64,000 bases of DNA, from assembly GCA_956465555.1 (NCBI GenBank), contig OY101121.1, positions 334,722 through 398,721 of the forward strand, given 5' to 3'. Under the pieces are notes generated by a model. That model was not told where the DNA came from, searched no databases, and worked only from the letters and a program-made list of their open reading frames with translations. The DNA comes from Nitzschia sp. pyKryTriq1 (taxonomy: Eukaryota; Bacillariophyta; Bacillariophyceae; Bacillariales; Bacillariaceae). A program made the translations under genes and the position numbers. Position 1 is the first letter of the stretch, and the number at the start of each line of letters is the position of its first letter. Shown here piece by piece: positions 1 through 64,000 of the stretch.

Positions 1-1977
1 ACTACTACTACTACCACCAGCAGCAGCAGCAGGACGACTGTTGTTATCTGCCGTTCCAATGCATTGGCTATATCTTTAGTATTTGGTGTCTTGGCCTTGA
101 TTCATAACAATAATAATAATAATACGTCGACGAAAAATAAGAATGCTACCATCCACTCTTCAGGTGATGCGAAAGCTGCTGCCAGTGCCTTGGCTACGAC
201 TGTTTCGTCAGTTTGGAAAAAGAAAACAATAAGCACCAAAAAGCAAGAAGAAGAGGAGACGACAATCATATCGCCCGAATTCTCTCGTATGGCGTGTGAT
301 ATGCTTCAAATTTATCTGCAACATGCCATTCAACAACAGCAACAACACGAGAATAGTAGTAGCACTGCTACTGCTATCACTTGGAATTGGAATACCATTA
401 CCCAGTTGACTCGTGCCTTTCAATTGACTGAAGATAACGAGAAATATCCGCGTTTGGCAAGTCTTGTGGCACAAGTGATCCAGCAAGAACTGGAACGAGC
501 AAAAGTTCTGCAAGAAGAACAAGAACAAGAACAACCACTACAAGAATCGATGTCGGCAATCGACAATACTAGTAGCAGTACCTGGGAAGAACGCAAACAA
601 ATCGTATCGGGGATCATGGCATTGGCGTCTCAAGTGCGACCGTGGTCGTCGTCCATTGGAAATGATGCCGACAGGAGCCAAGAAAACAAGAACAGTCCAG
701 CAGCGCTCTCGCTTTTGGATTTAGTCCAGGCCGCCATTCCTTTGGATTATTGGCACGCCGCCGAATTGCTATGCCAAAGTGCAGCTGATCGTGATGATGC
801 GGATTCTTCCTCGAACCGTAAAAATAATGACGACGACAATGTCACACGGGCGGTCGAATTTCTGGTGGATACCGCATTGGAAGAACGTACCTACCGTCGG
901 GCCGATTCCCTGGCTACCAATCTGTACAGTTGTGGGGGTCGATCACGATTTGTCATGGCTCGATTTCAGCATGCCTGTGATACCATTTCTCAGGTCGTAT
1001 ACAAACGTCAATTGCCCATTATTGAACGGCAGGTGAATCGGGTCGACAGGGCAGTGGAAAAAGTCAAACAAGACAATACAAGTACTACTGCTACTGCTAC
1101 TACTACTACTACTTCTACATCCAACCCCGTGTCTACTACTACTACTACTACTACTCTGGAGGAGGAAGCGATGCCAGATGCCTCTCAAGAAATTCGAATC
1201 TTTGCCTTGATGCGACTCGAGGAGGCGGGAGAACACGATGCAGCACATCGATTGGCTACCTTGTGGAATAAGGATTATGTTTACGATGAAGAAGCCATGC
1301 TAGCAGCAGCTGCAGCAAGACGAAAGAAATATATACAATTTGACGAGGTTTTTTCCGAAGCGGCGGCAGCGGCGATGATTCCAGAGCTAATCTCGGATCC
1401 CCAAACACTCCGCGAGTCCTTTTCCGAATTCTGGAAACAGGGACCGTATCCCCGAGGGCCTTTTGGTTTGGATGCCGAATGGGAGGGCGATGTCCAAGGA
1501 GTCGATCTGCTACAACTATCTCATCCAAAACGAGCTATGCTATTGGATATTCCAGCATTGATATCTTCTCGCGAGGGAGTGCTGGCCTTGAAGGAGACGG
1601 TGGGAGCACTTTTGGATTCTTCCGATTCCGTAGTGGTGGGCTTCGCCTGTCGACAGGATTTGAGTCGATTGCGACATTCGCAAGGGAAACATTGTGATGA
1701 TGGGTCGTCGTCGTCGTCGTCGTGGTTGATAGGAACTCGGGCCGTTGTGGATATGCAACCGCTAGTAGTTCAGAAGGAACCCACCTTGGCCGCGATTTCG
1801 TCTTCGGTTGGATTGTCGCGTGTGTGTGAGTTTTATTTTGGCAAGCCACTGGACAAATCGGAGCAATGCTCCTTTTGGGGGGCACGACCACTTTCGGAAG
1901 GGCAGCGATCGTACGCGGCGCTCGATGCATGGGTATGTGCAGCAGTTTACGAGAAAATAAATCCTACTCTGCAGTAG
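1..1977 (+). CDS. 3'-5' exonuclease domain protein (mut-7/EXD3-like), 5' end outside window
   Basis: The frame is open from base 1, so the true start lies upstream and this is a partial gene. The C-terminal ~180 residues form a DEDDy exonuclease domain. Motif I is GLDAEWEG (the D-x-E pair), motif II is in FACRQDLSRL, and motif III is SYAALDAWV (the Y-x3-D signature). The best family match from memory is the mut-7/EXD3 group of RNA- or DNA-trimming exonucleases. The N-terminal part is helical and low in complexity, with Glu/Gln, Thr and Asn runs. All catalytic acids appear present, so activity is plausible. The substrate cannot be told. The stop at 1977 is followed by about 130 bp before the convergent oxidoreductase gene. 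Confidence 0.85.
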   Translation, partial: TTTTTTSSSSRTTVVICRSNALAISLVFGVLALIHNNNNNNTSTKNKNATIHSSGDAKAAASALATTVSSVWKKKTISTKKQEEEETTIISPEFSRMACDMLQIYLQHAIQQQQQHENSSSTATAITWNWNTITQLTRAFQLTEDNEKYPRLASLVAQVIQQELERAKVLQEEQEQEQPLQESMSAIDNTSSSTWEERKQIVSGIMALASQVRPWSSSIGNDADRSQENKNSPAALSLLDLVQAAIPLDYWHAAELLCQSAADRDDADSSSNRKNNDDDNVTRAVEFLVDTALEERTYRRADSLATNLYSCGGRSRFVMARFQHACDTISQVVYKRQLPIIERQVNRVDRAVEKVKQDNTSTTATATTTTTSTSNPVSTTTTTTTLEEEAMPDASQEIRIFALMRLEEAGEHDAAHRLATLWNKDYVYDEEAMLAAAAARRKKYIQFDEVFSEAAAAAMIPELISDPQTLRESFSEFWKQGPYPRGPFGLDAEWEGDVQGVDLLQLSHPKRAMLLDIPALISSREGVLALKETVGALLDSSDSVVVGFACRQDLSRLRHSQGKHCDDGSSSSSSWLIGTRAVVDMQPLVVQKEPTLAAISSSVGLSRVCEFYFGKPLDKSEQCSFWGARPLSEGQRSYAALDAWVCAAVYEKINPTLQ

Positions 1978-2107
1978 GAAAGGGTTGACTACGGATTGAG
2001 TTGCGATAGAATATATATCACGCTAGTTGCAAAACACTCCTGGAGTATATACCGTATGGGTTAATATCATCTAGTAGAAACAGTTTTGTCCAACAACAAT
2101 AGTTTGT

Positions 2108-3208
2108 TTATAGTTTAATGATAGGTTTGCCAATATTCCCGCCATGAAACAAGCCTTCTAGAGCTTGTGGAAAATCTTTGATCCCTCCTTCATGAACTTG
2201 TTCGATACCATTAACCTTGCCTCGGAAATAGAACCACAGCAAATGAAAGAATCCCATCAGCATGGAAAATGGATAGTGTAGTACCACAAATCCCGACATG
2301 GTGGCCGATTGCTCTGCCAGACGAATGTAGTTGCTCGGGCCTTGCTGCTTGCCGGTTGTGCCGTACTGAGAAATGGCGCCACAGAGCACGACCCGTCCAT
2401 GCTTGGCAATATGATGCAAGGCTTCATCGAGGCAATCACCTCCAACATTGTCATACAAAAAGTCAATTCCATCCGGGCACTGTTCTTCAAATTGTTGCCG
2501 TAAAGACTTGGTTTTGTCCTTGTAGTCAATGGCTCCGTCCAAACCCATCTCGTTGGTCAAAAATAGGCATTTTTCAGGTCCTCCGGCCACTCCCACAACA
2601 CGGCTTCCTCTTACTTTGGCTAGCTGAGCTGCAATGCTTCCCGTCGCACCAGCGGCCGCCGTCACCACCACTGTTTCTCCCTTGCGAGGAGCCTTGACGA
2701 CGCTGTTGACACCGACATAGGCCGTCAATCCCGACACGGAAAAGAGCGACAAGAATTTGTGATCCGGTACTCTAGGAATGGGCAGGACGGACATTGGATT
2801 CTTGGCCTTGGCATATGTTTGTCCTCCAAATAGTCCTGTCACGAGTTTTCCGGGAGGAAGGTTGATCTTGGAACCACTCTTGACGACGCGCCCAATTGCA
2901 TTGGCAGGAATGACATCGCCCAAGGAAATTCCACCATGAACTCGATTCTTGCCCCCGTGCGACTCTTCGACTTCATTCAACATGACACGAATGAAAGCAT
3001 CAATCCCAATAGCGGTCACTTGAATCAAAACTTCATCCTCGTCCAGCTCTTCGTCAGGATTATTGAGATCGATGATTTCCTCCTTCAATTCGCAATCCTT
3101 GGAGGCATCAAAGTTGCCGACCGGACGGCGGGACAAGACCCACTTTTGGTTGACAAAGACTTGATGTTTATCGCTTTTGATGGTGGTTTCAGTTTCAGGT
3201 TTGCACAT
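2108..3208 (-). CDS. NADP-dependent MDR oxidoreductase (PTGR / CurA type)
   Basis: A 366-residue medium-chain dehydrogenase/reductase that probably reduces alkenal or enone C=C bonds with NADPH, like prostaglandin reductases and bacterial CurA. The nucleotide-binding turn is VTAAAGATGSIAAQLAK. The block YDNVGG followed by RVVLCGAISQYG is characteristic of the PTGR/CurA group. No zinc-ligand cysteine cluster is visible, as expected for the zinc-free branch. The start is the ATG at 3208; no signal peptide is evident, so it is likely cytosolic. It is intronless. Length fits the family, with about 25 extra residues at the N-terminus. The physiological substrate is unknown. Confidence 0.9.
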   Translation of the reverse strand: MCKPETETTIKSDKHQVFVNQKWVLSRRPVGNFDASKDCELKEEIIDLNNPDEELDEDEVLIQVTAIGIDAFIRVMLNEVEESHGGKNRVHGGISLGDVIPANAIGRVVKSGSKINLPPGKLVTGLFGGQTYAKAKNPMSVLPIPRVPDHKFLSLFSVSGLTAYVGVNSVVKAPRKGETVVVTAAAGATGSIAAQLAKVRGSRVVGVAGGPEKCLFLTNEMGLDGAIDYKDKTKSLRQQFEEQCPDGIDFLYDNVGGDCLDEALHHIAKHGRVVLCGAISQYGTTGKQQGPSNYIRLAEQSATMSGFVVLHYPFSMLMGFFHLLWFYFRGKVNGIEQVHEGGIKDFPQALEGLFHGGNIGKPIIKL

Positions 3209-3864
3209 CTTTTTGTTTTTAAAAACGATTGTTTGTGGTTAGGTTACTACTTTACGATTGTGGGGAGAGGACAATGGAAATACTAATGAATGACTCATTT
3301 ATACCTTGTACCTTGTACCTTGGTACTCTCTCGGTCTCTTTCAAAACACATCATCATGAATCATGAATCATCGCAGCATGACCATGAGAGTGCGCGATGA
3401 TATGGATGATATACATCATTAGATATTACGCGATGATGCGAACGATATGTGCTGTTTTCCTGCTGACGCGTTTCGTTTGCATGCAGAGAATGAATGAGTG
3501 TGACGTCAGAGAATAAAGAGCGCGCACTGCAAATGCGCGACAAGTAAGCGCTGAGATTATTGTACATTCATTCATTCACGCGATACATAGCGCTGATCAC
3601 GAAGAAGAATCACGAAAAAGAATCATCACGCACGAAAAGCGAACTGCATGCGTCTGTCCTCTGTCATGTTTATTTTATTCTTCGCTTTTTCTTTGACATC
3701 TGTTGTTTTGTTTTCATCTACCGTAGTAGATATAGAACAGAGTATCGTATTATCCGAAGACCGAAGACTCTGCACAAAACCTCGAAGAATCATCATCACC
3801 ATCACCATCACCATCATCATCATCATCATCGGTCAGCAGATAGACTGCCAGTACCGGCACTACT
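3209..3864. other. Intergenic: divergent promoter region with CRE-like site and orphan repeat copy
   Basis: No convincing gene. It contains the palindrome TGACGTCA near 3500 (bZIP/CRE-type site) and a single diverged relative of the 41-bp satellite unit at about 3558-3597 (TTGTACATTC, CACGCGAT, ATAGCGCT). An ATC/CAC-rich low-complexity stretch lies at 3790-3835. Confidence 0.5.
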
Positions 3865-4422
3865 ATGGCCAGCACCATTCATCATCATAGTCCAGGCACG
3901 TTACAAAAGGCGTTTCTCGTCGCAAGGCGATTTTTGTTGGGGGCTCCGAAACTTCGTTTCGTGGGCGTTTGTGGCAGCGACAATAATAGCTACTGTCTCG
4001 ATGCGATTGATGCCCCGTCGAACGTTCCTTGTTGGAGAAGACGAAGGAGGATGATGGATCATCCAACATCAGCATTGACGTCGTCAACATCCTCGTTATC
4101 AACCTCATCATTTGTGGGATCGTCGTCGTCATTGTTGGTACAAGTACAGCAACATCAGCAGCAACAGCAACATCAGCAGCAACTCCACAATCACGCTTCG
4201 CTGCTGCCTCCTCAAGCAGCAGCAGCAGCAGCAGCAGCAGAACCACAACAGCCGTACACGTACAACGACGACTCGTACTCTGCCTCTACTACTGGTACTA
4301 GTAGTGGCATGAGCAACAATAAACATGTCGAACCGTATTATCTGGAAACGGTCAACTACGATCCGGATCGTCACCCTGTCCCAATATGGGCGGACTCTCC
4401 CAATTGGCGGCCCAATGTCTAA
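3865..4422 (+). CDS. Hypothetical Ser/Gln/Ala-rich protein
   Basis: A 185-residue reading frame from an ATG at 3865. The middle consists of Ser/Thr, Gln and Ala runs. The last ~35 residues (YYLETVNYDPDRHPVPIWAD...) are compositionally normal and look like real coding sequence. I recognise no family. Two other frames are open across the same bases: one from 3560 to 4054 with a hydrophobic stretch, and one from 4029 to 4301. A spliced model using another frame for the N-terminus is therefore possible. Treat the start as uncertain and the C-terminus as the best-supported part. Confidence 0.4.
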   Translation: MASTIHHHSPGTLQKAFLVARRFLLGAPKLRFVGVCGSDNNSYCLDAIDAPSNVPCWRRRRRMMDHPTSALTSSTSSLSTSSFVGSSSSLLVQVQQHQQQQQHQQQLHNHASLLPPQAAAAAAAAEPQQPYTYNDDSYSASTTGTSSGMSNNKHVEPYYLETVNYDPDRHPVPIWADSPNWRPNV

Positions 4423-4633
4423 TGGTACTACTGTAGCTAAGCCTATCGGTACTATCTTTTGCCCTACCGGTACTTGTACAGTATAGCACAAATAATATCT
4501 TACGCCTATACTTAGATTTGTACTACAGTACAGTAGTACAAGTAATACTGCATTCATATATTATTATGCGTTGTTCTTTTGTGATTATTATTTTATTATT
4601 ATTACTACTACTACTACTGTATTATTTCTGTTA

Positions 4634-5884
4634 TTATACAGCCATGATGGATTTCATCTTTTCGTCCACTAGCTTTTGGAGGCGTTCCGATAATATGGTT
4701 TCTACCAAGGCATCAATTTCTTTCCCACTCGCAAAGGCGTCATCCTTGGAAATGCCCGTCAATTTACCATCCTTCCCTTTTTTGACCAGTTCCATAGCCT
4801 TGCGACGGACTTGTCGAATCCTCTGCTTGGTCGCTTCGGCCTTCTTTTTCAGTTGTTTGGCAGTTTGTTCCCGGACTTCCATACTGACACGAGGCAGTGG
4901 GACTTTGATAGTGCTACCTCCTCCTTCTTCCAGCTGAGGATTGAATTGTTGATCGAGGGACAGTTGGATGGCCTTTTGCACATCCTTGGCCACGGAGGGA
5001 TCAAAACACGTGATTTGTGCCAAGGTCGGAGAGACAATGACGACTTGACCGACCGCTTTGAGGGGAGTGGGACTCCCATACGCCATGACTTGGATTTCAT
5101 CAAACATTTCGGCCGTCGGTTCGGCACCTCGAATCGCCTTGAGGGATTCTTCAAAACGATTCACATACTTCATCATTTTCGATTCAATTTTGGCCAAATT
5201 GGGCAGAGTGGGTTCCGCATTTTCATCCTCTTCCTCCTCGTCATCATCATCATGATGTGCATCATCATCATCATCATCATCATCACCATGATCAGCACCA
5301 TCCCCATGGTGCTTTAAAAAATCCAAATCGTCTGAGGCATCGTCGTCGTCGTCGTTGACAGCCGCCGCCGCCGCCGCCGTTGGATGCTTGTTCGGATGTT
5401 TCTTGGCGTTGGCCTTTTCTTTTTTCTTTTGTCGTCGTTCTTGAGCTGCTTCTCGTTCGGGTCGATGGGCCAACTCGTCAAGAGTTTCTTTCATGTGTCC
5501 AATTTTACTCGAATGACGCCATCGTAGTAGATACATGCTTTGATGAGGACGACAATGATGATGATTATGATGAGAAGACAAATCACATCCCATCATCATC
5601 ACTCTTTTGTTGTTATGACCATGACGACAACTCGACAAAATTGAAACTGATCGATATTGTTGCTGCTGTTGTTGTTGTTGTTGTTTTCGTTGCTGTTGTA
5701 GTTGTATGGAGGAGTTGTCGAAGGCACTCATCGTCAAGGTTGACGATGAGGTGGCGAGGGGAGAGAATCGTAAGCCGCCATGACGCCCGATCATTGTACT
5801 CATACTGCTAGCAGCAGCAGCAGCAGCACTCGTCCTCCTGCTACTGCTGCTTCGGGACAGAATAATAATAGTCTTCAAACTCAT
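4634..5884 (-). CDS. RRF: Organellar ribosome recycling factor
   Basis: The C-terminal ~185 residues are a complete ribosome recycling factor domain, which with EF-G splits post-termination ribosomes. It begins at KIESKMMKYVNRFEESL and includes AYGSPTPLKAVGQV, the PLPRVSMEVREQTAKQLKK block (family pattern [IV]P.[ML][ST].E.R) and the C-terminal helix with LVDEKMKSIMAV. I chose the ATG at 5884 (context CCACCATGA). The frame stays open upstream to 6325, but that part does not look coding. The product is 416 residues, more than twice a bacterial RRF, because of a Ser-rich presequence and a spacer of Asp/His/Glu runs. The presequence (SLKTIIILSRSSSSRRTS) suggests mitochondrial, less likely plastid, import. 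Confidence 0.9.
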   Translation of the reverse strand: MSLKTIIILSRSSSSRRTSAAAAAASSMSTMIGRHGGLRFSPLATSSSTLTMSAFDNSSIQLQQQRKQQQQQQQQQYRSVSILSSCRHGHNNKRVMMMGCDLSSHHNHHHCRPHQSMYLLRWRHSSKIGHMKETLDELAHRPEREAAQERRQKKKEKANAKKHPNKHPTAAAAAAVNDDDDDASDDLDFLKHHGDGADHGDDDDDDDDAHHDDDDEEEEDENAEPTLPNLAKIESKMMKYVNRFEESLKAIRGAEPTAEMFDEIQVMAYGSPTPLKAVGQVVIVSPTLAQITCFDPSVAKDVQKAIQLSLDQQFNPQLEEGGGSTIKVPLPRVSMEVREQTAKQLKKKAEATKQRIRQVRRKAMELVKKGKDGKLTGISKDDAFASGKEIDALVETILSERLQKLVDEKMKSIMAV

Positions 5885-7120
5885 GGTGGTGGTGGTGATG
5901 ATGATGGTGATGATGATGCTGGCTTGGGAGTAGACTAGTCGATTTGAATTGAATGGTAGACTGTTGATGAGACTGCGATCGATGACCCGCGATGATGATA
6001 ATGATGCGATAACACGATGCGATACTGCGTAACACGATGATGCGATGAACGATGAAAGAGCAAAACGAACCCCGCGCTCGCGACTCCTCCTCCTCATTCT
6101 CGCGCCAGGCCGTCTTGAAGTGATGAGAATGACAATCGACTGATGCGAGTAGTAACTTGGTGCTGACGTGTCAAAGATGACGTTGTGATTGGGAACCTGC
6201 GAGCTACGTACGAACTCTACAGTACCTGGGACCTGCACAGTTTCGCGTAGAGTACCGTGTGCCGTGTACAGTACCACGTACTGGTACTTGTCTACAGGGG
6301 ACTCGCTACTGTACCCGTACATCATACCGGTAAGAGTATGAACTGTGCACGTTTGAGGAGCGAGCCAACATCAATCTTCATTCTTCGCCTTCTTGGAAAA
6401 TGCGTACTTCATGTTCCTTGGAGAGAACAAGTCATGTCGATGTTAATTAATTTTTTCGCCAAATACGATTTCTGACGTGGGGGTTCGATTAGCGCTCAGA
6501 ATTCGGTGCACAGAACATGACGCTTGTTCCACAAGAATGAGAGAGGATCTCTTCTCTTGTTCCTCCGTGCGTGCGATCCCATCGAACACCTCCTCATCCG
6601 TCCGCAGACCAGCAGGCGGCAAACATCTGGCCTTTCTGCCGGTGCGGTATGCATTGAGTGGTTATTGTAGTGGGGCTCTTTTGACTTTTGCTGGGACAAG
6701 TAGGTCTAGGCTACATTATATTTTTTGTTCCGAAAAACACCGAAGGAACAAGCTGCCACGTCCAAAAGGCAGAACATGCGTTCCCATCGCTCTAAAAATC
6801 CCATTTTCTCCCTCGTCTTGGGACAGCAAGCAGGTTTCAGGTTTTCGCTTTTTTGCGAACCACGAACCACTTCACAGTGTACCACTGATAACTTCACACA
6901 CAAACAAGAAAACGAACGAACCTGCCATCTCTATCTTTCACTCTCCTACTAGCTAGGTTCAGTATTTCGGGAACGGAAAGAACATTATATTCGACAAATC
7001 GACAGTCTCAATTTTCTCCTTGTCGTCTCCAACACACATCACAATACCAATATACTCTCATCAGACTCATCAGTCTCACAATAATATCCAACAGCAGAAG
7101 CAGCAGTAAACACAGCAATC
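5885..7120. other. Intergenic: divergent promoters, GTAC-rich island
   Basis: The region separates the recycling-factor gene (minus) from the gene at 7121 (plus). Bases 6190-6330 hold many GTAC tetramers, including several GTACC and CCGTAC pieces. An open frame at 6477-6956 has no recognisable protein character. Nothing else seen. Confidence 0.5.
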
Positions 7121-8008
7121 ATGATGATTGATCGAACCCGCCAACATACGCAACTCTTGTTGCCATCATCCAACGATGTCGAAAGGAGTCCGGCCACGAA
7201 GGCGCTGGAAAAGCTGTCCTTTTTGCCCAGACGCGAACGGCAGCATCAACATCAACATCCACACAAGCAGAATGGTGGGTCTGCTGCTCTCAAGCAGCTC
7301 CCCGCCAGCCCTTGGGCGGCTGCGGCGGTGGACGACGATGATGATGATGATAACTGGTGCAGCAGCAGTGAACTGTACAAGCAGCGCAATCAAGTCTTTG
7401 ACATGTCCGCTCTCTACAATGCCAGCCAAAGAGTCGAAGGCTGCATGGAATTCCCTCCCATCCAGTGGGCCGGGGAAGAAGTACAGGACAGCAACAGGGG
7501 TGTATCATCCTTTGTCTCTCAAGCACGATCTTCTTCTTACACGGATGCCTTTTTGGGTGCGTCAGATACCGTCTCCCCACTCATCCGCTCACACTCGACT
7601 TCCTTTCTAGGAAAGAGGCAGCGCCACAGCAAGACATCATCGTCTTCGAACCATCATGCTCATCGACTGGTTCGTTCGATTGCTCTCGACGCGAACTTGT
7701 CTTCGCTCTTGGACTCTACGGCACCGACGACGTCATCAATGAGCGCCTACAAGAACGCCACGTTTGACAATGTCAGCGCTACTACTACTACTACTACTAG
7801 TAGTCCTCGCAGCCACCACCACAGCCACCACCACAAGACAACCTCGGCACGCCTCGAGGAATGCATGAAGATTCTCAAAGAATCCGACATTATGCACCAA
7901 CAGCAGAGTCTACAAAGTCAGACTAGTCCAGGTTGTTCTCGTCATCATTCTCAATTCAAGAAACAACGAAGTTCGGGATCCTTTCAGAATCTTGTTCAAC
8001 AAGATTAG
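7121..8008 (+). CDS. Hypothetical Ser/His-rich protein
   Basis: A 295-residue frame starting at ATG ATG (7121), ending at 8008. It has an Asp run (DDDDDDD near residue 70), His/Ser/Thr runs, and several normal-looking segments: WCSSSELYKQRNQVFDMSAL, SHSTSFLGKRQRHS and RLVRSIALDANLSSLLDS. A short amphipathic helix, ARLEECMKILKESD, lies near the C-terminus. No domain is recognised. The basic KRQRH patch could be a nuclear localisation signal, which is inference only. It is intronless. The 5' flank (6960-7120) is free of in-frame coding, supporting the chosen start. Confidence 0.65.
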   Translation: MMIDRTRQHTQLLLPSSNDVERSPATKALEKLSFLPRRERQHQHQHPHKQNGGSAALKQLPASPWAAAAVDDDDDDDNWCSSSELYKQRNQVFDMSALYNASQRVEGCMEFPPIQWAGEEVQDSNRGVSSFVSQARSSSYTDAFLGASDTVSPLIRSHSTSFLGKRQRHSKTSSSSNHHAHRLVRSIALDANLSSLLDSTAPTTSSMSAYKNATFDNVSATTTTTTSSPRSHHHSHHHKTTSARLEECMKILKESDIMHQQQSLQSQTSPGCSRHHSQFKKQRSSGSFQNLVQQD

Positions 8009-8956
8009 AAAGAAGCAATAGGACCAGGGGGTCCAATGCAAACCCACGCAATGAGCTCTACCTAGTACGTACGATCTCCCATTTCGAATGTCAGTCAAGT
8101 GAAGTCAAGTCAGCAGCCGCAGTTTCCTCGAGCCAGTACCGCAGCAGCACCCAGTTTTCGCCCTGCGCCCAGCACTTTCAATGTACATATTGTCGCCGGA
8201 AGAGACCACGAGGAGGACCAGGATGGCCAACGTGCTAGCAACACACCTGTACATATATGCAAAGTTGGTCCTCTCTCCCTCTTCCTCTACGCAGCAGTGC
8301 ACGACGACGACAACGACCCACGCCATGTTTTTCTTATGTACATATATACGCATGGATGTGGATCTGTTGTCTTCTTCTTTTTGGATGGCTCTTTTCTTCT
8401 TCTTCTTCTTGGAGACGACAACGACGACAGCACTTTCTATCATCACGATGGGGATGTAGCTACTATCGATCTATCTACTCCGCATCTATCAATATTTTTC
8501 TCTACTAGCAGCGATGCAGTGCCAAACACCAGCATCGCAGCAGCAGTAAGAACAAAACAATTTAGATTATTCAGTTCAGTCAACTTGATTTCAATCAATT
8601 ATCACTACTACTAGCTAGTATGAGATTCCATGCATTCTCCGTTCTTTCTATCCGACCAGAGAGTACTTGTAGTACTACTACTAGTACCGTGGCATGGGCG
8701 GGATCATGTTGTACTACCGTAGTATCTCTGTAGCAACCCCAACAACAACAGCAACAACAACATGCATGGTCACTCCCCTCTCTACTACAGTCATTACTAG
8801 ATCACTGTTAGCGGTAGACTATATATCAGAATAGCTACTAGTAGAGGTGTCTTTTTTGCGCCAAATCCACGAATTTCTCTCATTTATCGTCATCCATGGC
8901 GCCATACGTGTAGATAGATAGACAGTCCAAAGATTGACTCAATTAAAGATGCAGTT
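8009..8956. other. Intergenic between convergent genes, low complexity
   Basis: Two convergent 3' ends meet here. The stretch contains CTT/TTC runs (8380-8415), ACTACTAGTA clusters (8600-8700) and an AACAACAGC run (8735-8765). Open frames in it are repeat artefacts. Confidence 0.5.
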
Positions 8957-11900
8957 TTATGAATCATCTTCTTCGGCTGTTGTTTCAGTCGTTGCGTATT
9001 GCGCTCCTCCGTCTTCTTCTTGTTCTCCTGTCGGAGGCGCTTCTTCGTGTCGATCGGACATGTCCCGTGCTGTCGAATGCGGTTCAGAGGAAGAAGAATG
9101 TATGGACCTTTGATGAGGTTGTTCCGAGGCCCCCATCGAAGTCCACACCTCTTCATGACTGCTGGGGCGTTTGCGTGCCAACATGGACGAACTTATATCC
9201 ACTTCGTCGGGGATGACAACCTCTCCAAAATTCACACCCGAGACAAAGACACGCGTTTTGCTGAGCATTTCGTCCAGCCTGGTACTGGGACGAGGTTTGG
9301 GGGAAACGACCACCCGCCAAAGCTTGGGAAGTACCACCACGATGACACTAGAAATGGCAAAGACCCAAATCAGTGCGACTCGACCAACATACGTGGCATT
9401 GGCCGAGGAGTCCCCAATCACTGCCAGTATCGGAACTCCCATCGCCCAGGACTGCAAGTGGACAACAATCGCGTAGAAGACCGGTGACGCTTCGCTTAAC
9501 TCTCCGGGAGCATACATGGTTCGATAGGCAAAAAAGCCCGCGATTGCTTCGGCTGTCACCAACAGAGCCATCAATGGAGCAGAGAAGGCCCAAAAATGAT
9601 CGCTGGTGCACCGCCCGTAGCTCTCACCGCTGTCTGCATCTACAATTTCGCGCTCCCATTGCCACGGATCCACCGCCGTCCAAACGATCAACAACGTTAT
9701 GGTGATTGCCAAAAATATCACCAACGGTCCCATGGCTTGTATTGCGGTGACTTTTCTCCTTCGCATTTGAAGGACTTTGTCGAGTCGCCAGAGCTTGCAT
9801 GCAATCGCAGCAAGCGTGACCACATGGCCGATGAAAAACAGCCAGGCCGTCCAAGCACACGCGTGATCCAGCTGTCGTTCTGACCATCCCGCGTTCTCAT
9901 CAAAGGACATTGTCAAGATGGACGAAGACAAAACTATAGATCCTACACACAACAGGATCAAAAAGATGGGCTGGCCCATTCGCACTGTACGGCGATCTCG
10001 CCATTGGACCAGGAGGAAAATGGCTCCAATGCAAACCAACCAACACAATCCCATCATTGTGAATCCAAAGACTCGAACGCCTTGCGACAAAAAGTTTTGC
10101 TCCCCGATATCCTTGTAAAGAGCCGGTGGCTCTGTAGACCCCGTACGATACACAAACTCCTCGCCTGGGATCCTTGAAAAAATACTGCTGGAGGCGCTTG
10201 CTGGGGGAAGTTGGTCGTCGTTCTGGGCCGTCCCACCTTGTAACGTGTAGGCAATCAATACCGCTTCGTACGAATTTTGAAACGACGTCGAGTTCAAGAC
10301 GGCTCGAACATTATAAACACCCAAATAGGCCGGTGTCATTCGAGAATCCGTCCCTTCCAGATCGACTCGACCCGAAGCTCCTTGAAACGCACTTTGTGTG
10401 ATTCCTTGTTGTAAGGGAGTCATCCCACCCACTTGGTTCTGTCTATGGTGATCCTCCGCTCCTTGCTGGCTGGGGGTTGGGGATATAGCCCCAGCAGAGG
10501 GAGCAGGAGCAGTGCTGCTGGCTTCAGTGGTAGTACTAGTACTGCTGCGACTCGCTTGACACGCGCCCAATCCAATCGCAATGACAGAATCGTAGACAAA
10601 GGAAGATAGTTCGGCGGGCATTTCAGTTTGAAAATAGTCGGGCTCACCATGGAAGGGTACCTGGATTGGTTTGATTTGTATATTGAGTTGTTCCACTTGT
10701 GCGGGACCTTGGGCCCGCCACGCCGTCAAGAATCGATCTTCTTTTGTTCCTTGTTGTGGTTGTTGCTCCTGCTGCGGAACCGCAAAACCATCCATATAAC
10801 TTATCAGTAGTGCACCAGACAGGAGTTTGTCCATGGGTGATCCTGGAATTTGCGGCCCAAAGGTATCTCCGATATGCCGAATCCCTGTCGCTTCGTGATT
10901 GAGAATAAACCTGTAGTCATTCCCCTCCAGCATACCCAATTCGCCGGCGGCTTTTGCCAGTTCGACGAGTTCACTTGCCAAGAATGTCAAAACAAAGATG
11001 GTCCGAACCCCACTCTGCCGAACGTCCAATAGACCTTCTCGAATCGAAGGGGAAGAGAACAATTGCACCGAAAAGTTCAGATCCAGCCCTGCTTGCGCCA
11101 CGCCATCCGCTGGCATTAAGGATTCTGGCTTGTTATCATACAGGACCGCCAGATGTTCATTCTGCCCATGACTCAGCTGCAGTAAAAAATGTAATAATCC
11201 ATTCATGACCTGTTGACTTTGGGGCATAATGGAAGCCAGAAAAGCTCGGGGACGAGGTTTTTGTGTGCTGCTAGTACTAGTACTGGACAATGGTGATGGT
11301 GGCGGTGGCTTCTCACCATGTTCCTTTTGCATCTTTCGGGGTGTGGCAAAGGCATAGGACACTTGCGTGATATCATATGCATAGGCAATAGCGTTGGTTA
11401 ATTGCAATCCTTCGGCTGTCTTTGGGCCGAGCATCGCACAGGGCGTGGATTGAAGCTGGTCCTGATGCTGCTGTTCTTGCTCTCCACAACTCGTAATAGT
11501 AGTTGTAGTAGCATTACTGCTACTGCTGCTGCTGCTGCTGCTGCTACTTGTACTCGCCCAAAGGGAACCAGAACGGTGGTCGTCCAAGGCTTGGACTAAT
11601 ACTTCCACGGCGCTGTATTTTTCTTTCTTGCTATCGACAATTTGATAGGTCGAAAGGGTCACATTGGGACATTCTCGTAATAACATGGGCAACTCAGGGA
11701 CTACCGCCCCGCTGTGTTTATTAAAGTGGCGAACGGCTAGATCGGCGGCGGCCATGAGCGAGTAGCCATCTTTGGCATCTTGAATCGAGGCAGCCTCGTA
11801 ATTGACGTATTCAAATCCAGAAAAGGGAAGCAAAAATAATATGGAACAGTTGGAAGGTGACGACGACGACGATGAGGAAGAACTGCTAGTAGTATTGCGA

Positions 11901-11977
11901 CTGTTGGCTTGCACTTCATTGTGGAAGGCAACGACGATCAACAGAAACAAGATGCCTAACCAAGCCATCATTCTCAT
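8957..11977 (-). CDS. Class C GPCR, GABA-B receptor-like
   Basis: A 1006-residue receptor. The start is the ATG at 11977 because it opens a clear signal peptide (MAWLGILFLLIVVAFHNEVQA); the frame upstream has no ATG. An extracellular periplasmic-binding/ANF-type ligand domain follows (about residues 35-610, with FAILMPQSQQ-like and VLYDNKPES segments), interrupted by Ser, Gln and Pro-rich inserts. A 7TM_3 domain begins at FGFTMMGLCWLVCIGAIF and continues through ACAWTAWLFFIGHVVTLAAI, KLWRL (family hallmark), TAVDPWQWE and the last helix ending in VVVLPKLWRV. The cytoplasmic tail is about 100 residues and acidic. Such receptors sense amino-acid-like ligands and signal through G proteins in animals. 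Ligand and partner here are unknown. Confidence 0.9.
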   Translation of the reverse strand: MRMMAWLGILFLLIVVAFHNEVQANSRNTTSSSSSSSSSSPSNCSILFLLPFSGFEYVNYEAASIQDAKDGYSLMAAADLAVRHFNKHSGAVVPELPMLLRECPNVTLSTYQIVDSKKEKYSAVEVLVQALDDHRSGSLWASTSSSSSSSSSSSNATTTTITSCGEQEQQHQDQLQSTPCAMLGPKTAEGLQLTNAIAYAYDITQVSYAFATPRKMQKEHGEKPPPPSPLSSTSTSSTQKPRPRAFLASIMPQSQQVMNGLLHFLLQLSHGQNEHLAVLYDNKPESLMPADGVAQAGLDLNFSVQLFSSPSIREGLLDVRQSGVRTIFVLTFLASELVELAKAAGELGMLEGNDYRFILNHEATGIRHIGDTFGPQIPGSPMDKLLSGALLISYMDGFAVPQQEQQPQQGTKEDRFLTAWRAQGPAQVEQLNIQIKPIQVPFHGEPDYFQTEMPAELSSFVYDSVIAIGLGACQASRSSTSTTTEASSTAPAPSAGAISPTPSQQGAEDHHRQNQVGGMTPLQQGITQSAFQGASGRVDLEGTDSRMTPAYLGVYNVRAVLNSTSFQNSYEAVLIAYTLQGGTAQNDDQLPPASASSSIFSRIPGEEFVYRTGSTEPPALYKDIGEQNFLSQGVRVFGFTMMGLCWLVCIGAIFLLVQWRDRRTVRMGQPIFLILLCVGSIVLSSSILTMSFDENAGWSERQLDHACAWTAWLFFIGHVVTLAAIACKLWRLDKVLQMRRRKVTAIQAMGPLVIFLAITITLLIVWTAVDPWQWEREIVDADSGESYGRCTSDHFWAFSAPLMALLVTAEAIAGFFAYRTMYAPGELSEASPVFYAIVVHLQSWAMGVPILAVIGDSSANATYVGRVALIWVFAISSVIVVVLPKLWRVVVSPKPRPSTRLDEMLSKTRVFVSGVNFGEVVIPDEVDISSSMLARKRPSSHEEVWTSMGASEQPHQRSIHSSSSEPHSTARDMSDRHEEAPPTGEQEEDGGAQYATTETTAEEDDS

Positions 11978-12200
11978 TCTTGCTAATATTGTTGTTGTTA
12001 TGAAGCCGTCATCCGTCACCAGTGCGGTCTTGTGTTTTGTGGCATCCCAAATAAACGCAAGACGCAAGCGCACATATATACCGCGATAACGTTAGGGCCG
12101 GATTTGTGAGGGTACACGTATTACGAATGCAGAAAAGGACGGAGAAACCCGAGAAGAAAAGGAGAAACCCGAGAGAAGTGTCGTCCCGCCTATTACGAAC

Positions 12201-12484
12201 TGCAGTGTCCTGTCGACGTCATCGGTCCGTCCGTCCCTCCCTCGACGTCATCCTGACACTGCGTGACGTCATAGCGTTCCTACTAGTCGTGACACCTCCG
12301 TCAATGACTACTGCATTTCATCTAGAGGCGATCCCTCCTTCACAAACTTCACAAGACATCCAAGATCGCCATCACCACTACATTTATGATAAGTCGTTCG
12401 TGCCCCTGACACTTCACGACTACCTTACGATTACAAAAGATTCATCTCTCAAAACAACCCAGAAAAATAGTCTCACTTCTTTTA
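12201..12484 (+). repeat. Left LTR copy (partial)
   Basis: Repeat of 13415-13698 at a constant offset of 1214 bases. Each copy holds three GACGTCAT motifs, one inside a full TGACGTCA palindrome, which is the kind of site bZIP factors bind. A role in element transcription is inference. Confidence 0.85.
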
Positions 12485-13414
12485 CACCTCGTGGAGGCAG
12501 TCCAACCGTTCGAAGACGACGATGACGCTGAAGCGTTCCTTGTGGCCGAGGCTCATGATCTAGAGCCCGAGCTCTACGACTCGGACGATGAGAGCCTCCC
12601 AGGACTAGTTCCCCCTACGGTCTACGACAGTGACAGCGAGGACGAACACGAAGACAACGAAGGTCGTGCCGTCCCTCGACCTCCTTCCAGGACAGTCGAC
12701 GTTACTGACGACGTCGTTCCCCAAACGATCGTCACTATCAAAACAATGAATGGCGCGGCCAGTAACTACCGCTTATACAAGGTCCTCATGGACTCCGGAG
12801 CCACCTTCGAAGCAATGATCAAGTCCTCGGCGCTTCCACCCACTGTTGTGCCCACCAACATCGATCCTATCGGTGTGCGCACAACGAATGGATCCTTCAC
12901 GATCAACAAGACAGTAACCTTGGAGGGCCTACGTTTCCCAGAGTTCAGTTTCACCTCCCACCTGGCGCCAGTCAACGCAGTCATCTTCAACAGCGACGCG
13001 TGCGCCTACGATATCATCTTGGGCCGTGCCTGCCTCAAGAAGATGGGAGTCAATTTGGACTTCGCTCGGTCCGCCATGATTTGGCTCGACATCGAAGTCC
13101 CCTTTCGGTCCAACAACAAGATAACGAAGGGACCAACCATATTCCAACGAGCAAATGCCCAAGTCAACCCAGTTCGCGTCGACCGAGCCGAAGGCGAAAA
13201 TCTTCGCCGCCGCTTCAAAGACTACGAGCCGGGCGACGAAGTACTGGTCCTCTCCTACAAACCCGATAAGCTCGAACCTCGAGCCACCGGCCCCTTTGTC
13301 ATTGCCCAAGTCCATGTCAACGGCACCGTCACTATTCAACGCAACGCCCATGTTTTTCAGCGCATTAACATCCGGCGCGTCAAGCCTTACCTTCATTAAT
13401 CTTTGGAGGCAGGA

Positions 13415-13750
13415 TGCAGTGTCCTGTCGACGTCATCGGTCCGTCCGTCCCTCCCTCGACGTCATCCTGACACTGCGTGACGTCATAGCGTTCCTACTAG
13501 TCGTGACACCTCCGTCAATGACTACTGCATTTCATCTAGAGGCGATCCCTCCTTCACAAACTTCACAAGACATCCAAGATCGCCATCACCACTACATTTA
13601 TGATAAGTCGTTCGTGCCCCTGACACTTCACGACTACCTTACGATTACAAAAGATTCATCTCTCAAAACAACCCAGAAAAATAGTCTCACTTCTTTTAAT
13701 TTCATCTACTTTAAATCACGAATTGAATCCCGTAACTACGAGTCGTTGCA
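13415..13750 (+). repeat. Right LTR (about 336 bp)
   Basis: It begins TGCAGTG and ends GTTGCA, directly followed by the target duplication CGAAC. The 3' boundary was placed by matching the CGAAC on the far side of the left LTR, and the TG...CA ends agree. Confidence 0.8.
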
Positions 13751-13924
13751 CGAACTCATCTTACATACTGTACGTAACTTACTTTTGTGGTGTGGAACCA
13801 CGCGCCCGCGCGCCCGCCATGATCAGCTGTTGTATTACATAGCTTGTAGCTCCAAAGGCACATATACAATATTAGGTAATGACCATTTCGCGTCCGCAGG
13901 GCGCAGAAATTTTTTATGCGAGTA

Positions 13925-14325
13925 CATTCGAGCACGCGATAGCGCTAGTAATAGACATTGTTGTACATTCATTCACGCGATAGCGCTAGTAATAGACATT
14001 GTTGTACATTCGAGCACGCGATAGCGCTAGTAATAGACATTGTTGTACATTCATTCACGCGATAGCGCTAGTAATAGACATTGTTGTACATTCATTCACG
14101 CGATAGCGCTAGTAATAGACATTGTTGTACATTCGAGCACGCGATAGCGCTAGTAATAGACATTGTTGTACATTCGAGCACGCGATAGCGCTAGTAATAA
14201 TAGACATTGTTGTACATTCATTCACGCGATAGCGCTAGTAATAGACATTGTTGTACATTCGAGCACGCGATAGCGCTAGTAATAGACATTGTTGTACATT
14301 CATTCACGCGATAGCGCTAGTAATA
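13925..14325 (+). repeat. Tandem array, ten 41-bp units in two variants
   Basis: Ten head-to-tail copies of a 41-bp unit containing CGCGATAGCGCTAGTAATAG and ACATTGTTGTA. One unit carries an extra 3 bp (AATAAT for AAT). Two variants differ only in the bases before the CGCG: A has CATTCATTCACGCG and B has CATTCGAGCACGCG. Reading left to right the order is B A B A A B B A B A. Each unit holds the perfect palindrome TAGCGCTA. There are no spacers between units, so it is a minisatellite, not a CRISPR array. It lies 175 bp past the LTR element. Confidence 0.95.
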
Positions 14326-14336
14326 CTTCCATAACT

Positions 14337-14810
14337 TTAATGTGGTAACGACAACAACACAACAAATAATAACGACAACAACAAAACACAAAACATAAAA
14401 TCTATTATTTCCAGGACCTTCCAATAAATTACTTGGGAGAATCGTCCAAGTATAGTGATGTAGCCCACGTAAGGTCGGTAGTAACCAATACCTTTTTTGT
14501 AGACTACGATCTTCTGACCTTTCTTGTAGTTCGTATCCATGGAAAGTATCGAATCGGTCCGTCCCAAAACTTTCCTCACCATCAAGGGTTTGCGCCAGAT
14601 GAAATATGACTGTAGAATGTCCTCAATGAGATTGCAGCTCAGAAATCTAGCATTATATCCTCCCCGATCCATAAGCTTTGAAAATTTTGGGAGTGACGCT
14701 TCTTGAAGTTCTGGCTGCTCCGTGGCCGCGACTGGCTGCTCGTCCAACTCGACTGTATTTTGATAACGAGCCCACGACTGTTCATAGTCATGGACATCAT
14801 CAAATATCAT
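14337..14810 (-). mobile_element. Transposase-like fragment (possibly MULE-type DDE)
   Basis: A 157-residue frame from ATG 14810. The middle part (about residues 50-130) resembles the entry to a DDE transposase core: ILSMDTNYKKGQKIVVY would carry the first Asp, followed by YYRPYVGYITILGRFSQVIYW as the next strands. Upstream, LSCNLIEDILQSYFIWRKPLM is helical. The last ~25 residues are translated from an ACA/AAC-rich low-complexity stretch and are not family sequence, so the rest of the core is missing. Superfamily assignment is tentative and from memory. ACAACA-rich DNA at 14345-14395 and its TGTTGT-rich counterpart at 14838-14907 could be decayed inverted termini. Confidence 0.4.
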
Positions 14811-15606
14811 TGATTGGAGGCAAGGGTAGCCTCATTCTTATGTTGTTGTTGTTGTTGTTGCCGTTGCTTTCTATTTGTATTGTATTGTTGTTTTGTGTTG
14901 TTGTGTTATGATGGACGTCAGTGTTGATAATGCTCGAGATTCCAGATACCCGAGATCGCCGTGTCGGTAATACAGTATGATATCTGGATTCGCATTAGTC
15001 GATCTGCAATAACGTGAGTGTCACCGTTATCCTGGAACTACAGAGTCGCGGGACACACTAAAATTTTTGACACTTTGGAATAAAGTATAAACCCGTTTTT
15101 GTATTCGTAGAGTTAGTCGTGAGCTATTTATATTGACACTCTGGAATAAAGTATAAACCCGTTTCAGGATTTTCGGACGTGAAAAAAAGACTCCCCAATA
15201 TTATCGCCAGTCAGGCGGACGGAGAACAGACTTCGACCGGGGTGCAAGACGGTAAATGCGATAACGTTGCGCTAATAGTCTACCATTTAAAAAAATTAGT
15301 ACAGGTAGGTACGGCACAAGTACACGGTACAAGTCGATGTACAGTATGTGGTTATTTTTTAATGATATGTCTTCACGTACCATTATACACTTCTTTTACG
15401 GTGTAGCACGACGGTTCGGGCAGGAGCGGAGTGGGGGCTGCTTCTAGCATGTGCCTATACGGCAAGGTTGACGCTCGAGAAGAAATGTCTCTTGCGAAAG
15501 CGTACAGTAGTGGCCGGCTCCAGCCAGTAGTTGTCCGGTTTGCTATCATATACTCTAGCGTAGTAGTTAGTACTTCGTGTTAGTGTAGTAGTTAGTACTT
15601 CGTGTA
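14811..15606. other. Intergenic with a 30-bp direct repeat pair
   Basis: No gene seen. A direct repeat (GACACT-TGGAATAAAGTATA and onward) occurs at 15069-15098 and 15135-15164, differing at one base and spaced 66 bp. A second short repeat, GTAGTAGTTAGTACTTCGTG, occurs twice at about 15559-15604, just past the PPR gene's stop. Confidence 0.6.
15069..15164 (+). repeat. Direct repeat pair, 66-bp period
   Basis: Copies at 15069-15098 and 15135-15164 with one mismatch (ACACTTTGG against ACACTCTGG). Function unknown. The position beside a transposase fragment suggests element debris. Confidence 0.75.
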
Positions 15607-18600
15607 TTAGCTATACTTCAAATCGGGGAGGTCGGGAGGAAGATCATCCGCCCGACGATGTTTCATGGAATTCGATGACCGCTGCCGCATCCCCCGTCCT
15701 CGTCTTTGGGACTCATTGACTGTTCCTTCTTCACTACTAACACTACTACTACTACGAGAGCATCGTTTCATTTGATTCCGGCTCCATTCATTCCAGGGTA
15801 CATTGAATTTTTCCATCAGTTTCACAATCACGCGGGCTCGCTTTTCCTTATCCGGAACATTGTGGCTGTCCGCCAAGACTTTGAGGATCGACCCGAACGT
15901 ATTCGCATTGGGTGTCATTTGCTTGTTTCCGCCTTGTTCGAGTTGCTCCATCATTTCTTTTAATAGCGCCGTGACTTTGAAGAGTGCATTGGGATCTCTG
16001 GAAAGTGACCATGCCTTGATGACCGAGTTGTAGGATATCACATTGGGCTGGACGGCAGGATCGTCCGAGGCTTGCATTTCTCGCAATAAACTTTCAGCGC
16101 GGATCGCTGCTGCAGTCGATTTGGCATATGCCAAACAATCCAAGACGATACTGTAGCTCACAACATTGGGTTTGATGTCGGGCAATAAGCTGTTGTTTTC
16201 TTCCGCGAGATGCTTCATTTGTTGCAGCAGCCTTTCGGCCCGTTCTGGAGCTTGTGGATTATGTTGCGTTTTGGCCCAGGCCGATAGGACCGCCGAAAAC
16301 GTAATGTTGTTGGGTGCTGCCGCCGCTCCTCCTGTTTCCTTATTGTCTTGCAAATAATCTTGTAGCATTTCCTTGAACAATGCTTCGGCTCGTGGGCCCT
16401 GCCCAGCTTGTGCCCAAGCCTGAATAGCCATGTTCCAGCATACAGTATCGGGTTTCAAATCTGGATTGTTTTGTTCTTTGGCCGCCTGTTGCATGCTTCG
16501 TAAAAGCGCTTCGACCTTGTGAGCGGCCTCCTCACTTTTATGACTCTTTTTGTTGTTGTTGTTGTTGTTGTTGTTGGACGATGATGACTGCGCATAACAT
16601 TTCATAACATTCGAGTAGATCGCTTGGTCGGGTTGACAATGCCTCCATCCCGACTCGTGCAATTTTTGAAGTTTCAATAGTAATATTTCGGCACGTTCGC
16701 TAGCCTGCGGATCGTTGGACAAGGCCCAAGCCTTCAAGACGGTTCCGAACGAAATGACATCGGGTTGAGGATTTCGAATAGGATCTTCGAGATGGGATTG
16801 GTAGAAATTCCATAAGAATTGTTCGGCTCGTTCGGGTTGCTGATGTTGTTGATTTTTGGCCAAGGCGTTCAAGACTGTATTCATGGTGGATGTATCTGGA
16901 ATGACGACACCATCCGTCTGCATTTGTTCCAGTATTTTAAGTGCCCGATCTGCCGCTTGTGGGTGTTTCGAATGCATCCAACATTTCAATACTAAATTGT
17001 ACGACCAGGCATCGGGAGGACGTTCCAACAATCCTGTTTCGTACAGTTCGAGCATATGCGTCAATACGGATTCGGCTCGTTGGGCCGCATCGACATAAAA
17101 GGATCTGGAATATGCCAGTAGGACCGTTTCAAATGGCACTAAGGTGGGTTTGAGTTGCGCATCAAATTGTGCTCCATAATCCTTGACGAGACTCGTCAAG
17201 AGCTGTTCGGCTTGTTTGGCTTCTCCTTGTTGTGCCAAAATAGAAATGACATTTTGATACGATGCCAAGGTAGTTTGAAGTCTTTGTTTGCCTTTCATCA
17301 TTTGTGTGAGTAGTCGTTGGGCATTTTGGGACGCCTCCTCGGGATATCGGTCGGCATGTGCGGCCCAACATTGAATCACCCAATCGTAGCTCGTTCCATT
17401 GGGTTGTGGTAGCAGTAGTCGTAAAGAAGAAGAAGAATTTTCGTTACCCGACGACTCGACGTCGTCATCTTGGTTGTGCATCTTTATCATGTCTTCTAAC
17501 AATGCTTGGGCGGCGTGGGGAGCATCGGGTTGCGTCGATCGTGCATATGCTTCAAGAACCAGATTGTACATGTCCAAAGTAATACTACTACTCGCAGGGG
17601 AGGATAGTAATAGTACGCCATCAGTGCTGCTGCTGCTGCTGCTGCTACTGTTGCTGCTGTTGTTGTTGGTGGTGGTGATGGTGGTCCGCACGGTTTCTTC
17701 CAAAAATTGCCTGGCGCTGGCGGCATGTCCTCCATTGGCCAATATCCTCAGCACCAATAGAAAAGTCTGTTCCGCTAACATTCTTCTTCTTGATGATTCA
17801 CGACCCTGCTGCTCCTGCTGCTGCTGCTCCGCATTCATCGTCGTCGTCGTCGTCATCATCATTATCTTTTGGGTGATGCGCAGCGCCGATTCGGCGGCTT
17901 GCAAAGTAATACTATTATCATCGCCCGAAGCTCCTGTTCCTGATGCTGCTGCTGCGGAAGCGGATGCCCAACATTCCAAGACGGCATGATAATCCTCCAT
18001 GGAAGGAGGTTCTGTCAACCATCCTTCTTGGGCCAGTGCCATCATTTGATCCAGTAGTTGCTGTGCTCGTTCGGCGGCGAGTATAGGATCGTCTGACTTT
18101 TTCCAAGCTTCCAGGACTAGTGAAAAAATACGTGTATCCAAAATAATAGTATTCTTTTTCTTCTTCTTCTTCTTGGACGAGGACAATAATGATGATGATG
18201 ATGATGATTCTTCTTCGTCCGATAGTTGTAGTTGTTGTTGTTGTTGCGACATTAATAGTCCATTCACAATCGCCTCGGCTTGTTCTCCATTTCCATGTTT
18301 GACCGCTAGATTGAGATCCTTCCAGAAGGCATTCGAAGTAGGTCCAGAAGTATAATGTCGCCATACTATTGAGGATACTGGACCGAAATCATAATAATAA
18401 TGATACTGATGCTGTTGCTGATGCTGTTGCTGCTGATACTGATACTGATACTGATGCTGCTGTAGTAGTAGAATTGTTGATGATGTGCTTCGCGGTCGAA
18501 CCCTTCCGGCTTTTCTAAAGTCAGTATACTGTTCAGTCATGGCCATGTTGTTGTTGCGGTTGTTGCTGTGAGTTGTTGATGTTGTTGTTGATGATGATGT

Positions 18601-18777
18601 GGTATAAAGAAATTGCCGCCGAGCGGATGATGATGATGATGCGAGGCGGTGGTCGTCAGCCAATGCTCGTAGACTACTGCTACTCCTCCTCCTTCTCAGC
18701 TGATGCATCCAAGAAGACGAGGTTATTGTTCGGGACTGTACAAGTATCGTTGTCATCGGAAACATCATGTTCATCAT
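15607..18777 (-). CDS. Pentatricopeptide repeat (PPR) protein, organellar
   Basis: A 1056-residue intronless protein starting at ATG 18777 with an Arg/Ser-rich presequence (QSRTITSSSWMHQLRRRRSSSS), typical of mitochondrial import. From about residue 215 on it is built of at least ten PPR motifs with helices such as DMYNLVLEAYARS, WSYNLVLKCWMHS, IYSNVMKCYAQS, CWNMAIQAWAQAG and SYNSVIKAWSLS. PPR proteins bind organellar RNA one repeat per base and act in processing, stability or translation. Repeats are interrupted by Ser, Gln, Asn and Lys runs. No DYW, SMR or other catalytic tail is seen; the C-terminus is basic. RNA target unknown. Confidence 0.9.
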   Translation of the reverse strand: MMNMMFPMTTILVQSRTITSSSWMHQLRRRRSSSSLRALADDHRLASSSSSARRQFLYTTSSSTTTSTTHSNNRNNNMAMTEQYTDFRKAGRVRPRSTSSTILLLQQHQYQYQYQQQQHQQQHQYHYYYDFGPVSSIVWRHYTSGPTSNAFWKDLNLAVKHGNGEQAEAIVNGLLMSQQQQQLQLSDEEESSSSSSLLSSSKKKKKKKNTIILDTRIFSLVLEAWKKSDDPILAAERAQQLLDQMMALAQEGWLTEPPSMEDYHAVLECWASASAAAASGTGASGDDNSITLQAAESALRITQKIMMMTTTTTMNAEQQQQEQQGRESSRRRMLAEQTFLLVLRILANGGHAASARQFLEETVRTTITTTNNNSSNSSSSSSSSTDGVLLLSSPASSSITLDMYNLVLEAYARSTQPDAPHAAQALLEDMIKMHNQDDDVESSGNENSSSSLRLLLPQPNGTSYDWVIQCWAAHADRYPEEASQNAQRLLTQMMKGKQRLQTTLASYQNVISILAQQGEAKQAEQLLTSLVKDYGAQFDAQLKPTLVPFETVLLAYSRSFYVDAAQRAESVLTHMLELYETGLLERPPDAWSYNLVLKCWMHSKHPQAADRALKILEQMQTDGVVIPDTSTMNTVLNALAKNQQHQQPERAEQFLWNFYQSHLEDPIRNPQPDVISFGTVLKAWALSNDPQASERAEILLLKLQKLHESGWRHCQPDQAIYSNVMKCYAQSSSSNNNNNNNNKKSHKSEEAAHKVEALLRSMQQAAKEQNNPDLKPDTVCWNMAIQAWAQAGQGPRAEALFKEMLQDYLQDNKETGGAAAAPNNITFSAVLSAWAKTQHNPQAPERAERLLQQMKHLAEENNSLLPDIKPNVVSYSIVLDCLAYAKSTAAAIRAESLLREMQASDDPAVQPNVISYNSVIKAWSLSRDPNALFKVTALLKEMMEQLEQGGNKQMTPNANTFGSILKVLADSHNVPDKEKRARVIVKLMEKFNVPWNEWSRNQMKRCSRSSSSVSSEEGTVNESQRRGRGMRQRSSNSMKHRRADDLPPDLPDLKYS

Positions 18778-19568
18778 GTATTTTGTGGAGAGGGAAAATA
18801 AAAGTAAAAGTTTTGTTGTTGAAAAGGATGAATGTAATACAGTACTACTAGTACTCGTTCAGTACGAGTAGATGTTTGCTTGCCTGCTTCTTTCTTTGGC
18901 TCGTTATGTTTCCTGCGCATTATTATGGGTGGTTCTCTGCCGCGCGTCACTATTCTGCTGCCTCATCATTGTCGAACGAAGAATTTTGGTCGGCCGGACG
19001 ATGATGCGTGAGCATACATATGACGACGATGACGTGCTTGAGATGATGAGGTGCGAGAATAATAAACTAGCTGTGATGACGAACAGACGATCGGAAACTT
19101 TCAGTCGGTGGAGTCAAAAGTTGATATCGGTCGGTCAGTCGGTCGGCTGCCGCATTCGTGGATCCACGAATGAGAAAGACCGTGAATCATCATCATCGAC
19201 AGTGACGCACTCTCAAAGAAAAAATCTTCAGCCGCATATAGCAATAGTAAATATAGGCTACGAACTGATGATGACGATGGCACAACAAACATTACATCAT
19301 AATATCTCATCTCTTATCTCTATAGTAGAGAGACTATAAGAGAAAAGCTGCTGCCTTATTCTTGTTGAGAACGTACTGGTGCGTCGGTAACAATAGATTT
19401 CTTTGTTTGTTTCAACCATCCAGCGTGACTTTACTACCACGACCAACAGAACATTATCAGTCACGACGACCAGATAATATTGGCATCGCCATCGTCGTCA
19501 TCATCATCATCATCGTTGTGGACGACCAGCACGACAATATAAGACAAGACAAGGATCATCGGCATCGG
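18778..19568. other. Intergenic between divergent genes
   Basis: Shared 5' flank of the PPR gene (minus) and the S51-like gene (plus). It has an imperfect inverted repeat at about 19308-19343 (TCTCTTAT paired with ATAAGAGA around CTCTATAGTAGAGAG). The plus-strand frame is open from 19362, but 19362-19568 codes an Ile run and looks like leader. Confidence 0.5.
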
Positions 19569-20999
19569 ATGTCTCATCCGCGGCGCAGTACTATTGGTAC
19601 TATTGGAGCCGCCATGTTGTCGACGATTTGGCGGCGATTAGTCTTCCTGATGAGACTAATACTGATAGTACCAATGCTCCTGACATCATCATTGACCACC
19701 ACCACCATTTCGACAAGGACGAGTACAAGTACTACATGTAGTAATACTGTTCAGGCACTGTCTTCCATTATCGTGCCACCACGTCATGTGTGTTTATTGG
19801 ATTCCTATTCCGCTGTTCGAGGGCCTTACTTTACGGCGTTGCTTGACCAATTGGTGGAACGAGCAGTCGTGGTGGGACAAGAAGAAGATCAAGACGAACC
19901 ATATGATCATGATGATGATGATGATGATAATAATAATGGATATACCAGCAACAACAACAACATTCGAATGGCATTTTGCTATTCCAACAACAACAACAAC
20001 AACAACAGCGCGGGTAGATTAAAAATTAAGGATAATACTGACAATCACGACGACGACGACGACGACGACGTCGACGACAACATGCTGGGTGAGATGATTC
20101 GTGACGACTTTGGAATACCATCATCCTGTTTCCACACAGTGGCACTAGAAGACTACAATCCAATCACTTTACAAGAACAATTCCAAGAATGGCAGCCGAC
20201 CGTCGTATGGGTATCGGGAGGAGGAGGAGGAGCAGCAGGAGCAGCAGGAGGAGGAACATCATCATCATCATCATCATCAAAAAATAATGCGTTTGGATTA
20301 CGCTACAAGATGCGAACCAGTGGTCTCGATCGATGGATTCATCATAACTGTGGCGGACCTGGAACAACAACAAAGAAGAAGAAGACTCCTGCTTGTGTGT
20401 ACGTGGGAGAAGGAGCGGGCGCACTCTGTGCAGGAGCCTCTCTTCGAGTGGCTCACTATTACCCAGAACCACTAGATGGTCCAGGGCATGACCCGAAAGG
20501 CGCACCGGAACCACAATTCTTTGGATTGGGTTTGCTGGGACCGGATCGGACGGTGGCGTTTACGACTAGAGAGAGTATTCGTAGGGTGATGATGTTGGAC
20601 GCGAATAATAGTACTAGTACTACGAGCAATAGTCCATCAGGCCTGCAACTACGGTCGAGTCATCCAGACTTGGCAGCCTCCAAGCTCACACTTCTGGAAC
20701 AAGATCAAGTCTATGTCTGGTCACAGTCGTCGGAAAGTGCTGACGATGATAATTGCGAATCATCATCATCATCCGTCGCTAGCTTTGTCTTTTTGGCGGC
20801 TCAGCGGGGAATGATGGAACAAATGTCATCACCAGAGCCTCTTCCTCCGTTGGTGGACGATTATGACGATGATAATGATGACGTTTCCAGTAGCAAAAAA
20901 GAAGGAGTCGACTGCTTTGGAGAACCTTCTGTCGACCCATCGCGACAAATGCAAAGCATTGGCGATTCAGAGTGGTTTGAAGAATCATCATTGGAGTAG
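19569..20999 (+). CDS. Peptidase S51 (dipeptidase E / cyanophycinase)-like protein, likely inactive
   Basis: I chose the ATG at 19569, giving 476 residues. It starts with a hydrophobic segment (LVFLMRLILIVPMLLTSSL), probably a signal peptide or anchor. An S51-like fold follows: HVCLLDSYSAVRGPYFTALL, then WQPTVVWVSGGGG, NAFGLRYKMRTSGLDRWI (the GGNTF.LL..L..GL pattern), and VYVGEGAGALCAG. In active S51 enzymes the last motif is G-x-S-A-G with the nucleophilic serine; here the serine position is Gly (GEGAG). Asp, Asn and Ser runs interrupt the domain. Probably a pseudoenzyme; its binding partner is unknown. The start is uncertain, as the frame is also open from 19362 without a stop. Confidence 0.7.
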   Translation: MSHPRRSTIGTIGAAMLSTIWRRLVFLMRLILIVPMLLTSSLTTTTISTRTSTSTTCSNTVQALSSIIVPPRHVCLLDSYSAVRGPYFTALLDQLVERAVVVGQEEDQDEPYDHDDDDDDNNNGYTSNNNNIRMAFCYSNNNNNNNSAGRLKIKDNTDNHDDDDDDDVDDNMLGEMIRDDFGIPSSCFHTVALEDYNPITLQEQFQEWQPTVVWVSGGGGGAAGAAGGGTSSSSSSSKNNAFGLRYKMRTSGLDRWIHHNCGGPGTTTKKKKTPACVYVGEGAGALCAGASLRVAHYYPEPLDGPGHDPKGAPEPQFFGLGLLGPDRTVAFTTRESIRRVMMLDANNSTSTTSNSPSGLQLRSSHPDLAASKLTLLEQDQVYVWSQSSESADDDNCESSSSSVASFVFLAAQRGMMEQMSSPEPLPPLVDDYDDDNDDVSSSKKEGVDCFGEPSVDPSRQMQSIGDSEWFEESSLE

Positions 21000-21195
21000 A
21001 TTGTTAGGATAGCAACATAACCTTAAAGTGCTGGTCTCATTACATTTACTCCACTATTTGGTCTACTAGAGAACATTATAGAAAGCGAAATGCTGGGAAC
21101 ATACATATATTATGTGGACTATACTCTAGGACTGTTTGCCTGTGAATTAAATTATTGAAGTCGAGCGGAATGTTGTGGAAGTTCCTGCAGAAACG

Positions 21196-21215
21196 CCCCC
21201 CCCCCCCCCCCCCCC
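21196..21215 (+). repeat. Poly-C tract (20 C)
   Basis: Uninterrupted C20 just past the exchanger's stop codon, in its 3' flank. Length is likely to vary between individuals or reads. Confidence 0.9.
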
Positions 21216-21284
21216 AAAGGAACCATTCGTTGTTGTGGTAGGAAGTACCGGTAGTCGTAGATGATGCACACCCAAATATGACGT

Positions 21285-23803
21285 CTAACTGCATGTCTCA
21301 AAGGGTAGCTCCAGCACAATTGCAAAGACGAGGAAGGCAACATAAAAGACAAACATCATACCACCCAACGTCCTTGTTAGCTGCCATCCTTGACAATGCA
21401 CGGCGCCAATGACAAATACCAACATGGCCAAAAGGACCACCAAAAACAGGAAAATATTATCCGATCCGATCTATATTATGGGACGATAAGGAAAAAGAAG
21501 AAGAAACGATAGCGTGAGTGAGCGAGATCGTTGCGCGACAATGCAGTGATACAAGAAGCCAAGCATGATCTTTTCAAGACTTACGATGACACTGCTTTTG
21601 CCGTTGGGCCATGCGCAAAAGAGAAGCCAAGGAATCGGCAAACCCACCAAGATATCGAAAATATTACTTCCAATCGACGACGACACGGCCATATCTCCGT
21701 TACCTCGTCTGGCAACAATGACACTAGAAAGCAAGTCAGGAACGGATGTACCAGCGGCTAAAACTGTCAATCCCATGATGACCGAGGGGATGCCAATGGT
21801 GTTCCCGATAATTTCCGCCCAAGAGACCATGAGATACGAAAATCCTCCAATCCAGGCAATCGAAAGAGCGAAGGAAACATAACACCAGCCTCCCAAGCCA
21901 GGTCGCTGTACGTCAGGGATAGTAAATGTCATGACTGCCACCAAAGGCAACACTACAATATACCAGACCCATTCATGGAAGCTACCGTCCTTGGGTGGGT
22001 ACAAGTTCTCCCAAACTCCCTCCATGTCTTCCTCGATGAGTTTCTTCTGTCGCTCATAGACAATTGATTTTCGGTACCATGCACTGAATTCTTCAAAGGT
22101 AATTTCTTCCCTGGAGCCATGTTGATACATGGCGTCCAACGCAGTTGAAACCTCCTCGTCGGTTACATGTGGGTCAAGCATAGCCAAAAGTGTCTTCAAC
22201 TCTTCCGCGTCGATGGTGTTTGATTTGTCGGCGTCGATCTTGTCAAAGACATGACGGACTTGCGACAAGATTCGTTCTTCTGACTGACAATACCATTTAG
22301 TGAATTCCCGTTGACTGATCTGTAATGTTGTTTCGAGTTGTGTGTATGTATCGAACGCAAAGTGTCAGCCTGATGCTAAGTGGTCCTCCGAACAGAAAAA
22401 ACTACTGAGTGTCATTGACTCCATCCATATAATCATCTTCTTCTTACCGTTCCATCCTTATCCTCGTCCAGCTGGTTGAAGACTTCTTCGAGCTCCTCGG
22501 GGCTAATGTAGCACTCCAATAGGTTAAAGAGTTGCTTGAGTTCCTCGCGGTCAACGTGGCCGTTACCGTCCATGTCCACTTGTTGAAAGACATAATCGGC
22601 ATCTCCGGAAATTTTGGCAACAATTCCCACACCCGCCGTGTCCATCCAAGATTCTGGATCCTTGAGCAACTTGAGGATTCCAGCACGGAAGGTTCCTTGC
22701 CATCGAAAGTGAGGAGTATGACCTCCCCCTTGGGCTTCCAAGGCTTTGGCACTCAGATTGCTCAAGACGCTTTTATTCGAGCTACTTCGCTTTCCTCCAA
22801 GCACATCCCTGCGATCGGGATTCTCTTTTCCATTCGCATCGCCATTAGTGGCTTCTTCTTTCTTCTTTCCATCGTGAGCGTCATCATCATCGTCGTCGTC
22901 CTCCGGGTACTCCAAAACTTTACCGGTGAGTAGCTTGTAGAGATTGGCATTTTGCCACATGAGCACAATATAGCCCAAGTACATGGCAAACAGTACCGCT
23001 GCTTCCCACAGCTCGATAACTCCTTCGCTCACTACACCAACAAACATAGCCAGAACAATCAACCCAAGTGTGTAATAGAAGGAATCACGAAACAACGGCC
23101 ACCACGTCAAGGTGAGGACTTCCTTCGCCAAGATGGAGCACATGGCGATGACAAAGAGGACGTTGAAGACCGCAGAACCCACAATGGTACCAAATCCAAC
23201 CTCAGACTCCTCAAAGGTACCAAAGAGAGCAGTAAAGAGTTCGGGGGCCGAACCACCGGCGGCCATGAGCGTCGCTCCCGCAACATCCATGCTCAGATTT
23301 AACCGCCGCGGCCCACTCATTTCCTCCAGGGCAGGAACGAAGAATTCATCGCAGACAATGGCCAATGCCAAAAACATGTACAGGACGCCAATCGCGTAAA
23401 ATACGCAGAGCCATGCTGGGTCGGAAACCTTGCCACCATTGCATGGATCTTCATCGCCACCATCAGCCATAATAGTAGCGCCACTCGTGTCGTTACTATT
23501 AGTATTGGCTTGCAACCATCTCAGGTCGTCACCAGCAGCACCTGCAACAGCGGAGGAGGAAGCCTCGTCTCCCCTGTAGTAGTTTGAGTACACGTGGTAC
23601 GCTCCATAGCTAGACACCAAGCAAACAAATGCCACCGACTGCACTGCTGCTTTTATTTGAGATCGACCTTTCAGAGTGCCCAGGGGAGTCGAGATTTCCA
23701 CATACTTTCTGCCGCCGGACCTCCGCGACTTCTTCCTTCCATGTTCCTGCGTTAAAAAAGGAGAGATTTCGTCTTCTTTTTCTGTTTGGATCTTCATCGT
23801 CAT
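21285..23803 (-). CDS. Na+/Ca2+-K+ exchanger (NCKX-like) with central EF-hands, three exons
   Basis: Exons 23803-22448, 22319-21585 and 21470-21285; introns of 128 and 114 bp, GT-AG, both phase 0. The product is 758 residues. Alpha-1 repeat: GATLMAAGGSAPELFTALFG (about 176-195). Alpha-2 repeat: GLTVLAAGTSVPDLLSSVIV then GNGDMAVSSSIGSNIFD. These are the ion-binding helices of SLC24-type exchangers. The central cytosolic loop carries EF-hands: DMDGNGHVDREE, DEDKDGTISQREF (created only by the splice of exons 1 and 2), DADKSNTIDAEE and one degenerate loop. The last exon supplies two membrane helices (NIFLFLVVLLAMLVFVIGA and MMFVFYVAFLVFAIVLEL). Probable plasma or vacuolar membrane Ca2+ exporter gated by Ca2+ through its own loop. 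Confidence 0.92.
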
Positions 23804-25419
23804 CTTTGAGTATTAGCAGCAGCAGCAGCAGCAGCAGTGTGCTATGTTATTTCTTTGCTGCAGTTTCTTCCGAAGGGCTCCTCCGCAACAAATCCCAAGG
23901 CGGATGGTCTGCGGATACTAGGATCGAGTTGTGATTGCGTTGAAAAGTGAATTTTGAAAATAAACTCAAGTAAAACTCTAGTAATAGTGATGGTCTGGGG
24001 TCAGGCGGGTTTCTTTGCAGTTTACTTTGCTTGCTTGAAATAATAATGCGGCCTCACAATTTTGCTTGTTGTATACAGTACCAGGAAGAATAACAAACTG
24101 CCAAACAAACTTGTATCCGTGCCCGAGCAACCTCGTCCAAAATATTAGGTTACCGGTTTGGGCACTTTGATCTTACGGTTGTCAAAACAATAAAACGCAG
24201 ACACAGCCACGCTAATACCGCGGTAGTACGAGAGTGAGTAGAGCGTCCTTTCTTTTAAAAAAAATTACCGGCAGTTGGAACTTTCTCCCCGCGCGCCCGC
24301 CCTGGGAATTTCTCTCCCATCGGCGCTACGAGGACTAGCGTCTCACTTAGTTGAGTATGTACCTGCCTGCGTGGTACAGGCAGTCACATTTCCATGTCTA
24401 CCGGCACGCCGCCGACAGTCCCAGTACAGTACTTACCGTAGTACTGTACACTTACAGTACGAAGAACTCGTTCGTAGACAGTAGTTTATTGCACAGTAGA
24501 GTACTCTACGCCATGTGTACAGTCATTATTCTACCTGCTGGAACAGTACAATAGACAGTGCAGTACCAGGTACAGCAAACTGTACAAGTCCGAGACGACG
24601 GCAGAAGTACTAGGTACGGTACTCGTACTACACAGGGTGTGTACCGGGTACCGGTACGGTACAACATGGGGTACGACAGCATGACACGGCATATGTTGAT
24701 TTTTGCGAACGTCATCAATACGGACGGAACTGGGGATGACAAGTCGTTAAATAAAATATATCGGCTTTAGGCAAGCAATGACGCATCAGGCAGGCATGGA
24801 ATAACTACACTCGTGAGATAACATCGATTTCAAGACAACTAAATGAAGTATGTTGGTAACAATCAGAAGCAATTTTCGTAGAATAAGGAAACAATATTAC
24901 GCTAAATTCCAATCCAATCGAGTAAGTCCATCTGGGGGATCGAGCAAGATCGAACAAAAGGTTGCACTAAATTCTGAGGGCACTTATAATTTGCGGATTC
25001 CCACGGTCGAGACACGGCTCCGACATACTACGTATTTCAATGATGCATGCGGCCGGCGTGGTGCGTGGCAGAAAAGGTATGATAGGGCGTTCGTTGGGTG
25101 ACGACAGACAGATGAGAAAGAATTGACTCGACGACTCAGTCGATCGAATTCGGAGAATGAAACCAGATTGCGCGCAAGCAGGCGAGAGATGAGAACATCA
25201 CGTCAATTGTCGCGACAATAACCCGAAGCCGAGTGGCATCAAAAAAGGCCTCGAGCGTCGAGCCTTTTGTTCTTCGTAGTTCTCTAGAGTGTACTATCAT
25301 CATCTTTCACCGAAACCGGGGTCGGATGTTTTATTGACGATGACACATACACATAAAATAACTCCAACGATAGAGACACACACACGAGTAAACGAACACA
25401 GATAACAGCAATTTCAATC
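23804..25419. other. Intergenic between divergent genes, GTAC-rich, with hairpins
   Basis: No convincing gene in 1.6 kb. Bases 24400-24680 are dense in GTAC (TAGGTACGGTACTCGTAC, GGGTACCGGTACGGTACA). A perfect 14-bp palindrome, ATTGTCGCGACAAT, lies at 25206-25219. A hairpin of AAAAGGC-TCGA pairing with TCGA-GCCTTTT lies at 25243-25268, both within 220 bp of the RING-H2 gene start. Confidence 0.6.
25206..25268 (+). promoter_or_regulatory. Palindrome plus T-ended hairpin upstream of RING-H2 gene 1
   Basis: ATTGTCGCGACAAT (25206-25219) is a perfect palindrome. At 25243-25268 an 11-pair stem with one bulge and a 3-base loop ends in TTTT, in shape like a bacterial intrinsic terminator. In a nuclear genome it is more likely a protein-binding site or leader structure; function is inferred only from position. 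Confidence 0.35.
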
Positions 25420-26682
25420 ATGATTGAAACAATTGTAATGGAGCTGATAAACGATCAAGCGAAATCGTTACGGATTCTTTACGAAACCAATCTGGATTCA
25501 CCAGCATCCTCGCTAGTAGAGCAAGGAAATCACGACGACGCCGAGGCTGATGGTGAGACTCCTCCACCGAGCGAAGTCGATGTTTCCAGTATTGTATTTC
25601 TTCTGGGTGTTTTCATTTTTATTCTGTAAGTAGTGTTAATTTCACCACCCTGTCCTCTTTGTTCTCGTCAACTTGCTAATATCGTCCGCTGCCTTATTTT
25701 ACGCCCTCTGACGACGAAAATTATTAAGTCTCTTTTCGGTCCTCAAATACTGGATCTGCGAGGGACCCATCACAAGGCGTCAGCGACGGAGAGCACGAGA
25801 AGCTCGAAAACGGTTGATTCGAGAACAGGTGGTCTTCAAGGTGAGAAATTAAAATTCGTTACTGTAGTAGTCACCAGCAACACACCGCGACCATGCCTCT
25901 CACCCCGCCCCTCTTCTTACGTTCATGGTCACCTGCTGCAGACCGTGATCAAAAAGGAAGGAATGCACGAGCATGCAGATATTAATGAAGCAGAAAGTGG
26001 TGAAACGCTTTCTATGGGCGATGAAGATCATCATGAAACGGAAGCTACTAACACTGCTAGTAGGAGAACAGCAGATGACGACGAGGAGGAGCAGGGAGGA
26101 TTCGTTCATCGTTATTGTCGACAAAAGACGAATTTAGAGATTTCCACTAGCCAGCACAATGGCGACGACGGGGGGAACAGCCGCATGGAATGTCAGATAT
26201 GCCTAGCCGATTTCGAAGTCGGAGATAAGATCTGCTGGTCAAATAACCCCGAATGCGTCCACACATTTCATATTGGTTGCTTGGAACCTTGGCTCATGAA
26301 GCATGACGAGTGCCCGCTATGCCGGTGCAAGTATCTAGTCCCACAAAAAAAGGAGCCTCCGTCCGAAATGGAGACATATGATCCCAATGCTCAGAGGACA
26401 TCAGAGATTACCCGTCGTGTTGTCGCGGTCTTGAGTCTTCTTTTCTTTTTCCGGCGTATTACTACAGTCCAACAAACACGCCAGGACCAAAACAACGATG
26501 AGGAAGAAATCGATCGGGTACCCGAAATATCAGGAGAGGACCAAATTACGATCAACGATGACGACAACCCTCCTTCACCAAATATGATACCATTAGAGGA
26601 TGTATCGGACTGTTCACCTACCGAGGAAATGGTGGAACCCTCAGATATTGAAAGGGGCGACACAACAACATCGTCACGATAG
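25420..26682 (+). CDS. RING-H2 finger membrane protein 1 (family member, three exons)
   Basis: Exons 25420-25625, 25729-25840 and 25942-26682 (introns 103 and 101 bp, GT-AG, phases 2 and 0), 352 residues. Order: short acidic N-terminus; one membrane helix split by intron 1 (SSIVFLLGVFIFIL then LFSVLKYWI); a basic helix ending at intron 2 (RRQRRRAREARKRLIREQVV FK); an acidic linker; a RING-H2 domain, CQICLADFEVGDKICWSNN followed by PECVHTFHIGCLEPWL and DECPLCRCKYL, with all eight C3H2C3 zinc ligands; and a long acidic tail. Probable membrane-anchored E3 ubiquitin ligase. The only member of the family on the plus strand. Confidence 0.85.
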
Positions 26683-26815
26683 AACAAGAGACGCCAGGAG
26701 ACCCATATTGTACGGCTGAACATTTTGAAGGCTAATCAAATTTAGATAGCTACTCTAGAGTGAAGCTGTCACCCACCTCGAGTTATTCCCTGCAAGAGAC
26801 CTGTCGTGCTACGTA

Positions 26816-27517
26816 TTAGACACCCGTCTCAAAGCGCTCGTTGTCGGCTCGTCGCATAACATAGATAAAACCTCGCGTTGAAGTATCTTCTTGCCGCCGC
26901 GCATACAATATCCGGAATTCATCATCTAAGTAGACATGCTCCCATAGTCGAATTTCCTTGTTGGGTTCAAATTGGATTTTAGGCCCTAATGGGATCACCC
27001 CAGCCAATTTGTTGCCGACGCTTTCAAAGGCAATTGCCATGGTCGAGTCGTTAACAATGGAGGGCGACGCACGTAGCTCGCCGGCAACTGGAGGAAAATC
27101 GATCCGCAATATGTTTCTCGCGGCGCCATTCACAAAATCGACATCTTGGTACACATCTCCAACAAAGGGCCCCAACTTCCCCGAACTGGGCGCGGCGGGT
27201 TCAAAGTTCGTCCAGAGCATCTTCCAAAATCCAGTCATTTTGGGGACATTCCGCACGGGGCGGGGCGTAGGATTACAAGCTTCCAACTGTTCACACAACG
27301 AAGCAATCTCTTGTTCCAACTCTCGCGGAGTATCAATACCATTCTTGGGAGCCTCTTGGATCCGATCTTGAAGTTGCGACAAGAGTTCCTTGGCGTTGGA
27401 GGAAGATCGCGGAGAAATCGAAGAGGGAAAAAAGGGGAACTGAAAGCTGTGGGTCAAGGCACAAGTTGCTAAAAGCAAAATGTAGCTAAATGCCTGGAGA
27501 GACTTACATGTCATCAT
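26816..27517 (-). CDS. PAP/fibrillin-domain protein, plastid-targeted
   Basis: Start at the ATG pair at 27517/27514 gives 233 residues. The N-terminus is a signal peptide (SLQAFSYILLLATCALTHS) followed directly by FQFPFFPSS, the Phe-led transit peptide typical of diatom plastid import. The mature part matches plastid lipid-associated proteins: an N-terminal helix (ELLSQLQDRI), then MTGFWKMLWTNFEPAAPSS, PFVGDVYQDVDFVNGAARNI and a C-terminal strand set ending RGFIYVMRRADNERF. Fibrillins coat plastid lipid bodies and thylakoids and aid lipid or quinone traffic. The exact subgroup cannot be told. Intronless. Confidence 0.85.
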   Translation of the reverse strand: MMTCKSLQAFSYILLLATCALTHSFQFPFFPSSISPRSSSNAKELLSQLQDRIQEAPKNGIDTPRELEQEIASLCEQLEACNPTPRPVRNVPKMTGFWKMLWTNFEPAAPSSGKLGPFVGDVYQDVDFVNGAARNILRIDFPPVAGELRASPSIVNDSTMAIAFESVGNKLAGVIPLGPKIQFEPNKEIRLWEHVYLDDEFRILYARRQEDTSTRGFIYVMRRADNERFETGV

Positions 27518-27909
27518 GACACTCGTAATAATAAACTGTCTTTTCCAACAATGGGATAAACAGCATCGGCACCAGCAGTGATAAGCGCCGTGATGCAGAT
27601 GAAGCAAGATCGTTGTTCAGAATTAATAATAAGTGGTCGGTGGTCAGTCCTTGCGTGCGCGTGCGTGTCGGCGGCAAAAAACGAAGACAGTCAATTAGAG
27701 TCAAAAGAGTCGTTTGTCCAAAAGGCAGTGGCGGCTGGCTCGGTGCTCGGTTCGAGTCAGTCAGCCAGCAGTCTCCGTTTCCCTTTGTTCTCTCTGCTCT
27801 AACTACTGGTCAGTGATCGCCTTCATTCGAATATGTAGCTAGAACTGGTGAAGCTAACATGCGCCTACTCTATGCTGGTCTGAGAAGAAGGCTTCTTTGT
27901 TGGCTTCGT
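27518..27909. other. Intergenic upstream of the fibrillin gene
   Basis: Separates the fibrillin start from the DUF1415 stop, both on the minus strand. No gene or repeat of note seen. Confidence 0.5.
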
Positions 27910-28881
27910 TCAGGGGCCCCCACTTGTATATTCGTCATCACTCGCCGCGGGCTCCAGGCATCGATTCCATAAATCTCGCAGTTCCTCTACAGTCTTTGAC
28001 AACAAGACTTGTTCATTGTGCTTTCCAATTTGTTGAGTTGCTGCCTCCCCTGCGGCATCGACGACCCGAGCAGATACCAAAGTGACTGTTGGATGGGGCG
28101 ATCGCTTTTCAAAGTGCAAGGATTCTGGCTCCCCTTCGAAGGACCACTCGGGGTGAAAAGGCGCCACAATGACTGTATCCAAGAGTCCCCATGTCTCTTC
28201 CAAGAGATCAAACCAATTAAAAAAGTCTCCAAAGGCCTTCATCCCGGATCGTTCGGAATCGACAAACACAACAAAAAAAATGGCTGCCGATTCAATGGAT
28301 TCTGGTTGTTTGCCCAGAAAGTCTTCAAAACGACGGCCCACGTCGTCCACCAATGCATAATAAAACTCATCCGAAGCATTGTCCGTTATACTATGCTGCT
28401 CTTGATCCACCAAGAATATCTGCAGAGCTTGTGCAGTGGTCAAGGATGCTCGCGCCCACGGGCAAAGTTCCAATGGTAAAACAAAATTCTGACACCAGGC
28501 CCAAGTCTGCTGGACTGCCAACGGTAGTTCATGGAGTGCCATCGATTTTCCATGTTGCTCCCAGTTTTGAGATTCCGCATTGTACTTCCATACTACAATG
28601 GGGGGTCTCGCGCGCCGCATTTCAATGGAGGGATCATTCTTGTTGTTGTTGCCCTGCCCACCATGATTGCCATGATGATGATCATTATTTTTCGACGACT
28701 GCCGTAACTGGTGGAGCCACGGCGAAACGTGACGAGACAGATGTGATCTCGAGTATTTACCAACCGATGGAATCAAATGAAACGCTTCATACATTGGTGC
28801 CCAGAATGCCAGAATGATCATCAACCCACCGACAGCGACATCTCTTGCTGATCGAGAAAGAAACGCCGATGATTTCAGCAT
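27910..28881 (-). CDS. DUF1415 family protein with N-terminal signal/anchor
   Basis: 323 residues from ATG 28881. The N-terminus has a hydrophobic segment (VAVGGLMIILAFWAPMYEAF) and a following HLIP, perhaps a signal plus plastid transit peptide. The rest fits the DUF1415 pattern: WAWCQNFVLPLELCPWARAS, then AAIFFVVFVDSERSGM with FGDFFNWFDLLE, then the strongly conserved APFHPEWSFEG and EKRSPHPTVTLVSARVV. The family is widespread in bacteria and algae; its biochemical function is not known to me. Intronless. Confidence 0.85.
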   Translation of the reverse strand: MLKSSAFLSRSARDVAVGGLMIILAFWAPMYEAFHLIPSVGKYSRSHLSRHVSPWLHQLRQSSKNNDHHHGNHGGQGNNNKNDPSIEMRRARPPIVVWKYNAESQNWEQHGKSMALHELPLAVQQTWAWCQNFVLPLELCPWARASLTTAQALQIFLVDQEQHSITDNASDEFYYALVDDVGRRFEDFLGKQPESIESAAIFFVVFVDSERSGMKAFGDFFNWFDLLEETWGLLDTVIVAPFHPEWSFEGEPESLHFEKRSPHPTVTLVSARVVDAAGEAATQQIGKHNEQVLLSKTVEELRDLWNRCLEPAASDDEYTSGGP

Positions 28882-29579
28882 GATGGTGCTGGTCTTAGTT
28901 CTTATCCTTCTCGTTGTTTGTCAATTCAAGCTATCGGCAGCGGGATGGCATGGAATTCTGAGCACGACTAGAGATATAGAGATGTGAAGAAAGTCAGCAT
29001 AAGAATAGTTTGGTCTCCAGCCACCGCTCCTGCAGCAACTTGCGGTCTTCGCATCATTATTGTAGAGCCCAATCTTGAGATTTTTGGATAATATTTTGGC
29101 GGGAGAAAAATAAGCCGCGCATATCAGATTCCGGTATATGTCCGGGTTGTTACAGTATTTTTCGTTTGTCCGATCGTCGCCCGTTTCTTGTTCGGATGGG
29201 TCATCCTCATCCTCATCTTCATCATCAGTCGGTCCGCCAGTCGTCACACACGCGACGAGCAGCTGAAATAGTACATCATCAATCATCATAGAAAAGTAAT
29301 AGTGGAAATTGTTATATTGTGTCTTTAGAGATACTTATTGGATACTCGTACAGGTAGATGTCAACATGGATGCTCCGTGCATCCGCCTTTAGATATAGTA
29401 AAAGTGGCAACATGTATAAGTAGAGATAGTCGACACCAAGGAGTTGTGGAATGATTATTCTTAGACTGTCGTACTGTCCTGGTGGACTGGTCACAACCTC
29501 TCTCTATATCTACTAGAGACAGGCCATAGTGGTCATTGTTTTGCTCTATGAGATAACCTTGTAAAAATTTTCTTTATTC
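28882..29579. other. Intergenic between two minus-strand genes
   Basis: A 122-codon open frame (28921-29289) begins with ATG but has no recognisable features beyond a Asp/Glu run. Near 29500-29522 lies TCTCTATATCTACTAGAGA, one of the recurring CTCTACTAGAG-type inverted repeats. Nothing else seen. Confidence 0.4.
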
Positions 29580-30497
29580 TTATGGCGAATTCTCTGGGGG
29601 GATCCACTTTGAGAATAATTCCTTGTTTCGAACGTCATATTCACAGGGGTCGTCTCGATTGGCAAATTCTTCGTCCCCGGTTCCCAGTAGAAGCCACTCG
29701 GCAAAGAAAGCCACATTTTCGGGACTATCCAATGCCCCGCTGGGTGGAGGGCGTGCACGGCCATGTTGTTGTTCGTGGTCTACTGCTACTACTACTTTGG
29801 CTTTCATATCCCGAAAATTCTCCACCGCCGGCATGGAGTCTTTTGAGGCTTCTCGAATCACACCTTGCATAGGAGTGTCCACGACCCCAGGCTTAAAACT
29901 TCCGACTCGGACCGTTCCACCATCCAAATGTACAAACTCCTTGTCCATAGTTTTGAAGGCTTGATAAAACGCAGCTTTGGATATCCCGTAGACCGACCAG
30001 CCGACTGGAGGTGGACCGTGGGCGGCACCAGAGCTCACGTGCAATATACGACCTGCCGTAGTAGAATCGGATAAATAGGGATGCAGGGCTGTCGATAGGA
30101 GAATCGGACCTTGCACATTGACCAGAAATGCCTTGGTAAGTTCGTCTTGTGTCACATCGAGAATCGATTTGATGGGATCGATAGTGCCTGCACTATGCAC
30201 CAAAAATCGTAGACGTTTCTTCGATTCGGAAGAAGAGGAGGAAGAATATTGTTCCACTTGTTGGAGAATGGTGTTTCGTCCCTCTTCGCTGCCAATATCG
30301 GCTGCCACGGCCACGAATTTTGGATTGTCCTCGGCGACGTCTTGTTGCTGAATGGATCGAGACACCAATAACACCTTCTCAATAAAAGGAAACGTGGCAA
30401 TTTTATCGGCAATGGCTTTTCCAATGCCACTCCGTCCACCCGTCACCACAGCAAGAGCGGGACGAGAATCCTTGATTGTATACCGCGAAAAGGACAT
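29580..30497 (-). CDS. Short-chain dehydrogenase/reductase (sepiapterin/benzil reductase-like)
   Basis: 305 residues from ATG 30497. Rossmann cofactor motif VVTGGRSGIGKAIADKIA, NAG-equivalent VHSAGTIDP, catalytic Ser in HVSSGAAHG and catalytic pair YGISKAAFYQAF (Y-x3-K). The segment FKPGVVDTPMQGVIREA is close to sepiapterin reductase and bacterial benzil reductase, which place MQ..IR after the PG motif. All catalytic residues are present, so an active NADP(H) carbonyl reductase is likely. No targeting signal is evident. It shares a 520-bp divergent promoter region with the Mpv17 gene. Confidence 0.88.
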   Translation of the reverse strand: MSFSRYTIKDSRPALAVVTGGRSGIGKAIADKIATFPFIEKVLLVSRSIQQQDVAEDNPKFVAVAADIGSEEGRNTILQQVEQYSSSSSSESKKRLRFLVHSAGTIDPIKSILDVTQDELTKAFLVNVQGPILLSTALHPYLSDSTTAGRILHVSSGAAHGPPPVGWSVYGISKAAFYQAFKTMDKEFVHLDGGTVRVGSFKPGVVDTPMQGVIREASKDSMPAVENFRDMKAKVVVAVDHEQQHGRARPPPSGALDSPENVAFFAEWLLLGTGDEEFANRDDPCEYDVRNKELFSKWIPPENSP

Positions 30498-31021
30498 GTT
30501 CACATGCAGCTATAACTCTCACGAGCGCGGTGGTCAAAGATTGTTCTTGTTGATTTCTGACCCCAGATCGTCCGGATCTTCCAGAACTTCAGAGAGTAGT
30601 CAAACGTTTGCGGGCCAAAGGAGTATGAACCTCTCTCACTTTTTCAATGGAAGAGGCAATGAAAGACGAACTGAAGTACGGTAGAGGTACTACCAGGGGT
30701 CCTTTGTGATCTCTTCATCATTGCTTTTTTCTTCTTGGGTGCGTTGCGGGTGCGAAGAAGAAAATCAAAAAAAAAATCTTTTGGTCCTCCGCTCGCGCCA
30801 CATCGCGCACGTTTGTCCATCGCCCGTCGCTCGACGCGATGACGTTATTTTGCGTGGCGAAGCGAGAGCGAATGCGATCGACGGTGTTTCGAAAAAAAGA
30901 ACAAAAGCTTGATCTTGAATGCGGATCTTTTTGTCCTCTTCCTTTGCTCGAGTGTCACCATGACTACCTCTTTTGCATTATTGCTTGTCATCAATATCAT
31001 CATTGAAGACACTCATATGCG
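30498..31021. other. Divergent promoter region, SDR / Mpv17
   Basis: GC-rich patches with repeated CGCG and TCGCGC words (30780-30880) and one TGACGT core near 30840. No gene seen. Confidence 0.45.
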
Positions 31022-31025
31022 ATGA
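31017..31025 (+). promoter_or_regulatory. Minimal uORF overlapping the Mpv17 start codon
   Basis: ATG CGA TGA at 31017-31025 is a two-codon upstream frame whose stop overlaps the main ATG (31022). A ribosome that starts there must re-initiate or back up to reach the main frame, so it may damp translation. This is inference from sequence only. Confidence 0.45.
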
Positions 31026-31831
31026 AGGTACTCTCCTCCTTACACAACAGAAAGGTTGCTGCTTGCCTCTTTTTCCTTGCGGTAGGACCCGGTCCTCAGG
31101 GCGGGGGGACGACGACGACGGCTCTGGCATTTCAGCCATCACCTACGCTTTTGAATTCGGTGGTCGGAGCTGCCGACCACTTTTGGCGGAACTCTCCTTA
31201 TTTGGCAGCCGCATTGACGTGTGGTGTCAAGGCATCGGCTGCAGATTTGGTGGCACAAAGACGTCAAGAAGCCGTCAATACCAGCGACGACGATGGTGCG
31301 GCTGCCGCCGTGGCAGAAGTGGCCATTTCCTCCGCCCCTCCTAGGATGGACCTGAAACGAAACTTTGCCTACATTGTATATGGTTCCGTCTACCAAGGAA
31401 TGGCCCAAGAATATATCTACAATCACTTGTATCCTGTCTTTTTTGGATCTGGAACGGACGTCCTGACGGTTCTTAGTAAGGTCCTTTTCGACTTGTTGGT
31501 ACAGACCACTCTCGTTACACTTCCAATTGCGTACATGAGCAAAGCAATCATCTATCGCTACAGCTTTCGAGAAGCTATACGACGGTACTTGGATGACATT
31601 CGAAACCATGGATTGTTGACAAAATACTTTTTACTGTGGGGCCCGGTGCAATGTTTGACGTTTAGTATTGTCCCCGAACACTTTCGAGTGACCTTTATTG
31701 CTTGCATCTCCTTCTTTTGGCTGATCATCTTGTCGACTATTGCCTCCAAGACTCCGGTAGTAGGAAAAGTCGTGAGTGCGGACAAGGAATGTTTGCTTGA
31801 GGATGGTCAAACATGCCGAATTGAGGGTTGA
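31022..31831 (+). CDS. Mpv17/PMP22 family membrane protein
   Basis: 269 residues. The N-terminus is a signal-like segment (VAACLFFLAVGPG) followed by TALAFQPSPTLL, an AF-x-P site compatible with plastid targeting. The Mpv17/PMP22 domain covers about residues 50-255: FWRNSPYLAAALTCGVKASAAD, the helix YIVYGSVYQGMAQEYIYNHLY, FDLLVQTTLVTLPIAYMSKAI, and the family signature region KYFLLWGPVQCLTFSIVPEHFRV with the closing helix FFWLIILSTIASK. Usual W-P-x2-Q-x2-NF is changed to WGPVQCLTF. Family members form small channels in peroxisomal, mitochondrial or plastid membranes. Confidence 0.9.
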   Translation: MKVLSSLHNRKVAACLFFLAVGPGPQGGGTTTTALAFQPSPTLLNSVVGAADHFWRNSPYLAAALTCGVKASAADLVAQRRQEAVNTSDDDGAAAAVAEVAISSAPPRMDLKRNFAYIVYGSVYQGMAQEYIYNHLYPVFFGSGTDVLTVLSKVLFDLLVQTTLVTLPIAYMSKAIIYRYSFREAIRRYLDDIRNHGLLTKYFLLWGPVQCLTFSIVPEHFRVTFIACISFFWLIILSTIASKTPVVGKVVSADKECLLEDGQTCRIEG

Positions 31832-32124
31832 TGATGTTCCTTGGGTCTTCTTCTTCGCATCATATGTATGTGGGAAGTTGTTATGTTGTTTCACTTTATC
31901 CTGTTGTTGATCCCGATCCAATACTGCAATTTATACAACAAAGTGCATCATTCCTAGTATAGTGAATGGATCTTGACGGGTGTTGTCTTTTTTTCAATGC
32001 TGATGTAGTTTCATGGAGCCTCTTTGAGTGTACAGTACGGGTGTATAGTCGCTATGTAGTCACGTTCATGCCATTTTTTTACTACGATAGCGTTATCATG
32101 TTTCCATGTTTCTAGTTACCACTC

Positions 32125-33228
32125 CTAGTAGACAGACAGTGGCGGCTGTTGGAGCATCCAATCATACACTTCCGGTAGCTTGCTAGCTGTGATTCCCATA
32201 CTGTGACCTCTGACTCGGGGTGGAAGTTGTTCGGGATCTTGGTCGTAGCGATTGTACCGAATTAGAACAGCAGTATCATCATCATCATCATCATCTTTTT
32301 GACGAGTCGTCGTCGCATCAGCAGCGCTCTTCCTTAGTTGTTGGACTAGCCGATCGCTATTCGAGACATTAAATATGACATCATCGGCGGAATGAAAGAC
32401 CCACATGGGTAAATCGGCGAGTCGTTCCACGGCTTTGGAAGGCAAGGCACCTCCTGTGTATCCATAACTGCAAATGACCGCTCCCGCAAATCTACGTGTC
32501 GTCATCAATTCGACTGCCACAGTCGCTCCATCCGAAAACCCAAACAAAAAGATCCGATTCGGATCAAAGTGAGGAATACCACAGGATGATGAGGATGATG
32601 AATTATCATTGTTCTTCTTGATCGCCCATTCGATAAAATTCAATAGTTGCGATCGAGAATCTTGATAGAAACTAGGTCGACCCTGCGAATAGGGAGCCAA
32701 AATGGCAAAATTCTCTAGCAGCACTGGAGGAGCCTGCCCGGAGGCAATGAGGCTGGGAATCAGTCCGGCATGTTCTCCGTTGGGATCTGCGAGATCCTTT
32801 CGAATGTCCAAGTCGTTACGTCCGGCACCGTGCAGTACCACAATTAGGGGTGGTGTTTGATTTTTCATTGTTGTTGTTGTTGTTGTTTGTGGCCGTGGTG
32901 GAGAATATGCCAGAGCGGAATATGTTTGAGGATCGTGTACCACATGCAGCATCATCGGCGAAGGAGGAGGGCGGGACATCGTTGTTGAAGAATCACCATC
33001 ATCGTTGTTGGCCCCCCATGATCGAGGAGGAGGGATTAGAATATTTGTTGAAACCAACGGGGCCACGACACCCATCATCATTGCCCGTGCCACTGCTTCC
33101 CGCCGATCTGGACGACTGTTTGCTGGAGTTATACCATGCACAACAACGACCAAAAAAATTGATGATGCTGCCCAGCAGCATGCGATCAAAAGAGAGATGC
33201 TGACGGATCTGATGGTGAACCGTCGCAT
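32125..33228 (-). CDS. Secreted alpha/beta hydrolase (esterase-like)
   Basis: I chose the ATG at 33228 because it opens a signal peptide (SISLLIACCWAASSIFLVVVVHGIT); the longer frame to 33513 adds a basic stretch of no clear character. The product is 367 residues. The fold has LIVVLHGAGRN (oxyanion strand), the nucleophile elbow FGFSDGATVA (G-x-S-x-G), the acid in FHSADDVIF and the histidine in VRGHSMGIT. This layout fits the carboxylesterase/phospholipase and PHB-depolymerase-like groups. All triad residues are visible, so it should be active. Substrate unknown; it is likely secreted or plastidial. Confidence 0.85.
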   Translation of the reverse strand: MRRFTIRSVSISLLIACCWAASSIFLVVVVHGITPANSRPDRREAVARAMMMGVVAPLVSTNILIPPPRSWGANNDDGDSSTTMSRPPPSPMMLHVVHDPQTYSALAYSPPRPQTTTTTTMKNQTPPLIVVLHGAGRNDLDIRKDLADPNGEHAGLIPSLIASGQAPPVLLENFAILAPYSQGRPSFYQDSRSQLLNFIEWAIKKNNDNSSSSSSCGIPHFDPNRIFLFGFSDGATVAVELMTTRRFAGAVICSYGYTGGALPSKAVERLADLPMWVFHSADDVIFNVSNSDRLVQQLRKSAADATTTRQKDDDDDDDTAVLIRYNRYDQDPEQLPPRVRGHSMGITASKLPEVYDWMLQQPPLSVY

Positions 33229-34431
33229 AGTATTGACTTTGCAAATATTGTTGTAGAAGATGACAGAGTGTGGCAGGATTCTTCTTCCTTGACGTGTGAG
33301 GGCACCGACCAGCATCATCAGTTCTGTGGTCAGGGAGGACAATATTGTACTTGTACCGCGGATGGTCCCTGATTCACGTTCTTCTGTTGGATTTTTTAGT
33401 TTGATTTGTTTTTTGTATCGAAAAAAGAGATGCGATCTTTGACCCTTTGACCCCCTCGACTGAGATTTTTCCATCGTCTGTCGTCGCTCGTCGTGCGTCG
33501 AACGCGGTACCATTATTTAGTATGAATACGTGCGAGGTAAATAAGCCCGACACACCGTCTACATCATCATCAACATCCAGATACGAGAGCGAGAACGTTC
33601 TCGTCGTCCACTCTTATGACTTTTTAGCTGTTATTACTTAGATAGCTCGAGCCCGTCGGCCGTTTCCTCCAGTCCGGTCTGTTGGAGATAAGGCTTATCA
33701 TGGGACCGCACCACGTGCGGACCATCAGGATGACACGTCGACAATCCAAATCACAACGAACGTCATCCCCGCCACCGTTCGTTCTTCTCTAGTGGTTGAA
33801 TATGGAGCCAAGATTTTGTCAGTGAATTTTGACTATGGCCCTTTCAGAACACGACGCATCTCCACATAGGACCAAAAGTACCGTCTACGGTGGTACAAGT
33901 ACATCATCATTCATGATCATCATCCAGACGTTAGAGCGAGAACGTTCTCGTCATCCACTCTTATGACTTTTTCGCTGTTATTAGTTAGATAGCGCGAACC
34001 CGTCGGCCGTTCCTCCATTCCCGTCAGTTCCGTTTTGATGATTTGTCGAACTTCGTATCCGATAGTGAATTTTGACTATGGCCGTTTCAGTCCACGACGC
34101 ATCTTCACATAGGACCAAATCAGTATGGTAGAAATAAGTGCTCCAAATCCATCCATGCTCATTGGCGGGTACTGTACTATCGGTATTGTTCGGGAACTAC
34201 CGTACACACATACAACATCAACACAAAGCGGACTGCTGGATGGCTGCAGCGACTGATTGATTCTGATCCATTCGCGTGACCTTTTAACACTTCTAACTTT
34301 TGCGGCCTGCCGTCGTCTACGAGTAAACCATTATAGTTTTCACTCCCATTCAACCGAGAAAACTTCACGGTGCTCTCCATCTATTAGTACGAATACACAC
34401 TGAATGGCAATAGCATCGAAAAACAAATATC
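33229..34431. other. Divergent intergenic region holding a diverged local duplication
   Basis: Separates the hydrolase from the ARM-like gene. Its notable content is the two-part duplication listed separately. TTTGACCCTTTGACC at about 33437-33451 is a short tandem of W-box-like words. Confidence 0.5.
33557..34124 (+). repeat. Diverged two-copy duplication (A-B-A'-B') with 14-bp palindromes
   Basis: Segment A (33582-33680) recurs at 33931-34027, and segment B (33821-33884) recurs at 34064-34124. The spacing between A and B is about 100 bp shorter in the second copy. Each A contains the perfect palindrome CGAGAACGTTCTCG (33590-33603 and 33937-33950), whose core aGAAcgTTCt matches the inverted GAA-nn-TTC arrangement of heat-shock elements. 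The palindrome is unchanged although neighbouring bases differ. Confidence 0.85.
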
Positions 34432-35679
34432 ATGGATCTGAACAACAACTCTCTCATCGTCGACAATGATACGAGTACGAGTACGAGTACGAGTAATAAC
34501 AAGATGAACCATAATAATAGTGCACTCCTTTTCCGCCGCCTTTTGGGTGGTTTGGAACACATTCGACACGCGGTGCGACGCCATGATGCAGAAGTCGCCA
34601 TGTCCGCCTTCACAACGGAACTATTGCAGCGTCGTCGTCCTCCTCCTGTACCACATGAAGGACAACAACAACCATCATGGCAATCACGGCAGTTTAATAA
34701 CACCCCTCGAGCCCTGGTCTTGAACAACAGCAATATCTACAACAACAACAACAATCACGGCACTGCCGACGACTACGACGATGAGGCATTGCTTTCCCAC
34801 CTGGAGTACCACGGGGCGGCAATTGCTACCATTCTGAATGCTATGGCGCGCTTTCGCAGCTTTCTACATGTGGTGGGTGGTGGTGGTGGTGGTAGGAGCG
34901 GTGCTGGTGGATCATCATCCTCGCCAGCAGCACCGCCCGAGTGCTGGTTGTTCTTTTACAATGCCACTGCTGCCTTGATACACTTGGGCTATTCCAGTAC
35001 GACTCGAAGTCACTCCATCTATCTACACGGTGGTATGAACGAGATTGTTCGTATGATGCAAACCTACCGATCCGTGGACTACATTCAAATCATTGGGATC
35101 GACGCCCTTATGATACTGGGCAAGGCTAGTAGTACTATCCCCCTCCTGGATGATGGGGATCATGCTGGTGCCTCTGCTGCTGGTGGTGGTCCACCAAATC
35201 ATAATCATCATGGGACGAATCAACATATCACGCCTGGAGGAGCCGTCATCCCAGCCTCACCATCAGCATCCTCATCTCGAAAAGAACGTTATTTGGATTT
35301 GGAAAGCAGCATTCTTTTGCAAATCCTTGAAGCCATGGAATATCACCAAGAAGAATTACTACTGTCGTCCGATGATGCCCGTGTGTACATTGTAGCATGT
35401 TCGACTCTGGGAGCATTGTTGGGACCAGAAAATACTGTCATGATGGACGGAGGGGAGATGGAGAATTACATTTATCATCGCGTCCTACATTCCATAACGT
35501 ATGGTCTGATCCTGCATGTCGATGATCCCGTAGCGCAACGAGTCGGGAATGCGTTGCTGGGAAGTTTGGTAGGCACAGACGTTGCCCAAGAGATGATTGC
35601 TGAAGTTGAACAAAACCACTGTTCTTCTTGTGGTGACGATGTTGGCGGTGGCATTGTTTGCGCAGCCGCAGCAGCGTAA
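34432..35679 (+). CDS. Hypothetical helical-repeat (ARM-like) protein
   Basis: 415 residues from ATG 34432. Low-complexity Thr/Ser, Asn, Gly and His segments separate helical blocks: FRRLLGGLEHIRHAVRRHDAEVAM, LLSHLEYHGAAIATILNAMARF, IYLHGGMNEIVRMMQTYRSV followed by IIGIDALMILGKAS, and ARVYIVACSTLGALLGPEN. The GG-x2-x-IV-x2-M pattern followed by a second helix ending in LG.A resembles armadillo-type repeats found in many diatom proteins. No function can be assigned. The C-terminus ends in a Cys/Gly/Ala-rich tail. Confidence 0.7.
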   Translation: MDLNNNSLIVDNDTSTSTSTSNNKMNHNNSALLFRRLLGGLEHIRHAVRRHDAEVAMSAFTTELLQRRRPPPVPHEGQQQPSWQSRQFNNTPRALVLNNSNIYNNNNNHGTADDYDDEALLSHLEYHGAAIATILNAMARFRSFLHVVGGGGGGRSGAGGSSSSPAAPPECWLFFYNATAALIHLGYSSTTRSHSIYLHGGMNEIVRMMQTYRSVDYIQIIGIDALMILGKASSTIPLLDDGDHAGASAAGGGPPNHNHHGTNQHITPGGAVIPASPSASSSRKERYLDLESSILLQILEAMEYHQEELLLSSDDARVYIVACSTLGALLGPENTVMMDGGEMENYIYHRVLHSITYGLILHVDDPVAQRVGNALLGSLVGTDVAQEMIAEVEQNHCSSCGDDVGGGIVCAAAAA

Positions 35680-36476
35680 ACAACAATGGGGAATATATAG
35701 CACGTACGGCTACAGCAGTGCAACAAGGTTTCTTTCTTGTTCCTTAGCACCAAATCACTCTGCTTTTAAACTGCTGCTGTACGACGATACTGTACATGGA
35801 CTGTAGTACTCTACTTCAAAATCAGGAGCATGATCACGACTTAGCACAGAGGAATTATAATCTTACTAGGCGAAGATGATTCTATAACTATGGCATGACA
35901 TGACATTGCTTAGACGACGATTAATGGTACTACTAGCTAGTAGTACAACTAGTACTTGTTAAAGCAACAAACGGCGCGCCATGACAAAAGACATATCGAG
36001 GAGCCTCTATTACTCTACTCTCTAGACCAAGTCTCTACTCTATACTAGAGAGAGTCGACCTTCTACGACGCAAGCTAGCTAAATAGCAGAGAGTTGACGA
36101 GGAGAACAAAGTAGTACTAATACTCGTACGCAGGGCAACAACGCTGCCTGCCGGCACAATAAGAAACGAATGAAGAATCGAATTTACCCTGAATCTACCG
36201 TACAGACAGACAGACAGACAGACAGACAATATCCGGGTATGTGCACACACGTCATCAACCAGTCTCAAAAATCGCACCACGCACCTGCGAAATTCTCGAG
36301 AAGAGACACGCGAATACCGGTAGAGCCAGCTGCCTACTGCTTCATCGAAATAAAGCGACGGTCGTCGGCCTTTTGTTATTAGCGATCGTAGCCATGTCGA
36401 CGACGACTCATATTCGATTCCTTTGTTGTCACTCTTGCTATTGTCAAACATTGTAGGATAACAAACCGAGTATATT
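35680..36476. other. Intergenic with inverted repeat and microsatellite
   Basis: A CTCTACTCTC...GAGAGAGT inverted repeat lies at about 36010-36057, and a GACA microsatellite at 36203-36228. The ascending minus-strand open frame 36035-36514 is repeat-derived. No gene seen. Confidence 0.5.
36203..36228 (+). repeat. (ACAG)n microsatellite
   Basis: About six ACAG units in the 5' flank of the plastid protein gene. Confidence 0.9.
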
Positions 36477-37742
36477 ATGATGTTGTCCAAATCCGCCACT
36501 GCCAGTGGAATCATCCTCTCCGTGTTGCTGTGTCTTCAACAAGGAACAACTACATCAGCGTTTGTGGCTCCTTCATCCAACACACACCAATTTTCTTCTT
36601 CTTCTTCAACTGCCACGCATCTAAGACCCGATGGGTTCATGGAAGGGGATAGATTCTCACAGTTCAACCGTCCTGGATACCGCGATGACTATAATGTGGA
36701 GGATATGGACATGGGACGAGGAGGAGGAGGGGATATCAATCCGGAAGAGGGAGGCATGTTGGCTCGCGTGGGTTTGAATTCGGACGGCGCGCCCAACGGA
36801 AGTGGACGACCCATGATCCGAATGGACGCCTCGGCGCCACGGTATCAGAATTCGCCGCGGACCACCGTTCAGGGTTCGGGGTCTAGGGCTACGTGGGTGT
36901 CTCCTGATCCCTACGGAACAGATGAAATGAATGTGCACTTGGGAACGGCTGGACGTCCGTTGCACGCGAACGTCGAGCACTGGAGCGGGCCCAACAACGT
37001 TCCTTCTCGAATGCAACTGTACAGCGAAGACGGTGGTGCTAGACCTTGGATGACCAAGTTCCGAACTCCCACAAATGTTCATTCTGGTGTAACTCAGGTC
37101 CGCAACACGGGGCCCATGGAGTTTCCCATTGAAGCCTCGGTGACGGCCTCCAACAGCATGGCAGGTGAGGATGGTGGCCCCATGCTAGGGGAACAGATGA
37201 GCAAGCCTTATACCATCGACGGCGGCGCGCTCAAAACGTTTGGATTCGATCATGAAGTGCAGCAGGTTTATATTGAGATTTCTTCCGACGGTCTTCCTGT
37301 GGTACGTTCATTCTTTGGGTTGGGTTGGGTTGGGTTGGATTGGATTGAATTGAATTGAATTAATTGCATTCATGCACAGCGTTGGTTGGTTTCTGACAAT
37401 CATCTCTCTTTTCTTTCTCTTCAAAGAACGCTCGGGTGGAGCTCTGGCAGGGACCTAGTAACACCAAGGCGATTGCCAATATTTATACCGATCACGGACT
37501 AAGGCGTCCTTGGTCGGCTTTGATTCCGTGCCCAGGCTATGGAGCCTCCATTTGTGTCTTGAACGTTGGACGTAAGTAGTATACAGTGGTAGTATTTTCA
37601 AAAAGGAAGCAAGCAACAAGCAACCAATCAACAACTTACAACTCATATATCTCTAACGACGACCTTCGTTTCATTCCTACCCACAGCCATGACTTATCCC
37701 ATCACTGTCCGATTGGATCCTCCTCCCAAGACGGCATTTTAG
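36477..37742 (+). CDS. Plastid-targeted protein with two internal repeats, three exons
   Basis: Exons 36477-37301, 37427-37571 and 37687-37742 (introns 125 and 115 bp, GT-AG, phases 0 and 1), 341 residues. A signal peptide (SGIILSVLLCLQQGTTTS) is followed by AFVAPSSN, a canonical diatom ASAFAP plastid motif. A Gly/Asp-rich region follows, then two similar ~55-residue units. Unit 1 runs from HANVEHWSGPNNVPSRMQLY to VRNTGPMEFPIEASV. Unit 2 runs from NARVELWQGPSNTKAIANIY to LNVGPMTYPITVRLD. Shared features are V-E-x-W-x-GP-x-N, RPW, and N-x-GPM-x-[FY]PI. I recognise no named family; it looks like an algal plastid stroma or lumen protein. The introns sit around unit 2. Confidence 0.85.
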
Positions 37743-38078
37743 ACTCCATGTTTTAGAAGACAAGTTTTGCCGAGATATAGACATCATCAAATATACTAAT
37801 AAACACAGCCTATTTATTTACTAAAACATTGAATTATTTTCTCACTCTTTGGCGAGATGCCTTTCTGAAACAACTCTCATGATGTCTCATGTGCAAGAAG
37901 CACCATTTCATAGTTACATGATGTTGTCGTTAGACGATCAAAGAAGAAATTTCGATTATTGAGGGAAAATATGGCTTGACAGACTAAAAACTCACAACTC
38001 ACATTGCTCGATAAGTGACATTTCAAAAGACTGCAATCAAATATTAATAACAAAAATAAAAATCATCATAATGCAAAG
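37743..38078. other. Intergenic between convergent genes
   Basis: AT-rich, no gene or repeat seen. Likely 3' UTRs of both neighbours. Confidence 0.5.
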
Positions 38079-38969
38079 CTAGTCCTCTTTGGCAAGGGCC
38101 GTCAAAGCCTTGCGGGCCCACTTTTTGACTCCTTCATGTCCCTGATGATTTTTGAGCGCTTTGCTCACCACAATCAAAGCATCATGCTCGATCAATAATT
38201 GAGAGCGATTATGCAACAAATCAGCACACCAGTACACTACTCCACAACCAGATAGTTGAATCCTGATGCAATCTGGAGAGTTTGCCATTGCGGCAACCAC
38301 TGCTGGGATCCCTCCTGGTGCTTTCATGAAACGGTCTGCGTTTTCTCTACACGCCTTCAGCAAGCTTTCCATCGCCAGAGTGGCAACATATTGCAAATCT
38401 GCATGTTGGGGGAATGACTTCATCGCCTTGACCACAGCCTCTACAGTTCCGATGGCTCCAGCATCTTTTCTGTGGGACAACGGAAGTTTGTCGAGAACAT
38501 AACCAATAGCTCGACAGCCACTCACTTGGACAGCCACGACATCAGGGAATCGCTGCAAAGCTAGCAAAATAACAGCATGTCCACCATACTCAAAGATTTG
38601 TTTGCAATTATTCCTTGCCTCATCTGTCCTGCCATCCAGTCCAAGGCTAAGGGAGGACAACTGCATAAGAGCTCCCATGACCTCATCTGCATCATCCTTC
38701 GGTAGGTCATTCATGATCAGGCCGGGGATGAGCTCAAGTTGAGGGCTTATTATTAATGCTCTTGTTTCTTCTTCCAGCAGTGCTGGAGTACCAGCTTTTT
38801 CCGGGGTGATTTCCGGGGCTTCATCGATTATATTGCCTGAACTCGGAGCTTCCTCGGGAGCAAGAACTTCGGCCTTGTTTTCCTGCTGCTCTTGTGTCGT
38901 CTTTGCCTTCTTCTTCGCCTCACCAGTCGTGACAGCTGTACTGCCAGCTCTTTTCTTTCCCGTCGCCAT
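38079..38969 (-). CDS. ARM-repeat-like protein
   Basis: 296 residues from ATG 38969 (MATGKKRAGS...). A basic, Lys/Thr/Glu-rich N-terminus of ~40 residues precedes helical repeats: GGHAVILLALQRFPDVVAVQVSGCRA, TVEAVVKAMKSFPQHADLQY, GGIPAVVAAMANSPDCIRIQLSGC and ALIVVSKALKNHQGHEGVKK. The pattern of a helix, six or seven polar residues, then L/Q.xGC is the common diatom/oomycete ARM-like repeat. It is a probable scaffold; no catalytic site is seen. The start codon lies inside a 165-bp tandem duplication that also copies this ATG upstream. Confidence 0.8.
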   Translation of the reverse strand: MATGKKRAGSTAVTTGEAKKKAKTTQEQQENKAEVLAPEEAPSSGNIIDEAPEITPEKAGTPALLEEETRALIISPQLELIPGLIMNDLPKDDADEVMGALMQLSSLSLGLDGRTDEARNNCKQIFEYGGHAVILLALQRFPDVVAVQVSGCRAIGYVLDKLPLSHRKDAGAIGTVEAVVKAMKSFPQHADLQYVATLAMESLLKACRENADRFMKAPGGIPAVVAAMANSPDCIRIQLSGCGVVYWCADLLHNRSQLLIEHDALIVVSKALKNHQGHEGVKKWARKALTALAKED

Positions 38970-39280
38970 GGTACTTCTACAGTTGTCAGTCGTCAATAGA
39001 TACCGGCTGTACAAATCAATCGCTTGCGTTGTTTATGATATGAGTTGTGATTTTTCTGTGTGTTTACAATTCTGTGTTTGCGATTTGAGATTTTCTTGCA
39101 GCAGAATACCCGTAATTTTCTTTCCCGTTGCCATCGTACTTCTACAGTTGTCAGTCGTCAATAGATACCGGCTGTACAAATCAATCGCTTGCGTTGTTTA
39201 TGATATGAGTTGTGATTTTTCTGTGTGTTTACAATTCTGTGTTTGCGATTTGAGATTTTCTTGCAGCAGAATACCCGTAA
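38951..39280 (-). repeat. 165-bp tandem duplication covering the ARM gene's start and promoter
   Basis: Two near-identical direct copies, about 38951-39115 and 39116-39280. Only a few bases differ near the start codon (CCGTCGCCATGG against CCGTTGCCATCG on the plus strand). The inner copy contains the gene's first codons and 5' leader. The outer copy is now upstream of the gene. Confidence 0.92.
39033..39134 (-). promoter_or_regulatory. 33-codon uORF made by the duplication
   Basis: The upstream copy of the gene's first codons still has its ATG (39134) and reads MATGKKITGILL before ending at TAA (39033-39035), 64 bp ahead of the main ATG. If transcription begins above 39134, this decoy start would be met first. 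Confidence 0.6.
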
Positions 39281-39630
39281 TACTCGTACCGGTACAGTAT
39301 TACACCGGTACCGGTACTAGCAGTCAGTCAGTCAGTCAGTCAGTCAGTCAGTCGTCCAAAACTAACAGCAAAATTTATGGCGCGGCTTGGATCGATCGGA
39401 TTAATCGTGACAGACCTGAACAATAATTTTCTCTGCGCCTGACTTTTTCCTTCTTTCCACTCTATTCTATACTTGTACTGTATTATACTACTCATCGTAG
39501 ACTCCTCCTCCTCCTCGACGTCTCTATCTCTACAATAATAGCTGCTCTACTACTCTACTAGAGTAGTAATATCCCTACAGGTACAGCTCTCCCGCATCCC
39601 TATCATGTTTCATTAATCGACTGGAAGAAA
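39281..39630. other. Intergenic, GTAC-rich and microsatellite
   Basis: Contains ACCGGTACCGGTACTAG, a (CAGT)n run (39321-39353) and the inverted repeat TACTACTCTACTAGAGTAGTA near 39546-39566. No gene. Confidence 0.55.
39321..39353 (+). repeat. (CAGT)n microsatellite
   Basis: About eight CAGT units between the ARM gene and the FAD monooxygenase gene. Confidence 0.9.
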
Positions 39631-42078
39631 ATGGCGGCGTGTACGTTCCGCTACGTGTACTGGAGGGGCTGCTTCAAAAGTAGGAGCAGGCGATGTGCAG
39701 CATTATTGCGCCCTTCAGCATGTGGCAAAAAAATCTTCTCGTCGGCATCGTCGATTGCTCCACAGCAGCAGCAGCAGCAGCAGCAGGGAGAGCATCACCA
39801 TTCCAGAAAGATCAGCCGATTGTTTTCGTCAGCAACAAAGACGACTCCTCCACAAGATAATGATAAAGACAAGTACGATTACCCTCTCCTGATTGTGGGA
39901 GGTGGTCCATCGGGGTTGTTTCTCGCGACTTTACTCCAACGCTACAAGGTCGATTTTGTGCTTCTAGAAGCCCAAAACGTGCAAGACCACTTTCAGCACC
40001 CACAAGCCCACTTTTTGAATACACGTACCATGGAAATTTTGAAGCGTTTTGCACCCTTGATTTATGAACGAGTCCTAAACGGCATGGCACCCGTGAAAGA
40101 ATGGAATCGATTTCATTTTGGACCGAGTATGACACATTCACCCATGATGGCCACGGTACAGCACCCTGTGCATGCTCCCTTGGTGGCCAACAGTGACTCC
40201 AACGGTGTGCTGCTTTTGGATAATGAGGAGGAGGATTGTATTAGTTTCGATGCGGATGATTCTCAAGATGCTATCCCATTGTCCGATTGTTCCGTGGGAC
40301 ACTTGGCACAACATACATTTAGTCGCATTCTGTACGAAGAAGTCCAAAGGAACCTGTCCCCCAACAGTTCCTTGGAGTTTGGATCGCGGGTGATTCAAGC
40401 CCAGCATGTAGACGATTCCCACTGCTGGCAAGTTACGACCGATACAGGCAAGGTCTACAAGGTCCCGTTCGTAGTGGCCGCCGATGGAGCCAAATCGACG
40501 TGGCGTCAAGAGTACTTGAAGATTGGAATGAGTGGTCAGCCAGAAATACAACGGCTGATCAACGTTCATTTTACATTGACCAATCCTCCCAATAATGCCG
40601 ATGACTTGCCACCAGCCATGCTGTATACTGTATTCTCGTCCAAAGTTCTGGCCATGGTAGTCCGACATGGACCGACGGACTACGTCATGCAAATACCTTA
40701 CTTCCCACCGTACCAGACTGTAGAAGACGATTTCAGCCAGCATCAAGTCGAAGAGATGGTCCAAGCTGCCCTCGGAGCAAAGATGGAATTTCAGATTCGT
40801 TCGATTCGGCCCTGGACGATGGGAAGTTTGGTGGCCGAGTCGTATGGCCAAGACAATGTGTTTTTAGTGGGCGACGCCGCCCATGTCTTCCCTCCCGCTG
40901 GTGGTTTTGGAATGAATACGGGGTTGCAAGACGTTTTGTCGCTGGCGTGGCGGTTAAAGCTTTTAGTGGATGGACATTATCATCGTTCTTTGGATGACAA
41001 TGATCGATCATCGGATGCTGTGGCTGCCATTTACACGCAAGAACGCCAGCCGGTGGCGCACAACAATGCGGCCTTGTCCGTGCGGAATTATCATCGCGTC
41101 TTGGGCGTCATGAAGAGCTGTTATCTGGACGAACGAAATCTACCGATTCTACTGAAGACTCTAGAGACATCCGCCCAACTGGGCATGCCCTTGTCGTGGC
41201 AAAGGGCTACCTTTCAGAATCTGTTCCGCACTGCTTTACTTCCTTTGCAAATGTTGAAAGATTCTCCAGGCAGTCCCTATTCACGTCATGTCACCAACAA
41301 TTTACGGCGCTTGCTAAAGTCGGGGCAAGGTCTGCCGCTCCTCTTTCCCAATCACGAACTCTCTTTTTCCTATCCTCGCACGTCGTCATCAGGACCCCAG
41401 ACGGCGGAGGATCCGACGATCGAAAAAAGTCTGGATTGGTCGCAAGACACTATCGCCGGTGCCCCTGCTGTATTGATGCGTGGGCGGCTCTTTCCCCATT
41501 TGCCTTGCCGATGGATTGCCGGAAGCCAACAAAAAACAAAGCAGCCTGCTCTGTCGCTCACGACAACCCGTGACCTACCGGCGCAGCTAGCTACCTCCGA
41601 ACAACCCTGCCCCTTCTGCCTCTTGATCATTTGCTCGACATCAAGAGAAGGCGGTGGAAATGACTCCTCCTTCTCCTCCTCAAATAAGCAGAGCAACAAG
41701 GATGCAGTAGAAAGAATGTCGGCAGAACTCGAAGAACTCATGGGAGGCATAGCGGTGATCCCTGCCCTTTTGGAGATAGGATCAGACAACGATGACGATG
41801 ACGAAAATGATGATGATTCTATAGATGAGTCATCATTGGTCAAGTCTAGGAGCAGCATTTCATCCTGCGAAACGGAGGATGCTTCAATTGTTATTTCTTT
41901 GCGGACGTCATTGCAAGAGTGGAAAAGGCGCAAACTGGTCGTACTCGACGGAACTACCGGTAGTAGTTGGCACTTCGATAAAGATGGCCCGCTACTCGTT
42001 TTAATTAGGCCCGACGGACATGTGGTGGGAATTGGCTGGGAAGAAATCCGAGCCCTTCACCACCAACGGTACTATTAG
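39631..42078 (+). CDS. FAD-dependent aromatic-ring monooxygenase-like protein
   Basis: 815 residues with an Arg/Ser-rich presequence (SRRCAALLRPSACGKKIFSS), probably mitochondrial. The Rossmann FAD motif is LLIVGGGPSGLFLATLL (about residue 87), followed by VLLEAQ. The second FAD motif is VFLVGDAAHVFPPAGGFGMN with TGLQDVLSLAWRLKL (about residue 410). This places it in the phenol/PCP 4-monooxygenase group (PheA/TfdB/MhpA). The C-terminus keeps a thioredoxin-like PHOX tail ending GPLLVLIRPDGHVVGIGWEE, with acidic and Ser-rich inserts. It should hydroxylate a phenolic or quinone substrate with NAD(P)H and O2, but the substrate is unknown. Intronless. Confidence 0.9.
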   Translation: MAACTFRYVYWRGCFKSRSRRCAALLRPSACGKKIFSSASSIAPQQQQQQQQGEHHHSRKISRLFSSATKTTPPQDNDKDKYDYPLLIVGGGPSGLFLATLLQRYKVDFVLLEAQNVQDHFQHPQAHFLNTRTMEILKRFAPLIYERVLNGMAPVKEWNRFHFGPSMTHSPMMATVQHPVHAPLVANSDSNGVLLLDNEEEDCISFDADDSQDAIPLSDCSVGHLAQHTFSRILYEEVQRNLSPNSSLEFGSRVIQAQHVDDSHCWQVTTDTGKVYKVPFVVAADGAKSTWRQEYLKIGMSGQPEIQRLINVHFTLTNPPNNADDLPPAMLYTVFSSKVLAMVVRHGPTDYVMQIPYFPPYQTVEDDFSQHQVEEMVQAALGAKMEFQIRSIRPWTMGSLVAESYGQDNVFLVGDAAHVFPPAGGFGMNTGLQDVLSLAWRLKLLVDGHYHRSLDDNDRSSDAVAAIYTQERQPVAHNNAALSVRNYHRVLGVMKSCYLDERNLPILLKTLETSAQLGMPLSWQRATFQNLFRTALLPLQMLKDSPGSPYSRHVTNNLRRLLKSGQGLPLLFPNHELSFSYPRTSSSGPQTAEDPTIEKSLDWSQDTIAGAPAVLMRGRLFPHLPCRWIAGSQQKTKQPALSLTTTRDLPAQLATSEQPCPFCLLIICSTSREGGGNDSSFSSSNKQSNKDAVERMSAELEELMGGIAVIPALLEIGSDNDDDDENDDDSIDESSLVKSRSSISSCETEDASIVISLRTSLQEWKRRKLVVLDGTTGSSWHFDKDGPLLVLIRPDGHVVGIGWEEIRALHHQRYY

Positions 42079-42235
42079 CTTCTTAAAATTGCTCCTATCT
42101 GGCAGGCAGCCGTAACTTACAAAGTTATAGTAACAATGAATGGTCTTGCTTTACGCGTATGGGTAGTTCTTTGGTTGGAGAAGAAGTAGCGGATGTCATT
42201 GAAAAATAATCTTCCAAAGTTTTGGCTTCGGGTGT

Positions 42236-44197
42236 TTACAGTAGTATCGTCACATTGTTCTTTTCTTCTTGCTGCTCTTGTTGTTGCTTTTTCTTCAAGG
42301 ACCAATGGACTCGCGCCACACCAATGATAGCATTCACCAATCGGAATCCAAAAAAGGTATTGACGGCCGACGCCCAAATTCCTACCACACTCGTCGCTCG
42401 CATCAATTGATACACTCCTGCCACAGTCGATAGAGCAGTCCCGGCGGCCATGTATCGGAATTGCTTCCCACCAATCGCCAATCCTTCTAAAATGAGTGTG
42501 ACACTGACCAAAGTTTGTTGCAATGCCAAATGGGGCAAACATTGAATCAATAAAGATTGAACGGCGGCATCTTGCGTAAAGATACCCGGTACCAGACTTC
42601 CCAATCCACCCACCATGGCCGAAAAGGCGATTCCTTGTAACAAACTGTATTTCACCATGTATCGGGTGAGGGATTTGGCTGCCTTGAGAGGATTGTTCTC
42701 CTTGTTCGAATTTCTAAAGTTCTTTCCCATTAAGACTTGGGAACTAATCGATCCCGAATCCAACGCAATGGTCACCAACCAAAACAAGGTCAAGGCAATT
42801 TGATGTGTCGCAACATGCAAAGCTCCCATCCGTGTACATAATGCCGTCGCAGTGGTGTAAAAGACCAACATGCTTCCCTGTTTCGCAAGCATGGCCAAAT
42901 TGGCTTCCAATATACTCTTGATAATTTTGGGTGTTTGGGCCTGGACGTGAGCTTTATCATCCGTTGGTTGGGGCAAGAGTTGGCGGCGCCACAATCGCCA
43001 GGCATAAATCCCTGCCGCACCTACTTGACTAATGGCCGTCGCAATCGCCGCTCCGGCCATGCCGCCCATGCCCATGTATAACATGAGGAGGGGATCGAGA
43101 ATCAAATTCAAAAGGGCGGCCACGCCACTGGCAATCAAGGGTGTTTTACTGTCATCGTTTCCGCGAAAGGCGCCTTCCGCGACAACAACTTTTGAAATGA
43201 AGTAAGTTGTAGTGATTGAAGCAAGGAAGGAGATAGAGCGTGAGTCGCTGACAGACGGAATGCACATTCACTCATTCACTCAAGTCAAGTCAAGTCAAGT
43301 CAAGTCGTGTTGATATACAGTATGGTACTTACTTCCAACGACTGCTGGGGCCGCCCAACATCGCGCAAAGAGATAATCACAGGCCGGTCGATACATGGGT
43401 GATCCTGCCGGTACTCCCATGGTTGCCAACAAGGCAGGTCCTCCCAATCGCAAGGCTAGCAACACGGCTGTTCCCATGACTCCTGCCATTTGCAAGGAAA
43501 TTTTGACAATGTGTCGTTTTTCCGCAGGATCAGAGGCGGAAGCGACCAAACTGGTCGTGGCGACAGTGGAAGCCCGAAAAATGGTAAAGGCCATGTGAAA
43601 GATACTCGTACAGACGCCGAGGGCAGCCAAATCCATCACGCTCCCAATGCGTCCGACAAATCCCGTATCGACCATGCTCAATACGGGATCGGCCAATAAT
43701 CCCATCAAGGCGGGCAGAGCAATGGCCAACGTTTGACTCGTCCAACGGTAGTCTTCTCCCTCATCCTTGTTGTTGTGTAATGCTTGACGGCGACGCGAAA
43801 GAAAGCCACGCAATAAGGATCGCCATGACGACGACGACGATGATGTGCGAAGAGAGGAAATGGCGGTTGAGGCAGATGTTGAAGATGTGGAGGATAATGA
43901 TGATGAACCAACACCGCTATTACTTGCGTCGGAGTTTATGTTGCTGCTGGGCAAAGCTTGCAGCAGCAGTGGTTGTAAAGAAGAACAACGTGATGGCCTG
44001 TTGGTAATTCTTGTGACGGTTCTCGTTCTCGTAATTGATAATGTCCTGGTTGTGGTCAAGGCATGGCTTGTGCTTGTGTTTATGGCGACGAGTAGCAGTA
44101 GCAGAGTGGTGGTAGTACTGACCAGAAAAAGGATTTTGGTGCTGGACGACAACCGACTGTTGATGCTGATTTTAGATGATGCGGCTGGGGGTGTCAT
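42236..44197 (-). CDS. MATE-family efflux transporter, two exons
   Basis: Exons 44197-43333 and 43188-42236 around a 144-bp GT-AG phase-1 intron; 605 residues. The first ATG in frame is 44197. A signal-like stretch (ILFLVSTTTTLLLLLVAI) and a long Ser/Thr-rich leader suggest plastid or other organelle targeting. MATE features: TLAIALPALMGLLADPVLSMVDTGFVGRIG (helices 1-2, with the usual P and D-T-x-[FV]VG), then across the splice WAAPAVVGIVVAEGAFRGNDDSKTPL, then NLILDPLLMLYMGMGGMAGAAIA and STVAGV toward the end. MATE carriers export organic cations or metabolites using Na+ or H+. The intron contains a (TCAAG)5 run. Confidence 0.9.
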
Positions 44198-44906
44198 TGT
44201 AGGATTGTAATACAGCGAGAAGTAAAATAATGTATGAATAGACTGCAAAACTGTATTAGACTAGCTCGTAGTACAGTAGTAGAGTGATGAGTCAGTCTGA
44301 AGTCGGTCGAGAATAAAAGAAGAATGCAAATGCGGTCGGTGCCGCGATCGATGAAAGAGGAAAGAGGCGATCGCGAAAGGAGGAAGAGACGGGAACTGCG
44401 AGAACCGAAAATGACGATTGTGGGAATGTCAACAACAAGCTGTTGTGCTCCTTTGATGAGAGTTGGTTTGTCTTGCAAAATGAAAATTGTGGTGACCTTC
44501 TGGCCTTCGCGATTTTTGCGAGCAGACAAAAAAGAGGAATAGGGAATTCGCTGTACTGTATGTTCGTGACACCTCCTTCAACGCTTCTCAGCCAATCAGA
44601 TACAGCACAATCATGAACCCGAACTTCGTCTTCATTATTAGGCGGGACCTACCGTACTCTGTACCGGTAATGTAGCTCTACTCTACTCTCTCTACTACTG
44701 CTAGCTACTCTACTAGTAGTAGTAGTAGAGTAGAGAGATGCCCATTTGTGACTGACGACGACGACGACGACGACTCAAAAGAGGAACAAGGCTGGTAGGC
44801 TAGTAGAAAAAGGGAGATTGAGACCACTTATATCGTCTCTGTCTGAAGGTGAGCTAATTCATAGTACTGCCAAATGGTGGTCATAGAATTGCTGAGACCG
44901 TCGTCG
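44198..44906. other. Intergenic between MATE and RING-H2 genes, strong inverted repeat
   Basis: At about 44680-44736 CTCTACTCTCTCTACTACT faces AGTAGTAGTAGTAGAGTAGAGAG, a large imperfect hairpin. A CGA run lies at 44756-44772. No gene seen. Confidence 0.55.
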
Positions 44907-46316
44907 TCAACTCGTGGACTCTTCAGGAGGAGAGTTTGGGTCCCTAGTAGTACTGCCGTTGCTCCTGCCAATAGTACTAGTAGTAATGACCTCCCCGTCG
45001 TCCGCGTCTGGTGAAGTGGTGCTCTGAAGCCCATCGCTATTGGAAGGGGTCGAACTGACGTTGTCGTCAATACCTGATAAATCGTTGTCAAGTGCAGTAG
45101 ATGTGTCTGGCTCTACTCTGGAAGGAAGCTGAATGGTCGAAGACGACGACAAGATAGTAGTCGCGGGTGGAAGATCCTCCTCCTCGTCGTGGTCTTCGTT
45201 TGGGTAGGATTCTTGGGGATCCTCTGCCCTCGATCGAGCCATATGCATACCCACCTGAAACTCGGTCTGCATAAATATGCGGTTGTGGGCATTTCGATAA
45301 AGACGTTCAATACCTGCGATCAGTTCCACAAACTCAGCGTCATCCATCAAATTCTCGTTCCGAGGAGGCCGACGGTGGGTATTATTAGTCACACCGCGCT
45401 CCAAGTTTTCTATCTCGTCTGATCCGAGTGGTGCTGGAACACGAGGTCGCTGCTCTTCCATTTCATGATCATCTGCAGCTTGTTCCATTCCAAGATAGGG
45501 TTTTCGGCAAAAGGGGCACATATCGTTCCGAAGTAGCCACAGCTCGACGCAGTCCCTGTGGAAGTGATGGGAGCATTCCGGATTTCTCGACCAGCAGATC
45601 TTGTCACCCACAGAATAGTTTTTCAGGCAAATAGCACATCCCGGTCGTGATGAATGATGTCCCTCATCATGGTCGTTCTCATCCAAGTCATCATTGTTTT
45701 CAATAAGTTCGTCGTCATGCTCGGGCCCACCAAGATTCTCCTCCTTCCTGGGCGGGGTTTCGGGCGGGGCTGCATCGTCATCATCTAATACCTTCTCGCC
45801 ATCCAAGTTCCCAGTAGGATCGAAACCAATAATTCGAGGAAGGACAATGTCTGATTTTGGCTGCTGTATTATCATAATTCCTGTTATTTTGGACGATTCA
45901 CCAGCTCTTACAGTTTTGTGTATCAGTGTTTGATGGACATATTCTTGCCGTCGTCGTTTGGAGTTTTGTAAAAACTGTTGCGCGTCTGAAGATGATAATT
46001 CTTGCTCGGATCCACCATGTACGGAATTCAAATGATTATTCTGGTGTGCTGCTGCCGCTAATAGGTGCGGACCAAGTTGCAAAATCCACCGCCACTCGTC
46101 CCAATCTTGCATGGAAGGGCTGCTTCTGACTAAATTGTCGTTATTACCAGTACGAATACCATTGTACGGCGGATGCTGAAGCCCAGCTCCTAGACCTCGT
46201 CCGGGCCCGTGCATAAATGCCGCAACCGTCGTGAATGCAAGTCCATGGCTGGTTGGGATGGCCCATATGGGGAGCGCTTCTCGTTCTAACCTTTGCTTTC
46301 GGAGGCATCGGATCAT
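44907..46316 (-). CDS. RING-H2 finger protein 2 (family member, divergent N-terminus)
   Basis: 469 residues from ATG 46316. The family basic helix is present (SKRRRQEYVHQTLIHK), then a long acidic linker and the RING-H2 domain: CAICLKNYSVGDKICWSRN, PECSHHFHRDCVELWL, DMCPFCRKPYL. All eight zinc ligands are visible. A ~190-residue Glu/Asp/Ser-rich tail follows. Unlike the other members, no membrane helix is visible before the basic helix, and neither family intron is present in this frame. Either this copy lost them or an upstream exon encoding a helix lies above 46316 and I did not find it. Probable E3 ligase. Confidence 0.8.
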   Translation of the reverse strand: MIRCLRKQRLEREALPIWAIPTSHGLAFTTVAAFMHGPGRGLGAGLQHPPYNGIRTGNNDNLVRSSPSMQDWDEWRWILQLGPHLLAAAAHQNNHLNSVHGGSEQELSSSDAQQFLQNSKRRRQEYVHQTLIHKTVRAGESSKITGIMIIQQPKSDIVLPRIIGFDPTGNLDGEKVLDDDDAAPPETPPRKEENLGGPEHDDELIENNDDLDENDHDEGHHSSRPGCAICLKNYSVGDKICWSRNPECSHHFHRDCVELWLLRNDMCPFCRKPYLGMEQAADDHEMEEQRPRVPAPLGSDEIENLERGVTNNTHRRPPRNENLMDDAEFVELIAGIERLYRNAHNRIFMQTEFQVGMHMARSRAEDPQESYPNEDHDEEEDLPPATTILSSSSTIQLPSRVEPDTSTALDNDLSGIDDNVSSTPSNSDGLQSTTSPDADDGEVITTSTIGRSNGSTTRDPNSPPEESTS

Positions 46317-47089
46317 GATCCTGATTTATCAGCAATCGGAAGCACGTCAAAGCAGTTAGTCACCCCCCGCAGTCGCCGCAGAACACAACGTGCAAAAGAA
46401 AATTTTATTCATTGAGCGAGATCTCCTACGATTATAAGAAAGCATTGTTCTTTCTATTTCAGATTCGGGAAACTTACAAAAGTAATATCAGGAAGGAAAA
46501 AGAACAAATGATGAATACGTCTAATGCTGTGATTTCCACCATGATAATGATGATGATGGCGCTGTCAATTGCTATGTACGTAACCCCCCTGAATTATGCT
46601 GTTTGTGTTGTTGAGTCTTCCTTCTTGCTTGTATGCATCTGCATCGACTTGTTAAACCACAGGAGATAGTTCTGGTATTGTTGTCATGGACAATCGAATA
46701 ATCATCATCACGACGTGTGCGTCTCGCTCGGCTTCCGATTTTGGGTTTTCGGGCTTCGCGGTTTTTGCGCGAAATAGGTACGTACTCTGGCGCTTTTGTA
46801 CCGGTAATACTACCTGGTACTTATTGTAGTGACCGGTACGCGCACGGGTACTTGTACAAGTACCGTACAAGAACGTACTGTACCGGTACCTGTACGCAAT
46901 AGCATGCGTAAACAACTGTATTTTTAAAAAAAAAATAATACTGACGGTCGCGCGACTGACTGGACTAATGGGGCGTCTGTCAGTTATCGGTATCGTACGC
47001 GTACTTGTACAGAAGTATTAGTCTAGAATACTATTTTGCACAGTCTCTAGTTTTCAAACGAAGCAAAAAAGCCACAAGGAAGAAGGTCG

Positions 47090-47104
47090 AATAAATAATA
47101 ATCG

Positions 47105-47139
<35 letters not shown>

Positions 47140-47420
47140 TACCATGCATCGCTACTGAACACACATTTGGCAATTTTCGCTTTTGGAGCCAAAAGACCAA
47201 GTCGAGGATAATAATGACTATATCATAAAGTACTTTCGCTGATCGAACAAGAAAGATGATCCCAGCAGCACTTCTACTGTAGGATGCTGGGGACTTCCCC
47301 AACATCTCATCACCGTCCTTTGCAAGTACCGACTGAACCGAGATCAGCTAGTCTACTTCTTGAAATTTTCCCGAGAACGAACTCGAAGTGTTCCTACTAT
47401 TTCTTTTTTCTTCTTATTCA
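47090..47420 (+). repeat. Diverged duplicate of the thioesterase promoter region (copy 1)
   Basis: Matches 49845-50140 in order: GAACAAG, AGATGATCCCAGCA, CCGACTGAAC-GAG, GTCTAC-CTTCTTGAAAT and AAGAACGA-CTCGAA. Copy 2 lies just upstream of the thioesterase gene; copy 1 ends about 40 bp from the 3' end of PTOX and points into it. Indels are frequent, so the duplication is not recent. Confidence 0.75.
47105..47139 (+). repeat. (ATCA)n microsatellite
   Basis: About nine ATCA units inside the duplicated segment; not present in its second copy at 49.9 kb. Confidence 0.9.
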
Positions 47421-47460
47421 AGCACCGGGTGGAGACCTGTATCCATCGTCCTCTGCGTGG

Positions 47461-48884
47461 TTAGTTGTCGAAATCTCCCGAATCGTCGGCCCTTGCATCC
47501 AAATCCTGAAAGCCCTCGGCCCATTCCAACCACCGTTTTCTCTTATGTTCCTCGTCGGAAGTTGTTCCCCTTTCTACGGCTGTCGCGTGCGGGCTGACCA
47601 CCACAGACCCCACCTTGACATATTCTTGACAGGCCTGCATTGTCTTAACGTGTTCCGCCTCATCATCGCAAATATTTGAAAATACGTCGTACATATTGTC
47701 ACACGGCGGTCGCCGCGATCCGACTGTGCGGGACACTTGAAAGTCATCAAACATGTAAAGATCGGCTGAGGTATAGTACGACTTGGCGACCTGTGGTGCA
47801 GGTAGTAATTTGAGTCGATCGCAGTTCAGTTGTACAAAGGTCGCGTAGGTATCGACTGCGTGCGATTCGAGGAGCTGTACGAGTGAGAATGAAAGAGGAG
47901 GTGTGAGCCAGCATGGGCTACTGTTACCGCTGTTGAGCAAGAGCAACACGAAGTGCGACTCGATCGATATGATATACACAACATCATACGTACTTCCATG
48001 AATTGATACGCCACACGCGGCGAGAGCAAAAACACGCCATTCAAGAGCCAGTAGTAAGCAATCGCCGCATGATACCCCAAGAATCGATCGGACCACAATG
48101 TGTTCCCCCCGAGGGCCTCCATAATGAGCAAATGGTGCAATTCATTCCATTCTTCCGCGTGGTGGACCTTGCGGAGTTCCGGGCCTCGCCACCAACCCAA
48201 GCTTTCGTAAAAATGGAGCATGCTGGTGCGTTGAGGAACAAGAAGCGTCGTAGTATGAATTTGTGAGGTCTGCGATGGGTTTCAGTTTGACTGACGGCTT
48301 CATCATTTATTTATTACGTACGACGTGTAGGAAAAGTAAGGGATACGAGCGATGGTCTCGAGAAACCAGAACCTTTGTATGGGACGATCGTCAAAGAGCG
48401 AATCGAGCATCAAGCAACCGAAATCGTAAAGTCCACGCGAGACAACATTGGCTTTGACTTTACCACCGGCCTTGCTTTCACGGATACGTTCCGCCTCCTT
48501 GACTGCCTCATTGGGCAGACTGAGATTCAGGCATCCCGGAAGACGCGTTCGCATCTTCTGGGCAGAAGCGGGGGTTTCGTTTTCAAGAGTTAAGAACTCG
48601 TCCTGAATGAAATCCAGTCCTTGATCGAGAATGCTGCTTGCCTGTCGAACAAAGTTTTCCGCCGCAAGCTTGGGTGCCCCTGCAGGCTTTCTGCCCTCGC
48701 GCGACTCAGGATCCTCGAGGTAGTGGTATTCCTTCGCGGCAGGAGGTTCGGGGTTTACGGTTTTGTGAGTGCCGTCGGCGTCCTTGTTCCTGTAGAAAAG
48801 GCGAGTGATGCTCACTCCTGGAGAGGGGAGCTGAAAGCCATCAACCGACGAGAAAAGAAGAAGAAGGGAGATCCGAAGCGTCAT
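47461..48884 (-). CDS. PTOX: Plastid terminal oxidase (alternative oxidase family), three exons
   Basis: Exons 48884-48322, 48222-47994 and 47874-47461 (introns 99 and 119 bp, GT-AG, phases 2 and 0), 401 residues. The first in-frame ATG is 48884. The N-terminus (LRISLLLLFSSVDG-FQLPSPG) fits a signal peptide plus Phe-led plastid transit peptide. Diiron ligands are complete: Glu in RFWFLETIARIPYF (E176), E-x-x-H in EEWNELHHLLIMEALGG (E215, H218), Glu in LLESHAVDTY (E267) and E-x-x-H in DDEAEHVKTM (E336, H339). It oxidises plastoquinol with O2, protecting against over-reduction and serving carotenoid desaturation. The MEALGGN and DTYATFV wording favours PTOX over mitochondrial AOX. Confidence 0.93.
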
Positions 48885-50229
48885 GATGGAGCGGTGCAAA
48901 AATTATGGCAAGGTATAGTACTAAATAAGAACATTTTTGTCAAAAAGCAAACAAGAGGCGAAAAATCACCGCGCACTGATGCGATCTTGATCGCAATGAG
49001 AACGTGGCGTGTGAGCGAGTCGAGGAGTCGTCGTCGTCGTCGAGTGTCGTGAATTGGATTCGCGATGTACAGAAACAGTCCCAAATGGAGATCCAATCGG
49101 ATGAGTCTGCGATTCAATCGGACGGTAGTCTTGGAAGCGACGTTCCAACGGAAACTATTGTTTACTATACATGAAGAATGAACAATACAATCCAACGATT
49201 GTGATTCCCTAAACGGAGCGAAAGGCTGCCATAACAAGAAAGAATGTGGGATCGAGATATAGACAGTTGGGAGCGAACATTACTATCTTCATCGCGGAAG
49301 ATATGAATAATTGGATCCGACAGTTCCAAGACTGATCAGCGAGAGCAAAGATCCAAATCCAACAAGTGGAGTTATCAAAAGTAGAATAACATTGTCATAA
49401 TCTCGAGTTTGAGACGAAAGTTTACTTTACTTGAGACAGGTTCGTGCATCGGAAGATCAGACGAACTATTAGTACTACTACACGACACGGGACTGAGGAA
49501 GTGGTCCCACGAGTCATCAGTCAGCTGACGAAGTACAGACTACGGAGATTTCAACAGTCGAGGACCTCCCTATCTCTGCACCGCAGTCCAATTTGGCGCG
49601 ACGGAGGCGCGGCTAGCTATTATTTCTGTACAAGTGGCCTTCAGTTTGTCCGAGATTGACCTAGAAAAAGGTTTGAACTAATGGAGATCACTTCGTTAGG
49701 TTGAAAGATTATGTAAAACAGCCATTGTTGCGCGATTGTGGGACCTCTGCCCACACGCGCGGCAGTGCGCAGCCTTGGGGGAGAATTTGGGAGAGAGCGT
49801 CTGACGAGTACGAAAAGTAACGGTATTCAGTCGATAGCCAGTTAGGAAAAGTCGAATGAATCAGTTGCGACCCCATCGATTACTTTGACTTTTGGCGCCA
49901 AATAAGACCCGCAAAAAATATAATGCATACCCGCGCTTTTTCGCCGATGGAACAAGAGAGATGATCCCAGCATCTCAAACCTCAAAATAACGCGGGCTTC
50001 ACAACATTCTCATCTCTCATCGCACCGCCTCTTCCAATTGCCGACTGAACTGAGGTCGGCTAAAAGTCTACTCCACTTCTTGAAATCTCAATCCCCAAGA
50101 ACGAGCTCGAACTGTTGATATTATTATTTTTTCTCACTATTATTTTGCACTGACATATCATCAATTTCATCCTAAAATCCCCGTCATAATTCGAGGGAAC
50201 CAGCCACCAAAACAAACACGCCCATAACT
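48885..50229. other. Intergenic between divergent PTOX and thioesterase genes
   Basis: No gene seen in 1.3 kb. A (GTC)n run lies at 49029-49042. The second copy of the duplicated segment fills 49845-50140. Everything else is unremarkable. Confidence 0.5.
49845..50140 (+). repeat. Diverged duplicate segment (copy 2), upstream of the thioesterase gene
   Basis: Counterpart of 47090-47420. It includes TTTTGGCGCCAAA-type sequence (an E2F-like palindrome, TTTGGCGCCAAA at 49893-49904) that is altered to TTTTGGAGCCAAA in copy 1. It ends about 90 bp before the thioesterase ATG, so it probably contains the promoter. Confidence 0.75.
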
Positions 50230-51255
50230 ATGCCACGGCCCAAGACTCAAGCGGCAGTTGTCGACTATTTATTCCATCATTTCAAGAAAGGCCAGGCACT
50301 CCTGGCCGGATCCAGACCCGGCTTTGGGCATGCTCTCAAACTGTCGCATCAGACCATGGACCCACAAAGAGTATTATCCACGGGAGAAGATCCCAACCAC
50401 AAACTGTGGTCTTATCGGTACCAACTCTCACCAGATGTTCCAAAGTACAGTGTTGGTCTTTTTACAGCCTTGATGGATGAGCTCAGTACGGATGCCTGTT
50501 TTCGAGCTGGCTTACCGTCCCCTCCCGGTGTATCACTCCAGATGCAGACGGAACTGGTCAGCAAGGAGAAGGCGTTGAATCACTTTCAAAACCCGGCTAC
50601 AAGAAAGGAAGTCGACATTATCAATACTGTCACCAAACTCGGTAAAAGCATTGCGCATACACGGACTGATTTCCGGTGCGCGACTTCGCAAGATTTGATT
50701 GCTTTCTCCTCTCATGTCAAGTACATGCCGACGGGAAGTCTACTTATGGACACTCTTTTTCGCAACAGCCTGCTCTACGAGTGGTATCTATGGTGGATGC
50801 TCGACACTACCAAAATTCCTATCTACAAAGAAAAGCGGTTACTGGATGATGTCCTCTTGGCGAACCTAAAGTACCTCGGTCCTTCTAATATCTCGTCCAA
50901 CAAGCCCGACGAGGATGGTGCCCCTCTGGCTTCGTTTACCGTCACTACCGAACATACCAATCCCTTTGGAGCCTTGCACGGAGGATGCCACGCCATGATT
51001 ATGGAACAGGTTGCCATTTCCTATGCCCAACAACAGTTGAAGTTTCCCACCGTCTTACTGGAAGCCATACAAGTCGAATACTTGAGCGCGGGACCACAAG
51101 GACAGGTCGATGTGTTTTGTGAAACCATAGGTGATGGGGAGCCGTCATCGACAAAGGACGGTGGTGGTGGTAGCATCCATGTCCGAGTTTTCATCAAAGA
51201 ACAAAAGAAGGGGCGGATTTGTTCGGAGGGCAAGTTGCGCCTTTCGGTGTGTTGA
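50230..51255 (+). CDS. Hotdog-fold thioesterase (PaaI/ACOT13-like)
   Basis: 341 residues from ATG 50230. The C-terminal ~130 residues are a hotdog thioesterase: FTVTTEHTNPFGALHGGCHAMIMEQVA holds the HGG signature, followed by VLLEAIQVEYLSAGPQGQVDVF and a closing strand GRICSEGKLRLSV. The N-terminal ~200 residues are helical (FKKGQALLAGSRPGFGHALKL, FTALMDELSTDACF); their ending is like the first half of a two-hotdog or acyl-binding arrangement, but I recognise no domain. It probably hydrolyses acyl-CoA. No targeting signal. It converges on the EF-hand gene with only 21 bp between stop codons. Confidence 0.85.
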   Translation: MPRPKTQAAVVDYLFHHFKKGQALLAGSRPGFGHALKLSHQTMDPQRVLSTGEDPNHKLWSYRYQLSPDVPKYSVGLFTALMDELSTDACFRAGLPSPPGVSLQMQTELVSKEKALNHFQNPATRKEVDIINTVTKLGKSIAHTRTDFRCATSQDLIAFSSHVKYMPTGSLLMDTLFRNSLLYEWYLWWMLDTTKIPIYKEKRLLDDVLLANLKYLGPSNISSNKPDEDGAPLASFTVTTEHTNPFGALHGGCHAMIMEQVAISYAQQQLKFPTVLLEAIQVEYLSAGPQGQVDVFCETIGDGEPSSTKDGGGGSIHVRVFIKEQKKGRICSEGKLRLSVC

Positions 51256-51276
51256 GAATGTTGCGAAATAAACTAT

Positions 51277-51947
51277 TTAAGAAATATCAACAGTCCCATC
51301 GGCTCCAACCTCGTAGACCTTTTCCGTATCATCATCGGCATCATCCTTCTGCTGTTTTGTTTCTACCTTTCCAGCTTTCTTTGGGTCCCGCTCAGGGAAG
51401 ATTTTGTAATAGTCGTGTTCTGAAATAATCGAAATGTATTTTCATTGAGACTCAGAAGAAGCCCCAAATCCCATCCATCACATAATATAGTCGCCTCCGC
51501 CATCAGTCCTTGACCAAGATCATGTACGTACCGATATCACTCCCTTCCGCCGCATACGTCAATTTGAGGGCATCCAAGGAAATTCCTTTTTGGGGCGTAC
51601 AATCCAAAGCCCGACACGCCATGACTGTGCAAAGGTGGTGCTGGTGAGAGGGGAGGTATTCAAATCGAGACGAAAGTTCCCTTCGAAAGCTGGCGGTAGG
51701 GTGTGTATTGCGTACCATACATGTCCTCCGTCAACATGGTGTCCGCGGTAGCTTTCTGAAGAGACGCGAGTTCATCAAACTTTAGATGCTCATCTTTGTC
51801 CGTATCAAAATGTTCAAATATGGCTCGGACCTTGTCTCTGAACCATTCACCGTTGTCGTCCTTGTCTTCCTCAGAAAAGAGTGCAGCGATATTCTTGGCT
51901 GATATGTTGCTGTTCTTGTTGGATGATGCCTCTTCTTCCGATGTCAT
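51277..51947 (-). CDS. Small EF-hand protein, three exons
   Basis: Exons 51947-51716, 51624-51532 and 51419-51277 (introns 91 and 112 bp, GT-AG, both phase 1), 155 residues. One canonical EF-hand loop, DTDKDEHLKFDE, is flanked by helices (KVRAIFEHF and LASLQKATADTM). The second half (ALDCTPQKGISLDALKLTYAAEG) looks like a degenerate partner loop. The C-terminus, EHDYYKIFPERDPKKAG then KVYEVGADGTVDIS, was recovered from the third exon by splice frame. Likely a Ca2+ sensor; partner unknown. I chose the ATG at 51947 since frames above it are not protein-like. Confidence 0.75.
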
Positions 51948-52457
51948 TGTGTATATGTACTTTGCAGTGCCAGTGAAGAGTGGCAATGTCAAATCAATAA
52001 GTGTCGCTATTACGGTGGTGCAGAGTGGTGCTTGATCATCGTTACAATAGCCAATAGTGAGAAGATCTTGGTCGGTGGTCGTCGCGTGTGTGGTCGATGC
52101 GTCGGAGGCATGCGGATGGACGGCAAGACCCCGAGAGAGATCGTCCTTCCGTCGGCCGCTTTTGATGAGAAGAGCGAAGACGGCAGCCAAATAAGTTTCA
52201 ACGCACGCACGCACCACCCCGCTCTCCTCTACGAGAAACCCAGTAGACTTTCTACATAGGGATATTTCAAAAAACTCCTTTCAAAGACACTTTCCGCCGC
52301 CACAATGCACCTTCGTCACTTTACAGAGGTTACCGCGTTTTTAACCCCATTGTTTCGAAAGTGAAAGGAAGACAACACCAAACACCAAAGATTTCAAAAA
52401 ATACAAGTTCGAGCCCTCATCGACCGCACCTCCTCACTCCATCGCATCGCATCCACC
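51948..52457. other. Divergent promoter region, EF-hand / transposase-derived gene
   Basis: No gene seen. Unremarkable apart from GTCGTC-type runs. Confidence 0.4.
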
Positions 52458-55413
52458 ATGAGCAGCGACGACGTTCCTACTCCAGTCGTCGTCGGCAACG
52501 ATACCTTCCCCGCCGCGACAGCTCTTCCACAAGTCGTCACTGCCCGAATTGGGCCTTGTGCACTGGGAGCAGCGTGCACAGCTAAGGACCAAGAGTTGAG
52601 TGACCAGTATCGTTGTTCCTTTTGTAACAAACAATTGCATGGATTCAGTAGTGAATGCAGCGTCGCAAAGAACCCCAAGGACTTCCGGAACGGTGTGATT
52701 TGTAAGGAACAGCCGTGCCTTACTGAAGAAGCAACATCGGTCTTGGATGAATCGGGTCGTACGGATGGAGCGGTAAGTCATTGTTTTGTTTTGCATGGTC
52801 ATTCTTTGTGACGAAATCATTTAAGTGGAACCAATACAATGGCATCACTCACTCCACTTTATGATATGTATCATCCCCTTGTTCAAATCTCAGTCTATCG
52901 CAGCAGCTGCTGGTCTGCCCAAGTTTCTGTGGGACACACAAGGGCCCAAACGCAAGCGACCTGCGAATCTGCCCAAGGTTCGCCGTAATCGATACACCAA
53001 GGAGCAAAAGGCGATCATCTTGACTACCTTGCACGATACACCGGGAGCAAAACTTCCAGACATTGCGAAGCAGTTCAATGTTCCAGAAGGAACCGTCCGT
53101 GGCTGGTTTGATGACGAACGCCGTCAAAAGGCAGCGGGCGCGGAAGAGATTGGCGATATCAGTGATCATATTCTTGATCCACCCGAAGACGGGCGCTTGG
53201 CAACCACACCCGCGTCCACAGCAGGCGTCGAACCAGAAAAGGAAGATGTGGCACCTGAAATTGACGAAAATCCCAAGAAGAGACGTCGTCATCGGTATTC
53301 AAATGAAGTTAAAATTCAAGTCATTCTAGCCCTCGAGACGCGCCCCAACTCCACGTTGAATGAAGTGGCCAAGGAATTCAATGTGGCCCCAGGTACTGTG
53401 AGAGGATGGCGCGAAGAATCGGACAAGATCCAGAAGGCAGCCATGGAGAATCGCCGTGTAGGCGCCAAGGCCAATCCAAGCAAGGATCCTTTGCGTCGCG
53501 TATGGGAGGCTATTTTGAGTCTCTTTGAAAAGAACTCTCGGCTCCCGCAGCAACAGCGTCTGAGTGTCAATGTGGCCGTCGTGAAAACAATCGGCAAGCA
53601 AGCCCGGGACATCTTGCTCGAAAAGCACGCCCAGGAGCCTTTCTTGACTGACGATGAGGTGCAAGGCATGCAAAAGTTCAAGGCTAGTGAAACCTGGGCA
53701 CGAAAGTGGGCAAAGGATCATCAAGTCATGTCTACCAAGCCCGATGCAGTATCCCAAATCGCATTTGCGCAAAACAGACTGACCACACTGCAGAACATTG
53801 TGGCGGAATATATCCCCGAGCGAGTCTATACATTGACTACGACGTCCCTATTCTATCGCGTCTTGCCCCATCGGACGTACGTGTCCAAAGTCGAGCAAAC
53901 GCGGGTTCGAGCGTGCAAGGGGCTCAAGTGCAAGGATCGCCTGACATTATACTTGTGTACCAACGAAAGTGGAACAGAGAAGCTTCCCATTACGTGCATT
54001 GGCAAGTATGAGAATCCGGCCTGCTTTCAAGTGGCCGCTCAAAAAAACCTGCCTTACCTTTCCCAAAAGCAGGCTCTGACAGATGCAGGGACCTATCAAC
54101 GTTGGTGGCGAACCGTATTTTTGCCTCATGTTCGCAGTCAGTTGGAGGAAGGCGAGAAATGCTTATTGCTGGTCGACGACACTGGCATGTCTATGACCGA
54201 GCTCTTAAGGGATCCCACTGGGCAAGTTCGTATTGAAGCATTACCACCCAGTCAATCAAATACCCTGCCCCTTCCAGCACAATCCAAAGAAGCAGTCGCT
54301 GCCGGAACGTCGTCTTCAGGACAAGCAAACCAACCTCCCACTCTCCCTCCATGTCAACCTCTCGAGTTCGGTATTCTGGAAACTATCAAGCGTCGGTACC
54401 GATACCGTCTCCTGCAAGAAGTCATGGATGCCTTTGACGAACGCGCCATGCGACGAAGGGTTGCCGCGAGCGCCGACTTTCCCATGCCGTCCCGAGGCTT
54501 GCGCGAAGGAAACCTGGCCAATGTTGGCGATGGTATGAGGCTGTTGGAATCCATTTGGAATGAAGTCGCTACGACTACCATTGTCAAGGCCTGGCAACGC
54601 ACCAAACTTCGATCAAAGTCCAAGGAAGAGATTCCAGCCGTCCCTCCCGGTCAACGAATCAAGAGTGAGAAGCGACAAACAACGAGAGAAAAGAAACAGC
54701 TTGTCAAGGATCTGTACACATTTCTGACAAAACACGAATCCAAGGATTTTACCACTGACGAGGGGGCTAACGACCTGGAAGAGATGATCGAGAAACTCAA
54801 GAATTGCTTTCTGTACACTGACGGAGAAGTTATTGAAAGTAAAGAAATGATGGAATCTCTAGAAGATTGGATCGTCCTCGAAGATAGTCAGGGGATGGTC
54901 TCGTTGTTTATGGAAGAAATCAAGACCGAAATGAACATTGAGTATCTCGTGGGCCTCAAGGAGCCTTTGGAAGCAACCGTTCCCGAAGCCGAAGAGGGCG
55001 AAGACCCCCAGACGGAACCTCCGCTTACCGAGACTCAAGACGGAAAAAATGGCAAAGAGTCTGCTAGAGAGCTTGATCTCGAGACGGCCCTGGAGTTGGC
55101 CTCGACCATCAAGTCAACGGCTTGCAAGCTCTTCGCCCATGGGGACATCTTGGGGGAATTGGCGGTCAGACTTGACGACGCGTCCGACTCTGTCTTTCGA
55201 CTGCTCCGCAAACAAAAGGAACTTGCGAACGCCAAACAAGAAGCTGACAAGGCGAAGGTCCAAGCCAAGAGCAATAAGGCGAAAGCTCAGGCGGCTGCTT
55301 CGGAGGAAGCAGTGGCCAGTGTCATGGAAGAGGATACCGCCGAACCAGAGACATCAGAACTTCATATTGAAAACGTCGAACTTCCGGATGATATGGTAAT
55401 GGAGAGTGTCTAG
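52458..55413 (+). CDS. Domesticated pogo/CENP-B-type transposase protein, two exons
   Basis: Exons 52458-52772 and 52894-55413 (121-bp GT-AG phase-0 intron), 944 residues. The N-terminus has a Cys/His cluster (CALGAACTAKD, YRCSFCNKQLHGF, C later) that looks zinc-binding. Two psq/CENP-B-type helix-turn-helix units follow: NRYTKEQKAIILTTL...IAKQFNVPEGTVRGW (about 137-180) and RYSNEVKIQVILAL...VAKEFNVAPGTVRGW (about 239-285). The DDE_1 core (about 415-615) aligns with TIGD/JERKY proteins: SLFYRVLPHRT, KDRLTLYLCTN, CIGKYENPACF, LLLVDDTGMS, QPLEFGILETIKRRYRYRLL. The first catalytic Asp (usual DET) is Thr (TTT) and the third (usual MDQG) is Glu (LEFG). Probably a host DNA-binding protein, not a transposase. 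Confidence 0.85.
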
Positions 55414-55457
55414 TGCGATCTCTGCCAACGCATGAATTTTAAAAAGTACAGTTTATG

Positions 55458-56385
55458 TTATTGCTGTGGGATTTCTTCTCTCGAGTCGGGATTCTCGACG
55501 TCGTATACATCATCGGAAGGATGCTCCGCTGGGTACGCCAAAACGGGTGATTCCGCCAAAATACCGGCTGGCACTCCGCAACCACCACTAGGAGGATCAA
55601 TGTCAGCACTATCCATGGAAATTATGTAAGCAGCCCTGCAGCACGGGCACTCGTCATGTTTGTACAGCCACCGTTCTATACACAGATGATGAAACACGTG
55701 TTGGCACTCTGGATTCTGAGACCAGCAAATCTCATCTCCAACTTCGTAGGGTATCAAACAAATTGCACAGATCCAAGGTTCTTGAGTGGAATCTCTAGTC
55801 GCTTCCAAATCATCAGGATCAGAAAGAACCAAGTTGTCTTTGATCCTTCGCATAGACTTTTCATCACCCGATTGGCTTTTGTCTTCCTCTGGACTATTAT
55901 GTTCGTGCTCTTCGTCCACATCGCTACTAATGCTCGATCTGCGAGTACTTCCTTCCTCACATGTGTTTTCTGTTACTGACGACTTTGAAATGACATGCTT
56001 CACGACCAATGCTTTCTCTATGTATCTCTTTCGCTCTTCTCGAGCAATCCGTCTGCGTTCGCGCCGTGATAGAGCTGTTTCCTCGGCTTGTTCATCATCA
56101 TGTTCGGGAGGAATCCGAGTCACCTTCTTTCCAAATGCGATCAAACACACCACAATTCTAAAAATAAAACGACAGCATGCAAAAATCAGCAAGATATGAG
56201 TATTCTTGGTCAGATGGTATAGCAATGGCAAAGCTGGGAGATTGATTCGGTGGCACTTCTTACGTGAACACAAATACAAGAGAGCTGATCAAACATATCT
56301 GCGTGGCTTGGAGCGGCTCCTCCTCGACCCATTCTGAAATGTGAGGCTTATCAACGTCGTGAATGTAGTCCTGCTGATTCTGCAT
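55458..56385 (-). CDS. RING-H2 finger membrane protein 3 (two exons)
   Basis: Exons 56385-56264 and 56157-55458 (106-bp GT-AG intron, phase 2), 273 residues from ATG 56385. The membrane helix is split by the intron (LQATQICLISSLVFVF then TIVVCLIAFG). The basic helix follows (SRRERRRIAREERKRYIEKA LVVK), then an acidic Ser-rich linker and RING-H2: CAICLIPYEVGDEICWSQN, PECQHVFHHLCIERWL, DECPCCRAAYI. All eight ligands present. The second family intron (after LVVK) is absent, the frame running straight on as HVISKSS. The 5' leader carries a CTTT microsatellite. Probable membrane-bound E3 ligase. Confidence 0.85.
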
Positions 56386-56437
56386 TGTGCGTTGAATGAT
56401 TAATTTCCTTCGGTGAACTGCGAGCGTCGATTGATTT

Positions 56438-56465
56438 TTCTTTCTTTCTTTCTTTCTTTCTTTCT
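56438..56465 (+). repeat. (CTTT)n microsatellite
   Basis: About seven CTTT units in the 5' flank of RING-H2 gene 3. Confidence 0.9.
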
Positions 56466-57395
56466 CTGTCACGTCCAGGTGAAATGGTGCGAGATGGTTT
56501 GTTTGAGGTCCCTTTCCTTTATTTTATCTGTATTTGATGAAGTGCTCGTACTTCGCAATAATAGCTAGCTGACTGGAATCCCACAGTTGATGTCGTTGTT
56601 GTGGCTGATGACTTTTGAGGTGTTGTGACGACGATGACGACCCTGCTATGCTTCATGCTGCGACGACCGCCCGACCGATCGATGATTGCTTGGGTTCGGT
56701 TCGAATCTCAATCTACCGTAATGGTCCAGTACCTGGTACAGGTACAAAGAATCTACGCTCGTACGCGTTTCTCTTGCAGAGATGTTGTCCGTCGTTCACT
56801 TTGTGGCGTTGTTATCACGCGTCATTCCGCCGGCCCGCACGCTCCTCTCCGTCTCTCTCGCTTCCGGCTAAATTCTTGTTGGTCATAAATTCCTACCCAT
56901 ACAGTAGTCTACGTACTTGTACACACTCATCACTTGTCTTTATTATTTCCTCAATTATTAGGAATAAGTGAACCCTCGGAGTCGCCATTCAATATGCCCT
57001 TGATCATCAAACGCCTCGGAGTCGCCATCGAATAATATGCCCAATCTGCCATCACCAAGCCATCACTCATTGTTTGGCGACGTCTCGCTCGCCTCGCTCA
57101 TCCCCTCCCGCCGCTTCGTCCCGGCCCTCGGCACCAGTCCTGCGAGTCATCAGTCCCACGCACGCACTATGTACTACTGTACCCACAGTCCACAGTCCAC
57201 CACGCACGTCGCCCTCGTGGTTCTTCCGATGGTCTCTATACTCTCTCTATACTACCGGTAGAGAGTAGAGCAGTAGTAGTAATAGTCTAAGTCGCGCCCG
57301 ATCTAAGAAAGAATATGGACAAAACTATCATAGATGAGGGGTTTGAGGAAGAGCATATCGTTTTTGAAGGAAGAATTGAAGTCATCCAGCAGATT

Positions 57396-57412
57396 CCCCC
57401 CCCCCCCCCCCC
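57396..57412 (+). repeat. Poly-C tract (17 C)
   Basis: Uninterrupted C17 in the 3' flank of RING-H2 gene 4, the second such tract in the window. Confidence 0.9.
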
Positions 57413-57670
57413 TCCACTTGTAGTACGTAGTAAGGCGAGCCTTCGTGTACTACTAGACTATTCCCTGTGAGTTCCTTCCAGTCATGATGTATCACGCAAG
57501 TGCTATGTATGGACACGAACCGAGGTCACCATCATATTTGACAGTAAAAAAGTAGTCTAGATCTAGTCTCTAATATTATTTCAGCAGCGATCCTGCATAA
57601 GAAGGACCATATACTACGTCGAGCAACAACTCGGAGGTAGAAGTATTAGTATCCAGCCGTGCTGTCCTGC

Positions 57671-58717
57671 TCATACTTGTTCATCGTCAGCCGCATGATG
57701 AGAATGATGACTACGACTTTCGCTGTCCGTGACATTCTCTTCCGACAAAACATCATCCCCCTCTTCTTCAATGATCACAATCGGATTTGTCATGTGCGCA
57801 GACGAGACTGCTGCACTTTCGTCTTTTTTCATATTTTCCTCCTCCGCCGAAGGATTAACAAGATATTCTGCTCGACACACTGGGCACTCCGAGTGCTTAG
57901 CGAGCCAGGCAACTCCACAGGTGGCATGGAATCGGTGGAAGCACTCCTTGTTATTGGACCAGCAGATACTTTCACCGTTTTCATAGTCACAGAGGCAAAT
58001 TGGACATGACCGAGATTCATCGAGTTCATCTCCGGCACCACCACCACCAGAACAATGCAATAACAAGTTCGACTTCCTTCTTTCAGTCCTTTTAGTAGTC
58101 TTTCTAGTTTCCGTTTTTCGTCCCTCTTCAACGTCATCAATTATTGGACCCTCCACCACCGACAAGACTTTCTAAATGGTGCGCACGCGGGAATAGATGT
58201 GAGACTACGTGATTTCCAAACAAAGGAGACACAGCCACCACGAGAACCATATCGACTACTCACCTTTAGAACTAGCATCTGTTCGATGGATTCTTTCGTC
58301 CGAATCTTATTGTGACATGACGCGTTGTGGGGGTGCTGGTCACCTCCGTGCCTAGAAAAATTGGAGCTTCGGTGGTTGTAGTAACAGGAGAGTCTCATCA
58401 TAATCAAGCAAAGACTATGATTATTTCAAGATAATGTGAGCAACAACCCTGGTGCATATGACATTCCTTCACTGTCCCATTTCAACGTACCTGAAAACGA
58501 TGAATACAATGAATAATATGATTGTGATCATGTCATTGCTGCCCGAACCACGTGTGGTGAGATCAGCAGAATAGGGGTCATTCGCATAGGGATTTCCATA
58601 CGTCCCAAACCCCGCTGTCGTCCCTACACCCGTCGTATTTGAGAGGGAGGACGAGCTGTCGTTTCCCCTATTGGAGTAAACATCTCGGACAAGGGTTCGG
58701 AGATGTTGTGATGACAT
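57671..58717 (-). CDS. RING-H2 finger membrane protein 4 (three exons)
   Basis: Exons 58717-58491, 58393-58264 and 58171-57671 (introns 97 and 92 bp, GT-AG, phases 2 and 0), 285 residues. A Ser/Gly/Tyr-rich N-terminus (GFGTYGNPYANDPYSADL) precedes the membrane helix NDMITIILFIVFIVF, which the phase-2 intron splits from RLSCYYNHR. The helix TKESIEQMLVLK ends exactly at intron 2. Exon 3 has a Lys/Arg-rich linker and RING-H2: CPICLCDYENGESICWSNN, KECFHRFHATCGVAWL, SECPVCRAEYL, all ligands present. Intron positions match genes 1, 5 and 6. Confidence 0.87.
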
Positions 58718-60211
58718 GCTGTTGTATTGCCGTGGTTTGTTGCTAAAACGAAGTTGGTCAGTGATCGAGATTGGTCGGCTTGGCTTACTGTGAGACGAGG
58801 GCGATTCTTGTTGATGCAGGAGCAAATCGAGTTTCGTCTTTTTATTTCAATTCTTTGTCAGGAGACGAGACCCAACTTCTCATACCGTAAGTCTTCTGAT
58901 CATCATCGAAAGGGAAGCCGCCGAATGAATAATCTGATTGTGAGATTCATTCTCCATTCATTCCTTGGGCTCGTCTCCGCGCGTCCGTCCGCGAGATTTG
59001 CTTCTTCGTCGATCGTGATCGCGTGTTTTGAGAATGCGAACTCGTCGCTCGAGAGCCATCAGCTTCTTTGGTTTTTTTTGCCATCGATCATGAGTGCACG
59101 TACCGCGTACCAGGTACTTGTAGGGCGGGGTCGGTCTGCTGGTACTGTACCGGTACCATTTTACCGGTACTAATGGCCGTGGGGCTATAAATAATTGCTC
59201 TGACGTCAGTCAAGCATTTAAAGGGACTCGAAGCTGCACATTCAAAAGTCGACGAATATAAGTCCATCGATAAAAATGAAAATGAAATTACATACTAAAA
59301 AATGTCTGAACTTTCGAATTCAATATTCTCCACCACGCGCGCACGAGCTACAGATTTCGCTTCAACCGACCATGTACTGGATTACTCGAGAAGGCATTAT
59401 GCAGCTCGCGGATGTCTTGTCCAGAAAAGTGTTGGGGCTTCAATTGCTTGATGTGGTCCTTCAAGAGGTTGAAACGATCAATTGACGTAGTTTTGAGAAG
59501 ATGGATGAGCTGGATGAAGGTCTAGTAGTAGAGTCAAACTAACTAGTAGCTACAGGCTTTTCAATTCAGGCAAACTGAATATTATGATTTAGAGACTAAC
59601 GATGAAGGAATGAACCAGAACAGTATCCAAGACCGGAGGCCTTACGGATGACTGTCTTGGGAAATACCAGAAAGAGTAAATGAGTTCCGAGTAAGCGGTA
59701 GATACGATTTGCCGGATCGTGGTTGGACAGACCAAGACTCGACTCACCTGGTCATCTGACTGTTGGACGGACAGACAGAATGCTTGACTGTACATACGGT
59801 AGCGAAAACAAGAGGCGAAAAAAGGTCAAAGGTCATGGCAACAGCTCAACACTCTAGAGTAGTAAACTGTCTAATTTAGCTACTACTGCAACTTGACAGT
59901 CGAGAGCCATGAAGTAATAAGGCAAGTGGAAATACGCCAAAGAACTATGATGCTATGAGAGTTGAGACAGTTGGTTTCGATGGTTATTGAACACCAGTGC
60001 TGAGAACGTGATACTTATTCTCGCCAGCCAATCTGCTGAGGAAAACCAAATGGGATCAATCACGTTTTCCTCATTGAGAAGGGTCTCGGAACCAATCCGC
60101 GTACAAGAAGCCTGCCAAGTGGACTGGGGTGTCCTTGTACCGGTGAGAATGAGTTGCTAAACTTACGGTATGCCACCGCCACGATATTGCCAATATCCTC
60201 TACTATCATCA
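58718..60211. other. Intergenic between RING-H2 genes 4 and 5
   Basis: GTAC-rich at 59100-59170. TATAAATA (59186-59193) and TGACGTCA (59201-59208) lie close together, but the plus-strand frame after them (59276-59485) has no protein character. No other gene seen in 1.5 kb. Confidence 0.5.
59186..59208 (+). promoter_or_regulatory. Orphan TATA-like box plus CRE-type palindrome
   Basis: TATAAATA and TGACGTCA are 7 bp apart with no recognised gene on either side within 500 bp. Either a remnant promoter, a non-coding transcript start or coincidence. Confidence 0.3.
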
Positions 60212-61246
60212 TCAACTCGTGGTCATCGTCAGACTGGCTGGTTGCTCCTCGTCGACGGCTCTTTCACCATCCTCGTCACCTCCAGTTTCAGAGACTGAAG
60301 AAACAGGGGGATCATCGGTTGTATTACTGACTTGCGCCGCAATCTCGCTTTCGCCTTTCACGTCGGCGGCTCCTTCAAAAAGGTAATCAGCTCTGCATAT
60401 CGGACATTCGCTATGCTTTGCGAGCCACGCGACACCACAGGGCGCATGAAAAAAATGGGAGCATTCTGGATTGCGAGACGAGCAGACCTCCTCTCTATCA
60501 ACATATTCACAGAGACAAATGGCACAAACCTGCGACTCCTCGTCCGATGGACAAACAACTATTATCGAATCCTTTCCTTCCAATCCCTCAGTGGCTGGCG
60601 ATGGTGTGGCTGGATTTTCGATATCCACGTCTACGCCACCCTCATTTCTAGGTGTTGTCGGTGAACCGCACAAAATTGTCTAGAGAAGTAAAGTAACAAC
60701 ACAAACATGCGAGCAGAAAGCGGTAAGGAGGAGAATGGCCACGGGGAAGAATAATGCGACGAGCGACACCGCCTACCTTGATAATGATGTTGCTTTCGAT
60801 TTGTTTTTGTCTCCGCAATGTTTTCTTTTCCTCGCTGGCACGCCGCTCCGTCTCGTTGCTAGCATCATTCAGTTGCTGCCGAAAGAAAAATATTTTCAGC
60901 AAAATAAGACAAGCACTTATGTTTTGTAATGACGAGGAGCAGCATGGACATCGTGAGGTATAAAAAAACGTTGCTGGACATCACATAAAATGGCTATTAC
61001 ACGCCAACAAACATACCTGAAAAGGCCGAAGAGAATGAGCATGGACATCACTGTCTCTCCAGGAGCATTGGCATTCTGGCTACTCGCATAATTCTGAGAA
61101 TAATGATGTCCTGGATCAAACACCGGTCCAGTCACGTTCCCCCCGTCGGTATCATTTCTATTTTGCAAGGGACTAACGCTTATCGGGATTTCAATTTGAT
61201 ACTCTGCTCCAGTTGCTCGTCGATGTCGTAGCTGTTCTGGCATCAT
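60212..61246 (-). CDS. RING-H2 finger membrane protein 5 (three exons)
   Basis: Exons 61246-61017, 60915-60777 and 60679-60212 (introns 101 and 97 bp, GT-AG, phases 2 and 0), 278 residues from ATG 61246. The membrane helix is split by intron 1 (ETVMSMLILFGLF then SACLILLKIFFF). The basic helix RRASEEKKTLRRQKQIESN ends as IIIK at intron 2. RING-H2: CAICLCEYVDREEVCSSRN, PECSHFFHAPCGVAWL, SECPICRADYL. The family ICWSxN is VCSSRN here, losing the Trp but keeping every zinc ligand. A short acidic Ser-rich tail follows. Confidence 0.87.
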
Positions 61247-62205
61247 GGCTGGTGATGGGTTGCAATCAGAGTTCGTAGCGAGAGTTGAATTGATACCTTG
61301 ATGTCGATTTTAAAATAATGCCGTTTGAGGTAAACTTATGAGAAATTCATGACGGTGTATTATTTTTTTTGTTTTTTCCAACATCTACTACCGGCAGGAG
61401 TACCGGGTACCGGCACTTTTTCTTGCAGTACTGACCGTACATCAAATGTACATGACATGAGGTAGTTACTAGACCAATAGAAAGGAATTCAGAGAAGGCA
61501 GGGCGAAGGAGACGCACTCCTCTGCCACAGATGATAGTACCATGCTGTACGTAGTTTTGTGGCCGGCGGCGAAGTCCACGAACATGGAATGCATCCAGAG
61601 GCCATAATACACGCAAGCAAAAGGAGAATGAAGCGAGCCTCTGCTCGCTGAATCAATCACAACTACAACAGTGTATCGAGATGATGGTGATGATGATTGA
61701 CGTGGACTCCTCCTCATTCCAGGGGTCAATTCTTTTTCGGGTTTTCTTTTTCTTTTTCCGGAACAATATTGACCTCTGCCTCATTCCCATCCGCCATCGT
61801 CTACGAAAATGGGGGGGGAAGAGGCGCAGCCGAGGGGGAAAGGAATCTCGCGATGATACGCTAGATGGATGATTTATTTCTAATATGTATTCGAACTAAT
61901 CGATTCGAAAGGTTCTGGTTCTGGATACCATGCGAGAAAGCAAAAGTTGCGTCATCTCATCGGAATTATTTATTCTCAAGCCGAGAGCGGGAGCGAGAAG
62001 ATGGCGAAAAAGCACCAATAACCAAAACACATCAAACATGCAACATGCAACTTTCAACGCTTTAGCCGAGAGGAGAGTAGACAACTAACGGTACTAAGAA
62101 GTACAAATGCTCCAAAGGCCTACAATACGTTTAATGTTTTGAGAGCTGCCGAGACGACAGTTGGTTTCAATCACAGTGGTATTATTCGACGAGATATCAC
62201 AAATA
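61247..62205. other. Intergenic between RING-H2 gene 5 and the small membrane protein
   Basis: Contains GAGTACCGGGTACCGGC near 61397-61413. Open frames here are short and without protein character. No gene seen. Confidence 0.5.
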
Positions 62206-62796
62206 ATGTTGTTGCTGTCATTTCGGACGACTCATTTGGCTTTGCCGCTACGGCGAGATGCTGCAGCAGCAGCCGCAAGCAGCTTGAGAACAAACAAGTT
62301 CTCGCAACGGTTCCGATCGACGATGACAGTGCCGCCAATGCCGTCCTGGTGTCCGGTTGGTGGTGGTCAAGGAACCGAGGGGCGAGAAGACTTCGTCTCT
62401 TCTTTTCAGAAGCCTCTGCCATCCCATCCTGGTATTAGGTATGATGAGAATGATAGTAATTCGTCTCCTCAGCACCCATACCTCCAGCACAAAGAAAGAA
62501 GTTATCGGACGGTGCAAATCCGAGGATTTCACTCGACAAGCCAACCGCAGATTGCTCCATTTCTTCCGGAAATCGTGATTGCAACAGGTATCATCGGTGG
62601 ATGGGTAGCCTACAGAGTAGGTCAAGGAAAACCACTGACCCCAGATGATGCGTTGGATGTCCAAGAGGCATATCGAAAGCAAGAGGAGGATCTTCGGAAA
62701 AGACAGAAAAATTGGCGAGAGAGCTCCAGGAATAGGAACGGACAACAGCAACCCAGCCGCCAATGCAGCATATCATATGAAACTTCGAAAGAATGA
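62206..62796 (+). CDS. Small single-pass membrane protein, probably mitochondrial
   Basis: 196 residues from ATG 62206, the first ATG in a frame open further up. The N-terminus is a mitochondrial-type presequence rich in Arg, Ala and Ser (LSFRTTHLALPLRRDAAAAAA, then FSQRFRS). One membrane helix, FLPEIVIATGIIGGWVAYRVG, is followed by a charged Pro/Gln/Arg-rich segment (DALDVQEAYRKQEEDLRKRQ) likely to form a coiled coil. No family recognised; the layout recalls accessory subunits of inner-membrane complexes, which is inference. It is the only plus-strand gene within the terminal RING-H2 block. Confidence 0.6.
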   Translation: MLLLSFRTTHLALPLRRDAAAAAASSLRTNKFSQRFRSTMTVPPMPSWCPVGGGQGTEGREDFVSSFQKPLPSHPGIRYDENDSNSSPQHPYLQHKERSYRTVQIRGFHSTSQPQIAPFLPEIVIATGIIGGWVAYRVGQGKPLTPDDALDVQEAYRKQEEDLRKRQKNWRESSRNRNGQQQPSRQCSISYETSKE

Positions 62797-63132
62797 ATAG
62801 GAGGGCACGGCTGAGCCAGTTTTGTCGTTGTTGCCGGCAATATTCAAAGTTAGGAGGATCGTTCACGGTAACAGTGGTAGTAGACTCTAGTAGATTACGA
62901 TATTTACATATTGCTGAATGCTTTCACGAAACGACTGCTGTACTGTCTCTCCTGGACAAATCAGCACTTTAATTTGTAACAAAAAATCTTCGACGCTCGG
63001 GGCGTTACCAGATTCAGAAAACTGCAACCAATTATAGTCGCACACTCTCCAAGCCTCCAAAATTCTCCGTTTCACTCACCAAGATACTATTGTTGTTTGT
63101 CTTGGTCAATATGTTCTCTCTATAAGCGGGCA
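62797..63132. other. Intergenic, convergent 3' ends
   Basis: No gene or repeat seen. Confidence 0.4.
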
Positions 63133-63994
63133 CTATTGTGCTTGTTGTCCCTGCTCAATATCTTGTTCCTCCGTTTCCTCCTCTGGTTCGACAAGGTACT
63201 CGTTTCGACAAATCGGACAATCCTCATGTTTCGCCAACCAAGCAATGCCACATGCTGCATGGAAATGATGTGGGCAACTTTGATTATTCGACCAGCATAT
63301 CTGATCCCCATTCTCATAGGGACATAAACAAATAGCGCACAAATCCATCCCACTCTCTTCATCGTCCCCCTCGTGTAGCACTAAATTGGATTTGGCCCTT
63401 TTCATTATCGAAATTGCGTTGTTCTGCTGGTCGGATCGGATCGTGTCGCTTGAAGTATCACTCTGACCAGCGTGGTCTGTTCCTTCGGATGACGATGCAA
63501 CCCACGACACATGCTGGAACAGCGACAAGAGATGTGGAAGACATCAATCACATTGAGCCAAGGAATTACCAAGTAGTCGTGGAATAAACAACGGCACAAC
63601 GGCCAGAAAGGGACTCACCTTCAGAATGAGCATTTTCTCAATGAAATCCTGCGTCCTCGTTTGTTTTTTCTTACTCGGTTCGGCTACAGGTGTCGGAGGT
63701 GGAGGAGGATCATTTCGGTGTTTAAAGTAATAATACACTCTCGCAGAGAGAAGAAATATTCTGTATCGTGTCATATATCGACGGTCATGAGAACAAGAGA
63801 CAAACATGATACGGGTAGATAGGTGAGAACTCTGTACTGCATTTGCCATAATGATGGGTCATTTGTATGATATCCAGGACAACCACCAACACTCACGTTA
63901 ATGCCATTGTCGCCCAACATAGCTTAAGGTTGACATCGGAATTGAGTTTCCAGTCACGTCCCATCGTACCCGTGTCCTCTGGCATCGATTCCAT
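63133..63994 (-). CDS. RING-H2 finger membrane protein 6 (three exons, near window edge)
   Basis: Exons 63994-63897, 63760-63619 and 63513-63133 (introns 136 and 105 bp, GT-AG, phases 2 and 0), 206 residues from ATG 63994. The frame is open to the window end, so the true start could lie beyond it. The membrane helix is split by intron 1 (NLKLCWATMAL then TIFLLSARVYYYF). A Pro run and the basic helix SKKKQTRTQDFIEKMLILK end at intron 2. RING-H2: CAICLCPYENGDQICWSNN, SCPHHFHAACGIAWL, DCPICRNEYL, all ligands present. The shortest member, with a 20-residue Glu/Gln tail. Confidence 0.83.
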
Positions 63995-64000
63995 CTTGCA

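Follow-up and report, generated by a model that had tools for sequence, protein, structure and literature searches.

Six RING-H2 genes in the window

The stretch of DNA analysed here (the window) is 64,000 nucleotides long and comes from the diatom Nitzschia sp. pyKryTriq1 (assembly GCA_956465555.1, contig OY101121.1, positions 334,722 to 398,721 of the forward strand); eight silicon-transporter matches mark the genome as a diatom's. The window holds six genes for RING-H2 proteins, lying where the first-pass annotation of this DNA had put them. All six pass the curated cut-off of 27.3 bits for zf-RING_2 (PF13639), with scores for genes 1 to 6 of 42.9, 44.7, 37.8, 42.7, 42.1 and 40.7 bits, respectively. 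Their coordinates within the window are as follows.

25420 to 26682, plus strand: gene 1 (W1), 352 aa; exons 25420-25625, 25729-25840 and 25942-26682, spliced by hand into one open frame
26191 to 26322, plus strand: gene 1 RING-H2 core, first to eighth ligand
44907 to 46542, minus strand: gene 2 (W2), 492 aa; exons 46478-46542 and 44907-46320
45507 to 45638, minus strand: gene 2 RING-H2 core
55458 to 56385, minus strand: gene 3 (W3), 273 aa; exons 56264-56385 and 55458-56157
55638 to 55769, minus strand: gene 3 RING-H2 core
57671 to 58717, minus strand: gene 4 (W4), 292 aa; exons 58491-58717, 58264-58414 and 57671-58171; phase-2 and phase-0 introns
57875 to 58006, minus strand: gene 4 RING-H2 core
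60212 to 61246, minus strand: gene 5 (W5), 278 aa; exons 61017-61246, 60777-60915 and 60212-60679; phase-2 and phase-0 introns
60395 to 60526, minus strand: gene 5 RING-H2 core, with CSS replacing CWS
63133 to 63994, minus strand: gene 6 (W6), 206 aa; exons 63897-63994, 63619-63760 and 63133-63513; phase-2 and phase-0 introns
63208 to 63339, minus strand: gene 6 RING-H2 core

Six of the 104 PF13639 matches in the whole genome are packed into 37.2 kb. When matches were placed uniformly in simulation, not one of 20,000 runs reached six within 37.2 kb, and four within 8 kb turned up in 3 runs of 20,000. Genes 3, 4, 5 and 6 share the minus strand and lie within 8.5 kb of one another, as first described; they would not be consecutive, as was also claimed, if the plus-strand open reading frame at 62203-62796 (no match in the Pfam search) is a gene. 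Beyond gene 6, the pattern used finds no other RING in the following 19 kb of contig (L009, L010).

The proteins keep to the plan originally proposed for them: membrane helix, basic helix, linker, RING-H2 and acidic tail. The membrane helix of gene 6 is weak. Judged by hydropathy rather than a dedicated predictor, its best 19-residue value is a borderline 1.57, against 2.61 to 3.16 for the other five. Lys and Arg residues in the 15 positions before and after the helix number 0/4, 0/5, 0/3, 1/3, 0/3 and 2/3 in genes 1 to 6, and the products of genes 4 and 5 have two N-glycosylation sequons each, N-terminal to the helix. Every RING carries the [IV]C[WS]S-x-N signature. The eight ligands are invariant, as are an Ile, a Trp, a Pro and the Arg that follows the last ligand, the latter four being residues we take to be E2 or ubiquitin contact positions. 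The linkers had been described as strongly different, which is true in part; a K-[STD]-[NS]-[LI]-x-[LIV] patch (KSNLxL-like), 16 to 24 residues before the RING, is kept in five of the six.

The closest solved sequences are E3 RINGs, rice EL5 being the best (1iym, E 6.4e-13). An AlphaFold2 model of gene 4 exon 3 (mean pLDDT 54.5, with 74-85 in blocks covering residues 51-100) likewise has E3 RINGs as its nearest folds, several of them solved with an E2; the best is RNF12 (1.3e-4), and the RINGs of RNF13 and RMR1 are among the matches. In viral contigs scanned with the six RINGs, the pattern matched 11 stretches and tblastn found no relatives.

Intron positions inside and outside the cluster

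The phase-2 junctions of the six genes are hand models, read from the sequence rather than from transcripts, as they were in the first-pass annotation. That account placed a phase-2 intron in the membrane helix of five genes and took gene 2 to have lost the helix and both introns. The sharing stands, and the count does not. Gene 2 has a first exon at 46478-46542 on the minus strand (MVEITALDVFIICSFSFLILL), which ends in a phase-2 gtaagt donor within the helix, the acceptor lying before 46320 in the hand model; the phase-2 intron is therefore present in six of six genes. Automatic gene models reproduced the junction of gene 3, agreed on the donor but chose a different acceptor for genes 1 and 6, and did not recover the junction in genes 2, 4 and 5. 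At L012, L015 and L023, automatic models removed as intron helix sequence that is coding by hand reading.

The phase-0 intron was rightly reported after a Lys in four genes (1, 4, 5 and 6; in gene 1 after ..VVFK), and the automatic models place it in the same four. It is absent from gene 2 at ..LIHK/TVRAG and from gene 3 at ..ALVVK/HVISK. The automatic model of gene 2 has an ambiguous candidate intron of 51 nt, in-frame and stop-free, one codon downstream of the phase-0 site.

These positions can be compared with the rest of the genome, where the WSxN loop recurs. We count at least 21 RINGs in 20 genes of this WS-loop class, whose rows were picked by eye from the loop and fall on one side of a branch (96/85) in a RING-only tree that includes the loop columns. 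At 12 of 14 other WS-loop loci, spread over seven contigs, the phase-0 intron occupies the same helix-end position (the automatic phase-0 intron of L020 lies elsewhere and does not enter the 12). Among 19 modelled non-WS loci that served as controls, the last intron is phase 0 in 5, and by eye none is at a comparable helix end. The phase-0 intron is thus older than the cluster, and the original argument that shared introns prove local descent fails for it. The phase-2 membrane intron also occurs in the paralogues L011 and L014 (contigs C1 and C6), and its donor occurs in L020 (C14), where the acceptor is unsure.

Much of the gene structure common to the six stems from the whole class, not from local copying. 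Their common descent is nevertheless supported by the shared phase-2 membrane intron, the RING and the KSNLxL-like patch. The polarity of intron loss holds for gene 3, which lost its phase-0 intron, because relatives retain that intron, both in the window and elsewhere; it does not hold for gene 2 as a loss of both introns and the helix. Intron positions common to neighbouring paralogues can far predate the cluster in which they are found, so a whole-genome check is needed before they are used as proof of local descent.

Kinship and age

Two alignments were used for trees. The RING-only tree has 55 columns and 34 of about 104 RINGs, L008, L022, L024, L033, L037 and L047 having been omitted from a set of 40; the longer one adds the helix block, for 85 columns. 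Seven loci whose RING falls outside the pattern (L026, L027, L035, L040, L042, L044 and L048) are in no tree, and L001 to L007, which are without gene models, are duplicates of, or stand-ins for, later loci. Well-supported branches are few: 4 of 31 in the RING-only tree and 1 of 17 in the longer tree.

The first-pass annotation called the whole family locally amplified. This may hold for genes 4 to 6 only, and even there the C1 paralogue falls inside or beside the group. In the longer alignment, genes 4 to 6 group with the C1 paralogue (97/92) and genes 1 and 3 pair (89/90). Genes 4 to 6 without the C1 copy are not rejected (p-AU 0.365). Tested as an exclusive clade, the six give a p-AU of 0.051 when only the RING is aligned and of 0.007 once the helix block is included. 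In a genome-wide search with the C1 copy, the five best matches other than itself are window genes, and gene 2 comes ninth of 39 rows. Codons for exact CWSxNxxC occur at nine places, namely five window genes, the C1 copy and three sites outside PF13639; a reversed control gave four.

The amplification is old, since 33 of 36 RING pairs are saturated at synonymous sites, which also means that dN/dS of RING against tail, a check proposed alongside the earlier suggestion of changing targets, is not estimable. For genes 4, 5 and 6 and the C1 copy, pN is 0.19-0.28 and pS 0.76-0.99. Recent amplification is rejected on this saturation and on the lack of shared repeats of at least 24 bases between 55.3 and 64 kb.

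Could the six be separate members of the class that met by chance or have long been neighbours, genes 1 to 3 having arrived separately, with no local amplification? We think this unlikely, though there is evidence on its side: the rejection of the six as an exclusive clade, the absence of shared repeats, and a RING-only tree in which the window rows are not clustered (133 of 500 label shuffles gave a value as low). For the longer tree the figure is 10 of 500 shuffles. Against co-location stand the kinship of genes 4 to 6 with the C1 copy, the pairing of genes 1 and 3, and a density far above that of uniform placement; moreover, a clade of the six plus the C1 paralogue is not rejected in the longer alignment (p-AU 0.258). 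The six genes form a local cluster of old date, and the larger class to which they belong is dispersed through the genome.

A proposed function, and known ligases of similar plan

The six proteins probably attach ubiquitin to other proteins. We consider it likely that they are single-pass membrane E3 ligases with a cytosolic RING, that they form the densest cluster of the WS-loop class, and that genes 4 to 6 and the C1 copy stem from old duplication. The N terminus would lie outside the cell or in a lumen, and the chain would cross the membrane once, leaving the RING-H2 in the cytosol. There it would bind E2~ubiquitin and hand the ubiquitin to nearby proteins, probably in or associated with the membrane, with substrate choice likely to reside in the variable N-terminal segment, the linker and the acidic tail. 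The class has a longer loop, with WSxN ahead of the third zinc ligand. The ancestral gene would have had a basic helix ending at the phase-0 intron, followed by a linker-RING exon; a subfamily would then have arisen in which WS is preceded by a Cys and the phase-2 intron interrupts the membrane helix, and within it genes 4 to 6 and the C1 copy by the old duplication.

This is not a new kind of system. Plant ATL ligases have the same order of membrane helix and RING-H2, a variable linker and tail, and a multigene family with tandem arrays. As in ATLs, a Trp stands three residues after the sixth ligand (invariant in all six), and the membrane helix lies toward the N terminus (hydropathy 2.61-3.16 in five, gene 6 borderline). 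The best-matching solved RING, rice EL5, is named OsATL24 in passages of the ATL paper (PMC3161093). That the six are true plant-type ATLs in a diatom is nonetheless very improbable. The same passages give the canonical ATL RING-H2 as 42 residues, with 15 between ligands 2 and 3, and a GLD motif in about 82% of ATLs (PMC3161093), and passages elsewhere put at 90% or more the share of angiosperm ATL genes whose coding sequence is intronless (PMC5764321). Here the spacing is 17 in all six, none shows GL[DNS] on the way from helix to RING in a simple pattern search (not a profile), and each gene as read has at least one intron; the WSxN loop sets them further apart, and the EL5 match is one to a generic RING-H2. 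The best reading of the sequences is that the six would work like plant ATLs while failing the ATL criteria. A bolder version, in which diatoms evolved the WS-loop class as their own counterpart of ATLs and the extra Cys (CWS) of the subfamily here, near the third zinc ligand, could act as a redox- or metal-sensitive ligase switch, strikes us as improbable. Least credible, along with true ATL membership, is that the six serve as scaffolds, with degenerate or non-catalytic RINGs: strong divergence outside the RING speaks for it, but the ligands and E2-facing residues are invariant, and genes 4 to 6 and the C1 copy have the pN given above alongside saturated synonymous sites.

PA-TM-RING proteins (RNF13, ZNRF3, RMR1) likewise have a single membrane helix and a cytosolic RING-H2; their lumenal PA domain gave no Pfam match at E 0.01 in any of the six. 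Judged by title and the start of abstracts, and outside subscription papers and preprints, none of the papers returned by searches deals with such a RING-H2 family in diatoms, and the WS-loop class seems undescribed in the literature searched. If it is diatom-wide, it would amount to many membrane E3 ligases built to a plan like that of plant ATLs, through which diatom membrane remodelling could be studied; for the six genes here there are now testable models, each with a membrane helix. In another diatom, Seminavis robusta, ubiquitin ligases are named among tandem duplicates (PMC7335047), a likeness by description, in passages that do not state the E3 type. CTL (YEELL) ligases have no membrane helix in common, but passages of PMC5764321 place a conserved splice junction in a helical motif that is conserved ahead of their RING, much as the phase-0 intron here lies where the helix ends.

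Gene models and protein plan

Spliced by hand, each of the six RING-H2 genes of the window (genes 1 to 6, starting at 25420, 44907, 55458, 57671, 60212 and 63133) gives one open frame, and in all six a phase-2 intron of 76-157 bases lies within the membrane helix. The first-pass annotation had seen this intron in five genes and denied gene 2 both intron and helix. The intron stands and the count does not: gene 2 has an overlooked first exon (46478-46542), with a phase-2 intron in its helix. A phase-0 intron after a lysine was confirmed in genes 1, 4, 5 and 6, with an automatic codon and splice-site model agreeing in 4 of 4. The equivalent residues of gene 3 (ALVVK/HVISK) are uninterrupted; gene 2 (LIHK/TVRAG) either lacks the intron or has a 51-nt in-frame candidate one codon downstream. 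For the phase-2 junction, the automatic model, which scores hydrophobic exons low, agrees in gene 3, matches genes 1 and 6 at the donor only and misses genes 2, 4 and 5. We prefer the hand models because in all six the predicted junction comes at corresponding places in an unbroken helix.

The proteins share much else. RING ligand spacing is 2-17-1-2-2-10-2 throughout and in L011, a paralogue on contig C1. There is one hydrophobic helix per protein (clear in five, borderline in gene 6), with more basic residues after it than before (6/6, gene 6 having the smallest contrast), and all six have an acidic tail. A patch, K-[STD]-[NS]-[LI]-x-[LIV], sits 16-24 residues N-terminal of the RING in genes 1, 3, 4, 5 and 6, in L011 and in another outside locus, L014; it occurs in none of the remaining 12 loci examined that carry the WS loop (WS, or something close to it, ahead of the third zinc ligand). 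In the structure predicted for the last exon of gene 4, the patch is a low-confidence strand (residues 36-40), and the RING has block means of 74-85 (pLDDT).

Predicted function and known families

The closest solved sequences are E3 RINGs, rice EL5 first, and the closest folds to the gene 4 model are again E3 RINGs (RNF12 and RNF13 among them), several solved with an E2. Because of these neighbours and the signs of topology, the window genes would by far most likely encode membrane-anchored E3 ligases. Their overall plan is like that of plant ATLs; three ATL features (exact spacing, GLD, intronless state) were looked for and not found. PA-TM-RING identity was ruled out because Pfam finds no PA domain. 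The CTL family conserves a splice junction in the helical motif before the RING, parallel to our helix-end intron, and tandem ubiquitin ligases are recorded in a diatom genome (PMC7335047). Given this plan and these differences and parallels, the window genes are a lineage version of an already known type.

Relatives, trees and age

Protein searches of the genome returned L011 as closest, its RING 72% identical to that of gene 4, and a wider set after it. Among 40 loci retrieved, 14 beyond the window carry the loop or a near form, in 15 RINGs. One, L020 (C14:864600-870000, minus strand), holds two such RINGs in one 556-aa open frame. Twelve of the 14, spread over C1, C5, C6, C7, C11, C12 and C16, have as their RING-proximal intron one of phase 0 that closes the basic helix (final residue K, R, M, F or L); L012 and L020 lack it. 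The phase-0 intron is therefore no proof of local descent, and the argument from shared introns has to be corrected on this point. The last intron of 19 modelled non-WS loci is phase 0, 1 or 2 in 5, 10 and 4. The phase-2 helix intron recurs in L011 and L014, with a donor in L020. The helix lies within a single exon in L016, L017, L018, L021, L025 (judged by coordinates alone), L030 and L031, and by eye in L012, L015 and L023, where the automatic model splices the helix sequence out.

A RING tree of 34 rows places its 21 WS rows on one side of a branch (96/85), a grouping that is not fully independent because the loop columns are in the alignment. On the RING only, the window label was as clustered in 133 of 500 shuffles, and the six as a clade gave p-AU 0.051. 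A longer tree (RING plus helix block, 20 rows, 85 columns) groups genes 4, 5 and 6 with L011 (97/92), pairs genes 1 and 3 (89/90) and leaves gene 2 without placement. On it, p-AU was 0.007 for the six as a single clade, 0.258 for the six plus L011, 0.308 for the six plus L011, L013, L014 and L020, and 0.365 for genes 4-6 excluding L011. Saturation at synonymous sites was seen in 33 of 36 RING pairs; for comparisons among genes 4, 5, 6 and L011, pN is 0.19-0.28. The window cluster is a real, ancient group of predicted membrane RING-H2 ligases.

Genome setting and neighbours

The assembly (40.65 Mb, 20 contigs), in which the window is C7:334722-398721, has at least 104 matches to PF13639 (Pfam zf-RING_2) at an E-value of 0.001 or below; of these 104, 103 score above the cut-off. 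Six lie inside 37.2 kb of the window. When 104 hits were placed uniformly in 20,000 simulated runs, no 37.2-kb stretch held six (the maximum was five), and an 8-kb stretch with four arose in 3. Gaps below 10 kb between neighbouring hits number 12 genome-wide, 3 of them in the window; local duplication is not confined to the window, since other close pairs exist.

Other predicted genes and open frames in the window, with their domain matches
8960-12091, minus strand: class C type receptor (7tm_3 and ANF_receptor)
21474-23812, minus strand: two adjoining open frames that both match Na_Ca_ex and EF-hand
52825-55413, plus strand: 862-aa ORF with DDE_1, CENP-B_N and HTH matches
62203-62796, plus strand: ORF lying between genes 5 and 6, unclassified and lacking a Pfam match

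The 862-aa ORF ends 45 bases from the stop of gene 3, in convergent orientation. Its middle 300 aa, as a genome query, found only itself; by sequence it is a single-copy transposase-like gene, perhaps domesticated. The ORF between genes 5 and 6 looks to start with a basic targeting-type stretch, and the Na_Ca_ex frames are either two genes or one with an intron. The diatom origin guessed in the first-pass annotation holds: silicon transporters match the genome eight times, with scores of 873-885 bits for seven of the matches and 451 for the other. Four of the eight lie within about 41 kb at C1:275839-317295, with L011 nearby at 340 kb.
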